From Lota lota (taxonomy: Eukaryota; Chordata; Actinopteri; Gadiformes; Lotidae), in assembly GCA_026745465.1 (NCBI GenBank), contig JACYXH010000023.1, positions 62,001-126,000 of the forward strand: a stretch of DNA of 64,000 nt, given 5' to 3'. The position numbers and the translations under genes are program-made. The first letter of the stretch is position 1. Every line of letters starts with the position of its first letter. The notes beneath the pieces were generated by a model. It searched no databases. It saw only the letters and a program-made list of their open reading frames with translations, and was not told where the DNA came from. Positions 1 through 64,000 of the stretch are shown here, piece after piece.

Positions 1-16
1 CTCACTCACTCACTCA

Positions 17-668
17 CCAATTGTAAATCTAGATCTTTTTTTTTAAATGGTATACAATATGTATTATTATATTTCTGTCTCTCGTCAAATTTGGAACAGT
101 CTGGTTAAATTGGAGGAGGAGAAGGCCAGTATTTCTGCTGCGCATGAAGAGACCAAAACAAGGTTAGTGTCGCTCTCTCTAATTGTAAATCTAGATCTGT
201 TATTAAAAAATGGTACACAATATGTATTATTATATTTCTGTCTCTCGTCAAATCTGGAACAGTCTGGTTAAATTGGAGGAGGAGAAGGCCAGTATTTCTG
301 CTGCGCATGAAGAGACCAAAACAAGGTTAGTGTCGCTCTCTCTAATTGTAAATCTAGATCTGTTATTAAAAAATGGTACACAATATGTATTATTATATTT
401 CTGTCTCTCGTCAAATCTGGAACAGTCTGGTTAAATTGGAGGAGGAGAAGGCCAGTATTTCTGCTGCGCATGAAGAGACCAAAACAAGGTTATTGTCGCT
501 CTCTCTATTATTGTAAATCTAGATCTGTTATAAAAAAATGGTACACAATATGTATTATTATATTTCTGTCTCTCGTCAAATTTGGAACAGTCTGGTTAAA
601 TTGGAGGAGGAGAAGGCCAGAATTTCTGCTGCGCATGAAGAGACCAAAACAAGGTTATTGTCGCTCTC
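17..668 (+). repeat. 163-bp tandem repeat carrying a coiled-coil exon
   Basis: Four units of about 163-165 bp each hold one 63-nt exon plus its intron (TGTAAATCTAGATCT and CAATATGTATTATTATAT are in each). Exon starts are spaced 163, 163 and 165 bp. The following unit (exon 751-834) is older: it keeps 21 nt, one heptad, that the four short units lack. The array may extend to the left of the window. Confidence 0.9.
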
Positions 669-1014
669 TCTATTATTGTAAATCTAGATCTATTATTAAA
701 AAATGGTACACAATGTGTATTATTATATTTTTGTATCTTGTCTGGAACAGTCTGACAGAGCTCCAAACAAGGGTACAGCAGTTGGAGGAGCAGAAAGCCA
801 GCATTTCTGCCGAGTGTGAAAATGCCAAGTCAAGGTTAGTCTCTCTCGCTCTCTCTCTCTTACATACATACATACATACATACATCTATTGTAGATATAT
901 ATATTTTTAATGGTACACAATATGTATTAATATATTTTATTCTCTTGTCAACTCTGACACAGTCGGACAGAGCTCAAAAACAAAATGGCTGCCCTTGTGA
1001 ACGGGACCATGTGA
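100..1014 (+). CDS. morc3: MORC3-like copy 0, 3' end only (coiled-coil tail exons)
   Basis: This is the tail of a gene that starts before the window. Visible exons are 100-162, 263-325, 426-488, 591-653 (63 nt each), 751-834 (84 nt) and 963-1014, which ends in TGA. Each internal exon starts after AG, ends before GTTAGT or GTTATT, and is phase 2-2, so exons can be gained or lost without a shift. They encode repeats around [11 protein letters not shown], strongly heptad-like (21 or 28 residues, exactly 3 or 4 heptads). The last exon reads RTELKNKMAALVNGTM-stop. Assignment to MORC3 rests on near-identity to the tails of copies A and A2, whose exon 1 and (in A) ATPase exons are recognisable. No ATPase or CW part is visible here. 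Use of all the repeated exons in mRNA is unproven. Confidence 0.7.
862..884. repeat. (CATA)n microsatellite
   Basis: A short tetranucleotide tract in the last intron of copy 0, next to a CT-rich run. Confidence 0.8.
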
Positions 1015-1640
1015 ACTACGAGTGCAACATCATTGAGGGGATAATGGAACAGGTCCTCAGTAACAATGGTCCTACTTCACACTAGTACCATTGACCCATG
1101 TTGGTTACTACAATTATGGATGCAGAGAGAATGTGTAAATATCATGTTTTATATAGTGAAGGGACTATCATTGGAATCTATGTTTATAAAGCAGTTTGGG
1201 GTAAACTCCCCACCTATCTCCCCTCACTGCTTTCCAGGTAGATCAATAGATACACAGGTATACAGATAACACAAGGTCACAACATTCAATGTCCTTTAGA
1301 GTCCCACGGGTGCGTTTGGATTGTGGCAAAGACAGCGTTTAGCTATGATATACCGAGCAGTTGGCTAGGCTCCAGGATGACCTTGGCCTGAAGGAGTTAG
1401 TCCCCATTCCAGCTTTATAACCTTTTTTAAAGATTTTTATGCAAATGTTTTGATTACTCTTTCGTGTTTGGTAATTTAGTGTTTTTATTGATGATAATGT
1501 TTTTATGTCTACTGTTTGTAACTGCATTGGCATTGTTAATAATGTTCTGTAATGTAGGGCACTGCTGTTAGATAGAAAAAAGTTATAGATTTTATGAAAC
1601 ATAACATACATTTTATAGGTAAGATGGGACATATGGTTTT
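1015..1640 (+). other. 3' UTR / downstream flank of copy 0
   Basis: This follows the TGA of the last exon and is nearly identical to 14827-15370 (after A) and 24480-25050 (after A2). A 67-codon open frame (1066-1269) recurs in all three, but all three are recent copies of one sequence, so this alone does not show coding. No other gene is seen up to 1780. Confidence 0.6.
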
Positions 1641-2336
1641 TTTTTTTTTTGTTTATTCATAAAGGTCAATGGCATTGAATTTATTCGGTTTGTGTGCTGA
1701 TTGTTCATAATTACAAATATGTAAAAAATGTCCTTTACTTTTCTATATCAAGTTTGTGTGTTGGCTCTTTAGTTTTTTCCAAAGCTTAGCATGCCTCATT
1801 CCCAGCTGCCCTCCCTGACCACTGATCCTTTATCGGACAAGGCAGACAACCATAGTCTGAACGATGCATTAGAGATAGGAGGGCTTTGGCTTTCCATAAG
1901 GTGTAAACATGTTTGTTATTTCTTTCACTGCACATTTACAATCATGTCACAAAAATTGAGAACCCTCAATCTTTGTGGGGTTCTCAAGACCTGTTGGTCT
2001 GAGGGGGATCTGTTGTTGGGCTGTGAGAGAAAAGAAGGGCCATTTGGGGCTGGAGACCGAGGTCTGGCAGGGAGCAGGATGAGAACAGGATGAAGGTGAA
2101 TACACATAAATGAATCGATCAACTCCTGAAGAGTAGTGGAGGGATAGAGACTGATGTTTGGCAGGGAGGGGGATTAATAACAGGATGAAGGCTAAACACA
2201 TTTATCAACAAAACGTGGGGGTCAGAGACAGGGCTCTGGGAGGGAGGGGGATAAAAACACAAAGGTGTAATCATATCTAACTGTTAAGCAATTAATACAA
2301 TCCTCAACAGAAGCCTATAGAGTCTGCATCCCTTCT

Positions 2337-2850
2337 AGGTGCACTGTGTAGGATTCTGTGGCATCTAAAGGAATGGACTTCCCTGATGGAAAATTATATT
2401 CATACGATTGTTTAAATTAGTGTATAATCTCGTGAAAGTAAGAATTGTGGTTTTGTTATCTTCAAATTAACCCTATACATCTACGTTGCGAGCGGGTCGT
2501 CTTCCGCGGAGCCCGCCATGATGCACCGCCATGTTTCTACAGTAGCCCAGAAAGGACAGAAGGCTCTAGAGAAGACGTGTTTTAGATTGTAAAGATACTA
2601 ACTATATTACTTGTAAGCTATTACCCATAGTTGACAGACTAAATACCTAATTAAAATTATAAATCTATCAAGGAATGTCATCACTTGACACTTTGCTACT
2701 AGATGCTGTCATTGACTATGACATAATTTGGAACAGTACAGGCCACCGTAGATTCGTCCAAATTATTTGGAAAGGTTAGGAGAGGGATTCAGTTGGTTGC
2801 ATTCTGAAACTTCACCGCTAGATGCCACTAAATCCTAACCACTGCACCTT
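2337..2850. mobile_element. Non-autonomous TIR DNA transposon (flank-module copy 1)
   Basis: The left end reads AGGTGCACTGTGTAGGATT and the right end is its imperfect inverse (AATCCTAACCACTGCACCTT). The match continues inward through the inverted GGCATCTA/TAGATGCC motifs. There is no transposase frame. Related copies lie at 42532-43035, 58098-58536 and 60563-61081. The superfamily is not clear from the sequence. Confidence 0.75.
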
Positions 2851-3467
2851 CAAAATGTTCTTCTCCTGTAGGGCATAGATTATGTATGATCTATCAGTCA
2901 AATGTTTATTTTTGGGTCTGAGCTGTATGAATAAACAAAATGAATTGCAGTACTTATCATCAGCTATTGTAATGTATATTTATTTATGCAACAGCATAGC
3001 CTACATGTTTAGACTAATAAGAGACATTTTAAAGTGGCAATGTGTAATATTTTAACCTGCTCGTAGCTTACGATAACCTGGACGTATCAGTATTCAATGC
3101 TGATCGATAGTTATTTCAATAATGTTAGCAATAAAATCACATACTTTAACATGTACATGCTTCAAATGAAAAATCCACAAGTAAAACGGATAGAAAAAGA
3201 AACATAGCCAGACATAACAAAAGGATATAAAGCATCAGAGACAATCAGGCATCACTGAATAGATTTGAGATGAAAGTTTATAGTATTTCATTTGGTCTTA
3301 TGAGAGGGTGGTGAGGAGCAGTATGTAGAAAAGCCTACAAAAGAAAGGGCAAGGAAAAGGTCCCATAAGGTATTGTTATTGATTACCAATCATATCTAGA
3401 CAGTCTGCAGTGCACCTACTGTAAAACTCAGATTTTACTTGTACTTTGTTAACGTTCAATTCAATTG

Positions 3468-3803
3468 TGTGGGAGTGTGTGTGGATGATGGCTGGTTTAA
3501 GCAGCCTCACCTGGCCGAGTCAGACTGATTGGAATCTGGAGCTGGGTGAGGCTGCAGACCTGTTGCACATTGAGCAATCAGTGGGCACAGGTTAAATCAG
3601 CCATCACCGCACACACTCAGGGAGAGCTCTCCTACATGTCAGCATGGAGCACTAGCGCCATGTACAATCGTACGCAACCTTTGCAATAAACCGGTCTTTC
3701 AACATCACCACCCTGTGTCCAATTGTTTGGAGGAGCCTGAGGAAAGTCACCTAGGTGGAGTATGGGAGCCACCTAGGTGGTGTGTAGCATGGACATTGCT
3801 ACA
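3468..3803 (+). mobile_element. Solo LTR (fossil)
   Basis: The segment runs from TGTGGGAG to TGCTACA and contains a polyadenylation-like CAATAAA. It is absent from the matching sites of the flank modules near 43650 and 61770, so it inserted here after, or was not shared by, those modules. A second, diverged member lies reversed at 48088-48368. No internal coding region is present. The retroelement family is not determined. Confidence 0.65.
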
Positions 3804-4507
3804 AATTTATATGGAGTTGAGATGGAGGACATTTTTAACATTTCTCTGAGTCTCACCTTCCACAACCCCAGTATATGACTCAAGTTTGGCTGGAGCTGTA
3901 ATGACTGGCGCACTAAGATGCTGGCACTCCACTCATGATGTTTATTTTAGCATCGGGCGACGATGAACAATTTACATTCTGATTTCCATTTCTGAGAGAT
4001 TCTTTGATTTAATGTAAATAAGGGCCAATAGCTTTCTTTTCATCGCTGAGAGGTCCATCTTCTATTTTATTTTGCCATCAACATCTCAACTACAATTTAC
4101 AGCAACAGTTATGTCCAAGATATGCTCACATTTATTACAATGAAAACATATTCTACTTTGTAATTTCAATAGGTCTAAAATATTCCAAGATTTAATATCT
4201 CTCAGACCATGTGACCCACTGAGGTCAAACCAGCTTTAATCAATTTTTATGGTGTAACCCTTTCATTTACAACTGGTCTTAACATGGCCCCTCCCCCTTG
4301 CTGCAGTTGTCTGCAGTCACTCAGTAACAACCAGCAGCCAAAGCCAACACTGGCCCTTCACTATACACATCCCATCACAAGTGGGAGTGTCCACCCAGAT
4401 GCTGGATAGATCAGCCTACCAGCCTACCCAGTGGACTGTAGCATCTTAGCTGATCCATCCATCCTACATCGAGGTGGACACGCCCACTTGTGATGTCACG
4501 AAGTCAC

Positions 4508-4640
4508 GGGGCGGGGCAGATTTAGAAAGGGTTTATAATGGCCAATCAGACTCACACCTGGTGGGGAAATAGGAATCCTTTAAGTTGTGATTGAGCAGGA
4601 AACTGTCAGGCTGTTCCACACTCAGTTAGTTTCAGAGAGC
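4508..4640 (+). promoter_or_regulatory. Copy A promoter / 5' UTR
   Basis: A GC box (GGGCGGGGC, 4508-4517) and a CCAAT box in NF-Y form (GGCCAATCAG, from 4540) lie 100-135 bases before the ATG at 4641. A TTTATAA string sits between them. The interferon-response-like AGTTTCAGTTTCC of A2 and B is cut down here to AGTTTCAG (4628-4635). The transcription start is not known. Confidence 0.5.
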
Positions 4641-7600
4641 ATGGCGGCTGGACAGACGGAACGCGGGGTCCCGCTGAGTACGGTAAGGTTAACATATCAT
4701 CGGTATCGATTGGTGGAATTATGCCGGTACTAATCTTAACGACATACCAGGGGCGAAATCGATCCATGATCACCGCAGAAAAGAAAGTGGGGCGTTCCGG
4801 ACGTAGCGGGCAACACTGCATTATTCCCAGAGCAACCAATGTCTTGTGTCGATAAAGTTTAAACCACACGTTTTAATGACAGTGAGCTTGTTAAAAGCAT
4901 CAGAGCACAATGTTCACCATGTTAATACCGTTGTCATATCGTTATTGTACTGCTAGTGTCAAGGCGCTGCTCCAGGGGGGAGGGGTGGGCGGATCGATCC
5001 CAAAATATCGATACTTCAGATACTACGTCTCGCTTTTGAAGATCGATTCTAGATTCAATAGGATCGATACCAGTTTCCGTTTCTCTCTTCTACGTCGAAC
5101 CCATTTCATAAAGAGTAGAACAAAAGCCAGGATACAATGAGAACGAGGCTCCATCAGTACTGAAAACAGGTTCCCGTTCAGTGGGGCATACGAGGTGGTT
5201 TCCGTTTTGTGACAAAGTCACATTCATTTTATTCCCACCAATGTCGAGCTTTGAAGGCTCTAGCCTGCGAATAAATCAGTTGAACCAATCCCATTCAGGT
5301 ATCTTTGTCATGACAGTCACCATGGTCACTGTACATGTTGTAGGACATGGCGAAGGTAACAACCTAGTTACTTTCTCACACAGTCCTCTCATTGCATCCA
5401 CAGTAAAGTGTCAGCTCCTCCGTTTTGGGACTCAGTGACTCTGTGGTCTCCTGCTGGTTATTAGGTGTTTCTGTCTACTATGTGCCTGCTTCTGTTGTGC
5501 CCCTGTCTACGCCCCTCACCTGTACACCCTGCCATTGTGTTTCCTTCCCTTTTTCCTGCTCACCTGTTCGCCATTATGCTAATTACTCAGCCTATTGATG
5601 TCCTGTGCTTTCAGTTCCTCATTGTCTGTTTGTTCTTATGTTTGCTCTTAGCTTACCTAGTGAGTTCCCTCTGCCCTGTAGTCTGCCTGCCTGCCTGCCT
5701 ATTTGATGCCTGCCTGCTGCCTGCCTGTTTGATTCCTGCCTGTTTTTTGGATTTGCCTACGGTTTTTACCTTTGCCTGCCCCTGGACTGCTCTACTGACT
5801 GTGACCTGGCCCTTTTCTTTGTGCAGATGTTTTGTGTTTTTGCATTCCTCCTGAGAAACAGGAGTTCATTTTTGTTATTGATTGAGCTGAACCCCTGCCC
5901 TGCCTCAAATAAATCCTTTGGACTTATTCTGCTTTTGGGTTCATATTTCACTGGCTTCCTGACAGTAAACTACATTCACAGACCTATAATTATCGCTATC
6001 TGTTATATGTATTGATCATTTATCTCGATAGCGGTCAGTGCTACAAGCCGATGTTTTCTTGCACTGCGGGACGTGAATATAGGTTGCTTTTGATGACATG
6101 AAGGTGTGCAGTTGTATCGCAACAGTTTCGTTTTTGGATGCAAGCTTTCTCTGAAAGAATAGCCTCATTTAGTAACCAAACAGGGAAACTACCTCAAACA
6201 TGAACGTCTCCAAAACATGGCTGTATTAAAGAATGCACACCCACTTATTCTAGTCCCCCTCATCCGCCAACTGCCATTCGCTGCACTATTTTACACTTGG
6301 ATTAAAAGGTGGAACTCCATTATAAATGAATCCTGATGTTTTGTCTTCCCACCAGCTACGCCAACAGGTCCCATTAACTCTTAAGTGAGAGTGTAGTCTG
6401 GTTTTTACTATTTAACATAATTGACAGACGTATAACCTCTTTGACAGACGTTTTTAGTCCCTTCCAATCTAAGGTCAGCCGGATCACGTTTGTTTTGGTT
6501 CCGCCACTCAGGTTGTTTCCAGTAGAGACCTATTCTGTGTAACATGCGCCTAAATATCCTTGCCCCCAGGAACATGATTGGTCAAAACTAATTTAAGGCA
6601 ACAGAATCTGAAATGCCCTGGTCACAGATTTGAGCTTGTCTAATTTGTGAGCCTACCAATGCACAAACTATATGTCCTGGTGGAGCCGGAATATCCATTC
6701 TGCAACAGGGAAAATACAGCAGGCCCAAGTCATACTGCAACTATTCAAACAAATCTATTAAACTATCAAACTTTTGTTTCTTTGCCATTATCTTAGTTAC
6801 GTATAACACATCTATCCATGAAGAGTGCTTATTATGTTCCCTGATCTCACGAAATAGAATGTCAGAACTTCAATACAAACGGAAGGAAACAATGGTCCTG
6901 GTTTTAGTCCTTGTCCAGTAAAGTTGGTTTCATATTTGATAATTGGTTGATATTCATTTTTATATTTTCAATAACTTATTTATCCACATATGAGAACATT
7001 GGTTAATAGTATTGTAATCGGAGGACGATGAGGGACAATTTACATCTTTTAATTTCCATTTCTGAGATACTTTGTTTTAATGCAAATTAGTGCCAATAGC
7101 TTTTCTATGTCAACGCTGAGGTCCAACATCCATTTTACTTTGCCATCAACATCTCAACTACAATGTACAGCAACAATTAGGTCAAAGATATGCTTGCATT
7201 TATTACAATGAAAACATATTCAACATTCTAATTTCAATGTGACGCAGAGGGGTCTAACCAACGTTACTATGTTGGGTCCCTCAAATTTGTTAATTCTTCC
7301 ATATTTCCCTTTCAGAAATATCTATTCCTTTTTTAATATTGTAAAACGCAATAGCTCTCAGACCATGTGACCCACTGAGGTCAAACCAGCTTTAATCTGT
7401 CCTTGTGGTGTAATCCCTTTAATTTATAATTGCATAATTGCAACATTCCATATAATTTTCTTTCTTCTTTCACTGTGAATATTGATGTCTGTGGGTCATT
7501 TAAGAGCTCTTTGAGCTATGTATACTGCTCAAAAAAATAAAGGGAACACTTGGAGTTACATTGTGTTGTTTAAGTGTTCCCTTTATTTTTATGAGCAGTA

Positions 7601-10600
7601 TATTTAGCAATATTCAGAAAGGAATATACATTTTCGAAAGGGAAATATGGAACATTTTAAAGTTGTAAATTGTTTCTGATGCAGACTATTGGGCAGTGGT
7701 CACTGATCCAGAGAGAGGACACCAGAGGCAGAGTAGTTTGGGGTTTGATTCTAAAGGTCTTAAGTGGAGCAAGCTTGTCATTAATGCAGGACAATTCATG
7801 AGAAAAGTGTTGAGCGGAGTCTGGGTCTGGCATAGAAGAGGTTCATTCAACTCTTGAATTCTGTAAATCATTGAGAAAGTCCCGGTCATTTTAGTTTTTA
7901 AAAATGTATTTTAGGATTGTTTTGGTATTTCTGATGCAGACTATTGGGCAGTGGTCACTGATATCCAGAGAGAGGACACCAGAGGCAGAGTAGTTTGGGG
8001 TTTGATAGTAAGAATGAGGTCTAGCAGTGTGGATTCATCAGGGTTTCTCATGTTTGGTCTTCTTGGTTTGGACATGAGTTGGGATAGATTTAGTTGTAGA
8101 CAGATGTCTTATAGCTTGTCAGAGTCAACCATAGATATTGATATCAGATATTTGATCCTGATGAATGTCCCTTCCCTTGAAGTAATTTTGTGTGAATCAC
8201 CCCGGTGTTGTGTGATCACTAATGAGCGTTCTCATTTCAGCTTAACCCAAAGTATCTCCACTCCAACTCTACCAGTCACACCTGGCCCTTCAGTGCTATT
8301 GCTGAACTCATAGGTGAGTCCTCCTGTAACTTTTGGTTTATGTGGCAGCATACATTAGTTTGAGTTTTTGGTTTGTAGAAGTGTGCTTTAAGTTGCCTAG
8401 AACCGGAAATTCACTTGACATCTGACAGAAGGCTAAATGTTTTACCAGAGACCTTCACAAATGCAGAGAATTTCTTTCTTCAAAATGTCTTTCACCTAAT
8501 TACAATATAGAAGCCCTTTTATGTTTGTATATACTTGAATTGAATCGTTTTTTCGTGATATTTTCCTTAATTCTTCCCGTAGACAACGCATACGACCCTG
8601 ATGTCAATGCCAAACAGATATGGATCGATAAGACCCAGATCAAAGACCAGGAGTGTCTAACCTTCATGGATAACGGAAACAGACTCAGCTATGACATGAT
8701 GCATCGGATGCTCAGGTGATAGTTGATTATTTACAATATCAATGATTATTTATAATATCACAACATCAGGGTATTCAGTTAATTCATGACCGTGTCGAGA
8801 CGTTAGTGGTTAATGCATGAATTTATTTTCCCTTTTCCCTCATAGCTTCGGATTCAGCGACAAAAAAGCTGTGGATCAAATACAACCCATTGGAATGTAT
8901 GGCAATGGTTTCAAGTCTGGCTCAATGCGTCTGGGCCAGGATGCCATCGTTTTATCCAAATCAAAGACTGACCTGTGTGTTGGCATGCTGTCACAGACTT
9001 ACCTAAAGAAGACCGGAGCCAAGCAGATCACTGTTCCTATCATCAGCATTAAGGAACCAGAAGCAAAACAATATATCCTTTTCAGCTTGTCAAATGGGTC
9101 TCAACTGTGTTCCAGGTCCTTGCTGTTGTGTTTTGGATCACATTTATCATGAAATAAATTACTGTGGATATGTTAATTAACCAATATTTGATTCCTTGGC
9201 TAGGGCCTTATTAGGGGATATTAGTTATATTTTATTTTAGAATTCTTTGGTTCCAGATGCTCCATATATAATATCCTTGTGCCCCTGTATAGACGGAGCT
9301 AGAGAAGTAGCTAGACCTTAACTTTCACTGGCTTTCCAAAATGTAATAATATTGTTCAGTTTGGATCTGGTTTCCCCTGCTATGACACCGATGTGAAAGG
9401 GGTCTGCTGGGTCTAAAGTTAGGAGAATATCGGTTATATCCACCAGGCCTAGTAAGAACTTCCTTGACCCGAGTGACTACTCAGTGTGTTGGAGGAGCAC
9501 AAGGCCAGTCTGAGGGCCATACTGGAGCACTCACCCTTCAACACTCAGGAAGAGCTGCTTACTGAGTTCCAACACATTGAGTCCACCGGCTCCAGCACCG
9601 GGACCCGGATCATCATCTGGAACCTCCGCAGGTCTGGGTTTATCCCCATGGTTACAGGCTCATGTGAAGGACCATTAACGCTTTAAGCCCACAGGACACT
9701 AAACAGGACATTAAACAGTCTATGGTCGGCACACAAAATAAGGTTTTAGAATATTTGGGGCCAAGATAGACCTATTGAGTCCTGTAATACAAAGCGAGCA
9801 ACAATATACTGCCTGCAGACATTAAAACTATATAATATGGCCTCTTTATCCATTGACCAATTATTACAAACATCATTGATTTTACATGAAAATATCTCAT
9901 ATACAAGCAAATTATGCTAGGTAAGAGGCTTAAATAATTATTGTTATTATGACTCATTTGAACTAATCAGGGGTCCTATGACATTGGTAGGAACCCTGAA
10001 GTTTTTGTTAGGATTATTTTGCCTAATCTACATGGGCAAAAGTTGAATAAATGTGCAGACTTTAAGAACTTTTAAAATTGGTAAGGGATGCAAAGGATAG
10101 AAATTCCAACAGGCTGCCATTTCTGCATGAAACTTTGTAGACATGCACCATTCTTCATGATTGTAGGGTACGCTGCTAGGCCCTAGCAGTGGGATGGTAG
10201 CAAGCAGCTGGTAGAGGTGTGGAGTGAACACAAAACAAGAACAATGTTCAAGGAATAAGCCCACAAAGGACAGGATTTAATGGCAACCACTTAAACCATT
10301 CAGAGGGCAAAATAACCCAGCAGTATTTTCCCCTGCCACCCTACACAACCTAAGCTCTCTCCCTAAATACAAACTGACCTGCACCATTCCCAATCCTTAA
10401 GGGCTGCCTTAAAGTATTCAGAATGTACTTCTCCTAAGCTCAACATATGTCAACAAACACGACGCTAATGCATCATGTTTACATTATACATTTGCATTCA
10501 ATAATTGACCAATAAGCTTGAGAAGTGTCTTAATTTAACAGGATCCCGGCCAGAGCCCCTCTCCATTCAGCTCCACTTGGTACAGCCCAATGAGGTCTAA

Positions 10601-12209
10601 ACAGGCACACCTGTGCATGGTTAACTAGTGAGGTAGATCATGTAGCCTCCTCACAACGATGAGCAACTTTCTCGCTGCAACCCATTTGGTCAGACCATTT
10701 TGAATTAATGCAATGACCACAACGCTGCCAAACGCCCACACACAAACTGGTTGAGCACTGGTGCTCTACAGTGGTAGAGCCATTCTATATAGTGCTCTAC
10801 AGCGGTAGAGCCATTCTATATAGTGCTCTACAGCGGTAGAGCCATTCTATATAGTGCTCTACAGCGGTAGAGCCATTCTACATAGTGGTATAGCTGGTTT
10901 GAGTCTGACCTTGACCAAACATATAGTGAGACATGGCATGAAATCAACTTTTTTTTTTACTATATTTATTTTTGAGATTACTTTGTTAATGTCTAATATT
11001 GATACATATTTAGACTACATACTATATAAAGACTATTGCAAAGACATTTAACCTTGGTTCATGAATTTGTATCTGCAATCTCTATTTCTTTATTCATATT
11101 TTCATTATAGGACATCTGCAGGACATATGGAGTTTGATTTCACCACAGACCTCTATGATATCCGCATTCCCTCTGATGTCCTTAAATCAACGACTGAACC
11201 AGACCAAAGACCAGAGCGATCAGACTCGTCCGTCCCTGAGAGTGACTTCTCGTTGCGTGTAAGTAGTAGCGACCTCGGCTGACCCCATGGCACACATAAA
11301 CAGCCTGTAGTTCTGGGGGAAGACCCCACATACCGAATGCAGAAAATGGGATCAGACGTTCATGATGCACCATTAACTGTGATGAAGATATTAAGATGAC
11401 CGTATTTCTGAGACCACAGTTTAACCCTTTGGTTTAAGTATGTTAATGTTAATGTTAACATTAACAACATCCCCATTTCAGACATGGGGATTTATAAGAA
11501 AACCTGATATCTGCATTGTAAAATGATATATACTTAAGCACTTTGTAAAGACCAAATAAATCAAATGTATTTACTGATAAATACAATAAAAACATTTCTG
11601 ATGCTTGACAAGCGACTAGATTTGATTTAATGGCTTATTTGCCGTTGTGTAGTGATGTGTACTTGTATGTGTATATGAAAGGTTGTATTTCGTTTTCTAT
11701 CTATACTTATGAATGTAGGCATACTGCAGCATCCTCTACTTGAAGCCCCATTTGCAGATCAACATTCGAGGACAGAAGGTGGAGACTCAGCTCATCTCCA
11801 AGAGCCTTGCAGATAGGGAACGGTACACCTTCAAACCCAATGTTGTGGTATCCTTTTCAACAGACACACAAACCTTCCAGCTCCTTCTTGCAAAGGAAGA
11901 AACCATTTATTAGTACAGTCTCTGCATTTAACCCAGGAGCAGTGGGCTGCCACAGTGTAGCGCCCGGGAACCAACTCCAGTTTTTAGCATGCTTGTCTTG
12001 GTTATGGGAAGGCCAGGAGCTAGTGGTCTGTGGTTATGTGTTATGGTGTGGGGGAAACCAGAGCACCCAGGTTAAACACAGTGGAAAACCCTCCTGATGG
12101 AACCCAGGACCTTCTGGCTGTGAGGCAGCAGTGCTAACCACTGAGCCACCGTGTCCCCCAACATCACAACATCCATCAGAGACAGATTCTTCACAACAGT
12201 CTTCTTGAC

Positions 12210-12251
<42 letters not shown>

Positions 12252-12935
12252 TTGGTTTATTCATGGCAGAAATGTTTTTCATTTTGTGAAGACTCTACAT
12301 CAGACTTCCAGGTCCAGATTGTTCCTTAAGTCCCGTTCTAGAAACAAGAAATCCCCATCACCTTTGGGTACAACAAGAAGAACATGGACCAATATGGCAT
12401 CATGATGTACTACAACAACCGACTCATCAAGGCATATCATCGTGTCGGCTGTCAGCTAAAGGTGAGTGTGTGCAATCATTTAAAATGTGCCTTTTTATTA
12501 GGTCTTATTATTCATACATTGGTGTTTGTTGTGGTAAACGTTGGTGTATGTGCTCCTAACAGGCTAACAGCAGGCTAGGCATCGGAGTCATTGGTGTGAT
12601 TGAGTGTAATTTTCTGGAACCGACTCACAACAAACAGAACTTCAACGACACCAATACGTACAGGTAAGGCCTGTACTGTAATGGTGTTCAAATCATGATC
12701 TCACAATCAGGAATTCATTTTTGACAGTTATCGTACTTTGTTTAGGTGTTGGTATACTACTTACTGTTACTATTTCGGCATTTAGCAGCCATTTTTCTAC
12801 AAAGCAACAAGCAGTGAATTCAGATGTCTTTATGAGGTGGAAGAGGTTAGGATGAGGCTCTAGAGTACCTACATGTACTCTGGTCAACCACCCTAACCAC
12901 TACCACTACTGTCCCTCTTATCAAGACACAAGTTT

Positions 12936-12996
<61 letters not shown>

Positions 12997-14826
12997 TTTT
13001 TACAGGAACGCTATCAGAAATGTGGCAGAAAAGTTAAGAACTTACTGTCGAAAAAATTGGCACAAAAGAAAGAAAAACAACACAAGCGATAACGTGCCCG
13101 ATGAGGAAACAGAGTGAGTCCACAATCACAGCGTTTTGAGTACTTTAGCTATCGTCATAATAAAGTCCAAGTTACCTGTATGATCTTTAATGGCTACAGC
13201 TAGATGTATCTCATGTTAACTGTTAGAACTTTATTCATTCACTGCACCCTCATACTGTGATACTTGTGGTTTTGTCAAGTTGAGCATCCCAACGTTGTCT
13301 ACTGTCACTGGAGGCACCGAAACATTTTTTGTGTTTTTCCCGGTCAAAGGTTATCAGCACTGCTTCCATTCAGAATAGTACAGGTTACCTTTATGTGGTC
13401 TAATAGGAACATACAGAAAACTGTACATAGACTAACCTTGGCATTTCTGACAATTGTATTGTTTATGTTTACAGAGACGAGATGACTGATGATGAATTAG
13501 AAGAGGTAGAGAAAATAGATATATTATACTGTATAAACTCTATATTCAATCAAATATGAATTCAAATGTTTCATAATTTTTTTACGATTATCACAATAAT
13601 ACAAATGAATGTTTATTCCATACTAATGTCATAAAAGCACTTCATGCAGATGAATAAGTTAAGGTAGCCTTTAATCATCAAGTCTTTTTAATACTGTGTC
13701 TGCTAGTCAGGCAGGTGGTGGGCGTGAAGTAGTTTCCAGGTCTGCCTGACATTTACACAAATATTCTTTATAATTCAGGTATTGAATTACATAGTGAGTT
13801 ATATTATGTGTAAATAGTGCTGCTACGATAATTCTGAGTACTGAAACTGTCTTTTGATCATGGCAACCCGACCTCCACCCGAACACACCACAGACACCAA
13901 GAGAGGGAACCTCTGGTAAAATGTGTTTTTGTATTATCTGGGTGGTAAATACTTTATATTTACCTCATCTGTTTTCTTCATGCTCTGTCGTTATTTTTTT
14001 TAAATGTTTTTGGAAGTAACAGCTGGTACAATATTTAATATAATATTTCTCTAGTACGCAGTCTGTCTACTAGCAGCAGTCATCTGGTAATAATGGATGT
14101 AGTCTCTCTGTCAAAACCCCCTCAAGGTATGACGGCCCCTGTGAACAGAACGACGAAGAGAGCGAAGCCAAATGTTGACGAGAGAGAGTTAGAAATGCAC
14201 ACGAGCCTGAGAAGCTCTACGGCTCCAACAAACCCAGACCTACACGAAAAGGTATGCTAGTTTGATTTAGTAGGTTGCTGGTAACTTGCCTTTTCATAAG
14301 CTTTTCAGTGCCCAGTTGAATCCTCAGTTTCTGTGTACCTGACAATAAAATACTTGAACTTGAGGTGAGGGAAAGAATCAGAATCAGAAAGCTTTATTGC
14401 CAAGTACGTTTTTTAAACATACAAGGAATTTGTCTTGGTGATGTATCTTGTTGCAATGAAATGTGTCTTTTGTATGTTTGGTGAAGAATGATTGTGAGAA
14501 GGCCTGTGAAGCCCTTTGAGACCACAACCGTGATGGACTTTTATACAATTCAACACGACTTGTTAGTTGTTAGAACATCAAACACCATGTCATTCCCCAT
14601 TAGGTGAAGTTGGAGGAGGAGAAAGCCAGCATTTCTGCAGAGTGGGAAAATGCCAAGTCAAGGTTAGTCTCTCACTCACTCACTCACCAATTGTACATCT
14701 AGATCTATAATTTTTTTAAATGGTACACAATACGTATTATTATATTTTTGTCTCTCTTGTCAACTCTGACACAGTCTGACAGAGCTAAAAAACAAAATGG
14801 TTGACCTTGTGAACGGGACCAAGTGA
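4641..14826 (+). CDS. morc3: MORC3-like copy A, CW-less ATPase protein
   Basis: Exons: 4641-4682, 8241-8313, 8583-8715, 8846-9072, 9481-9631, 11111-11258, 11719-11847, 12342-12461, 12563-12663, 13006-13113, 13475-13505, 13894-13915, 14127-14251, 14604-14662, 14775-14826. They sum to 1521 nt, one open frame of 506 residues plus stop. MORC3 is a nuclear GHKL ATPase that binds chromatin. Here AELIDNA (residues 35-41) and [10 protein letters not shown] (101-110) are intact, but DxGxG reads DNGNR (68-72; AGA at 8681), so ATP binding may be weakened. The CW exon and the exon after it are missing: the intron breaks off near 13315 and resumes before a short acidic exon. A former 87-nt tail exon is reduced to four bases (13711-13714). 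The tail is a short coiled coil ending [15 protein letters not shown]. The acceptor of exon 12 appears shifted. A reduced but coding paralog is likely; expression is unproven. Confidence 0.8.
5442..5964 (+). mobile_element. Solo LTR in intron 1 of copy A (fossil)
   Basis: The segment starts TGTGGTCTCC and ends TTCCTGACA, with CTGCCTGCCTG repeats inside and an AAATAAATCC signal near the end. The same LTR, cut short at its 3' side, lies at 45709-46186 in intron 1 of copy C. The insertion therefore predates the split of A and C. It looks like a gypsy-type LTR, but the family is inferred. Confidence 0.55.
7523..7600. mobile_element. 78-bp palindromic TA-target MITE
   Basis: The long TIRs (TACTGCTCAAAAAAATAAAG and its inverse) make up nearly the whole element, flanked by TA on both sides. 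The matching site in copy C near 47036 is empty, with a single TA. A second copy lies at 61278-61355. TA target and size fit a mariner-like MITE. Confidence 0.85.
7680..8220 (-). mobile_element. LINE fragment, antisense in intron 1 of A
   Basis: This matches the better-preserved copy at 48380-49265, where the minus strand reads [19 protein letters not shown], typical of the end of a LINE endonuclease domain. A roughly 75-bp part (7680-7755) is repeated at 7930-8005. The fragment stops just before the acceptor of exon 2 (8241). Family (Rex1/L2-like) is uncertain. Confidence 0.6.
9073..9480 (+). other. U12-type AT-AC intron 4 (copy A)
   Basis: The intron starts ATATCCTT and ends TAC. TTCCTTGAC at 9460-9468 matches the U12 branch consensus, with the branch A 13 bases before the end. 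Phase fits (T joined to TC), giving ...[15 protein letters not shown], which aligns with human MORC3 without a large insert. Copies B and C have the same signals (31791-32228 and 50111-50537). Confidence 0.8.
10761..10890 (+). repeat. 31-bp tandem repeat in intron 5 of A
   Basis: Four units of GTGCTCTACAGCGGTAGAGC plus CATTCTATATA follow each other. The same array is in copy B (33033-33150). The unit looks like the D-arm/A-box part of a tRNA, so a tRNA-derived origin is likely. Confidence 0.75.
11915..12160 (-). mobile_element. tRNA-headed SINE, antisense in intron 7 of A
   Basis: Read on the minus strand it begins with GGTGGCTCAGTGGTTAGCAC (A box), followed by TGCTGCCTCACAGC and a GGTCCTGGGTTCC B-box-like part. 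Copies B (about 34205-34460) and C (about 52520-53090, interrupted) carry it at the same place, so it predates the gene duplications. Confidence 0.65.
12211..12247. repeat. (TG)n microsatellite
   Basis: A dinucleotide tract next to the SINE in intron 7. Confidence 0.9.
12938..12991. repeat. (AT)n microsatellite
   Basis: About 27 AT units end 15 bases before the acceptor of exon 10 of copy A. They replace the T-rich stretch seen at that place in B and C. Confidence 0.9.
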
Positions 14827-15444
14827 ACTACGAGTGCAACCTCATTGAGGAGATATTGGAACAGGTCCTCAGTAACAATGGTCCTACTTCACACTAGTAC
14901 CATTGAGCCATGTTGGTTACTACAATTATGGATGCAGAGAGAATGTGTAAATATCATGTTTTATATAGTGAAGGGACTATCATTGGAATCTATGTTTATA
15001 AAGCAGTTTGGGGTAAACTCCCCACCTATCTCCCCTCACTGCTTTCCAGGTAGATCAATAGATACACAGGTATACAGATAACACAAGGTCACAACATTCA
15101 ATGTCCTTTAGCGTTTGGATTGTGGCAAAGACAGCGTTTAGCTATGATATACCGAGCAGTTGGCTAGGCTCCAGGATGACCTTGGCCTGAAGGAGTTAGT
15201 CTGGATTTCAGCTTTATAACCTTTTTAAAATATTTTTATGCAAATGTTTTGATAACTCTTTCGTGTTTGATAATTTAGTGTTTTTATTGATAATGTTTTT
15301 ATGTTTACTGTTTGTAACTGCATTGGCATTGTTAATATTGTTCTGTAATGTAGGGCACTGCTGTTACAGAGACTTTGGTCTCAGACCGGTCTGCCTGCCT
15401 TAATAAATCAGAATCGGGTTTTAAGTTGTGACTGAGCAGGAAAC
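14827..15444 (+). other. 3' UTR / downstream flank of copy A
   Basis: This is nearly identical to the sequence after copy 0 and copy A2. An AATAAA at 15402-15407 is a candidate polyadenylation signal. From about 15415 it becomes the TTTTAAGTTGTGACTGAGC 5' flank seen before exon 1 of the other copies, which the DIRS fossil then interrupts. Confidence 0.55.
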
Positions 15445-18400
15445 GATAGTTATTTTATTATAACTCTAGCTCTATGATTGTAGGCGTAGCCGTCTAGGCT
15501 TCGCCTTATGGGCTTGTCCCATGCGCGCACTCGCGTGCACTGAAAGTTTCAACAATGTACCAATCAATGTGGGCCCCGCCCACATTCCCCACAACACCGT
15601 GTGTATAACGCGGCGCACGGCAGCGCTCGTCCTCCACGCTGTTCTTTCAGCAATTGGAGGGTACAGCAGGTGGGAAACTAGACGGCTACGCCTACAATCA
15701 TAGAACTAGAGTTATAATAACATAACTATCGTTCGTTTAATGTAGGCTACGCCGTGAAGGCTTTGCCTTATGGGCTAAGGTGAAGCTGCGAGCGGAGCCC
15801 GATAAATGTACTCCTGCTGGACCCAAGTCACAAAGACCTAAGTCACAGGGCACATCAGACTCAATTAGCCGAAGATGTGCAAAACACATCAGCTAATAAA
15901 ACAAACTCTTAATTCTCCTAAGAACACGCAAAGCGATGATCAAGAGAATGGAGTGAGTCTGTAACCTCTGACTCAACCCGTATTTCATAGAATCCATGAA
16001 AAATGGGCGATGCAGAGCAACAAGGCTTCTCCTACGTCCGCTACCATCGGGGCGGCGCTAGGAAAACCCAAGCCGCTAACTGTGACGAGCAACAAGGCCC
16101 CTCATACGTCCGCTCCCAAAGATGTAGGAGGAACCTGCTGGCGTAACAACGAGAAGAGCAGCTAATTCAGCTTAACAAAAGCAACGAAGAAGCTCTAGCT
16201 TGCCGGTGATCACACCGTGTGTGCTGGCAATGAACGAATGCGACAATGGACTAAAGTCCACACAAGCACGCATAACCTTCTCCATAATCGCAAAGCGTAT
16301 AAGAGACAGGGGTAGCGTACTCATAATTAATGGTAGAGGACAGGATATTACAACGCCGGTTACAATCTGTAACCAAAGCAAGAATAACGGGTCACTCTTA
16401 ATCCCCACGTAACGCTGAGAAAAACCACCGGGTGACAGCAGAGATTAATCGGCAGGCTTAATCGAAGAGCAACGTTACGAATCGTAACAACTCTGAGAGA
16501 CAAGCCCATATCCAAGCCGTAGAAGGGCCCCCAAACTCAACATAGAGTGGCCAGGTGAACCCCTGGACATGTCTCACATGTAAAATAGAGGGCCGGGTGA
16601 AGACTATGATGCAGCCGCACAAATGTCCTCCACCGAAAAAATGCCCTTGAGGAGAGCCGTCGAAGCGGTCATTCTCCGTGTAGAAACCCAACTTCGCTGC
16701 ATAGAGGGAGGAAGTGGAAGGCGCGCAGGCACTCTGGATAGTGTTGATAACCGCTGCTGGCAGACTGCCCTGCAGGATCAACCTCTCAGAAGCCAAACCA
16801 ACAGCCGTCCCGACACGTAGGGCGGGTGGTGCACTGCACCGGGCTAGGCGGCACCGGCCATGGTGCTGTGCGCTAGAGCGCCGCTAGCTCTGGGAATCAC
16901 AGAGATGAACAGCTCTCCGGGGCCAGCAAAATGAGGGACAGTTCCTCCTGTCTGATCCGCTCCAACAGAGGATGGATCAGTAGAAGCGGCGGGAATGCAT
17001 ACAGGAGAGCCCGCGGCCAAGGTGTGTGCGCCATCTCGTCCACCACCAACAGGGGAAGATCCTGGCTGAGAGAGAACTACAACCTGCAATGGGTGGTCTC
17101 TCTGGACGCGAAAAAGGTCCACCTGAGCCATTTCGAACCTCTGCCAGATCAGTCTGATAATCTTGGGATGTAACCTCCACTCGTCTCGGCGGGGACCACC
17201 GTGAGACAAGAGGTCCGCCCCGAAGTTCTGGGCGATAGGTGGGGCACTTAGGCTGAGCAGATTCTGATGACCCCAAAGCCAGAGCTCGACCGCTGCTCGG
17301 GGGAGAGTAGAGGAGCGCACTCCCCCGTTTATGAATGTAAGCCACTGCTGACACGCTGTCTGTTCTGATCAGAACGTGGCGGCCGCGTACCAGGTGAGAG
17401 AAATGTAAAAGCACTTTCCTCACCGCGGCGAGCTCTAGCACACTTTGTGTGCAGTGGGGAGCGTCTGCAACTCGCCCCCGACCGGTGTCTGGCGACACCG
17501 AGCGGGGTACGGAGAGCACCCTGAGCTTGTGTCGCCTGGGATCCAACCTCTGGCGAGCAAGCCACCGCTGTATTCTGCGCATAAAGAGCAGACCCAGGGA
17601 ACAGCAGTTGGGGCAGCTGTCATCAGCCCCAACAGGTGCATGACAGACAGCGCATGATAGACCGCAGAGCGTCAACAGGACCGCATGTCGCCGAGGAGGC
17701 GAGAGCCTCGCTGTCATCGTGGCCGAGTCTAGGCAAAGCCCCAAGTATACCAGCCGACGGCTGGGGAGCAGGGAGCTCTTTTTACCAGTGGCTGGCGAAA
17801 CCCAAGGAAGAGAGGTTATTTATCACCGTCATGGTGTCTCTTCTCGCAGCTTCCTCTGAGCTTCCCCAGCGCAATCTCCACACACTATGAGAAGGTGCGC
17901 CGGGCCAGAGAGTAACCGGATGGCAGGCACTGTTACACATACGCCACACCCATGAAGGCAAGCAGGGAGAGCTCATGTGAGCCTTGAGAATAGGGATGTG
18001 GAAGTAAAACTCCTTGTAGCCAGGGATGTGAACCAAGCGCCCCCTCACACAGTGCTCACTCTCTCTGAGCAACGCTCTGGTGGAGAACATATTGAATTTC
18101 TACATAGCAACTACTTTGTTGAAAAAGCAAAGATCCAGAATGGGCTTGTCTCCCAAGAGACGACAAACCTCCGCTGCTAGAGCCGTGCTGCAGCCTGGTC
18201 TCCACCAGCCCCATAAAGGGTGGGGGACGGTGCTTGAAGTGAATGTATGTGATGTACCCACGTCAGCGTGTTATCCAACCATGTTGGTGAACGCGTCGCT
18301 CTCGCCAAAAGAGAGGGCGAGCAGACGGCTGAAAAAAGCTGTCTGGTCCCTACCGCCTTCACACCGTGTGTGATGGAATTGCTCGTCTGCAAGCGGAGAA

Positions 18401-19591
18401 AACCACTGCAGGGCGGGTCTAAGCGACCGAGCGATAGAGGACCGTGCCACGAGCGTAACGAGAAGCTCCCCTTCTCTTTACAGACGAGAGACTGTAGGGA
18501 GAGAGCAGGGAAAAACCGGGGTCTAGGAAACTGGTGCATGAGGCCGTAGATAGGGCCTCGAGTCCCCAGCCCGCTCATGAAGCACACGGGGACGTCGCAT
18601 GGAGGCGGACGAACCAAGGCTATACTACGCCGCCCCACAACCACTTGGCTGAAGGGAGGGGCGAGGGAGCGTGACAATTATACACGTGGAGCACAAGGCA
18701 AAGCTGTGTAAAGATGTACTATCGTTTAGTCAAACAGACTTTATATCCTTCCATAACTTATATATAAAATATATATATTATGAGGGAAAAAAGAAGCAGG
18801 TCGGTCCTTCTGCTGCCTGGCGATGCTGCTGTTGGCGGCGTCGAAGAGGCGTGGTCTTGCTGCGGTGGGCGCGAAAATGGAAATTTTCTCCACGTCGTCA
18901 GGTCCACATAACTCGTTTCCGACTGTCATGGCCGACAGGCAGAGGAGAGCAGGTTATGTTGTTTACATCCGCGGCGCTCTGTGAGGCAGACATACGATCT
19001 GTCCCAGAGCGGCGAGCTGTTTTTGGGGACGGTCGGAAGGCAGCGGCTTTACGTTCAGACGCCACACGGCGTCTGGACAGAGGAGTGCTGCTAGGGGGTG
19101 ACTGCAAGCGAGGTATCCCACTCGCCTGTGTGGTGGTCCACCCCTCCACCCTGCTAAGACAGTGAAAAAACCTTCACTGGCGCCTTCAGGGAACCGTGCA
19201 ACTAGATCAGCGAACGGCGTGGCTCCGCCGGGGGGGCGGCCATGGCGTGCTCCGCACCCAGGCAACGAAGCACGAAGCGGGCTCGTTGCCTGGTGGAAGC
19301 GCCGCCGGTCAGGAGGAGCAGAGAGGCCGTTCCTCTGCGGGTCCGTCACGCCGCCGCTGGATTTCTTCATATTTGGTCGAAGTAGTAGACTGGTAGATGA
19401 CTGGTTCAAGCAATTGCTGAAAGAAAAGAGGACGAACGCTGCCGTGCGCCGCGTTATATACACGGTGCTGTGGGGAATGTGGGCGGGGCCCACGTTGATT
19501 GGTGCATTGTTGAAATTGTCAGTGCACGTGAGTGCGCGCACGGGACAAGCCCATAAGGCGAAGCCTAGACAGCGTAGCCTACATGAAGTAG
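15445..19591 (-). mobile_element. DIRS-type tyrosine-recombinase retroelement (broken fossil)
   Basis: Inverted terminal repeats are visible: the left end (about 15484-15645) is the reverse complement of the right end (about 19435-19587), sharing CCCATGCGCGCAC/GTGCGCGCACGGG-like and GGGCCCCGCCCAC/GTGGGCGGGGCCC motifs. The left end also has a 55-bp hairpin pair (15442-15497 with 15678-15733). On the minus strand there are RNase H-like (VLIRTDSVSAVAYIHKRG), reverse-transcriptase-side and recombinase-like (IQSACAPSTSSLYAAK) parts in DIRS order. Coding parts are heavily broken. It splits the 5' flank of copy A2 about 48 bases before its ATG and has no clear target duplication, as expected of DIRS elements. 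Its GC content is much higher than that of its surroundings. It is younger than the duplication that made A2's exon 1. Confidence 0.8.
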
Positions 19592-19618
19592 AACTGTCAG
19601 GCTGTTCCGCACTGAGTT

Positions 19619-19631
19619 AGTTTCAGTTTCC
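19619..19631 (+). promoter_or_regulatory. ISRE-like motif before copy A2 ATG
   Basis: AGTTTCAGTTTCC is an exact match to the ISRE core AGTTTCNNTTTCC and ends 7 bases before the ATG. The DIRS fossil separates it from the rest of the ancestral 5' flank. Whether it lies upstream or downstream of the transcription start is unknown. Confidence 0.5.
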
Positions 19632-20216
19632 AGAGAACATGGCGACTGGACAGACGGAACGCGGGGTCCCGCTGAGTACGGTAAGGTTAACATATCATCG
19701 GTATCGATTGGTGGAATTATGCCGGTACTAATCTTAACGACATACCAGGGGCGAAATCGATCCATGATCACCGCAGAAAAGAAAGCGGGGCGTTCCGGAC
19801 GTAGCGGGCAACACTGCATTATTCCCAGAGCAACCAATGTCTTGTGTCGATAAAGTTTAAACCACACGTTTTAATGACATTAAGTTCAGCATCAGAGTGC
19901 AATATTCACCTTTCTAATGCTACCATGTTCAATACCGTTTTATTATATTGGTAGTCCGTGTCAACAGGGCCGGCACTAGCCACTTTGGTGCCCTAGGCGA
20001 GATTAGGATTTGGAGCCCCACAACATAACTTTTACATTTTAAGCATAGACGCAAACAGTTATTCCTTTAGTAAGGATAAAATATAATAAATTACAGCACA
20101 TCAGGCAATAAACACCTCTGAAGCATAAATTATAGATACCGGACCATAACAGTAACGGCTAAAATAAATCTTTATTGATCCTTGAAAATCCAAGAGGATT
20201 ATTAGCATATTGAATG

Positions 20217-20295
20217 ATGAATCCAGATTGAAATCAGAATCAGAAAAGCTTTATTGCCAAGTACGCTTTTTAAACATACAAGGAATTTGTCTTGG
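20217..20295. repeat. Dispersed teleost repeat fragment
   Basis: AGCTTTATTGCCAAGTACG and CAAGGAATTTGTCTTGGTG occur here and again at about 14378-14445. This is a commonly dispersed fish repeat motif; the family is not assigned. Confidence 0.5.
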
Positions 20296-21688
20296 TGATG
20301 TAGACAAAATAATGGCAATAATAATTGGTGATGAAATAATTAGCTATAGGGGACATAATCATCAGTATAACATTTATATTGTTATACATTCACATCTCAT
20401 CTCATTCAGGCGCTGTGAGACGAAGGAAGAGCCAGAGGACTCTGATTCTGAGCAGCCCACAAACCTGAAGACCTATAAAATACAGTAGGCTCCATTTTTA
20501 GCATTACTTCTTCAGTTAGCCTGGTAAACTAACTCGACTTTTACGTTTTTTCTCAGTCAAAATCAAAGGTTATTCAGAATAGTACAGGTCACCTGTATGT
20601 GGTCTTACAGGGACATCCAGAACACTGTACATTGACTGACCTTGGCGTTTCTGACAATTGTATTGTTTATGTTAACAGGGAGAGGGAGGACAAAAAGAGA
20701 CAAGATGAGATGAAAGGATTTAAAGAGGTAAAGAAAATTTCTTCATATATACATCATATTATACTGTATGTACTATTGTTTGTACAATAAATATGAATTA
20801 AAATACTTTATTATATTTTGTACCATAATCATAATGATGAATGTTAATTACATACTTATGTCATAAAAGCACTATAGCTAGATAAAAAAATGTTTGTTGA
20901 GAAAAGGTGGTAGCCTTTAATCATAAAGTCTTTTTCTATAATGTGTCCGCTAGTTTCAGGAAGAGAAAAGGCAACGGGATCTTATCCTCAAAAACGAGAC
21001 CCTCAGAAGACAGAAGGAGGACGCCGAGAGAGCGTTGAGACAAAAGGTGTGTGGTGTGCATGAAGGTGTTTCTAGTTCTGCCTGACATTTACAGAAATAC
21101 AAATTATTATTCATGTATCGAATTACATATTGAGTTATATAACGTGTAAATAATGCTTCTACAATAGTTATGAGTAGGCTAATAAATCCATATTTTGATC
21201 ATGACAACCAGACCTCTACCCTGAACACACCACAGACACCAAGAGAGGACGCCTCTGGTAAAATGCAGTCTACAACTCCACAAAGCAAATCCAAAAGACA
21301 AAAGCTAGAGATGGAAGAATCAAAAGAGGTAAAGAAAATGTCTTCAGATATGAATCATATTATACTGTACAATAAATTATACATGAAATATGGATACATG
21401 CTTCAAATGCTTAAATTTATTTTGTACCATTATAATAATGACGTTTATTACATACAAATGTCATAAAAGCACAACATGCAGCTAATATCCTTGTGCACCA
21501 GTAGAGATGAAGCTAGAGAAGTAGCTAGACCTTACCTTGCTCTGGCTTTCCAACATGAGAAATGGTTCATAATGTAATAATATTGTTCAGTTTCGATCTG
21601 GTTTCCCCTGCTATGACACCGATGTGAAAGGGGTCTGCTGGGTCCAAGCCTTTTATCATCAAGCCTTTTTTATGTCTGCTAGTTTCAG

Positions 21689-22680
21689 ACAGCAAAATGG
21701 CAACAGGAGCTTTACCTCCAGCTAGAGACCATCAATAAACAGCAGGAGTACCTCGAGAGAGCGCTGAGTCAAACGGTGTGTGGTGTGCATGAAGTAATTT
21801 CTAGTTCTGACATTTACTTGAAATATTAATTAAAATGCTTAATTATATGATGTACCCTTATCATAATGATGAATGGGTGTTACATACTAATGTCATAAAA
21901 GCACTATATGTAGACTGAAATAAGGTCTTTGAGAAAAGTATTTTATCATCATGTCCTTTTTATCATGTCCGCTGTTCTCAGGCAGCGAAAAGGCAACAGG
22001 AGCTTTACCTCCAGCTAGAGACCATCAATAAACAGCAGGAGTACCTCGAGAGAGCGCGGAGTCAAACGGTGTGTGGTGTGCATGAAGTAGTTTCTAGTTC
22101 TGACATTTACTTGAAATTTTAATTAAAATGCTTAATTATATGATGTACCCTTATCATAATGATGAATGGGTGTTGCATACTAATGTCATAAAAGCACTAT
22201 ATGTAGATTGAAATAAGGTCTTTGAGAAAAGTATTTTATCATCATGTCCTTTTTATCATGTCCGCTGTTCTCAGGCAGCGAAAAGGCAACAGGAGCTTTA
22301 CCTCCAGCTAGAGACCATCAATAAACAGCAGGAGTACCTCGAGAGAGCGCTGAGTCAAACGGTGTGTGGTGTGCATGAAGTAGTTTCTAGTTCTGACATT
22401 TACTTGAAATTTTAATTAAAATGCTTAATTATATGATGTACCCTTATCATAATGATGAATGGGTGTTGCATACTAATGTCATAAAAGCACTATATGTAGA
22501 TTGAAATAAGGTCTTTGAGAAAAGTATTTTATCATCATGTCCTTTTTATCATGTCCGCTGTTCTCAGGCAGCGAAAAGGCAACAGGAGCTTTACCTCCAG
22601 CTAGAGACCATCAATAAACAGCAGGAGTACCTCGAGAGAGCGCTGAGTCAAACGGTGTGTGGTGTGCATGAAGTCGTTTT
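21689..22680 (+). repeat. 293-bp tandem repeat carrying an 87-nt coiled-coil exon
   Basis: Four exon-intron units have exon starts at 21689, 21982, 22275 and 22568, exactly 293 bp apart. The last three units are almost identical, introns included, so they are recent. Each exon is phase 0-0 and adds 29 residues. Confidence 0.95.
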
Positions 22681-22931
22681 TTGTTCAACCTGACATTTAC
22701 AGGAATATATATTTATTTGTTTATTACAAATTAAAATTTACAATACACTAAAATAATAATAATCATGTATTGAATTACTTATTGAATTATATTACGTGTG
22801 AATAGTGCTGCTAAGAGTACTAAAACCATCTTTTGATCATGGCAACCCGACCTCCACCCGAACACACCACAGACACCAAGAGAGGGAACCTCTGGTAAAA
22901 TGTGTTTTTGTATTATCTGGGTGGTAAATAC

Positions 22932-23380
22932 TAGAGCACGACCGATACTGCAGTTTAGGGGCCTGTCGATACCGATATTAGTAAAAAAATTACCAGTATC
23001 TATATAGTGGCCGATATTCCCCCCAAAAATGTATATATATATTGCGGTACCCTGGGGGTGGAGCAGCTCCTTGGGATTTGCTGCTCACCCTCCAGCAATG
23101 CTTCGGTCCACAGCAACATCCCATTAAAACCATGAGCAAAAGGAACCAATCACACAGAACATGATGGAAAACTTAGTGTTGAGAGTGTTTACGTGGATGT
23201 GCTCAGGAAAAGCATTTAGAGGTTCAACCACAGTAGCGGATTTATAAAGAGGTAATTACATTTATAAATCGACACTATTTGTAAAGTTTTCATATCGATG
23301 CATAACGGCAAACATATACGCCGATACCGATATACTGTGGTAGGCCAATATCGGCTAACTGATATATCGGTTCGGCTCTA
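22932..23380. mobile_element. Non-autonomous hAT-like element in A2
   Basis: The TIR TAGAGCACGACCGATA pairs with TATCGGTTCGGCTCTA, and both sides have the 8-bp duplication GTAAATAC. Copies A (near 13945) and C (near 56447) have the empty site. Copy B has the same insertion at 40136-40594, so A2 and B share this segment by descent or conversion. Confidence 0.9.
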
Positions 23381-24425
23381 GTAAATACTTTATTTTACTT
23401 CATCTGTTCTCTTCCCATTCTGTTGTACTTTGTTTTGTTTGTGAGTTAAAGTTGGTACAAACTTGAATATAATATTTCTATGTATGTCCTCCAGTCATCT
23501 GGTAATAACGAATGTATTCTCTTGGTCAAAAATCCCCTCAAGGTATGACTGCCTTTTACCCCCCAGTGACTCCACAAAGCGAACCAAGCGGGAGAAGATC
23601 TATGTCACCACCAATTCGTTTCCCTGTGGAGCCGAGCGGGGGAAAAGAGGCGTTACTGGAGGGCAATCCCAATATCCCTCAACAAAACCAGGAACAGGTG
23701 AAGCAAATTGAAGACTTGACGTGTAGATTGGCCCGAAGGACCAACGAGATGGAGAAACTGCACGTAAAGGTATGCTAGTTTGATTTAGTAGGTTGCCGGT
23801 GACTTGCCTTTTCTTAAGCTTTTTACTGCAGTTTAATCCTGAGTTTCTCTGTGTACCTGACAATAAAATACTTGAACGTGAGTTTAGGGAATAATTGTGT
23901 TGCAAGAATTTTTCTTTTTTAGTGAAGAATGATTGTAAGAAGCCCTTTGAGACCGCAACCGTGGTGAACTTTTATACAAATCAAATCAACACGACTTGTT
24001 GGTTGTTAGAACATCAAACACCATGTCATTCCCCATTAGGTGAAGCAGTTGCAGAAGGAGAAGACCAGCATTTCTGCCGAGTGTGAAAATACCAAGTCAA
24101 GGTTAGTCACTCACTCACTCACTCACCAATTGTAAATCTAGATCTATTATTTTTTTAAATGGTACACAATATGTATTATTCTATTTTTGTCTCTCTTGTC
24201 AACTCTGGAACAGTCTGAAAGAGCTCCAAACAAAGGTAAAGCAGTTGCAGAAGGAGAAAGCCAGCATTTCTGCAGAGTATGAAAAGACCAAGTCAAGGTT
24301 AGTCGCTCTTGCGCTCTCTCGCTTTCTCTCTTATTGTATATCTAGATCTATTATTAAAAAACATGGTACACAATATGTATTATTATATTTCTGTCTCTTG
24401 TCAACTCTGGAACAGTCTGATATAG

Positions 24426-25420
24426 CTGCAAAACAAATGGGCAGGCCTTGTCCACATGATCACGCCAAGTGAACAACGAGTGCAACATCATTGAGGGGAT
24501 AATGGAACAGGTCCTCAGTAACAATGGTCCTACTTCACACTAGTACCATTGACCCATGTTGGTTACTACAATTATGGATGCAGAGAGAATGTGTAAATAT
24601 CATGTTTTATATAGTGAAGGGACTATCATTGGAATCTATGTTTATAAAGCAGTTTGGGGTAAACTCCCCACCTATCTCCCCTCACTGCTTTCCAGGTAGA
24701 TCAATAGATACACAGGTATACAGATAACACAAGGTCACAACATTCAATGTCCTTTAGAGTCCCACGGGTGCGTTTGGATTGTGGCAAAGACAGCGTTTAG
24801 CTATGATATACCGAGCAGTTGGCTAGGCTCCAGGATGACCTTGGCCTGAAGGAGTTAGTCTGGATTCCAGCTTTATAATCTTTTCAAATTATTTTTATAT
24901 CATAAACTGCAAATGTTTTGATTACTCTTTCGTGTTTGGTAATTTAGTGTTTTTATTGATAATAATGTTTTTATGTCTACTGTTTGTAACTGCATTGGCA
25001 TTGTTAATATTGTTCTGTAATGTAGGGCACTGCTGTTAGAGAAAAAAAGTTAATCGATTTTATGAAACATAACACATTTTATTGGTAAGATGGGACAAAT
25101 AATATATATTTTTTGTTTATTCATAAAGGGCAATGGTATTGAATTTATTCGGTTTGTGTGCTGATTGTTCATAATTACCAATATGTTAAAAATGCCCTTT
25201 ACTTTTCAATATCAAGTTTGTGTGTTGGATCTTTAATTTGTTCTAAAGCTTAGCATGCCTCATTCCCAGCTGCCCTCCCTGACCACTGATCCCTTATCGG
25301 ACAAGGCAGACGTCCATAGTCTGAACGATGCATTTGCTTTGGCCTTTTCATAGGGTGTTCAACATATTTGCTTTTGCTTAAACTGCACATTTGCAATCAT
25401 ATAATAAAGATTGAACAAAT
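24426..25420 (+). other. 3' flank of A2 and start of a flank module
   Basis: 24480-25050 repeats the 3' flank of copies 0 and A; 25060-25400 repeats the start of the flank module (compare 1620-1930). The module then stops. No gene seen. Confidence 0.6.
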
Positions 25421-26265
25421 ATTTTCGCTTAATGCCGTTTATAAAAGATTTTAACAAAGTGTGTTTTCTTTTTCTTCTTCCTGTGTTGACTTTAGAGTAC
25501 AGGCTACATTCAGATTGTGCTCTCTACACGACCTTCTACACAAACACCATGTTCTGAACTAAATACGCTGAGTAAACCTGGGTAGCGTTAAATGCTTTTC
25601 TAAAGACGAATGATGGATCAGATGGCATGCTCATGGTTGGTTTGAAGCAGGAGGGATTGACACTTAGGCTAGCAAAGATGAGTAGATATTTCTAAGAAGA
25701 ACGTCATTCATGTATGTCCAAATAAACCATGATCTGTTGCCAAATATCTGCACTTTGTAACATAACTACTAACGTTGGCTTGCCTTGGTTATCTGCCTCA
25801 TAAACAATGCGTATAACATTAGAGATGATAAGATATTTGCTTGCAGCCAACGTTGTACGATATTAAGCTTGCTAACTGTATCAAGATGTTTCCTACCATA
25901 AATGTTACATGCATGCCTAGCTTACATGGTTGAAGCATTTTCCAGTATTTCAAAACTTACCTGCAGGCGCGTCATCCCGGTGTTCCTTCTTTTTTCGCTG
26001 CTCTGTTCCCGACTCCTGCTGCCTTTTTGAAGCCATGTCGAGAAAACGAGTTACCGTCAGACTCGAGATTGTCAGGTGCAATCAAAGAAACCGCACAATG
26101 ATGGAGGGGGGTGGCACTATCATTAATTGTGTTATTACGAGCAAATATGCGTATCTTTGTATTGCCTGATGCCAATAATGGTGTAATCAATGATGCCAAT
26201 TGCAGTTATTCTTCATCTTCAATTTAAATAATTCATTATGATTGTTATGATGATGATCATAATTG
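25421..26265. other. Unassigned intergenic sequence
   Basis: AT-rich sequence with one short open frame (25930-26169) that has no recognisable domain. No repeat structure or gene is seen. Confidence 0.4.
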
Positions 26266-26267
26266 AG

Positions 26268-26516
26268 CCGCCCCCTCCAGCACCTGGTGCCCTACGCGCA
26301 GCGCGTGGTGCGAGCGGCGGCCCTGGACATGTCCGTGATCCACCCGCTTTGCAAATGTGGGGTGATTCTACAATTGCAGCTCCCCCCCACCAGTGACTGT
26401 TGTCCAAGCCCAGAAGACTCTGATGTTACTCGGAGGCCAATCAAAGTTGGATGGTGGCGTTGTGTCGGTAACGTCAGCTCCCACCCCGTCCAGGGCACCT
26501 AGTGCTGGAGGGGGCA
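26268..26516. mobile_element. Candidate MITE with GC-rich TIRs
   Basis: GCCCCCTCCAGCACCTGGTGC at the left end is inverted at the right (GGCACCTAGTGCTGGAGGGG), about 250 bp apart. No clear target duplication and no paralogous empty site are seen, so this is tentative. Confidence 0.45.
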
Positions 26517-26597
26517 CCATTTCCTTCACCCGTAAACCATACCATAACCCTAACCATAACTGGGTTGATTGGTTGCTAGCGTAAAACCCAATGAGCT

Positions 26598-26690
26598 GGA
26601 CTAGGTCTAGATTGGTGGAGCTGGCCTAGGTCCAGAGAGGTGGAGCTGGCCTAGGTCCAGAGAGGTGGAGCTGGACTAGGTCCAGAGAGA
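26598..26690. repeat. Short GC-rich tandem repeat
   Basis: About three units of roughly 28 bp, built on GGAGCTGGCCTAGGTCCAGA. Confidence 0.75.
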
Positions 26691-26882
26691 GCTCCCCCCA
26701 TTAGACTGCAGTGAGGACCACTTGATTCGAGCTGAAATAGCATATATTTACATATTTACTAATCATCGTTAGGGTAAAGGGAGGACCTACGTACTTTGAC
26801 GTCATCATCATTGAAATTATTATACGTAAAGATAAGGGAATTTGTATGTAGCCTTTTTGCACCTGGATTGATTAGTTCATTG

Positions 26883-27496
26883 TGTCAGGCCGTCTACTGT
26901 CACGCCGTCCACTTCCGCCACCTAGCGGGCGCCTGCTGCCACTTCTCCCAGTGCCTCTCTGTTTACACACCTGCCGGCAATCTCCAATCAACGCTCCCTA
27001 TTTCAGCCGTGGATTCCTAGCAGCCGGCGCTAGTTCGTTGTTTACGCAACCCGTTAGTATCCGCGGTCCAAGCGTTTGGATGCTTGTCCCTTTCTCGGTA
27101 CCTGCCCGTAACCTGTTCTCTCCCGGTGCTCAGCTGTCCGCAGGATTTCCTGCCCGTTGCCGAACCCCTGCCTGCCTGACCGCCTGCCCGTTGCCGAGCC
27201 CCTGCCTGACTGACCGCCTGCCCGTTGCCGAGCCCCTGCCTGACTGACCGCCTGCCCGTTGCCGAGCCCCTGCCTGACTGACCGCCTGCCCGTTGCCGAG
27301 CCCCTGCCTGACTGACCGCCTGCCCGTTGCCGAGCCCCTGCCTGCCTCCCCGTTGCCGAGCCCTTGCCGTCTGAACACGGTTAGCCTAGCCCCCGGCTTG
27401 TCGGTACTCGCCCTCAATAAACTCCCTTGAACCTCTCCGCCGTCCCCGCCTCTCCGTGTCCTGCGTTTGGGTCTCCTCGCTCTGTTCACCATAACA
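26883..27496 (+). mobile_element. Solo LTR upstream of copy B (fossil)
   Basis: The segment runs from TGTCAGGCCG to CACCATAACA with a polyadenylation-like CAATAAA near 27415. An internal run of about five 34-bp units (CTGCCTGACTGACCGCCTGC plus CCGTTGCCGAGCCC, about 27165-27365) sits in its middle. No internal coding part is present. Family not determined. Confidence 0.6.
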
Positions 27497-27606
27497 AATT
27501 GTAGCAATTTCTAAACGATTTTACTGATCAATTTCAAAACGTGTGGTTTTGTAAAAGGTTGGATTTCGGTGTTTGTGGTTCACATTTCATGGCAGTATTT
27601 GATGAC

Positions 27607-27800
27607 TTGATTGTGGTTCCGCTACGACGCTAGAGGCGTTTATTAATGTAGGTCTGACTGCACTCTGTGAGGGTTGCGATTAACTGACATTTTATCTTTG
27701 GTTATTTGACGCACATATTAAGCTTCTGCGTATGATGTACTGTTTTACACGGGTTTCTAGTCAGGTTATGATGTGGGCTGGTTCGCATTGCATTGGGCGG
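27607..27800. repeat. Short duplicated flank
   Basis: 27607-27740 recurs at about 59905-60030 (TGGTTCCGCTACGACGC and following). It is part of the unit structure of the array, with no gene. Confidence 0.6.
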
Positions 27801-27871
27801 GTTTTAAGTTGTGATTGAGCAGGAAACTGTCAGGCTGTTCTGCACTCGGTTAGTTTCAGTTTCCAGAGAAC
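27791..27871 (+). promoter_or_regulatory. Copy B promoter / 5' UTR with ISRE-like motif
   Basis: An inverted CCAAT joined to a GC box (ATTGGGCGGG, near 27793) lies about 80 bases before the ATG. AGTTTCAGTTTCC at 27852-27864, an exact ISRE-core match, ends 7 bases before it. This flank differs from those of A and C beyond about 55 bases from the ATG, so promoters have been exchanged between units. Confidence 0.5.
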
Positions 27872-30800
27872 ATGGCGACTGGACAGACGGAACGCGGGGT
27901 CCCGCTGAGTACGGTAAGGTTAACATATCATCGTATCGATTGGTGGAATTATTGCCGGTACTAATCTTAACGACATACCAGGGGCGAAATCGATCCATGA
28001 TCACCGCAGAAAAGAAAGCGGGGCGTTCCGGACGTAGCGGGCAACACTGCATTATTCCCAGAGGAACCAATGTCTTGTGTCGATAAAGTTTAAACCACAC
28101 GTTTTAATGAAATTAAGTTCAGCATCAGAGTGCAATATTCACCTTTCTAATGCTACCATGTTCAATACCGTTTTATTATATTGGTAGTCCGTGTCAACAG
28201 GGCCGGCACTAGCCACTTTGGTGCCCTAGGCGAGATTAGGATTTGGAGCCCCACAACATAACTTTTACATTTTAAGCATAGACGTAAACATAGTTATTCC
28301 TTTAGTAAGGATAAAATATCATAAATTACAGCACATCAGGCAATAAACACCTCTGAAGCATAAATTATAGATACCGGTTGACCAGTACTGTTCAATTACA
28401 TGAGTGAAAAAGGTCAAGAATCTTGGTTTAAATGTTTTGATGGGAATAAGTTATTCTAGTTTTGTGTCCTTTAGACAACTTGAAAAAATTAGAGATGGTT
28501 GCAGTCTAAAATATAATCTAATAGATTCCCTAGCACCAAAAGTGGACAAGACATTCCAGATGTACAGGGTGAGTTACGTATGTTCATAACTGATAGTGAA
28601 TATTTTATATAACTATAGCAAAGATGTGTCAGGATTTGGCCATATTGACATTAGTTACACAACTGCAGCTGTAACATACAATTAACAGAACCTACCTGCT
28701 GCAGGTTGTGTTTCACTGGAGGTAGCTGGAGTGCTGGATGTTGCTTGACCTGCAGGCTGTGTTTCACTGGAGGTAGCTGGAGTGCTGGATGTTGCTTGAC
28801 CTGCAGGTTGTGTTTCACTGGAGGTAGCTGGAGTGCTGGATGTTGCTTGACCTGCAGGCTGTGTTTCACTGGAGGTAGCTGGAGTGCTGGATGTTGCTTG
28901 ACCTGCAGGCTGTGTTTCACTGGAGTGCTGGATGTTGCTTGACCTGCAGGCTGTGTTTCACTGGAGGTAGCTGGAGTGCTGGATGTTGCTTGACCTGCAG
29001 GCTGTGTTGCACTGGAGGTAGCTGGAGTGCTGGATGTTGCTTGAACTGCAGGTTGTGTTTCACTGGAGGTAGCTGGAGTGCTGGATGTTGCTTGACCTGC
29101 AGGCTGTGTTTCACTGGAGGTAGCTGGAGTGCTGGATGTTGCTTGACCTGCAGGCTGTGTTCAAACATACAGTTCATCCATAATGTTACACCACTGCATT
29201 AATTCCTGTCATTCTACTGCATATAAGGCAGCACTATACAAATAAACTTTATATAATTTGACAAAGGCCTACATTTAATTAGTAACAAGGTTTAACTAAC
29301 ATTCAACAATAATAATAGCAGTGTATTATCAATTACAGAGACCACAAATAATTGGCTGAACATTCATGTGATTCAAGTGATCATGTGTAAAATTTGCGCC
29401 TCTATTGGTTGCTTACATTTACTCAACATAATAAAAAAAAACATTGCGTTGGTCTTGATGTGGCCCCTCCCGCTTGCTGTTTGTCTAAACATGGCCCCTC
29501 CCACTTGCTGTTGGTCTTGAAGTGGCCCCTCCCACTTGCTGTTGGTCTTAACATGGCCCCTCCCACTTGCTGTGGTTGCCAGCAGTCACTCAGTAACAAC
29601 CAGCAGCCAAAGCCAACACTGGCCCTCTTCCATACACGTGTGCTGGCTTGGCTGGTGTGGCCCGGGCGTAGTTGGTATTTGAATCTCCATCTAGGGCTTC
29701 CCGCTGAAAGGTGTCTTTAACTGATGACACGCTTGACTCACATTTGCGTGGAGTGGAGGAAGCTTTCAGAAGGTTATTTCAATAAGTGTATTTCTAAAGT
29801 GGCCAGTCTACATGGTGTTCATTCGAAACCATTACTGGCAGGGTTTGCCTAACCCTAACCCTTACAGTTTACTAGTGCTGGCAGAGTTTGTGTTCACTGA
29901 AAGTATCCAATTACGCGCTTACAGATCCCTGCATCCAGCACCCTGATTGGTTGAAACAAATAAAGTCAGATGGCATTTTGGAGCTTCTTTTGTGAGGCGT
30001 CTGCATAAAACCAGGGATTGGGGCGGGACGTAGCTTTTAAAAAATGGTAGAATTTGTCGCTGTGGCTAGGCTAGAGCTTCACTACAGCAGCGCTAGGCTA
30101 CCTTGATATTTGAATCAGTCAAAAACTAAAGCTAGCTGTCAATCACGTGCTATGAGTTAGAGTTGACAATACTATATGTAACTATAGCTAACCCAATTTG
30201 GACCTAAGAGAGCTCATTTTACATTTTGTGGGAACTTTACCAGTAGAGGCAGTAGCATGACCTTAAATAATATCTCCATAGTCCAGTGAAGGCCAGATTT
30301 TAGATTGTATAATTATTTTCCTGCTCTCAAAATAGAAGCAAGCATTGTTCCTGAATAGGAAACTAAAATGAGTTTTGAGTTTATAAGCAAGATGTTCAGT
30401 ATGGGTTTGATAAGACCGCCTGCTGTCCGGCCATATTCTTAGATATGAGGATGGAACAATATTGACTAAATTACAATTAAGAGTACACAATGGTAGATCA
30501 ATAGTGTGTGATCTAAAGAGAAATGCACACATTTAATCTTTTTTTTCATTCAAAGCAATCAAGCTAATGTTTTAACAGATTTCTGGAGGCCATTAAAGGT
30601 ATGATATGTAATGTCTGACGCTAGGGGTCTCTCAATCAAACAATAACAAAATGTAGTTTGACGACGTCGTGAAGTAGTGTGGAACCATGGGAGTTGTCTT
30701 CACCACCGTTGCTGGTGAAAATCTATCTGACTCAGACAGAAATCATGTTCACGGACGAGTTATGTATTAAAGTTGTATTCACGTTACGTTTATTCACGTT

Positions 30801-33800
30801 ATGTAATCTCCTTCTAATGAAATAGCCCCAAGTAACATAATGTTAACTTGCTAACTACCAATAAGATGAGTAGACTAAGCAAATTGAACAAAAAAAAATC
30901 ACCAGAACATTTACAAAAATGTATAGTTTTGTAATCAGTAATGGACGTTCCCATTTCAGCTTAACCCAAAGTTTCTCCACACCAACTCTACCAGTCACAC
31001 CTGGCCCTTCAGTGCTATTGCTGAACTCATAGGTGAGTCCTCCTGTAACTTTTGGTTTATGTGGCAGCATACATTAGTTTGAGTTTCTGGTTTGTAGAAG
31101 TGTGCTTTAAGTCGCCTAGGACCGGAAATTCACTTGACATCTGACAGAAGGCCAAATGTTTTACCAGAGACCTTCACTAATGCAGAGAATTTATTTTTAT
31201 GTTTTTATTCACCTAATAACAATATAACAATATAGCAGCCATTTTATGTTGGTATAGACTTGATTTGAAGCGTTTTTTTTTTTAAATATTTTCCTTAATT
31301 CTTCCCCTAGACAACGCATACGACCCTGATGTCAATGCCAAACAGATATGGATCGATATGATCCAGATCAAAGACCAGGAGTGTCTAACCTTCATGGATA
31401 ACGGAAACGGACTCAGCTATGACGTGATGCATCGGATGCTCAGGTGATAGTTGATTATTTACGATATTGATTATTTATAATATCACACCATCTGGGAATT
31501 CAGTTTATTCCTGACCGTGTCATGAGTTTAGTGGTTAATGCATGAACATATTTTCCCTTATAGCTTCGGATATAGCGACAAAAAAGCTGTGCGCGGCAAA
31601 CAACCCATTGGAATGTATGGCAACGGCTTCAAGTCTGGCTCAATGCGTCTGGGCCAGGATGCCATCGTTTTATCCAAATCAGAGAATGACCTGTGTGTTG
31701 GCATGCTGTCACAGACTTACCTAAAGAAGACCAGAGCTGAGCAGATCTTTGTTCCTATCATCAGCATTAAGAAACCAGAAGCAAAACAATATATCCTTTT
31801 GAGCTTGTCAAATGGGTCTCAACTGTGTTCCAGGTCCTTGCTGTTGTGTGTTTTTGGATCACATTTATCATGAGGTAAATTACAGTGGATATGTTAATTA
31901 ACCAATAGTTGGTTCCTTGGCCAGGGCCTTTTTAGGGGATATTAGTTTGTTTCATTTTTGATTGTTTTGTGGGAGGGGTGGGTTTAAGAAAATCTTTTTT
32001 TTTTTGGTTTCATATGCTGCATATATAATGTCCTTGTGCCCCTGTATAGACGAAGTAGCTAGACCTTAACTTGCACTGGCTTTCCAAAATGTAATAATAT
32101 TGTTCAGCTTGGATCTGGTTTCCCCTGCTATGACACCGATGTGAAAGGGGTCTGCTGGGTCCAAAGTGAGAAGAATATCGTTTATATCCACCAGGCCTAG
32201 TAAGAACTTCCTTGACCCAAGTGACTACTCAGTGTGTTGGAGGAGCACAAGGCCAGTCTGAGGGACATACTGGACCACTCACCCTTCAACACTCAGGAAG
32301 AGCTGCTTACTGAGCTCCAGCCTAATCGAGTCCACCGGCTCCAGCACCGGGACCCGGATCATCATCTGGAACCTCCGCAGGTCTGGGTTTATCCCCATGG
32401 TTACAGGCTCGTCTGAAGGACCATTAAGGCTTTAAGCCCACAGGACACTAAACAGGACATCAAACAGTCTATGGTCGGGACTATTGAGTCCTGTAATACA
32501 AAGGGAGCAACAATATACTGCCTGCATACATTACAACTATATAATATGGCCTCTTAATCTACGCAAACGTTATCATTGATTTTATTCGAAAATATCTCAT
32601 ATACAAGCAAATTATGTTAGGTAAGAATGGCTGAGTTAATAATAACTTGTTAGTATGAATAATTGTAACTAATCAGGGGTCCTACAACATCAGTAGGAAC
32701 CCTATTGTATTTGTTAGGATTATTTTTAATTTCCTGACAAATTCGGCCACATCTAAAAAACTACTCAGGCAAAAGTTGAATATAGAACATAGGCTTAACA
32801 TAATAATATAGGCTTATAGAACTTGTTCAATGAGTAAGGGATGCAAAGGATAGAAATTCCAACAGGCTGCCATTTCCGCTAGGAAAGTGAAATGTGCATG
32901 AACCTTTGTAGACCTGCACCATTCTTCACGATGAACAACTTTCTCGCTGCAACTCATGTGGTCAGACCATTTTGAATTAATGCAATGACCACAACGCTGC
33001 CAAACGCCCACACACAAACTGGTTGAGCACTGGTGCTCTACAGTGGTAGAGCCATTCTATATAGTGCTCTACAGCGGTAGAGCCATTCTATATAGTGCTC
33101 TACAGTGGTAGAACCATTCTATATAGTGCTCTACATTGGTAGAGCACACGGTAGGTGTGCAGGAGGTCCCTGGTTCGAATCCGACCGCTACCAAACATAT
33201 TGTGAGACACGGCACGAAATCAAATGATGTCTACTATGATGTATGCATCAGGCAATGTGCTCCATGCTCTCCATGCCATGTTGGACACCGTTATCGTTGC
33301 TTGCAACAATATTTCTTTTTGAGATTGCTTTGTTGATATGTCTAACATTAGAACTAGACTATATAAAGACTATTACAAAGACATTTAACCTTGGTTCATG
33401 TATGTGTATCTGCAATCTTTATTACTTTATTCGTATTTTCATTATAGGACATCTGCAGGAAGTATGGAGTTTGATTTCACCACAGACCTCTATGATATCC
33501 GCATTCCCTCTGATGTCCTTAAATCAACGACTGAACCAGACCAAAGACCAGAGCGATCAGACTCGTCCGTCCCTGAGAGTGACTTCTCGTTGCGTGTAAG
33601 TAGTAGCGACCTCGGCTGACCCCATGGCACACGTAAACAGCCTGTAGTTCTGGGGGAAGACCCCACATACCGAATGCAGAGAATGGGATCAGACGGTCAT
33701 GATGCAACATTAACTGTGATCAAGATATTAAGATGACCGTATTTCTGAGACCACAGTTTAACCCTTTGGTTTAAGAATGTTGCTAAACATTTTGAACCAT

Positions 33801-36800
33801 TCAGACATGGGGATTTAAGAGAAAACTAGATGTGTGCATTGTAAAATGCTATGTACTTAATTACTTTGTAAATACCGAATAAATAAAATGTATTTACAGA
33901 TAAAGACAGATATTTAGGATACCTAACAAGCGACTAGATGGGATTTATTTATCTAGTTGCTGTTGTATTGGTGATATACACACTTTAGTCTACGAAAGGT
34001 TGTATTTAGTTTTGTATCTATACTTATGAACGTAGGCATACTGCAGCGTCCTCTACATGAAGCCTCGTATGCAGATCAACATTCGAGGACAGAAGGTGAA
34101 GACTCAGCTCATCTCTAAGAGCCTGGCCCACATCACAAGAGAAATCTACAAGCCTTCTTTTGTGGTATCCTTTCTGTCCACAAACGTTCCAGCTTCTTCT
34201 GGCAGAAATAACTTATTCTCTGCATTTATCCCAGTAACAGTGGGCTGCCGCACAGTGTAGCGTCAGGGAATCAACTCCAGTTTTTATCATGCTTGTTTGT
34301 TAAGGGAAGGCCAGGAGCTAGTGTTCTGTGGTTATGTGTTGTGGAAACCAGAGCACTAAGGTTAAGCACAGTGGAAAAACCTCCTGATGGCAATGGTTGG
34401 CCTCAGACCTTCTGGCTGTGAGGCAGCAGTGCTTACCACTGAGCCACCATGTAACCCAACATCACAAAATGCATCAGACAGATGCTTCACAACAGTCTGA
34501 CCAGTGTGTGTGTGTTTGGTTTATTTATGCATGAAATGTTTTTCATTCTGTGAAGAATTTACATCAGACTTCCGGGTCCAGATTGTTCCTTAAGACCTGT
34601 TCTAGAAACAAAAAATCCCCATCACCTTTGGGTACAACACGAAGAGCAAGGACCAATATGGCATCATGATGTACTACAACAACCGACTCATCAAGGCATA
34701 TCATCGTGTCGGCTGTCAGCTAAAGGTGAGTGTGTGCCGTAATTTAAAATGTGCCTTTTTATTAGGTCTTATTATTCATACGTTGGTGTTTGTTGTGGTA
34801 AACGTTGGTGTATGTGCTCCTAACAGGCTAACAGCAGGCTAGGCATCGGAGTCATTGGTGTGATTGAGTGTAATTTTCTGGAACCGACTCACAACAAACA
34901 GGACTTTGACAACACCGACAAGTACAGGTAAGGCCTGTACTGTAATGGTGTTCAAATCATGATCTCACAATCATTAACTCGTTTGACAGTTATCATGCTG
35001 TGTTTAAGTGGTGGTTAGTTATTTTCTCAGTACGACTTTTTAATCTGCATTTTGTTATAATGGAAAACATTAGTTTATTTATTTTATTTATTACTTCAAA
35101 CGTTAGTGCACATTTATAAGTGATTTTTATTTATAAATCATCAGTACATATTGGTATACTTCTTACTGTTACTATTTCGGCATTTGGCAGCCATTTTTCC
35201 ACAAAGCAACAAGCAGTGAATTCAGATGTCTTTATGAGATGGAAGAGGTTAGGATCTGGCTCTAGAGTGCCTACATGTAGACTGTCTTTATTGGGGTTTG
35301 AGCCTAGAACCTCTGGTCAACCACCCTAACCACTACACTGTCCCTCTTATCAAGACACAAGTCTGACTTTATTTGTTTGTTTTACAGGAACGCTATCAGA
35401 AATGTGGCAGGAAAGTTAGGAGAATACTGTAAAGAAATTCGGTTCAAGAGAAAGAAGAGCAACCCCAGCGATAACGTGCCTGTTGAGGAAACAGAGTGAG
35501 TCCACAATCACAGCGTTTTCAGTACTTTAAGTATGGTCATAATAAAGTCCAAGTTACCTGTATGATCTTTAACGGCTACAGCTAGATGTATCTCATGTTA
35601 ACTGTTAGAACTTTATTCATTCACTGCACCCTCATACTGTGATACTTGTGGTTTTGTCAAGTTGAGCATCCCAACGTTGTCTACTGTCACTGGAGGCTCT
35701 TATGAGGACGTTGCTGATAATTGGAGTGGTTCTGTGTTCCTGTGTTCTACAGAAAACGCCCGGATCAGAACTGGGTCCAGTGTGACGAGTGTCAGCAGTG
35801 GCGGAGGCTGCCGGATGGAATTAACACGGAGAAACTTCCTGAACAGTGGTTCTGCTACATGAACCCCGACCCTCAGTTCGGGTCAGGATAGCTAATGGTT
35901 CTGGGTTTGATCCCCGTTGTGGACACACTGCCAGTAGGCCACTTTACCTAGAGGTCTTTGGGCATCAAGATGCCTTAATGCCAATCGATATGAATTAACT
36001 ATAAGTCGCTCTGGATAAAAGCATCTACTGAAATACTAAATGAGCATAGACATTTTCAGCAACATGTGCCTTCCTTGAAATGAAGGGATAGTTTAAATCC
36101 ATATGGATCCACCACTACAGTACACACAAGCCACCTGTACATTTAGATTGGTAATTAAAAATGTATGTTAAAATATATCTTTATTGTTCCTTAAAAATCC
36201 AAGAGGAGTATTAGCATATTGAATGATGAATCCAGATTGAAATAATTAGCTCTAGGGGACATAATCATCAGTATAACATTTATATTGTTATACATTCACA
36301 TCTCATCTCATTCAGGAGCTGTGAGACGATGGAAGAGCCAGAGGACTCTGATTCTGAGCAGCCCACAAACCTGAAGACCTATAAAATACAGTAGGGTCCA
36401 TATTTAGCATTACTTCTTCAGTTAGCCTGGTAAAGTAACTCGACTTTTACGTTTTTTCTCAGTCAAAATCAAAGGTTATTCAGAATTCAGAATACCGTAA
36501 TTTCCGGACTATTGAGCGCACTTGAATATAAGCCGCACCCACTGAATGTTTAAAAAACAATTATTTTGAACATAAATAAGCCGCACATGTCTATAAGCCG
36601 CAGGTGCCTACCGGTACATTGAAACAAATGAACTTTAGACAGGCTTTAACGAAACACGGCTTGTAAAAAAAAAAAAAAAGTAGCCTACCAAGAAAGTCAT
36701 TGGTCACTATCTTCCTCCTCCTGTGCACTGAAAACACTGAAGTCATCTCCTTCGGTGTCGGAGTTGAATAGCCTCAGAATTGCTTCATCCGATGTTGGAT

Positions 36801-39800
36801 CGTTTTCGCTGTCGCTCTCGTCACTTTCATCCGGAGGCTAATTCCCCGCTGAGCTCATGCTGCCCTCTTCAACACGCAGCAGTCCAGCCTTTCGAAACCC
36901 GTTGATGATAGTGGATTTTTTGACAATGCTCCACACTGTCAGGACCCACTGGCAGACTTGACCATAAGTTGCTCTTCGCATGCGGCCCGTTTTAGTGAAG
37001 GATTTCTCCCCACTTGTCATCCAAGCCTCCCACTGAACACGGAACGCCACCTTAAATGCACGATTTAAACTGATGTCGAGCGGCTGCAAATACTTTGTTG
37101 TGCCCCCAGGAATCACAGCTGGAATTGAGTGAATGATGGGAAGTTTGAGCGTGCTCGATTTAATCTAAACAGTAAACTAAAAAGTGACATTGTTTCACCT
37201 TAACCCGTTCGGCAATTTCATTGGTCTAATGAAAGCTTCATGCTGCCAAAACAATGAGCACCGTCACAGAATGTGTTTTTTTGCTTTTTGAAATCGGGAG
37301 AAATCCATAAATTAGCCGCGTCATTGTTGAAGCCGCGAGGTTCAAAGTGTGGGATAAAAGTAGCGACTTATAGTTCGGAAATTACGGTAGTACAGGTCAC
37401 CTGTATGTGGTCTTATGGGGACATCCAGAAAACTTTTATTTAGTGACCATGGCGTTTCTGACAATTGTATTGTTTATGTAAACAGGGAGACGGAGGACAA
37501 AAAGAGACAAGATGAGATGAAAGAATTAAATAAGGTAAAGTAAATGTCTTCAAGTATACATCATATTATACTGTATGTACTATTGTTTGTAAAATAAATA
37601 TGAATTAAAATACTTCTTTATATTTTGTACCATAATCATAATGATGAATGTTTATTACATACTTATGTCATAAAAGCACTATAGATAGATTGAAAAAAGT
37701 TTGTTGAGAAAAGGTGGTAGCCTTTAATCATAAAGTCTTTTTCTATAATGTGTCCGCTAGTTTCAGGAAGAGAAAAGGCAACAGGAGCTTTCCCGCCAAA
37801 ACGAGACCCTCAGAAGACAGGAGGAGGACGCCGAGAGAGCGTTGAGACAAAAGGTGTGTGGTGTGCATGAAGGTGTTTCTAGTTCTGCCTGACATTTACA
37901 GAAATACAAATGATAATGAAAGTGTTGAATTACATATTGAGTTATATAACGTGTAAATAATGCTTCTACAATAGTTATGAGTAGGCTAATAAAACTGTCT
38001 TTTGATCATGGCAACCAGATATCTACCCTGATCACACCACAGACACCAAGAGAGGAAGCCTCTGGTAAAATACAGTCTACAACTCCACAAAGCAAATCCA
38101 AAAGACAAAAGCTAGAGATGGAAGAATCAAAAGAGGTAAAGAAAATGTCTTCAGATATGAATCATACCGAGTACCGATATGAGTACTTAATAATACCATT
38201 AATTAAAAAAAAAAACTCTAGGAAAGAGGGGGGCGTTATCGCCATGGTTACGGCCCACGACAACTTTGTGATACTCTTTTAGTACCGTCGTTGTGTTTGA
38301 GTGTTATAATGAGTAGCGATGTTGTAAACTAAATGCGCCACACACCGTAGCGTTATACTATATGCGTCCGGGAAGCCTAACCCTCGGACGCAGGTATTAA
38401 ATAAATCGATGCTCAGACGGAGCTTCACCGTCCACACACACCGTAGCGGTATACAAAAAGTTTCCGAAAAGCTCAACTTTCTCTCGGACGCCGCAGTCAC
38501 CGCTGCCCAGGCAGAGCTCCACACGGCCACAATCCGTGCCGGTTTTCTCTAAATTGGGGACTTATTTCAGTAACAGTGATACAATGGAATAGATTACTGT
38601 GTTTACGATCATTTTGGACAAATTACCACGATAAAAAAAAAGGAAAAATGTTTTGGGTTCACTGGCTCTTCAACGTTACGTCACATTGCGTAATGTGGTA
38701 TCGGGCGGTTGTATCTGAGAAGTTTTACGAGTACATGAGCACAGTATCGGGCCGAGTCAGAGTACTGGTATCGGTATCGGTGCATCCCTGCTTCAAAATG
38801 CTTAATTTAATTTTGTACCATTATCATAATAATAATAATGGCAAATGTTTATTACATACAAATTTCATAAAAGCAGAATATTCAAAAGACAGAAGGAGGA
38901 CGCCGAGAGAGCGTTGAGACAAAAGGTGTGTGGTGTGCATGAAGTTGTTTCTAGTTCTGCCTGACATTTACAGAAATACAAATTATAATGAATGTGTTGA
39001 ATTACATATTGAGTTATATAACGTGTAAATAATGCTTCTACAATAGTTATGAGTAGGCTAATAAAACTGTATTTTGATCATGGCAACCAGACCTCTACCC
39101 TGATCACACCACAGACACCAAGAGAGGAAGCCTCTGGTAAAATACAGTCTACAACTCCACAAAGCAAATCCAAAAGACAAAAGCTAGCGATGGAAGAATC
39201 AAAAGAGGTAAAGAAAATGTCTTCAGATATGAATCATATTATACTGTACAATAAATTATACATGAAATATGGATACATGCTTCAAATGCTTAATTTTATT
39301 TTGTACCATTATAATAATAATGACAAATGTTTATTACATACAAATGTCATAAAAGCGCAACATGCAGATAATATCCTTGTGCCCCAGTATAGATGAAGCT
39401 AGAGAAGTAGCTAGACCTTAACTTGCACTGGCTTTCCAACATGAGAAATGGTTCATAATGTAATAATACAGTTTCAGACAGCGAAATGGCAACAGGACCT
39501 TTCCCTCCAACTGGAGACCATCAATAAACGGCAGGACGACTTCGAGAGAGCGCCGAGTCAAATGGTGCGTGGTGTGCATGAAGTAGTTTCTAGTACTGAC
39601 ACTAACATGAAATATTAATTAAAATGCTTAATTATTACTTTTTCTATTATAATAATAATGAGGCATTATTACATACTTATGTCATAAAGACAGTAAATGT
39701 ATATTGAAATAAGGTCTTTGAGAAAAGTATTTTATCATCATGTCCTTTTTATCATGTCCGCTGTTCTCAGGCAGAGAAAAGGAAACAGGATCTTTACCAC

Positions 39801-41470
39801 CAACTAGAGACCATCAATAAACAGCAGGAGTACCTCAAGAGAGCGCTGAGTCAAACGGTGTGTGGTGTGCATGAAGTAGTTTTTTATTCAACCTGACATT
39901 TACAGGAATATATGTTTATTTATTTATTACAAATTAAAATTTACAATACACTAGAATAATAATAATCATGTATTGAATTACTTATTGAATTATATTACGT
40001 GTGAATAGTGCTGCTAAGAGTACTAAAACCATCTTTTGATCATGACAACCAGACCTCCACCCCGAACACACCACAGACACCAAGAGAGGGAACCTCTGGT
40101 AAAATGTGTTTTTGTATTATCTGGGTGGTAAATACTAGAGCCCGACCGATACTGCAGTTTACGGGCCGCTGTCGATACAGATATTAGTAAAAAAAAATTA
40201 CCAGAATCTATATAGTGGCCGATATTCCCCCCAAAAATGTATATATATATTGCGGTACCCTGGGGGTGGAGCAGCTCCTTGGGATTTGCTGCTCATCCTC
40301 CAGCAATGCTTCGGTCCACAGCAACATCCCATTAAAACCATGAGCAAAAGGAACCAATCACACAGAACATGATGGAAAACTGTTAGTGTTGAGAGTGTTT
40401 ACGTGGATGTGCTCAGGAAAAGCATTTAGAGGTTCAACCACAGTAGCGGATTTATAAAGAGGTAATTACATTTATAAATTGACACTATTTGTGTCTAAAG
40501 TTTTCATATCGATGCATAACGGCAAACATATACGCCGATACCGATATACTGTGATAGGCCAATATCGGCTAACTGATATATCGGTTCGGCTCTAGTAAGT
40601 ACTTTATTTTACTTCATCTGTTCTCTTCCCATTCTGTTGTACTTTGTTTTGTTTGTGAGTTAAAGTTGGTACAAACTTGAATATAATATTTCTCTAGCAC
40701 ACAGTATGTCCTCCAGTCATCTGGTAATAACGAATGTATTCTCTTGGTCAAAAATCCCCTCAAGGTATGACTCCCTTTTACCCCCCAGTGACTCCACAAA
40801 GCGAACCAAGCGGGAGAAGATCTATGTCACCACCGATTAGTTTCCCTGTGGAGCCAAGCGGGGGAAAAGAGGCGTTACTGGAGGGCAATCCCAATATCCC
40901 TCAACAAAACCAGGAACAGGTGAAGCAAATTGAAGACTTGACGTGTAGATTGGACCAGCAACGAGCTGAAGAATCTGCACTTAAAGGTATGCTAGTTTGA
41001 TTTAGTACTTTTCTTAAGCTTTTCAGTGCCCCGTTTAATCCTGAGTTTCTCTGTGTACCTGGCAATAAAATACTTGAACCTGAGGTGAGGGAAATAATTG
41101 TGTTGCAATGAAATGTGTCTTTTGTATAAATGTTTGTTGAAAATGATGGTAAGAAGAAGGCCTGTGAAGCCCTTTGAGACCACAACCGTGATGGACTTTT
41201 ATACAAATAAAATCAACACGACTTGTGAGTTGTTAGAACATCAAACACCATGTCATTCCCCATTAGGTGAAGCAGTTGGAGGAGGAGAAGGCCAGCCTTT
41301 CTGCCGAGAATAAACAGTTCAGGTTAAAGTCGGAGGGGGAGCAGACCCTCTCAAAAATACATTATACCACCCAGACCACCTCCTTGGAGCCCCAAGATCA
41401 TGGAGGGGTCGGAAGAATCAGGAGGAGAAGCATTGATGGCTTACTATATGATTTCAGCACAAACAAATAG
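27872..41470 (+). CDS. morc3: MORC3-like copy B, full length but frame-disrupted
   Basis: Exons: 27872-27913, 30960-31032, 31311-31443, 31564-31790, 32229-32380, 33448-33595, 34036-34164, 34606-34725, 34827-34927, 35388-35495, 35753-35881 (CW), 36316-36390, 37486-37534, 37767-37853, 38019-38135, 39091-39207, 39478-39564, 39771-39857, 40053-40098, 40765-40986, 41267-41470. AELIDNA, DNGNG and [10 protein letters not shown] are present. The CW finger reads [17 protein letters not shown], and its last zinc Cys is in the next exon (GSCET). Exon 5 is 152 nt against 151 in A and C, with an extra base near 32319-32327 that shifts the frame. Exon 40765-40986 ends in phase 1 while the last exon reads in phase 0. 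A segment with the 117-nt exon is duplicated (38019 and 39091). Probably a recent pseudogene, unless the extra base is a sequence error. Confidence 0.75.
28475..28568 (+). other. Unidentified exon-like open frame in intron 1 of B
   Basis: Open sequence between a good acceptor (TGTCCTTTAG) and a strong donor (GTGAGT), reading [20 protein letters not shown] and on to FQMYR. It has no match in introns of A or C. The protein is not recognised; it could be an exon of a transposon or of a captured gene. Confidence 0.35.
28706..29165. repeat. 51-bp minisatellite in intron 1 of B
   Basis: About nine units of 51 bp (GGAGGTAGCTGGAGTGCTGG then ATGTTGCTTGACCTGCAGG and TGTGTTTCACT); one unit is shortened. 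Because 51 is a multiple of three, open frames run through it on both strands. No start context or splice sites suggest a gene. Confidence 0.95.
29455..29625. repeat. 31-bp GGCCCCTCCC repeat (flank-module piece inside intron 1 of B)
   Basis: About four units of GGCCCCTCCCACTTGCTGTT plus GGTCTTAACAT, followed by CAGCAGCCAAAGCCAACAC. The same block precedes exon 1 in the flank modules (4288-4360, 44438-44610, 62566-62690). In B it lies downstream of exon 1, so the unit has been rearranged. Confidence 0.75.
33126..33196 (+). other. tRNA-like remnant in intron 5 of B
   Basis: GCTCTACATTGGTAGAGC forms a D-arm/A-box-like hairpin, and CTGGTTCGAATCC is an exact B-box/T-loop. The anticodon loop and acceptor stem do not form, so this is a tRNA-derived repeat rather than a working tRNA. 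It continues the 31-bp array beside it. Confidence 0.45.
36495..37387 (-). mobile_element. pogo/Tigger-like DNA transposon, internally deleted
   Basis: The TIR CCGTAATTTCCGGACTAT pairs with ATAGTTCGGAAATTACGG, flanked by TA on both sides (36493-36494 and 37388-37389). Copy C has the empty site with one TA near 55805. The minus strand (36838-37116) encodes about 92 residues of the C-terminal part of a pogo/Tigger transposase ([20 protein letters not shown], then [10 protein letters not shown]). The rest of the transposase is missing. It inserted in B after the B/C split. Confidence 0.85.
38166..38790. mobile_element. Nested non-autonomous DNA transposons in B tail intron
   Basis: The outer piece ends GGTATCGGTATCGGTGCATC (hAT-like terminus); its other end is truncated at ACCGAGTACCGATATG. 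Inside it, about 38205-38668 is a diverged, reversed relative of the TTAA element at 53233-53875. The site in A2 (21345) and in B's own duplicated segment (39232) is empty. Confidence 0.65.
40136..40594. mobile_element. Non-autonomous hAT-like element in B
   Basis: Same position and same element as 22932-23380 in A2; the TIR is TAGAGCCCGACCGATA and the 8-bp flanks are GTAAATAC and GTAAGTAC. The single mismatch in the flank suggests some age. Confidence 0.9.
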
Positions 41471-41940
41471 ACGTAGAAAAAAATCAATCAATACATACTT
41501 GTTTTATTACATTTCCCGGTTATATTTATCTAAATGGTGATATTACTATTGGTTTTTTCCAGGTATAACACAGTATTTTAGATTCAGTATATAACATTTC
41601 AAAAGCAGTGATAAGGGATTCAACCAATCTCTTCATTCCTCCTTTCCTGCGTTGTCGTTTTGTCTGACTGACTGACTGACTGACTGACTGACATTGGAAC
41701 AGGTCCTTAGTAACATTGGTCCTACTTCACATTGGCCCATGTTGGTTACTACAATTATGGATGCACAGAAAATTAAAAGCTAGGCCTTACAGACCACAGA
41801 ACGTACACGTTATATTCAACACATGCTTGTTTGTTGTATTTAACTGTAAATATTGTTTTATATTATATACAGAGAATTTTGTGGGAACTTTTGTTGGAAG
41901 TAAATATATGAGCAAGGTTTTTACTTGTATATGTAAAGTT
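41471..41940. other. 3' flank of copy B
   Basis: Contains a (CTGA)n tract (about 41663-41692) and a diverged piece of the 3' flank of copies 0/A/A2 (41700-41770). No gene seen. Confidence 0.5.
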
Positions 41941-44910
41941 TGTGTGTTGGATCTTTAATGTGTTCTGAAGCTTAGCATACCTCATTCCCAACTGCCCTCC
42001 CTGATCACTGTTCCTTTATCGGACAAGGCAGACAACCATAGTCTGAACGATGCATTAGAGAGAGGAGGGCTTTGGCTTTTCATAAGGTGTGAACATGTTT
42101 GTTCTTTCTTTCACTGCACATTTACAATCATGTCACAAAAATTGAGAACCCTCTATCTTTGTGGGGTTCTCAAGACCTGTTGGTCTGAGGGGAATCTGTG
42201 TTGGGCTGTGAGACAAAAGAAGGGCCATTTGGGGCTGGAGACCAAGGTCTGGCAGGGAGCAGGATGAGAACAGGATGAAGGTGAATACACATAAATGAAC
42301 CAATAAACTCCTGAAGAGTAGTGGAGGGATAGAGGCTGATGTTTGACAGGGAGGGGGATTAATAACAGGATGAAGACTAAACACATTTATCAACAAAACG
42401 TGGGGGTCAGAGACAGGGCTCTGTGAGGGAGGGGGATAAAACCACAAAGGTGTAACCATATCTAACTGTTAAGCAATTAATACAATCCTCAACAGAAGCC
42501 TATAGAGTCTGCATCCCTTCTAGGTGCGCTGTGTAGGATTCTGTGGCATCTAAAGGAATGGACTTCACTGATGGACAATTATATTCGTACGATAGTTTAA
42601 ATTAGTGTATAATCTCATGAAAATAAGAATTGTGGTTTTGTTATCTTCAAATTAACCCTATACATCTACATTGCGAGCGGGTCGTCTTCCACGGAGCCCA
42701 CCATGATGCACCGCCATGTTTCTACAGTAGCCCAGAAAGGACAGAAGGCTCTAGAGAAGACGTGTTTTAGATTGTAAAGACACTAACTATCTTACTTGTA
42801 AGCTATGGCCCATAGTTGACAGACTAAATACCTAATTAAAATTATAAATCTATCAAGGAATGTCATCACTTGACACTTTGCTACTAGATGCTGTCATTGA
42901 CTATGACATAATTTGGAACAGTACAGGCCACCGTAGCTTCGTCCAAATTGTTTGGAAAGGTTAGGAGAGGGATTCAGTTGGTTGCAATCTGAAACCTCAC
43001 CGCTAGATGCCACTAAATCCTAACCACTGCACCTTCAAAATGTTCTTCTCCTGTTGGGCATAGATTATGTATGATCCATCAGTCAAATGTTTATTTTTGG
43101 GTCTGAGCTGTAAGAATAAACAAAATGAATTGCAGTACTTATCATCAGCTATTGTAATTATTTATATATGCAACAGCATAGCCTACATGTTTAGACTAAT
43201 AAGATACATTTTAAAGTGGCAATGTGTAATATTTTAACCTGCTCGTAACTTACAATAACCTGACCATATCAGTATGCAATGCTGATCGATAGTGATTTCA
43301 ATAATGTTAGCAATAAAATCACATCCTTTAACATGTACATGCTTCAAATGAAAAATTCAGAAGTAAAACAGATAGAAAAAGAAACGTAGCCAGACATAAC
43401 AAAAGGACATAAAGCATCAGAGACAATCAGACATCACTGAATATACTTTTGATGAAAGTTTATATTATATAATTTGGTCTTATGAGAGGGTGGTGAGGAG
43501 CAGTAAGTAGAAAAAGCCTTCAAAAGAAAGGGCAAGGAAAAGGTCCCATAAGGTATTGTTATTGATTACCAATCATATCTAGATAGTCTGCTGTGCACCT
43601 ACTGTACAACACTGACTTTACTTGTACTTTGTTAACAACGTTAGTTCAGTTGATATGGAGTTGAGATGGAGGACATTTTTAACATTTCTCTGAGTCTCAC
43701 CATCCACAACCCCAGTGTATGCCTCGAGTTTGGCTGGAGCTGTAATGACTGGCGCACTAAGATGCTGGCACACTCCACTCATGACGTTTATTTTAGCATC
43801 GGTCGACGATTAAGAACAATTTACATTCTGATTTCAATTTGAGAGATACTTTGTTTTAATGTAAATAAGGGCCAATAGCTTTCCTGTCATCGCTGAGAGG
43901 TCCCTCATCCATTTTATTTTGCCATCAACATCTCAACTATAATTTACAGCAACAATTATGTCAAAGATATGCTTGCATTTATTACAATGAAAACATATTC
44001 AACTTTCTAATTTTAATAGGTCTAAAATATTCCAAGATTGAATATTTCTCAGACCATGTGACCCACTGAGGTCAAACCAGCTTTAATCAATTTTTATGGT
44101 GTAACCCCTTTCATTTACAACTTTTCATCATTCCATATTTCCCTTTGAAAATGTACATGTCATTCTGAATATAGACCTCTGGGGGTCATATAAGAGCTCC
44201 TAGGAAATATGGAAAGATGAAAAGTTGTAAATTGTATAGGACACATCATAGAAGAGATTGAAGTTAGTTTGACCCCTCTTGGTTACATGGTCTTACACAA
44301 GTCACACTAAAAGAAATGGGAGAAAGGTTCACTTTTAAGCTGTTAAAGTGGAAATGTGTAAGATATGCGCCTCTATCGGTTGCTTACATTTACTCAGCAG
44401 AATTCAACAACATTGCAACTGCTCTTGGTCATAATGTGGCCCCTCCCCCTTGCTGTTGGTGTTAACATGGCCCCTCCCACTTGCTGTTGGTCTTAACATG
44501 GCCCCTCCCACTTGCTGTTGGTCTTAACATGGCCCCTCCCACTTGCTGCGGTTGTCAGCAGTCACTCAGTAACAACCAGCAGTCACTCAGTAACAACCAG
44601 CAGCCAAAGCCAACACTGGCCCTTCACTATACACATCCCATCACAAGTGGGAGTGTCCACCCAGATGCTGGATAGATCAGCCTACCAGCCTACCCAGTGG
44701 ACTGTAGCATCTTAGCTGATCCATCCATCCTACATCGAGGTGAACACGCCCACTTGTGATGTCACGAAGTCACGGGGCAGGGCAGATTTAGAACGGGTTT
44801 ATAATGGCCAATCAGACTCACACCTGGTGGGGAAATATGAGTCCTTTAAGTTGTGATTGAGCAGGAAACTGTCAGGCTGTTCCATACTCAGTTAGTTTCA
44901 GTTCCAGAGA
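41940..44910 (+). repeat. Intergenic flank module, copy 2
   Basis: Collinear with 1780-4640, without the solo LTR of that copy. It includes the TIR element at 42532-43035, the 31-bp GGCCCCTCCC repeats (about 44438-44545), a CCAAT box (44808-44812), and AGTTTCAGTTCC at 44894-44905, an ISRE-like motif one T short of the A2/B form. Confidence 0.85.
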
Positions 44911-44912
44911 AC

Positions 44913-47900
44913 ATGGCGGCTGGACAGACGGAACGCGGGGTCCCGCTGAGTACGGTAAGGTTAACATATCATCGGTATCGATTGGTGGAATTATGCCGGT
45001 ACTAATCTTAACGACATACCAGGGTCGAAATCGATCCATGATCACCGCAGAAAAGAAAGCGGGGCGTTCCGGACGTAGCGGGCAACACTGCATTATTCCA
45101 GAGCAACCAATGTCTTGTGTCGATAAAGTTTAAACCACACGTTTTAATGATAGTGAGCTTGTTAAAAGCATCAGAGCACAATGTTCACCATGTTAATACC
45201 GTTGTCATATCGTTATTGTACTGCTAGTGTCAAGGCGCTGCTCCAGGGGGGAGGGGTGGGCGGATCGATCCCAAAATATCGATACTTCAGATACTACGTC
45301 TCGCTTTTGAAGATCGATTCTAGATTCAATAGGATCGATACCAGTTTCCGTTTCTCTCTTCTACGTCGAACCCATTTCATAAAGACTAGAACAAAAGCCA
45401 GGATACAATGAGAACGAGGCTCCATCTGAACCGAAAACAGGTTCCCGTTCAGTGGGGCGTACGAGGTGGTTTCCGTTTTGTGACAAAGTCACATTCATTT
45501 TATTCCCACCAATGTCGAGCTTTGAAGGCTCTAGCCTGCGAATAAATCAGTTGAACCAATCCCATTCAGGTATCTTTGTCATGACAGTCACCATGGTCAC
45601 TGTACATGTTGTAGGACATGGCGAAGGTAACAGCCTAGTTACTTGCTCACACAGTCCACAGCATCCACTGTAAAGTGTCAGCTCCTCCGTTTTGGGACTC
45701 GGTGACTCTGTGGTCTCCTGCTGGTTATTTGGTGTTTTGATCTATGTGCCTGCTTCTGTTGTGCCCCTGTCTACGCCCCTCACCTGTACAACCTGCCATT
45801 GTGTGTTTCCTTCCCTTTTTCCTGCTCACCTGTTCACCATTATGCTAATTACTCAGCCTATTGATGTCCTGTGCTTTCAGTTCCTCATTGTCCGTTTGTT
45901 CTTATGTTTGCTCTTAGCTTACCTAGTGAGTTCCCTCTGCCCTGTAGTCTGCCTGCCTGATGCCTGCCTGTTGATTCCTGCCTGTTGATGCCTGCCTGCT
46001 GCCTGGCTTTTTTGATTCCTGCCTGTTGATTCCTGCCTGCCTGTTTGATTCCTGCCTGTTTTTTGGATTTGCCTACGGTTTTTACCTTTGCCTGCCTCTG
46101 GACTGCTCTACTGACGGTGACCTGGCCCTTTTCTTTGTTCTGATCTTTTGTGTTTTTGCATTCCTCCTGAGAAACAGGAGTTAATTTATGTCCTGGTAGA
46201 GCCGGAATATCCATTCTGCAACAGAGAAAATACAGCAGGCCCAAGTCATACTGCAACTATTCAAACAAATGTATTAAACTATCAAAGTTTTGTTTCTTTG
46301 CCATTATCTTAGTTACGTATAACACATCTATCCATGAAGAGTGCTTATTATGTTCCCTGATCTCACGAAATAGAATGTCAGAACTTCAATACAAACTGAA
46401 GGAAACAGTGGCCCTGTTTTTAGTCCTTGTCCAGTAAAGTTGGTTTCATATTTGATAATTGGTTGGTATTCATTATATTTTCAATAACTTATTTATCCAC
46501 ATGAGAACACTGGTTATTAGTAGTCTTGTAATTGGAGGACGATGAGGAACAATTTCCATCTTTTAATTTCCATTTCTGAGATACTTTGTTTTAATGCAAA
46601 TTAGTGGCAATAGCTTTTCTATGTCCACGCTGAGGTCCAACATCCATTTTACTTTGCCATCAACATCTCAATTACGATGTACAGCAACAATTAGGTCAAA
46701 GATATGCTTGCATTTATTACAATGAAAACATATTCAACATTCTAATTTCAATGTGACGCAGAGGGCTCTAACCAACGTTAATCTCTTTTATGTTGGGTCC
46801 CTCAAATTTGTTAATTCCTCCATATTTCCCTTTCAAAAATATCTATTCCTTTTTTTTAATATTGTAAAATGCAATAGCTCTCAGACCATGTGACCCACTG
46901 AGGTCAAACCAGGTTTAATCTATCCTTATGGCGTAACCCCTTTAATTTATAATTTATCAACATTCCATATTATTTTCTTTCTTCTTTCACTCTGAATATT
47001 GACATCTGTGGGTCATTTAAGAGCTCGTTGAGCTATGTATTTAGCAATATTCAGAAAGGAATATACATTTTTGAAAGGGAAATAAAGGATAAATTAGATT
47101 AAAGTTAGTTTGACCCCTCTGGGTGACCTCTGGGTAGTCTAATTAAGCTATCATAGGCCCATGTTGGCAGCATTAAATGTGGTGTCTAATTACAACATAA
47201 TTTTGCAGTAAGCATCTAACTAGCATATTTTAGATGTGATATGGCATAGTATTTGATGTGGATCATGCACAATGGTGTCTAATAGTGTGTCAGGGACTCC
47301 TATTTTGTTTCTATATGTAGTATAATAGTGTCTAATTACAATATATTTGTGATCTAATACGGCATTATATGCAGTTTCTAATTAGGGTATAACTGTTTGT
47401 CTATTTTCTAATCAAGAACATTATTTCTTGGTTTTGTCAAATTGTATACAAAGTACAGCTTTTTACATCTTATTAGTGTACCGTAAAAGAAAGTGTGACC
47501 AGAATTATTTACATCCTTTGATTTCCATTTCTCAGACACTTGCAAATTAGACAATAGGTTTCCTATGTAATCTCTGACATCCATTTTATTTTTGCCATCA
47601 ACAGCTCAACAACAATTAATAGCATCAAAGATTAGCTGTTTTAGGTTTTTGGTGTATATTTGTTTTTCTATTTTCATTAGCTTATGAATTATTCACATAT
47701 GAGAACATTGGTCAATAGTTTTGTAATCGGGGGACGATGAAGACCAATTTACATCCTATGATTTCTTTTTCTAAGATCCTTTCTTTTAATGCAAATAAGT
47801 GCCAGGGTACGAAGGTTTAATCAGTTTTCCCATCAAAGTCCAAAAAGGAATAAACGATAAAACAGGTCCATTTTCAATTTCTCTTTATTAAACCAAAAAC

Positions 47901-50900
47901 AGACTTCAAAGTCTCTCAAAGGTTGGAGTATTTGATTTCACGGTTTCTCATTCCTGAAATAAGGTGCTTAATACCCAAATCGTTTGGAGCCATGCAGTCA
48001 TGAGATCTACTCTGATGTGTATTCGATTTTAATTAGGGTTAAGACTGTTTGATATTTTGACCATTTGAATCGTAGCCTAATACCTTTGTAGCAAAGGTCA
48101 ATGCTACACGCCAGCTAGGTGGCTGCCACACTCTTTCTCTTGGGCTCCTCCAAACAAAAGACGCAGGGTGGTGATGGGAAAGCTGGTTTATTGTAAGTTT
48201 TGCAGGTCATAAACATGGCAAGTGTGATCAACTGCCATGCAGGAGATCTCCCGAGTTTGTGTGTGGAGATGGCACAACAGGTGTGCAGCCTCACCCAGCC
48301 TCAAAGTCCAATCAGACTCGGCCAGGTGAGTCTGCTTAAACCAGTTATCATCCACACATACTCCCACAGCCTTATAAATGGTAATAAAAAAGGTTACTTA
48401 TTTAAAAGACTATTGTGCTCAACTGTGTCAAAAGCCATAAGTCCTAAAGAGTTCAGCACAATGTTAACATTATTAACCTCGATAAAGGCACGGAGTCAGC
48501 GGGTTTACCAATCATTTTAGATCAACAGGATAGTTTAATATAGGCCAATAATTATTGAGATCATTGGTATCACCACCCTTATGCAAAGGAACTACCTGGG
48601 CTGTTTCCATAACAGTGGAATCTTACCAGTAGTGTTTCACTGTTTTCCAAAATCTCTCTCCATTAGTTGGAAAATGACGACAGTATAGATTTAGCCTTCC
48701 TATCCATCCTAAGGTCATCCTGTATCTGCCTTCTGAACGTCTGCTCGTCAGCTGGAGTTCCAGTAGCCCGTGCAGTACACCACACTTTGTTTCTATAGCG
48801 AGGAGCTAGAGACAGCTCCCGTGAACACCATGGGGTTGACCTGTTTTTTATTCTACAGGTCTTAAGTGGATCTGGCATAGAAGAGGTTCATTCAACTCTT
48901 GAATTCTGTAAATCATAAAAAGAAAGTCCCGCTCATTTTAGTTTTTAAAAATGTATTTTAGGATTGTTTTGGTATTTCTGATGCGGACTATTGGGCAGTG
49001 GTCACTGATATCCAGAGAGAGGACACCAGAGGCAGAGTAGTTTGGGGTTTGTTAGTAAGAATGAGGTCTAGCAGTGTAGATTCATCAGGGTTTCTCACGT
49101 TTGGTCTTCTTGGTTTGGACATGAGTTGGGATAGATTTAGTTGCAGACAGATGTCTTCTAGCTTGTCAGAGTCAACCATTAATATTGATATCAGATATTT
49201 GATCCTGATGAATGTCCCTTCCCTTGAAGTAATTTTGTGTGAATCACCCCGGTGTTGTGTGATCACTAATGAGCGTTCTCATTTCAGCTTCACCCAAAGT
49301 ATCTCCACACCAACTCTACCAGTCACACCTGGCCCTTCAGTGCTATTGCTGAACTCATAGGTGAGTCCTCCTGTAACTCTCCGTTTATGTGGCAGCATAC
49401 ATTAGTTTGAGTTTCTGGTTTGTAGACGTGTGCTTTAAGTTGCCTAGGACCGGAAATTCACTTGACATCTTACAGAAGACCAAATGTTTTACCAGAGACC
49501 TTCACAAATGCTGAGAATTTCTTTATTCAAAATGTCTTTCACCTAATTACAATATAGAAGCCATTTTGTTTGTATAGACTTGAATTGAATCATTTTTTCG
49601 TTATATTTTCCTTAATTCTTGCCGTAGACAACGCATGCGACACTGATGTCAATGCCAAACAGATATGGATCGATAAGACCCAGATCAAAGACCAGGAGTG
49701 TCTAACCTTCATGGATAACGGAAACGGACTCAGCTATGACATGATGCATCGGATGCTCAGGTGATAGTTGATCATTTACAATATCTATGATTATTTATAA
49801 TGTCACAACATCAGTGAATTCAGTTTATTCATGACTGTGTCATGAGTTTAGTGGTTAATGCATGAACATATTTTCCCTTATAGCTTCGGATTCAGCGACA
49901 AAAAAGCTTTGAACAACATACAACCCATTGGAATGTATGGCAACGGTTTCAAGTCTGGCTCAATGCGTCTGGGCCAGGATGCCATCGTTTTATCCAAATC
50001 AAAGACTGACCTGTGTGTTGGCATGCTGTCACAGACTTACCTAAAGAAGACCGGAGCCGAGCAAGTCACTGTGCCTATCATCAGCATTAAGAAACCAGAA
50101 GCAAATAAGTATATCCTTTTGAGCTTGTCCAATGGGTCTCAACTGTGTTCCAGGTCCTTGCTGTTGTAGGTTTTGAATCATTGCTATCATGACGTCAATT
50201 ACTGTGGATATATCGATTAAGCCATATTTGGTTTCTTGGCCTTATTAGGGGATATTACTCCAGTTAGATGTTTTTGGGAGGGGTGGGTTTAAGACAAAAT
50301 ATTTTCTTTTGTTCTATAGGCTGCATATATACACTATCTTAGAGACGTAGCTAGACCTTACTTTGCACTGGCTTTCCAACATGAGAAATGGTTCATAATG
50401 TAATAATATTGTTCAGTTTGGATCTGGTTTCCCCTGCTATGACACCGATGTGAAAGGGGTCTGCTGGGTCCAAAGTGAGAAGAATATCGGTTATATCCAC
50501 CAGGCCTAGTAAGAACTTCCTTGACCCGAGTGACTACTCAGTGTGTTGGAGGAGCACAGGGCCAGTCTGAGGGCCATACTGGACCACTCACCCTTCAACA
50601 CTCAGGAAGAGCTGCTTACTGAGCTCCAAGCTATCGAGTCCACCTGCTCCAGCACCGGGACCCGGATCATCATCTGGAACCTCCGCAGGTCTGGGTTTAT
50701 CCCCATGGTTACAGGCTCATCTGAAGGACCGTTAACGCTTTAAGCCCACAGGACACTAAACAGGACATTAAACAGTCTATGGTCGGCACACAAAATAAGG
50801 TTTTAGAATATTTGGGGCCAAGATAGACCTATTGAGTCCTGTAATACAAAGGGAGTAAAATATACAAAAATATCAGATTTTATATTAAAATATCATACAT

Positions 50901-53900
50901 ACGAGCAGATTGTTGTTTAAGATGGGCTCAATTAATATTGTTATTGTCAATAGAAATCTTATTTTTACTATAATATTGATATATGCATAGATAACTACCA
51001 AGGGAGTTTTTATAAATTATTATTTAGAATGACTACATAAAGACTATTGAAAGGACATTAACCGTGGCTCATCTATTTGTAGCTGCTATCTTTGTCTTTG
51101 TTTTCATTATAGGACGTCTGAAGGGAATATGGAGTTTGATTTCTCCAAAGATGATATCCGTATTCCCTCTGATGACGTAGACTCTTCAGACTCGTCCGTC
51201 CCTGAGAGTGAGTTGTCGTTGCGTGTAAGTAGTATTTACCTCGGCTGACCCCATGGCACACATAAACAGCCTGTAGTTCTGGGGGAAGACCCCACATACC
51301 GAATGCAGAGAATGGGATCAGACGTCCATGATGCAACATTAACTGATCAAGATATTAAGACGTCAATCCAAGCAGGTGGTAAATGAAGGCCTTGTTATAT
51401 AGACAATGCCACGTTGGCACCTTGACCCAAGGATATGTTTAACAAGTGGTTCCAACACAGGTTCTCTACAAAAAAATGAAACCCTAACCCTAAGACGAAG
51501 AGTTACAAGTCAAGATGGGTTTATTTTATAACAACAAAGACCTGGGGAAGAGGAATAAACAAATGAGTACAAAGAAAGCAAGGAAACATACAAAGACAAC
51601 ACTGACGTTCAGCTACAGATAGCTGGTCGAGCCAACGGAGCTAGCTCGAATGACAACCGTAAAAGACAGCAGTATAAATCCCTGTAAAATCGTATCAAAA
51701 CAACGGAAGCAAAGTGGCAGTGACTAATCTAAAAGCAAGGGAACAAAATGAAATTCTACAACCTTTGTACTTTACAATTAAACACGACTACATAACCTTT
51801 ATTTTAATACTCAAAGGGGAGATCAGAAGACAGGTACACACAGAGTTACGTGCGAGCACAGCACACTCAACACCTGTAGTGTCAGGCGTGTTACATGCTG
51901 ACATATAAATAAAATACGTCGTTCAAAGCACACCACGTACCGTGGTAACCCGAGGGAACACCTATAATACAGAGTGGGGCTCTATCTACACCTATCTACA
52001 CCTTAATTACGTCACTACGGTGGCTTGGTCAAAAGAACCAGGATTCTACCTGGTAACATCAGTATTTCTAAGACCACAGTTTAACACTTTGGTTTCAGAA
52101 TCCCCATGAAATTGGTTTCATGGGGATTTATAAGAACCTGATGTCTGCATTGTAAAATGCTATACGCGCTATATATTAAAACCACATAAATAAAATGTAT
52201 TTACTAATAAAAACGTAATAATTAGTGAGAATATTTTTTTGTTTAGTTGCTGTTGTATTTGGGATATGCACACTTGTGTCTATGAAAGGTTGTATTTAGT
52301 TTTGTATCTATACTTATGAACGTAGGCATACTGCAGCATCCTCTACATGAAGCCTCGTATGCAGATCAACATTCGAGGACAGAAGGTGAAGACTGAGCTC
52401 ATCTCCAAGAGCCTGGCCCTCATCGCAACGGATATCTACAAGCCTAAACTTGTAGATGACCAAGGGAAACCTGTGGTATCCTTTTTGTCTTCTTAATGAA
52501 GAAGAAAAACAACGTTGTTCTCTGCGTTTATCCCAGTAACAGTGGGCTGCCACACAGTGAAGCATCTGGGATCAACTCCAGTTTTTAGCAGGCATGTCTT
52601 TGTTATGGGAGCAGGAGCTAGTGTTCTGTGGTCATGTGTTATGGTGTGGGGGAAACCGGTAGCCTGACATCACAAGATGAATTCGTGAATGCGTATTAGT
52701 CTGGAACCTCTCGGTTAGTTTTCGACTTCCATTCATTCCATTCCAATCAGAGCAACTAAACATATGAATCATCCGTGGCAGCCATCTTGGTAGTTTATGG
52801 TCCCCTAGGGCGCTCCTCTGTTAAGTCATTGTATTAAGCCCGCCCTATATTAGATAAACGGTTGTGATTGGCCCGACCAGGGTCAGGTATGCTGGAAATC
52901 TGTCTGAATGGGAGGGGGGGCAGACACATATGCCAGAGCTAATAAAACATGAGCTCAGTTTATTCTGGCTCCTAGGCAAGGAAACCAGAGCACCAGGGGT
53001 AAACAGTTGAAAATCCTCCTGACGGCAATGGTTGGCAACCCAGGACCTTCTGAGGCAGCAGTGCTTACCACTGAGCCACCATGTAACCCAACATCACAAC
53101 ATGCATCAGAGAGACAGATGCTTCACAACAGTCTTCTTGACCAGTGTGTGTGTGTTTGGTTTATTTATACATTAAATGTTTTTCATTCTGTGAAGATTTA
53201 CATCAGTCTTCCTGGTCCAGAGTCTTCCTTAAAGAGCCAGTTATATGTTTGTCAACATAGTACTCTATGCCATTTTATCACTGTTACTGAAATAAGTCCC
53301 CAACTTAGAGGAAAAAAAGGGGTAAAATCCTATGTTTTTGCCGTTATCCCCAAAACACTATGTGAACACTCCCCTCTGCTGAACACAGGTGGCGTTCTTT
53401 TCGTGACGTCAGACTAACTTTTCCGAGGTAGTCTGACGTCACGACCAAGGGGCCCCGGCGGCGTGGTCTGTGTGGACGTGTGGAGCTTTGTCTGGGCATC
53501 GGTTGACTGCAGTGTCCCCCGAGAAAGTTGGGCTTTTCGGACACCTATAGTATAGCGCTATGGTGTGTGTGGATGGTGAAGCTCCATCTGAGCAGCGATT
53601 TATTTAATGTCCGCGTACGGGGGGGGTTAGGCTTCCCGGACACCTATAGTATATCGCTATGGTGTGTGGCGCATTTTGTATACAACATCGCTTATTATAA
53701 CGCTCATAACAGTTACACAATGACGGTACTAAAAAGGTATCGTAAAGTTGGCGTGGGTCGTAACCATGGGGATAACACGCCCCCGTCTTTCCTAAACTCT
53801 CAGCTGATTTTTATTTATTTATTTTTTATCACATAGTGTTCGAATTGCAGCTGAAACAGTGCGTTTACTGGCTCTTTAAGTCCCGTTCTAGAAACAAGAA

Positions 53901-56900
53901 AGAATCACCTTTGGGTACAACACGAAGAACAGGGAGCAATATGGCATCATGATGTACTACAACAACCGACTCATCAAGGCATATCATCGTGTCGGCTGTC
54001 AGCTAAATGTGAGTGTGTGCAATCATTTAAAATGTGCCTTTTTATTAGGTCTTATTATTCATACGTTGGTGTTTGTTGTGGTAAACGTTGGTGTATGTGC
54101 TCCTAACAGGCTAACAACAGGCAAGGCATCGGAGTCATTGGTGTGATTCAGTGTAACTTTCTGGAACCGACTCACAACAAACAAGACTTTGAGAAGACCG
54201 ACAAGTACAGGTAAGGCCTGTACTGTAATGGTGTTCAAATCATGATCTCACAATCATGAATTCGTTTTTGACAGTTATCATGCTGTGTTTAGATGTTGGT
54301 TAGTTATTTACTATCAGCCCATCTATTCTGCCTGCTGGTTTATTAATCAGATGGTGTTGGGAGCACAAAGTGAAAGGTCTACCAGGGTAAAGAAACAATT
54401 TAGTTGTAATGCAGGTCTACAAACATTAATGCACATTTGCAAGTGAAACATTTAAATCTGTATGTATTAGTATAATACTTACTATTGCTATTTCGGCATT
54501 TGGCAGCCATTTTTCCACAAAGCAACAAGCAGTGAATTCAGATGTCTTTATGAGCTGGAAGAGGTTAGGATCTGGCTCTAGAGTGCCTACATGTAGACTG
54601 TCTTTATTGGGGTTTGAGCCCAGAACCTCTGGTCAACCACCCTAACCACTACACTGTCCCTCTTATCAAGACACAAGTCTGACTTTTTATGTTTGTTTTA
54701 CAGGAACGCTATCAGAAATGTGGCAGAAAAGTTAGAAGACTACTGTAAAGAAATTCGGTTCAAGAGAAAGAAGAGCAACCTCAGCGATAACGTGCCCGTT
54801 GAGGAAACAGAGTGAGTCCACAATCACAGCGTTTTGAGTACTTTAAGTATGGTCATAATAAAGTCCAAGTTACCTGTATGATCTTTAATGGCTACAGCTA
54901 GATGTATCTCATGTTAACTGTTAGAACTTTATTCATTCACTGCACCCTCATACTGTGATACTTGTGGTTTTGTCAAGTTGAGCATCCCAACGTTGTCTAC
55001 TGTCACTGGAGGCTCTTATGAGGACGTGGCTGATAATTGGAGTGGTTCTGTGTTCCTGTGTTCTACAGAAAACGCCCGGATCAGAACTGGGCCCATTGTG
55101 ACGAGTGTCAGAAGTGGCGGAAGCTGCCGGATGGAATTAACACGGAGCAACTTCCTGAAGAGTGGTTCTGCTACATGAACCCCGACCCTCAGTTCAGGTC
55201 AGGATAGCTAATGGTTCTGGGTTTGATCCCCGATGTGGACACACTGCCAGTAGGCGACTTTACCAAGAGGTCTTTGGGCATCAAGATGCCTTAATGCCAA
55301 TCTATATGAATTAACTATAAGTCGCTCTGGATAAAAGCGTCTACTGAAATACTAAATGAGCATAGACATTTTCAGCAACATGTGCCTTCCTTGAAATGAA
55401 GGGATAGTTTAAATCCATATGCATCCACCACCACAGTACACACAAGCCACCTGTACATTTAGATTGGTAATTAAAAATGTATGTTAAAATATATCATTGT
55501 TCTTTGAAAATCCAAGAGGATTATTGGCATATTGAATGATGAATGCAGATTGAAATAATTAGCTCTAGGGGACATAATCATCAGTATAACATTTATATTG
55601 TTATACATTCACATCTCATCTCATTCAGGAGCTGTGAGACGATGGAAGAACCAGAGGATTCTGATTCTGAGCAGCCCACAAACCTGAAGACCTATAAAAA
55701 ACAGTAGGCTCCATATTTAGCATTACTTCTTCAGTTAGCCTGGTAAACTAACTCGACTTTTACGTTTTTTCTCAGTCAAAATCAAAGGTTATTCAGAATT
55801 CAGAATAGTACAGGTCACCTGTATGTGGTCTTATGGGGACATCCAGAACACTTTACATTGACTGACCTTGGTGTTTCTGACAATTGTATTGTTTATGTTA
55901 ACAGGGAGAGGGAGGACAAAAAGAGACAAGATGAGATGGAAGAATTTAAAGAGGTAAAGAAAATTTCTTCAGATATACATCATATTATACTGTATGTACT
56001 ATTGTTTGTACAAAAAATAAGAATTAAAATGCTTGATTATATTGTACCATAATCATAATAATGATTGTTTATTACATACTTATGTAATAAAAGCACTATA
56101 GTAAAAGTCTTTTTTTATCATGTGTCTAGTTTCAGGAAGAGAAAAGGAAACGCATAAACGAGACCCTCAGAAGAAAGAAGGAGGACGCCGAGAGAGCGTT
56201 GAGACAAAAGGTGTGTGGTGTGGATGAAGGTGTTTCTAGTTCTGCCTGACATTTACAGAAATACAAATTATAATTAATGTATCGAATTACATATTGAATT
56301 ATATATTACATGTATATAGTGCTTCTACGTTAATACAAAAAACATATTTTGATCATGACAACCAGACCTCCACCCCGAACACACCACAGACACCAAGAGA
56401 GGGAACCTCTGGTAAAATGTGTTTTTGTATTATCTGGGTGGTAAATACTTAATTATTACCTCATCTGTTTTCTTCACGTTCTGTTGTTATTTGTTTTGTT
56501 TGAGTAACAGTTGGTACAATATTTAATATAATATTTCTCTAGCACGCAGTCTGACTACTAGCAGCAGTCATCCGGTAATAATGGATGAAGTCTCTCTGTC
56601 AAAAAACCCCTCAAGGTATGACTGCCTTTTACCCCCCAATGATGTTTCACTTTCACTTTATCATCTTTGAAAATATGATCACGTTAATTTTCTTTTTACA
56701 TAATTATTTTGTGAACTGTAGGAGCAAGAGGCCGCAGCCTACGATTCCACAAAGCAAATCAAAAATACCAAAGAGAAGTAGTGAAGAGAGAAAGTCAGAC
56801 ACACCTATGAGCCTGAGAAGCCATGCAGCCTTGGAGGCGAGATCTACAGGAAATGATGTCATGGAGGAGATGAGGGACACAAGCGCCCAGATGCAAGGAC

Positions 56901-57576
56901 CACAAGGGAACGATGAGGAGGAGATGAACCTCAGCACAGCGGCTAACGATGGAACTCAAGTGATGGAGGAGGGAATGATTAGCATCATCCAGGCCCAGGA
57001 ACAGCAAGACCGGCTCATGGAGCTCCTGCAGTCTGTGGGCAAGGAGAGAGACTCTTTGAAAGAGAAGGTTAAGGAGCTCCAGGCACAACTAGACGTGGGG
57101 GAGAAGCAGTGTGCAGTCTGTCAGACAGCCAGAGAGAAGGCAGAGGAGCTGAGCAGAGAAAAAGAGAGGTTACTGGAGGCCCATTCCAGACAAAACCAGG
57201 AACAGGTGAAGCAAATTGAAGACTTGACCAACGAGATACAGAAACTACGCTCACAGGTATACTAGTTGGATTTAATAAGCTTTTCAGTGGCCAGTTTAAT
57301 CCTGAGTTTCTCTGTGAACCTGACAATAAAGTACATGAACTTGAGGGTAGGAAAATAATCTTGTTGCAATGAAATGTGTCTTGTGTAGATATTTTTGGTG
57401 AAGAATGATTGTGAGAAGGCCTGTGAAGCCCTTTGAGACCACAACCGTGATGGAGTTTTATACAAATCAAATCAACAAGACTTGTTAGTTGTTAGAACAT
57501 CAAACACCGTGTCTTTCCCCATTAGGTGAAGCAGTTGGAGGAGGAGAAGGCCAGCCTTTCTGCCCTGCGTAACTAG
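44913..57576 (+). CDS. morc3: MORC3-like copy C, intact GHKL ATPase with CW finger
   Basis: Exons: 44913-44954, 49288-49360, 49628-49760, 49884-50110, 50538-50688, 51113-51224, 52326-52475, 53892-54008, 54110-54210, 54704-54811, 55069-55197, 55629-55703, 55905-55953, 56136-56210, 56366-56411, 56616-56643, 56722-57256, 57526-57576. All phases join: 2202 nt, 733 residues plus stop (human MORC3 is about 940). AELIDNA (35-41), DNGNG (68-72) and [10 protein letters not shown] (101-110) are the GHKL ATP-binding motifs. The S5-like second half follows ([37 protein letters not shown]). The CW finger (408-451) has [21 protein letters not shown] and RSCE; in MORC3 it reads H3K4 methylation. A coiled coil fills about 625-715. 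MORC3 acts in the nucleus in chromatin silencing and antiviral defence. The donor of exon 56616-56643 (GTTTCA) is weak, and intron 7 has a transposon in its branch site. Confidence 0.85.
45709..46186 (+). mobile_element. Solo LTR in intron 1 of C, 3'-truncated (fossil)
   Basis: The same LTR as 5442-5964 in copy A. Its 3' part and the next roughly 700 bases of intron are missing relative to A, the break lying before TATGTCCTGG. Confidence 0.55.
46187..48080 (+). other. Intron 1 of copy C, AT-rich
   Basis: Collinear with 6665-7620 of copy A and then with 62731-64000 at the right edge. No gene or clear element is seen, only diffuse internal repeats such as GTGTCTAATTACA. Confidence 0.6.
48088..48368 (-). 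mobile_element. Solo LTR, reversed, in intron 1 of C (fossil)
   Basis: The reverse complement matches the LTR at 3468-3803 along its length with moderate divergence (GGCCGAGTCTGATTGGA and CACCACCCTG are shared). No internal region. Confidence 0.6.
48380..49265 (-). mobile_element. LINE fragments, antisense in intron 1 of C
   Basis: On the minus strand 48988-49266 reads [19 protein letters not shown] (endonuclease end), 48663-48878 reads [17 protein letters not shown] (linker before the reverse transcriptase) and 48380-48620 resembles the start of a reverse transcriptase. The frames are broken. The order agrees with one decayed LINE; Rex1/L2-like is a guess. Confidence 0.65.
51362..52060. mobile_element. 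Copy C-specific insertion in intron 6, possibly a solo LTR (fossil)
   Basis: About 700 bases sit between GATATTAAGA and TATTTCTAAG, which are nearly adjacent in A (11386) and B (33724). It has TATA- and AATAAA-like motifs on the minus strand but no coding part. The class is not settled. Confidence 0.5.
52658..52979. mobile_element. Copy C-specific DNA element in intron 7
   Basis: 322 bases inserted inside the shared SINE, with GGAAACC on both sides (52651-52657 and 52980-52986); copy A has one GGAAACC at this site. The 7-8-bp duplication fits a hAT-like element. TIRs are weak. Confidence 0.65.
53233..53875. mobile_element. TTAA-target non-autonomous transposon in intron 7 of C
   Basis: The TIR AGAGCCAGT pairs with ACTGGCTCT, and TTAA flanks both sides (53229-53232 and 53876-53879). 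Copies A and B have a single TTAA here, within TTCCTTAAG. TTAA targeting fits piggyBac or Kolobok. There is no transposase frame. Confidence 0.85.
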
Positions 57577-57811
57577 ATCAGGTTAAAGTCGGAGGGGCTG
57601 GAGACCCTCTCAGAAAGACCCAGACCACCGCCGTGGAGCCCCAAGATCATGGAGGAGTCGGAGGAAGCAGGAGGAACAGCAAAGACCCCGTCAGCTTCAG
57701 CACAAACAAATAGACGTAAAACAACATCCCAACTATTTACCTTATTTGATTACATTTCTTACATACTGAAAAAAATCCGGCATCTGTGGCTGTCCCAAGC
57801 CTGTGATAAAC

Positions 57812-57854
57812 CCGTCCAATCATTTCATTCGGCCCGAATGAAATGATTGGACGG
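57812..57854. repeat. Perfect 43-bp palindrome downstream of copy C
   Basis: Two perfect 21-base arms (57812-57832 and 57834-57854) flank one central C. The arms run CCGTCCAATCATTTCATTCG plus G, and the inverse. It lies about 235 bases after the stop codon of copy C. Confidence 0.95.
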
Positions 57855-58097
57855 CCTACCTGTCTGTCTACCTACCTAACCGTGCCCTTGCACACATTGC
57901 GCATGAACTGAATCTTCCACGAGGCTAGGTAGACTTATTGATAAAGCTAGTGAGCTAGGCACAAGCCAGAAGTCAGCAATTCCTATCAGCCAGAAAGGCT
58001 TTAGGAAGTCGGGTGAAGTAGTATGAAGAGCGACAAAGTACAGCCGTTTCTTTATTTTCTGTTTTCAGTCACAGTTCAGACTGCATCCCTTCTATTA

Positions 58098-58536
58098 AAG
58101 GTGCACTGTGTAGGATTCTGTGGCATCTAAAGGAACGGACTTCATTGGTGGAATATTATAATCATACTATTGTTTAAATGAGTGTATAATCTCATGATAA
58201 TAAGAATATTGCTGTTGTTACCTTAGAAAGAGCCCTATAAATCTATATAGCGAGCGGGTCCTCTTCCACGGAGCCCACCATGATGCACCGCCATGTTTCT
58301 ACAGTGGCCCAGAATGGACAAACAGCTCTAGAGAGGATGTGTTTTAAAATGTTAATTATAATCGTTATCTTACTTGTAAGCTATGACCCAAAGTTTTGCA
58401 GACTAAAAATCTAAATAACATTTATACATCTATCAAGGAATGTCATCACTTGACAATTGGCTATGAGAGGGAATTCAGTTGGTAGCAATCTGCAACCTCA
58501 CCGCTAGATGCCACTAACTCCTAACCACTGCACCTT
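58098..58536. mobile_element. TIR DNA transposon, shorter diverged copy
   Basis: Same termini as 2337-2850 (AAGGTGCACTGTGTAGGATT and CTAACCACTGCACCTT) with internal deletions. It lies outside the flank module, so it is an independent or relocated copy. Confidence 0.75.
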
Positions 58537-58619
58537 CAAAATGTTTTTCTCCAGTAGGGTATAGATTATGTATGATCTATCAGTCAAATGTTTATTTTTG
58601 GGTGTAGGCTTTATCTATT

Positions 58620-60059
<1,440 letters not shown>

Positions 60060-60060
<1 letters not shown>

Positions 60061-62730
60061 TCCAGGATGGGATCATTGATCCTTTATCGGACAAGGCAGA
60101 CGACCATAGTCTGAACGATGCATTAGAGATAGGAGGGCTTTGGCTTTTCATAAGGTGTGAACATGTTTGTTCTTTCTTTCACTGCACATTTACAATCATG
60201 TCACAAAAATTGAGAACCCTCAATCTTTGTGGGGTTCTCAAGACCTGTTAGTCTGAGGGGAATCTGTTGTTGGGCTGTGAGAGAAAAGAAGGGCCATTTG
60301 GGGCTGGAGACCGAGGTCTGGCAGGGAGCAGGATGAAGGTGAATACACATAAATGAACCGATCAACTCCTGAAGAGTAGTGGAGGGATAGAGACTGATGT
60401 TTGGCAGGGAGGGGGATTAATAACAGGATGAAGGCTAAACATATTTATCAACAAAAGGTGGGGGTCAGAGACAGGGCTCTGGGAGGGAGGGGGATGTAAT
60501 CAGGAAGGTGTAACCATATCTAACTGTTAAGCAATTAATACAATCCTCAGAAGCACTGTCCTAGGTGCACTGTGTATGATTCTGTGGTATCTAAAGGAAC
60601 GGACTTCCCTGATTGAAAATTATATTCATACGATTGTTTAAATTAGTGTATAATCTCATGGAAATAAGAATTGTGTTTTTGTCACCATCAAATTAACCCT
60701 ATACATCTACGTTGCAAGCGGGTCGTCTTCCACGGAGCCCGCCATGATGCACCGGCATGTTACTACAGTACCCCAGAAAGGACAGAAAGCTCTAGAGAAG
60801 ACGTGTTTTAGATTGTAAAGATACTAACTATCTTACTTGTAAGCTATTGCCCGTAGTTGACAGACTAAATACCTAATTAAAATTATAAAACTATCAAGGA
60901 ACATCATCACTTGACACTTTGCTACTACGTAGATGCTGCCATTGACTGTGACTTAATTTGGAACAGTACAGGCCACCGTAGCTTCTCCCACGTTGTTTGG
61001 AGAGGTTAGGAGAGGGAATTCAGTTGGTTGCAATCTGAAACCTCACCGCTAGATGCCACTAAATCCTAACCACTGCACCTTCAAAATGTTCTGAAGAGCA
61101 TAGATTATGTATGATCCATCAGTCAAATGTTTATTTTTGGGTCTGGGCTGTATGAATAAACAAAAAGAATTGCAGTACTTATAATCATTAGCTATTGTAA
61201 TGTATATTTATTCATGCAACAGCATAGCCTACATGTTTAGACTAATAAGAGACATTTTAAAGTGGCAATGTGTAATATACTGCTCAAAAAAATAAAGGGA
61301 ACACTTGGAGTTACATTGTGCTGTTTAAGTGTTCCCTTTATTTTTTTGAGCAGTATATTTTAACCTGCTCGTAGCTTACAATAACCTGGACATATCAGTA
61401 TTCAATGCTGATCGATAGTGATTTCAATAATGTTAGCAATAAAATCACATCCTTTAACATGTACATGCTTCAAATGAAAAATTCAGAAGTAAAACAGATA
61501 GAAAAAGAAACATAGCCAGACATAACAAAAGGACATAAAGCATCAGAGACAATCAGACATCACTGAATAGACTTTTGATGAAAGTTTATATTCTATCATT
61601 TGGTCTTATGAGAGGGTGGTGAGGAGCAGTATGTAGAAAAAGCCTTCAAAAGAAAGGGCAAGGAAAAGGTCCCATAAGGTATTGTTATTGATTACCAATC
61701 ATATCTAGATAGTCTGCTGTGCACCTACTGTACAACACTGACTTTACTTGTACTTTGTTAACGTTAGTTCAATTGATATGGAGTTGAGATGGAGGACATT
61801 TCTAACATTTCTCTGAGTCTCACCATCCACAACCCCAGTGTATGCCTCGAGTTTGGCTGGAGCTGTAATGACTGGCGCACTAAGACGCTGGCACACTCCA
61901 CTCATGACGTTAATTTTAGCATCGGTCGACGATTAAGAACAATTTACATTCTGATTTACATTTGAGAGATACTTTGATTTAATGTAAATAAGGGCCAATA
62001 GCTTTCCTGTCATTGCTGAGAGGTCCCTCATCCATTTTATTTTGCCATCAACATCTCAACTACAATTTACAGCAACAATTATGTCAAAGATATGCTTGCA
62101 TTTATTACAATGAAAACATATTCAACATTTTAATTTCAAAAGGTCTAAAATATTCCCAGATTGAATATCTCTCAGACCATGTGACCCACTGAGGTCAAAC
62201 CAGCTTTAATCAATTTTTATGGTGTAACCCCTTTCATTTACAACTTTTCATCATTCCATATTTCCCTTTGAAAATGTATATTTTATTCTGAATATAGACC
62301 TCTGGGCTCTAAGGAGCTCTTAGGAAATAAGGAAAGATGAAAAGTTGTAAATTGTATAGGACACATCATAGAAGAGATTAAAGTTAGTTTGACCCCTCTT
62401 GGTTACATGGTCCGACCCCTAACCCAAGTCACACTGAAAGAAATGGGAGAAAGGTTTACTTTTAAGCTGTTAAAGTGAAAAATTGTAAGATGTGCCTCTA
62501 TCGGCTGCTTACATTTACTCAACATAATTAATAAAACAACATTGCAACTACTGTTGGTCTTGACGTGGCCCCGCCCACTTGCTGTTGGTCTTAACATGGC
62601 CCCTCCCACTTGCTGTTGGTCTTAACATGGCCCCTCCCTCTTGCTGTGGTTGTCAGCAGTCACCAGCAGCCAAAGCCAACACTGGCCCTTCACTATACAC
62701 ATCCCATCACAAGTGGGAGTGTCCACTTAG
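60060..62730 (+). repeat. Intergenic flank module, copy 3 (leads to copy D)
   Basis: Collinear with 1780-4390 and 41940-44655, with the TIR element at 60563-61081 and the 31-bp repeats at about 62566-62645. It stops at GGGAGTGTCCAC, about 240-260 bases before where exon 1 would be, so promoter and exon 1 are missing. Confidence 0.85.
61278..61355. mobile_element. 78-bp palindromic TA-target MITE, second copy
   Basis: The same element as 7523-7600. The matching sites at 3050 and 43226 are empty with a single TA, so it inserted after these modules separated. Confidence 0.85.
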
Positions 62731-64000
62731 TGCAAATAGCTTTCCTGTCAACACTGAGATGTACAACATCTATTTTACTTTGCCATCAACATCTCAACTA
62801 CAATTTGGTCAAAGATATGCTTGCATTTATTACAATGAAAACATATTCAACATTCTAATTTCAATGTGACGCAGAGGGCTCTAACCAACGTTAAACTATT
62901 CTATGATGTGTCCCTCAAATTTGTCCATATTTCCCTTTCAAAAGTATATATTCCTTTTTTAATATTGTAAAATGCAATAGCTCTCAGACCATGTGACCCA
63001 ATGAGGTCAAACCAGCTTTAATCTATCCTTATGGTGTAACCCCTTTAATTTACAACTTATCATTTCATATTTCTTTCTTTCTTCTTTCATTCTGAATGAC
63101 ATCTGTGGGTCATTTAAGAGCTCTTTGAGCTATGTATTTAGCAATATTCAGAAAGGAATATACATTTTTGAAAGGGAAATAATGGATAGATTAGATTAAA
63201 GATTAAAGTTAGTTTGACCCCTCTGGGTGACCTCTGGGTAGTCTAATTAAGCTATCATAGGCCCATGTTGGCAGCATTAAATGTGTCTAATTACAGCATC
63301 GTTTGGCAGTAAGCGTCTAACTAGCATATTTTGGATGTGATATGGCATAGTATTTGATGTGGATCATGCACAATGGTGTCTAATAGTGTGTTAGGATCTC
63401 CTATTTGGTTTCTAATAATATATATAATATATCTATAGTATAATTTGGTATAATAGTGTCTAATTACAGTATATTTGTGATCTAATATGGCATTATATGT
63501 GGTTTCTAATCACAGCATAATTTAGGTGTATGGTGTCTAGTTAAAGTATAACTGTGTTTATTATGTTATATTCAGGCTTTTGTCCGAAGCGACTAACAAC
63601 CATTCATACACACGGCGAGCAGTTAGGGTGAGGTGTCTTGCTCAGGGACACCTCGATACTCAGCTAGGAGAAGCCAGGGATCGCACTAGCAACCTTCCGG
63701 CTACAAGTCAACCCGCTCTACCACCTGAGCTACTGCCGCCCAATTGGCTCTTCTTTAATAAAGAACATATTATTTCTCAGTTTTGTCAAATTTTATATAA
63801 AGTACAGCTTCTTATTATGTCTTATTAGTGTACCATAAAATAAAGTGTGACCAGAACAATTTACATCCTTTGATTTCCATTTCTAAGATACTTTGTTTTA
63901 ATGCAAATAAGTTCCAGGTACGAATATTTAATCTTTTTTCCCATCGAAATCCAAAAGGGAATAAACGATAAAACAGGTCCATTTTCAGTTTTTCTGTACT
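62731..64000 (+). pseudogene. Intron-1-like sequence of a further MORC3-like copy D (exon 1 lost)
   Basis: The sequence is collinear with intron 1 of copy C (about 46600-47900), for example CAATGTGACGCAGAGGGCTC at 62862. It directly follows the truncated flank module. No exon lies in the window. Whether ATPase exons follow beyond 64000 cannot be seen. Confidence 0.6.
63575..63742 (-). mobile_element. tRNA-headed SINE fragment
   Basis: Read on the minus strand it starts GGCGGCAGTAGCTCAGGTGG with an A box, then a B-box-like part and GAGGTGTCCCTGAGCAAGAC, a common teleost tRNA-SINE layout. The matching place in copy C (about 47395) lacks it. Confidence 0.75.

What the first reader, a model, noticed from the sequence alone, without database searches (positions are those of the whole stretch)
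1..64000. Tandem, fast-changing MORC3-like gene array in a fish
At least six units (0, A, A2, B, C, D) of one gene follow each other in the same direction, each with a different fate: full domain (C), CW-less (A), headless (A2), frame-shifted (B), exon 1 lost (D). Human MORC3 is a single gene that silences chromatin, restricts herpesvirus and represses IFNB1. Expansion with rapid domain loss is the pattern seen in host defence families. The antiviral role here is inference.
Basis: partly seen in the sequence, partly recalled or inferred. Interest (0 to 1): 0.8.

Follow-up and report, generated by a model that had tools for sequence, protein, structure and literature searches.

The report
Interferon-motif MORC3 gene array in fish
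A chromatin-silencing, virus-restricting gene that is single in humans has been copied about eight to ten times in a row in what looks like a fish, most copies next to an interferon-response DNA motif, with copy number differing between the two versions of the locus in the same genome.

Summary
The window lies in a 203-kb contig (C23) with 8 MORC3-type ATPase heads. Contig C22 is another version of the same locus, with 10 heads: two 3-kb flank stretches differ by 0.3% and 1% in substitutions. dop1b lies on one side and chaf1b on the other, as in human, and no other MORC3-type ATPase was found in the genome, so this is the ancestral MORC3 locus, amplified. Unit 0 is the tail of another CW-less copy. 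In the 8 heads on C23, exons 1-10 show no stop and one frameshift; omega is near 1.

New: the perfect ISRE core AGTTTCNNTTTC occurs 4 times in the window, all beside exon 1. Over both contigs 13 of 17 exon-1 copies have one, at -20 and/or about +430. Expression and antiviral action remain untested. Best reading: an interferon-responsive birth-and-death family of MORC3 silencers with CW-bearing and CW-less forms.

The parts
1..1082 (+). 3' end of unit 0 (CW-less; its exon 1 is at C23:53731, outside the window), with a tandem array of 63-nt coiled-coil exons (100-162, 263-325, 426-488, 591-653) and an 84-nt one (751-834); repeat period 163 bp
4641..4682 (+). unit A exon 1 ([16 protein letters not shown])
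5072..5083 (+). unit A perfect ISRE core in intron 1, +431 from ATG; the ISRE at -20 is lost by a 7-bp deletion
8241..13113 (+). unit A exons e2-e10 (8241-8313, 8583-8715, 8846-9088 with a downstream donor, 9485-9631, 11111-11258, 11719-11847, 12342-12461, 12563-12663, 13006-13113): GHKL ATPase and S5; GHKL motif DNGNG reads DNGNR
13475..14662 (+). unit A tail: e13-like exon 13475-13505 joins e10 in frame (my reading); no CW exon; last coiled-coil exon 14604-14662; exact C-terminal splicing not resolved
15479..19583 (.). Insertion with inverted ends (15479-15656 and 19583-19411) ending 55 bp before the A2 ATG; DIRS-like by recalled resemblance only, three ORFs tested without Pfam match
19619..19630 (+). 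unit A2 perfect ISRE core, -20 from ATG
19639..19680 (+). unit A2 exon 1
20410..24540 (+). unit A2 tail without e2-e11 (headless): e12 20410-20484, e13 20679-20727, 87-nt phase-0 coiled-coil exon at 20960 and in a 293-bp array (21689, 21982, 22275, 22568), terminal exons to about 24540
27852..27863 (+). unit B perfect ISRE core, -20 from ATG
27872..27913 (+). unit B exon 1
30960..36390 (+). unit B e2-e12 including CW (e11 35753-35881); e5 (32233-32380) has a 1-bp insertion
36841..37164 (-). DDE_1 transposase fragment inserted between B e12 and e13
37486..41467 (+). unit B tail (e13, e14, e15 modules, e17)
44913..44954 (+). unit C exon 1; the ISRE at -20 lacks one base
45343..45354 (+). unit C perfect ISRE core in intron 1, +430 from ATG
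49288..54811 (+). unit C e2-e10 (GHKL ATPase, S5)
55069..55703 (+). unit C e11-e12 (CW zinc finger)
55905..57576 (+). unit C e13-e17 (coiled coil) to stop; total frame 746 aa
60071..64000 (+). sequence between C and D and the start of D's intron 1; the segment that holds exon 1 in C (44660-46601) is missing at 62726/62727

Best explanation
The single vertebrate MORC3 gene, between dop1b and chaf1b, has been amplified in tandem in this genome into a birth-and-death family. Shown: 8 and 10 ATPase-bearing copies on two versions of the locus, open ATPase frames in the copies read, CW-bearing and CW-less forms, exon-array growth in the coiled coil, and an ISRE core beside most first exons. Indicated, not proved: exchange of segments between units. 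Inferred: interferon signalling (IRF/ISGF3 on the ISRE) induces many copies at once. Their products are nuclear GHKL ATPase clamps that silence invading DNA or retroelement chromatin and/or damp interferon. Copies with CW are autoinhibited and released by H3K4me3, as in mammals. Copies without CW would lack both that brake and that chromatin anchor, and so act as differently targeted or constitutively released forms. Having many variants would make it harder for one viral antagonist to disable all of them.
For: MORC3 identity: 591 bits to a MORC3 structure versus 470 to MORC4; Pfam HATPase_c_3, Morc6_S5, zf-CW. Locus: Dopey_N on the left of both C22 and C23; CAF-1_p60_C on the right of C22, in a stretch collinear with C23; human order DOPEY2-MORC3-CHAF1B (PMC9996016 passage). 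No MORC3-type ATPase elsewhere in two searches, which score only the best candidates. ISRE: 4 in the window versus shuffle mean 0.20, 0 of 100 shuffles reaching 4; 0 of 1582 permuted motifs hit all 4 units; on C23 8 in total, 7 beside exon 1, 0 of 100 shuffles reaching either; ISRE joined to the ATG context 8 times in the genome, all in the array. Coding constraint: no stops seen in e1-e10 of 8 heads, one frameshift; indels up to 60 bp in 4 pairs: 2 exonic (both B's) and 88 intronic. CW autoinhibition of MORC3 is published (PMC7596504 passages).
Against: Omega near 1 also fits relaxed constraint. B is frameshifted and A carries DNGNR. The -20 ISRE is broken in 9 of 17 copies, and 4 of 17 have neither ISRE. 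The ISRE copies descend from about two ancestral motifs, so they are not independent. No expression data. A published fish MORC3 acts against interferon.
Confidence: 0.6

Rival explanations
1. Neutral or nearly neutral tandem duplication: copies persist by redundancy and are decaying, with no selected multiplicity.
For: Omega 0.97 (ML) and 0.82 (NG86 pooled); B frameshift, A2 headless, D without exon 1, A motif change, ISRE broken at -20 in 9 of 17.
Against: No stops in e1-e10 of 8 heads with dS up to about 0.15; exonic indels nearly absent in the 4 pairs aligned (2, both B's) against 88 in introns; [15 protein letters not shown] invariant in 8 of 8.
Confidence: 0.2
2. Interferon-feedback module: extra copies serve to restrain IRF3 and interferon rather than to restrict virus. 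(Overlaps in part with the best explanation; the odds are not exclusive.)
For: Fish MORC3 lowers IRF3 and interferon and is induced by infection (PMC10775979, passages); ISREs would close a negative feedback loop.
Against: Does not predict CW loss or patchy replacement; tested only with the gene of another fish.
Confidence: 0.15
3. Transposon or retroelement silencing arms race, with interferon control secondary.
For: Mouse Morc3 silences endogenous retroviruses through its ATPase cycle and Daxx (PMC8516933, passages).
Against: ISREs point to induction rather than constitutive germline use; no germline data.
Confidence: 0.1
4. Assembly artefact: one locus duplicated in silico.
For: C22 and C23 are two versions of one locus, so copies must not be added across them; C21's end matches C22 with no substitution; u1 and B on C23 are only 0.7% apart over 3.1 kb.
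Against: Eight heads inside one contig, 27 of 28 pairs at dS 0.025 or more, with unit-specific deletions and insertions; the C22 and C23 flank stretches differ by 0.3% and 1%, as alleles do.
Confidence: 0.03

Closest known systems
MORC3 (single-copy, human/mouse)
   Same: GHKL ATPase + S5 + CW zinc finger, C-terminal coiled coil (weak profile match here); same neighbours DOPEY2 and CHAF1B
   Different: 8 and 10 tandem copies on two versions of the locus, CW-less and exon-1-less forms, exon arrays in the coiled coil
MORC3 of the teleost Miichthys miiuy (PMC10775979)
   Same: fish MORC3 tied to viral infection and interferon
   Different: described there as a gene on chromosome 11 with 19 exons; no array in the passages seen, and the words 'paralog' and 'copies' do not occur in its text
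MORC4 (structure 7k7t)
   Same: same domain order
   Different: clearly weaker match (470 versus 591 bits)
Tandem interferon-stimulated defence families of vertebrates (recalled, e.g. IFIT, fish TRIM clusters)
   Same: tandem birth-and-death with interferon motifs and copy-number difference
   Different: here a chromatin ATPase is amplified; no listed paper of the held library described this (lists partly cut)

Membership tests
MORC3 | GHKL ATPase with N-box, DxGxG and GxxGxG motifs | tested here: met
   Pfam HATPase_c_3 in C and A; AELI and [15 protein letters not shown] in 8 of 8 C23 heads, DNGNG in 7 of 8 (A has DNGNR), GTRII[IV]WN in 7 of 8 as read (B's e5 was cut before it)
MORC3 | S5 domain after the ATPase | tested here: met
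   Morc6_S5 1.3e-41 in C, 7.5e-41 in A
MORC3 | CW zinc finger | tested here: met
   met for C (zf-CW 9.6e-16) and for 12 exons on C22/C23; not met for A, u2 and u8 on C23, so those are MORC3-derived but not full MORC3
MORC3 | C-terminal coiled coil | tested here: inconclusive
   only a weak coiled-coil profile match below cut-off in C; heptad-like exon arrays
MORC3 | closer to MORC3 than to MORC4 or MORC2 | tested here: met
   591.6, 470.4, 231.6 bits for C
MORC3 | DOP1B-MORC3-CHAF1B synteny | tested here: met
   Dopey_N and CAF-1_p60_C at the two sides; human order
MORC3 | nuclear bodies, SUMO, Daxx, silencing activity | not testable with these tools
   needs cells
Interferon-stimulated gene family | ISRE near the promoter | tested here: met
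   13 of 17 exon-1 copies with a perfect core at -20 and/or about +430; binding not tested
Interferon-stimulated gene family | induction by interferon | not testable with these tools
   no expression data
Rapidly evolving defence family | omega above 1 / positive selection | tested here: inconclusive
   omega 0.97 (ML), 0.82 (NG86 pooled); replacements cluster, but synonymous differences cluster too
Rapidly evolving defence family | copy-number difference between chromosomes | tested here: met
   10 versus 8 heads on two versions of the locus; that these are two haplotypes is inferred

The most novel reading that the evidence does not exclude
The single 'insured' antiviral repressor MORC3 has become, in this fish, a haplotype-variable, interferon-driven arsenal in which CW-bearing (autoinhibited, H3K4me3-released) and CW-less (unbraked) chromatin clamps are produced together, and segments are shuffled between copies. 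Antagonism of any one copy would then be buffered or sensed by the others.
Probability: 0.3. Interest if true: 0.82.

Novelty: new variant of a known kind. Interest (0 to 1): 0.62.

Why it matters
MORC3 is a self-guarding antiviral repressor in human cells: viruses that disable it trigger interferon (PMC13373173 introduction). A natural array with CW-plus and CW-minus copies, and with ISRE present or absent, gives a ready set of variants to ask what the CW brake and interferon control do. It also makes a direct test possible of whether the human self-guard logic evolved from, or away from, a multicopy weapon. The copy-number difference between two versions of one locus suggests that it is still changing.

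Tried and rejected
Assembly duplication was considered and rejected for the units inside C23. Adding copies over C22 and C23 was rejected, since these are two versions of one locus. The idea that D's loss of exon 1 is only the window's edge was rejected: no e1 lies between C and D on C23. A shared exon-1 deletion in D and the C22 unit with e4 at 99259 was tested on one 1.5-kb stretch and not supported: it did not align to D's junction region but to other intergenic stretches. A single clade of CW-less copies: the codon tree groups u2, A and u8 (no support values), but the e2-e5 tree places u8 with the C22 head at 117692, which I pair with the CW exon at 126545, and A with C22_191260; read as exchange between units. 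Positive selection: not shown. Rfam and tRNA scans of the window: nothing. The automatic exon table flagged D e8 and u8 e7 as out of frame because it picked neighbouring splice sites; D e8 was re-read from its sequence, u8 e7 was given the length of the other units, and both then translate openly. Its e14-e16 rows are unreliable for most units. Full C-terminal splicing of A, A2 and B was not resolved. Structure prediction was not used, because the proteins are spliced. Species not identified.

In one search B's e5 was used as its two ends, skipping the insertion; B's e5 was cut after 29 codons, and e4 was cut at its common end in all units. Of 10 C22 heads, 5 were held for the e2-e5 tree. The indel count used 4 pairs among A, B, u1 and u9 only.
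Full report
Observation. The 64-kb window holds repeated collinear blocks, nearly all in one orientation. The ATPase exon at 49884 matches MORC3 structures best. I built unit C from exons with AG/GT boundaries and obtained one open frame of 746 aa over 18 exons, with Pfam HATPase_c_3, Morc6_S5 and zf-CW and a best structural relative MORC3 (591.6 bits; MORC4 470.4, MORC2 231.6). Heads e2-e10 also occur in A (8241-13113) and B (30960-35495). A lacks CW exons. A2 has exon 1 and then only e12 onward. B has one extra base in e5. D lacks exon 1. Unit 0 is the end of another CW-less copy whose head lies 1.4-8.3 kb upstream of the window.

Genome context. I read all of C23 (203,497 bp). It holds 8 heads (u1, u2 = unit 0, A, B, C, D, u8, u9) plus two headless tails (A2, and e10-e17 at 159249). 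The e4 exon occurs 18 times, 8 on C23 and 10 on C22, and no match elsewhere was scored (at E up to 0.001; with e2-e4 at E up to 1; the tool scores only the best candidates). Exon 1 occurs 17 times with up to 3 mismatches, 8 and 9. Of 15 CW matches in the genome 6 are on C23, 6 on C22 and 3 elsewhere. Outside the array, 1 of 54 S5 matches lies on C453. CW-less heads are u2, A and u8 on C23 (3 of 8); on C22 4 of 10 heads have no CW match before the next head (not examined further).

Two versions of one locus. Two 3-kb flank stretches of C22 align end to end with C23: left 30 substitutions in 2993, right 10 in 2992, plus gaps. The left side of both contigs holds dop1b (Dopey_N). The right stretch of C22 holds chaf1b (CAF-1_p60_C), and C23 is collinear there. 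Contig C21 ends inside dop1b and matches C22 over 1500 bp with no substitution and two gaps, while C23 differs at 7 sites. So C21-C22 and C23 look like two haplotypes of one locus with 10 and 8 heads; this is inferred from about 7.5 kb of flank. Human order is CBR3, DOPEY2, MORC3, CHAF1B (PMC9996016, passage). This is therefore the ancestral MORC3 place. Close pairs between versions: the last unit (u9, 98.2-99.6%), and C22's CW locus at 55448 with u1 or B (98.8-99.0%). The seven other C22 loci compared were at most 97.6% to any C23 unit in long matches. In the e2-e5 tree of 13 heads (5 of 10 from C22), u9 and C22_204451 pair with support 100, u8 and C22_117692 with 100 but 3.8% apart, A and C22_191260 with 84, D and C22_99259 with 64. 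The order of these pairs differs between the contigs. The interior of the array has turned over faster than the flanks.

Interferon motif. The perfect core AGTTTCNNTTTC occurs 4 times in the window against a shuffle mean of 0.20, and 0 of 100 shuffles reach 4. All four lie beside exon 1: -20 from the ATG in A2 and B, +431/+430 in A and C, where the -20 copy is broken by a 7-bp or a 1-bp deletion. Of 1582 permuted motifs none hit all four units within 600 bp, 5 hit two and 10 hit one. On all of C23 there are 8 perfect cores, 7 beside one of 8 first exons and one at 191580; 0 of 100 shuffles reach either number. On C22 6 of 9 first exons have a core. Together: -20 intact in 8 of 17, about +430 in 6 of 17, at least one in 13 of 17, none in 4 (C22 36341, 47877, 64558; u8). 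These copies descend from few ancestors, so the independent events are about two, and the counts overstate the number of trials. The 25-base ISRE-plus-ATG pattern occurs 8 times in the genome, all in the array, and 0 times read backwards. MORC3 is in a table of core vertebrate interferon-stimulated genes (PMC5747502, passages). Whether an IRF complex binds here is not shown.

Constraint and change. Over e1-e10 (386-402 codons for full heads; 383 for B, cut in e5; 388 for D, without e1) none of 8 heads has a stop, and only B has a frameshift (two splice sites set by hand). Exonic length differences among the heads other than B's are multiples of three. In four pairwise alignments among A, B, u1 and u9, indels up to 60 bp were 88 in introns (25 multiples of three) and 2 in exons, both B's insertion seen twice. 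Exons are roughly a quarter of these spans, so about 20 would be expected if indels fell evenly (my arithmetic). Omega is 0.97 by ML and 0.82 pooled by NG86; single pairs run from 0.65 to 1.86; the window's three heads alone gave 0.65-0.80. Replacements are clustered (0 of 2000 permutations as uneven), but so are synonymous differences (3 of 2000), so exchange of diverged segments may explain part of the pattern. The [15 protein letters not shown] motif is invariant in the 8 heads. A has DNGNR where the other heads have DNGNG.

Forms. Loss of e11-e12 keeps the frame, because e10 ends and the e13-like exon begins in the same phase in A and u2 (my reading); u8 has a different downstream exon, also in frame by my reading. 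In mammals the CW domain of MORC3 holds the ATPase autoinhibited until H3K4me3 binds, and guides it to chromatin (PMC7596504, PMC8516933, passages). CW-less copies should lack both functions; this is inference. Coiled-coil exons of symmetric phase are amplified inside genes: 87-nt exons with a 293-bp period in A2, and 63-nt exons with a 163-bp period in unit 0.

How it most likely works. Interferon induces the ISRE-bearing copies; their products act as GHKL clamps on chromatin of DNA viruses or retroelements and may also restrain interferon genes. Human MORC3 does both (PMC13373173, introduction). A fish MORC3 lowers IRF3 and interferon (PMC10775979, passages), so the net effect could be feedback rather than restriction. 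Multiplicity and CW loss would vary the targets and the brake. Shown: anatomy, locus, motifs, open frames, copy difference between the two contigs. Inferred: induction, silencing, benefit of multiplicity.

Novelty. Searches of the held library for MORC3 with tandem, teleost expansion, fish interferon, morc3b, self-guard, MORC3-like, synteny, MORC family expansion and CW autoinhibition listed no paper whose title or shown abstract describes a MORC3 gene array. Some lists were cut, and most subscription papers are not held. MORC3 itself and tandem interferon-gene families are known, so I file this as a new variant of a known kind.

Noticed in passing
window 36841-37164, minus strand: DDE_1 (pogo/Tigger-like by recall) transposase fragment between B exons e12 and e13.
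   Followed up: no
window 15479-19583: 4.1-kb insertion with inverted ends directly before A2's promoter stub; three ORFs tested without Pfam match; DIRS-like only by recall.
   Followed up: partly
window 21651-22686 and 19-742: Two intragenic exon arrays (293-bp and 163-bp periods) of coiled-coil exons in symmetric phase.
   Followed up: partly
C23:127133 (D) and C22:98666: Exon-1-less heads on both versions of the locus; D's e2-e10 and e16-e17 read openly, of the C22 one only matched exons were seen; the stretch before the C22 head differs from D's. How they are transcribed is unknown.
   Followed up: partly
window 9068-9088, 31786-31807: The e4 splice donor of C is absent in A and B; a GT 18 bp further keeps the phase in 5 of 8 C23 heads.
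   Followed up: partly
window 26593-29573: Several minisatellites (25, 34, 51, 31 bp) around B's first exon and intron 1; human MORC3 acts at tandem repeats (PMC13373173 abstract), not tested here.
   Followed up: no
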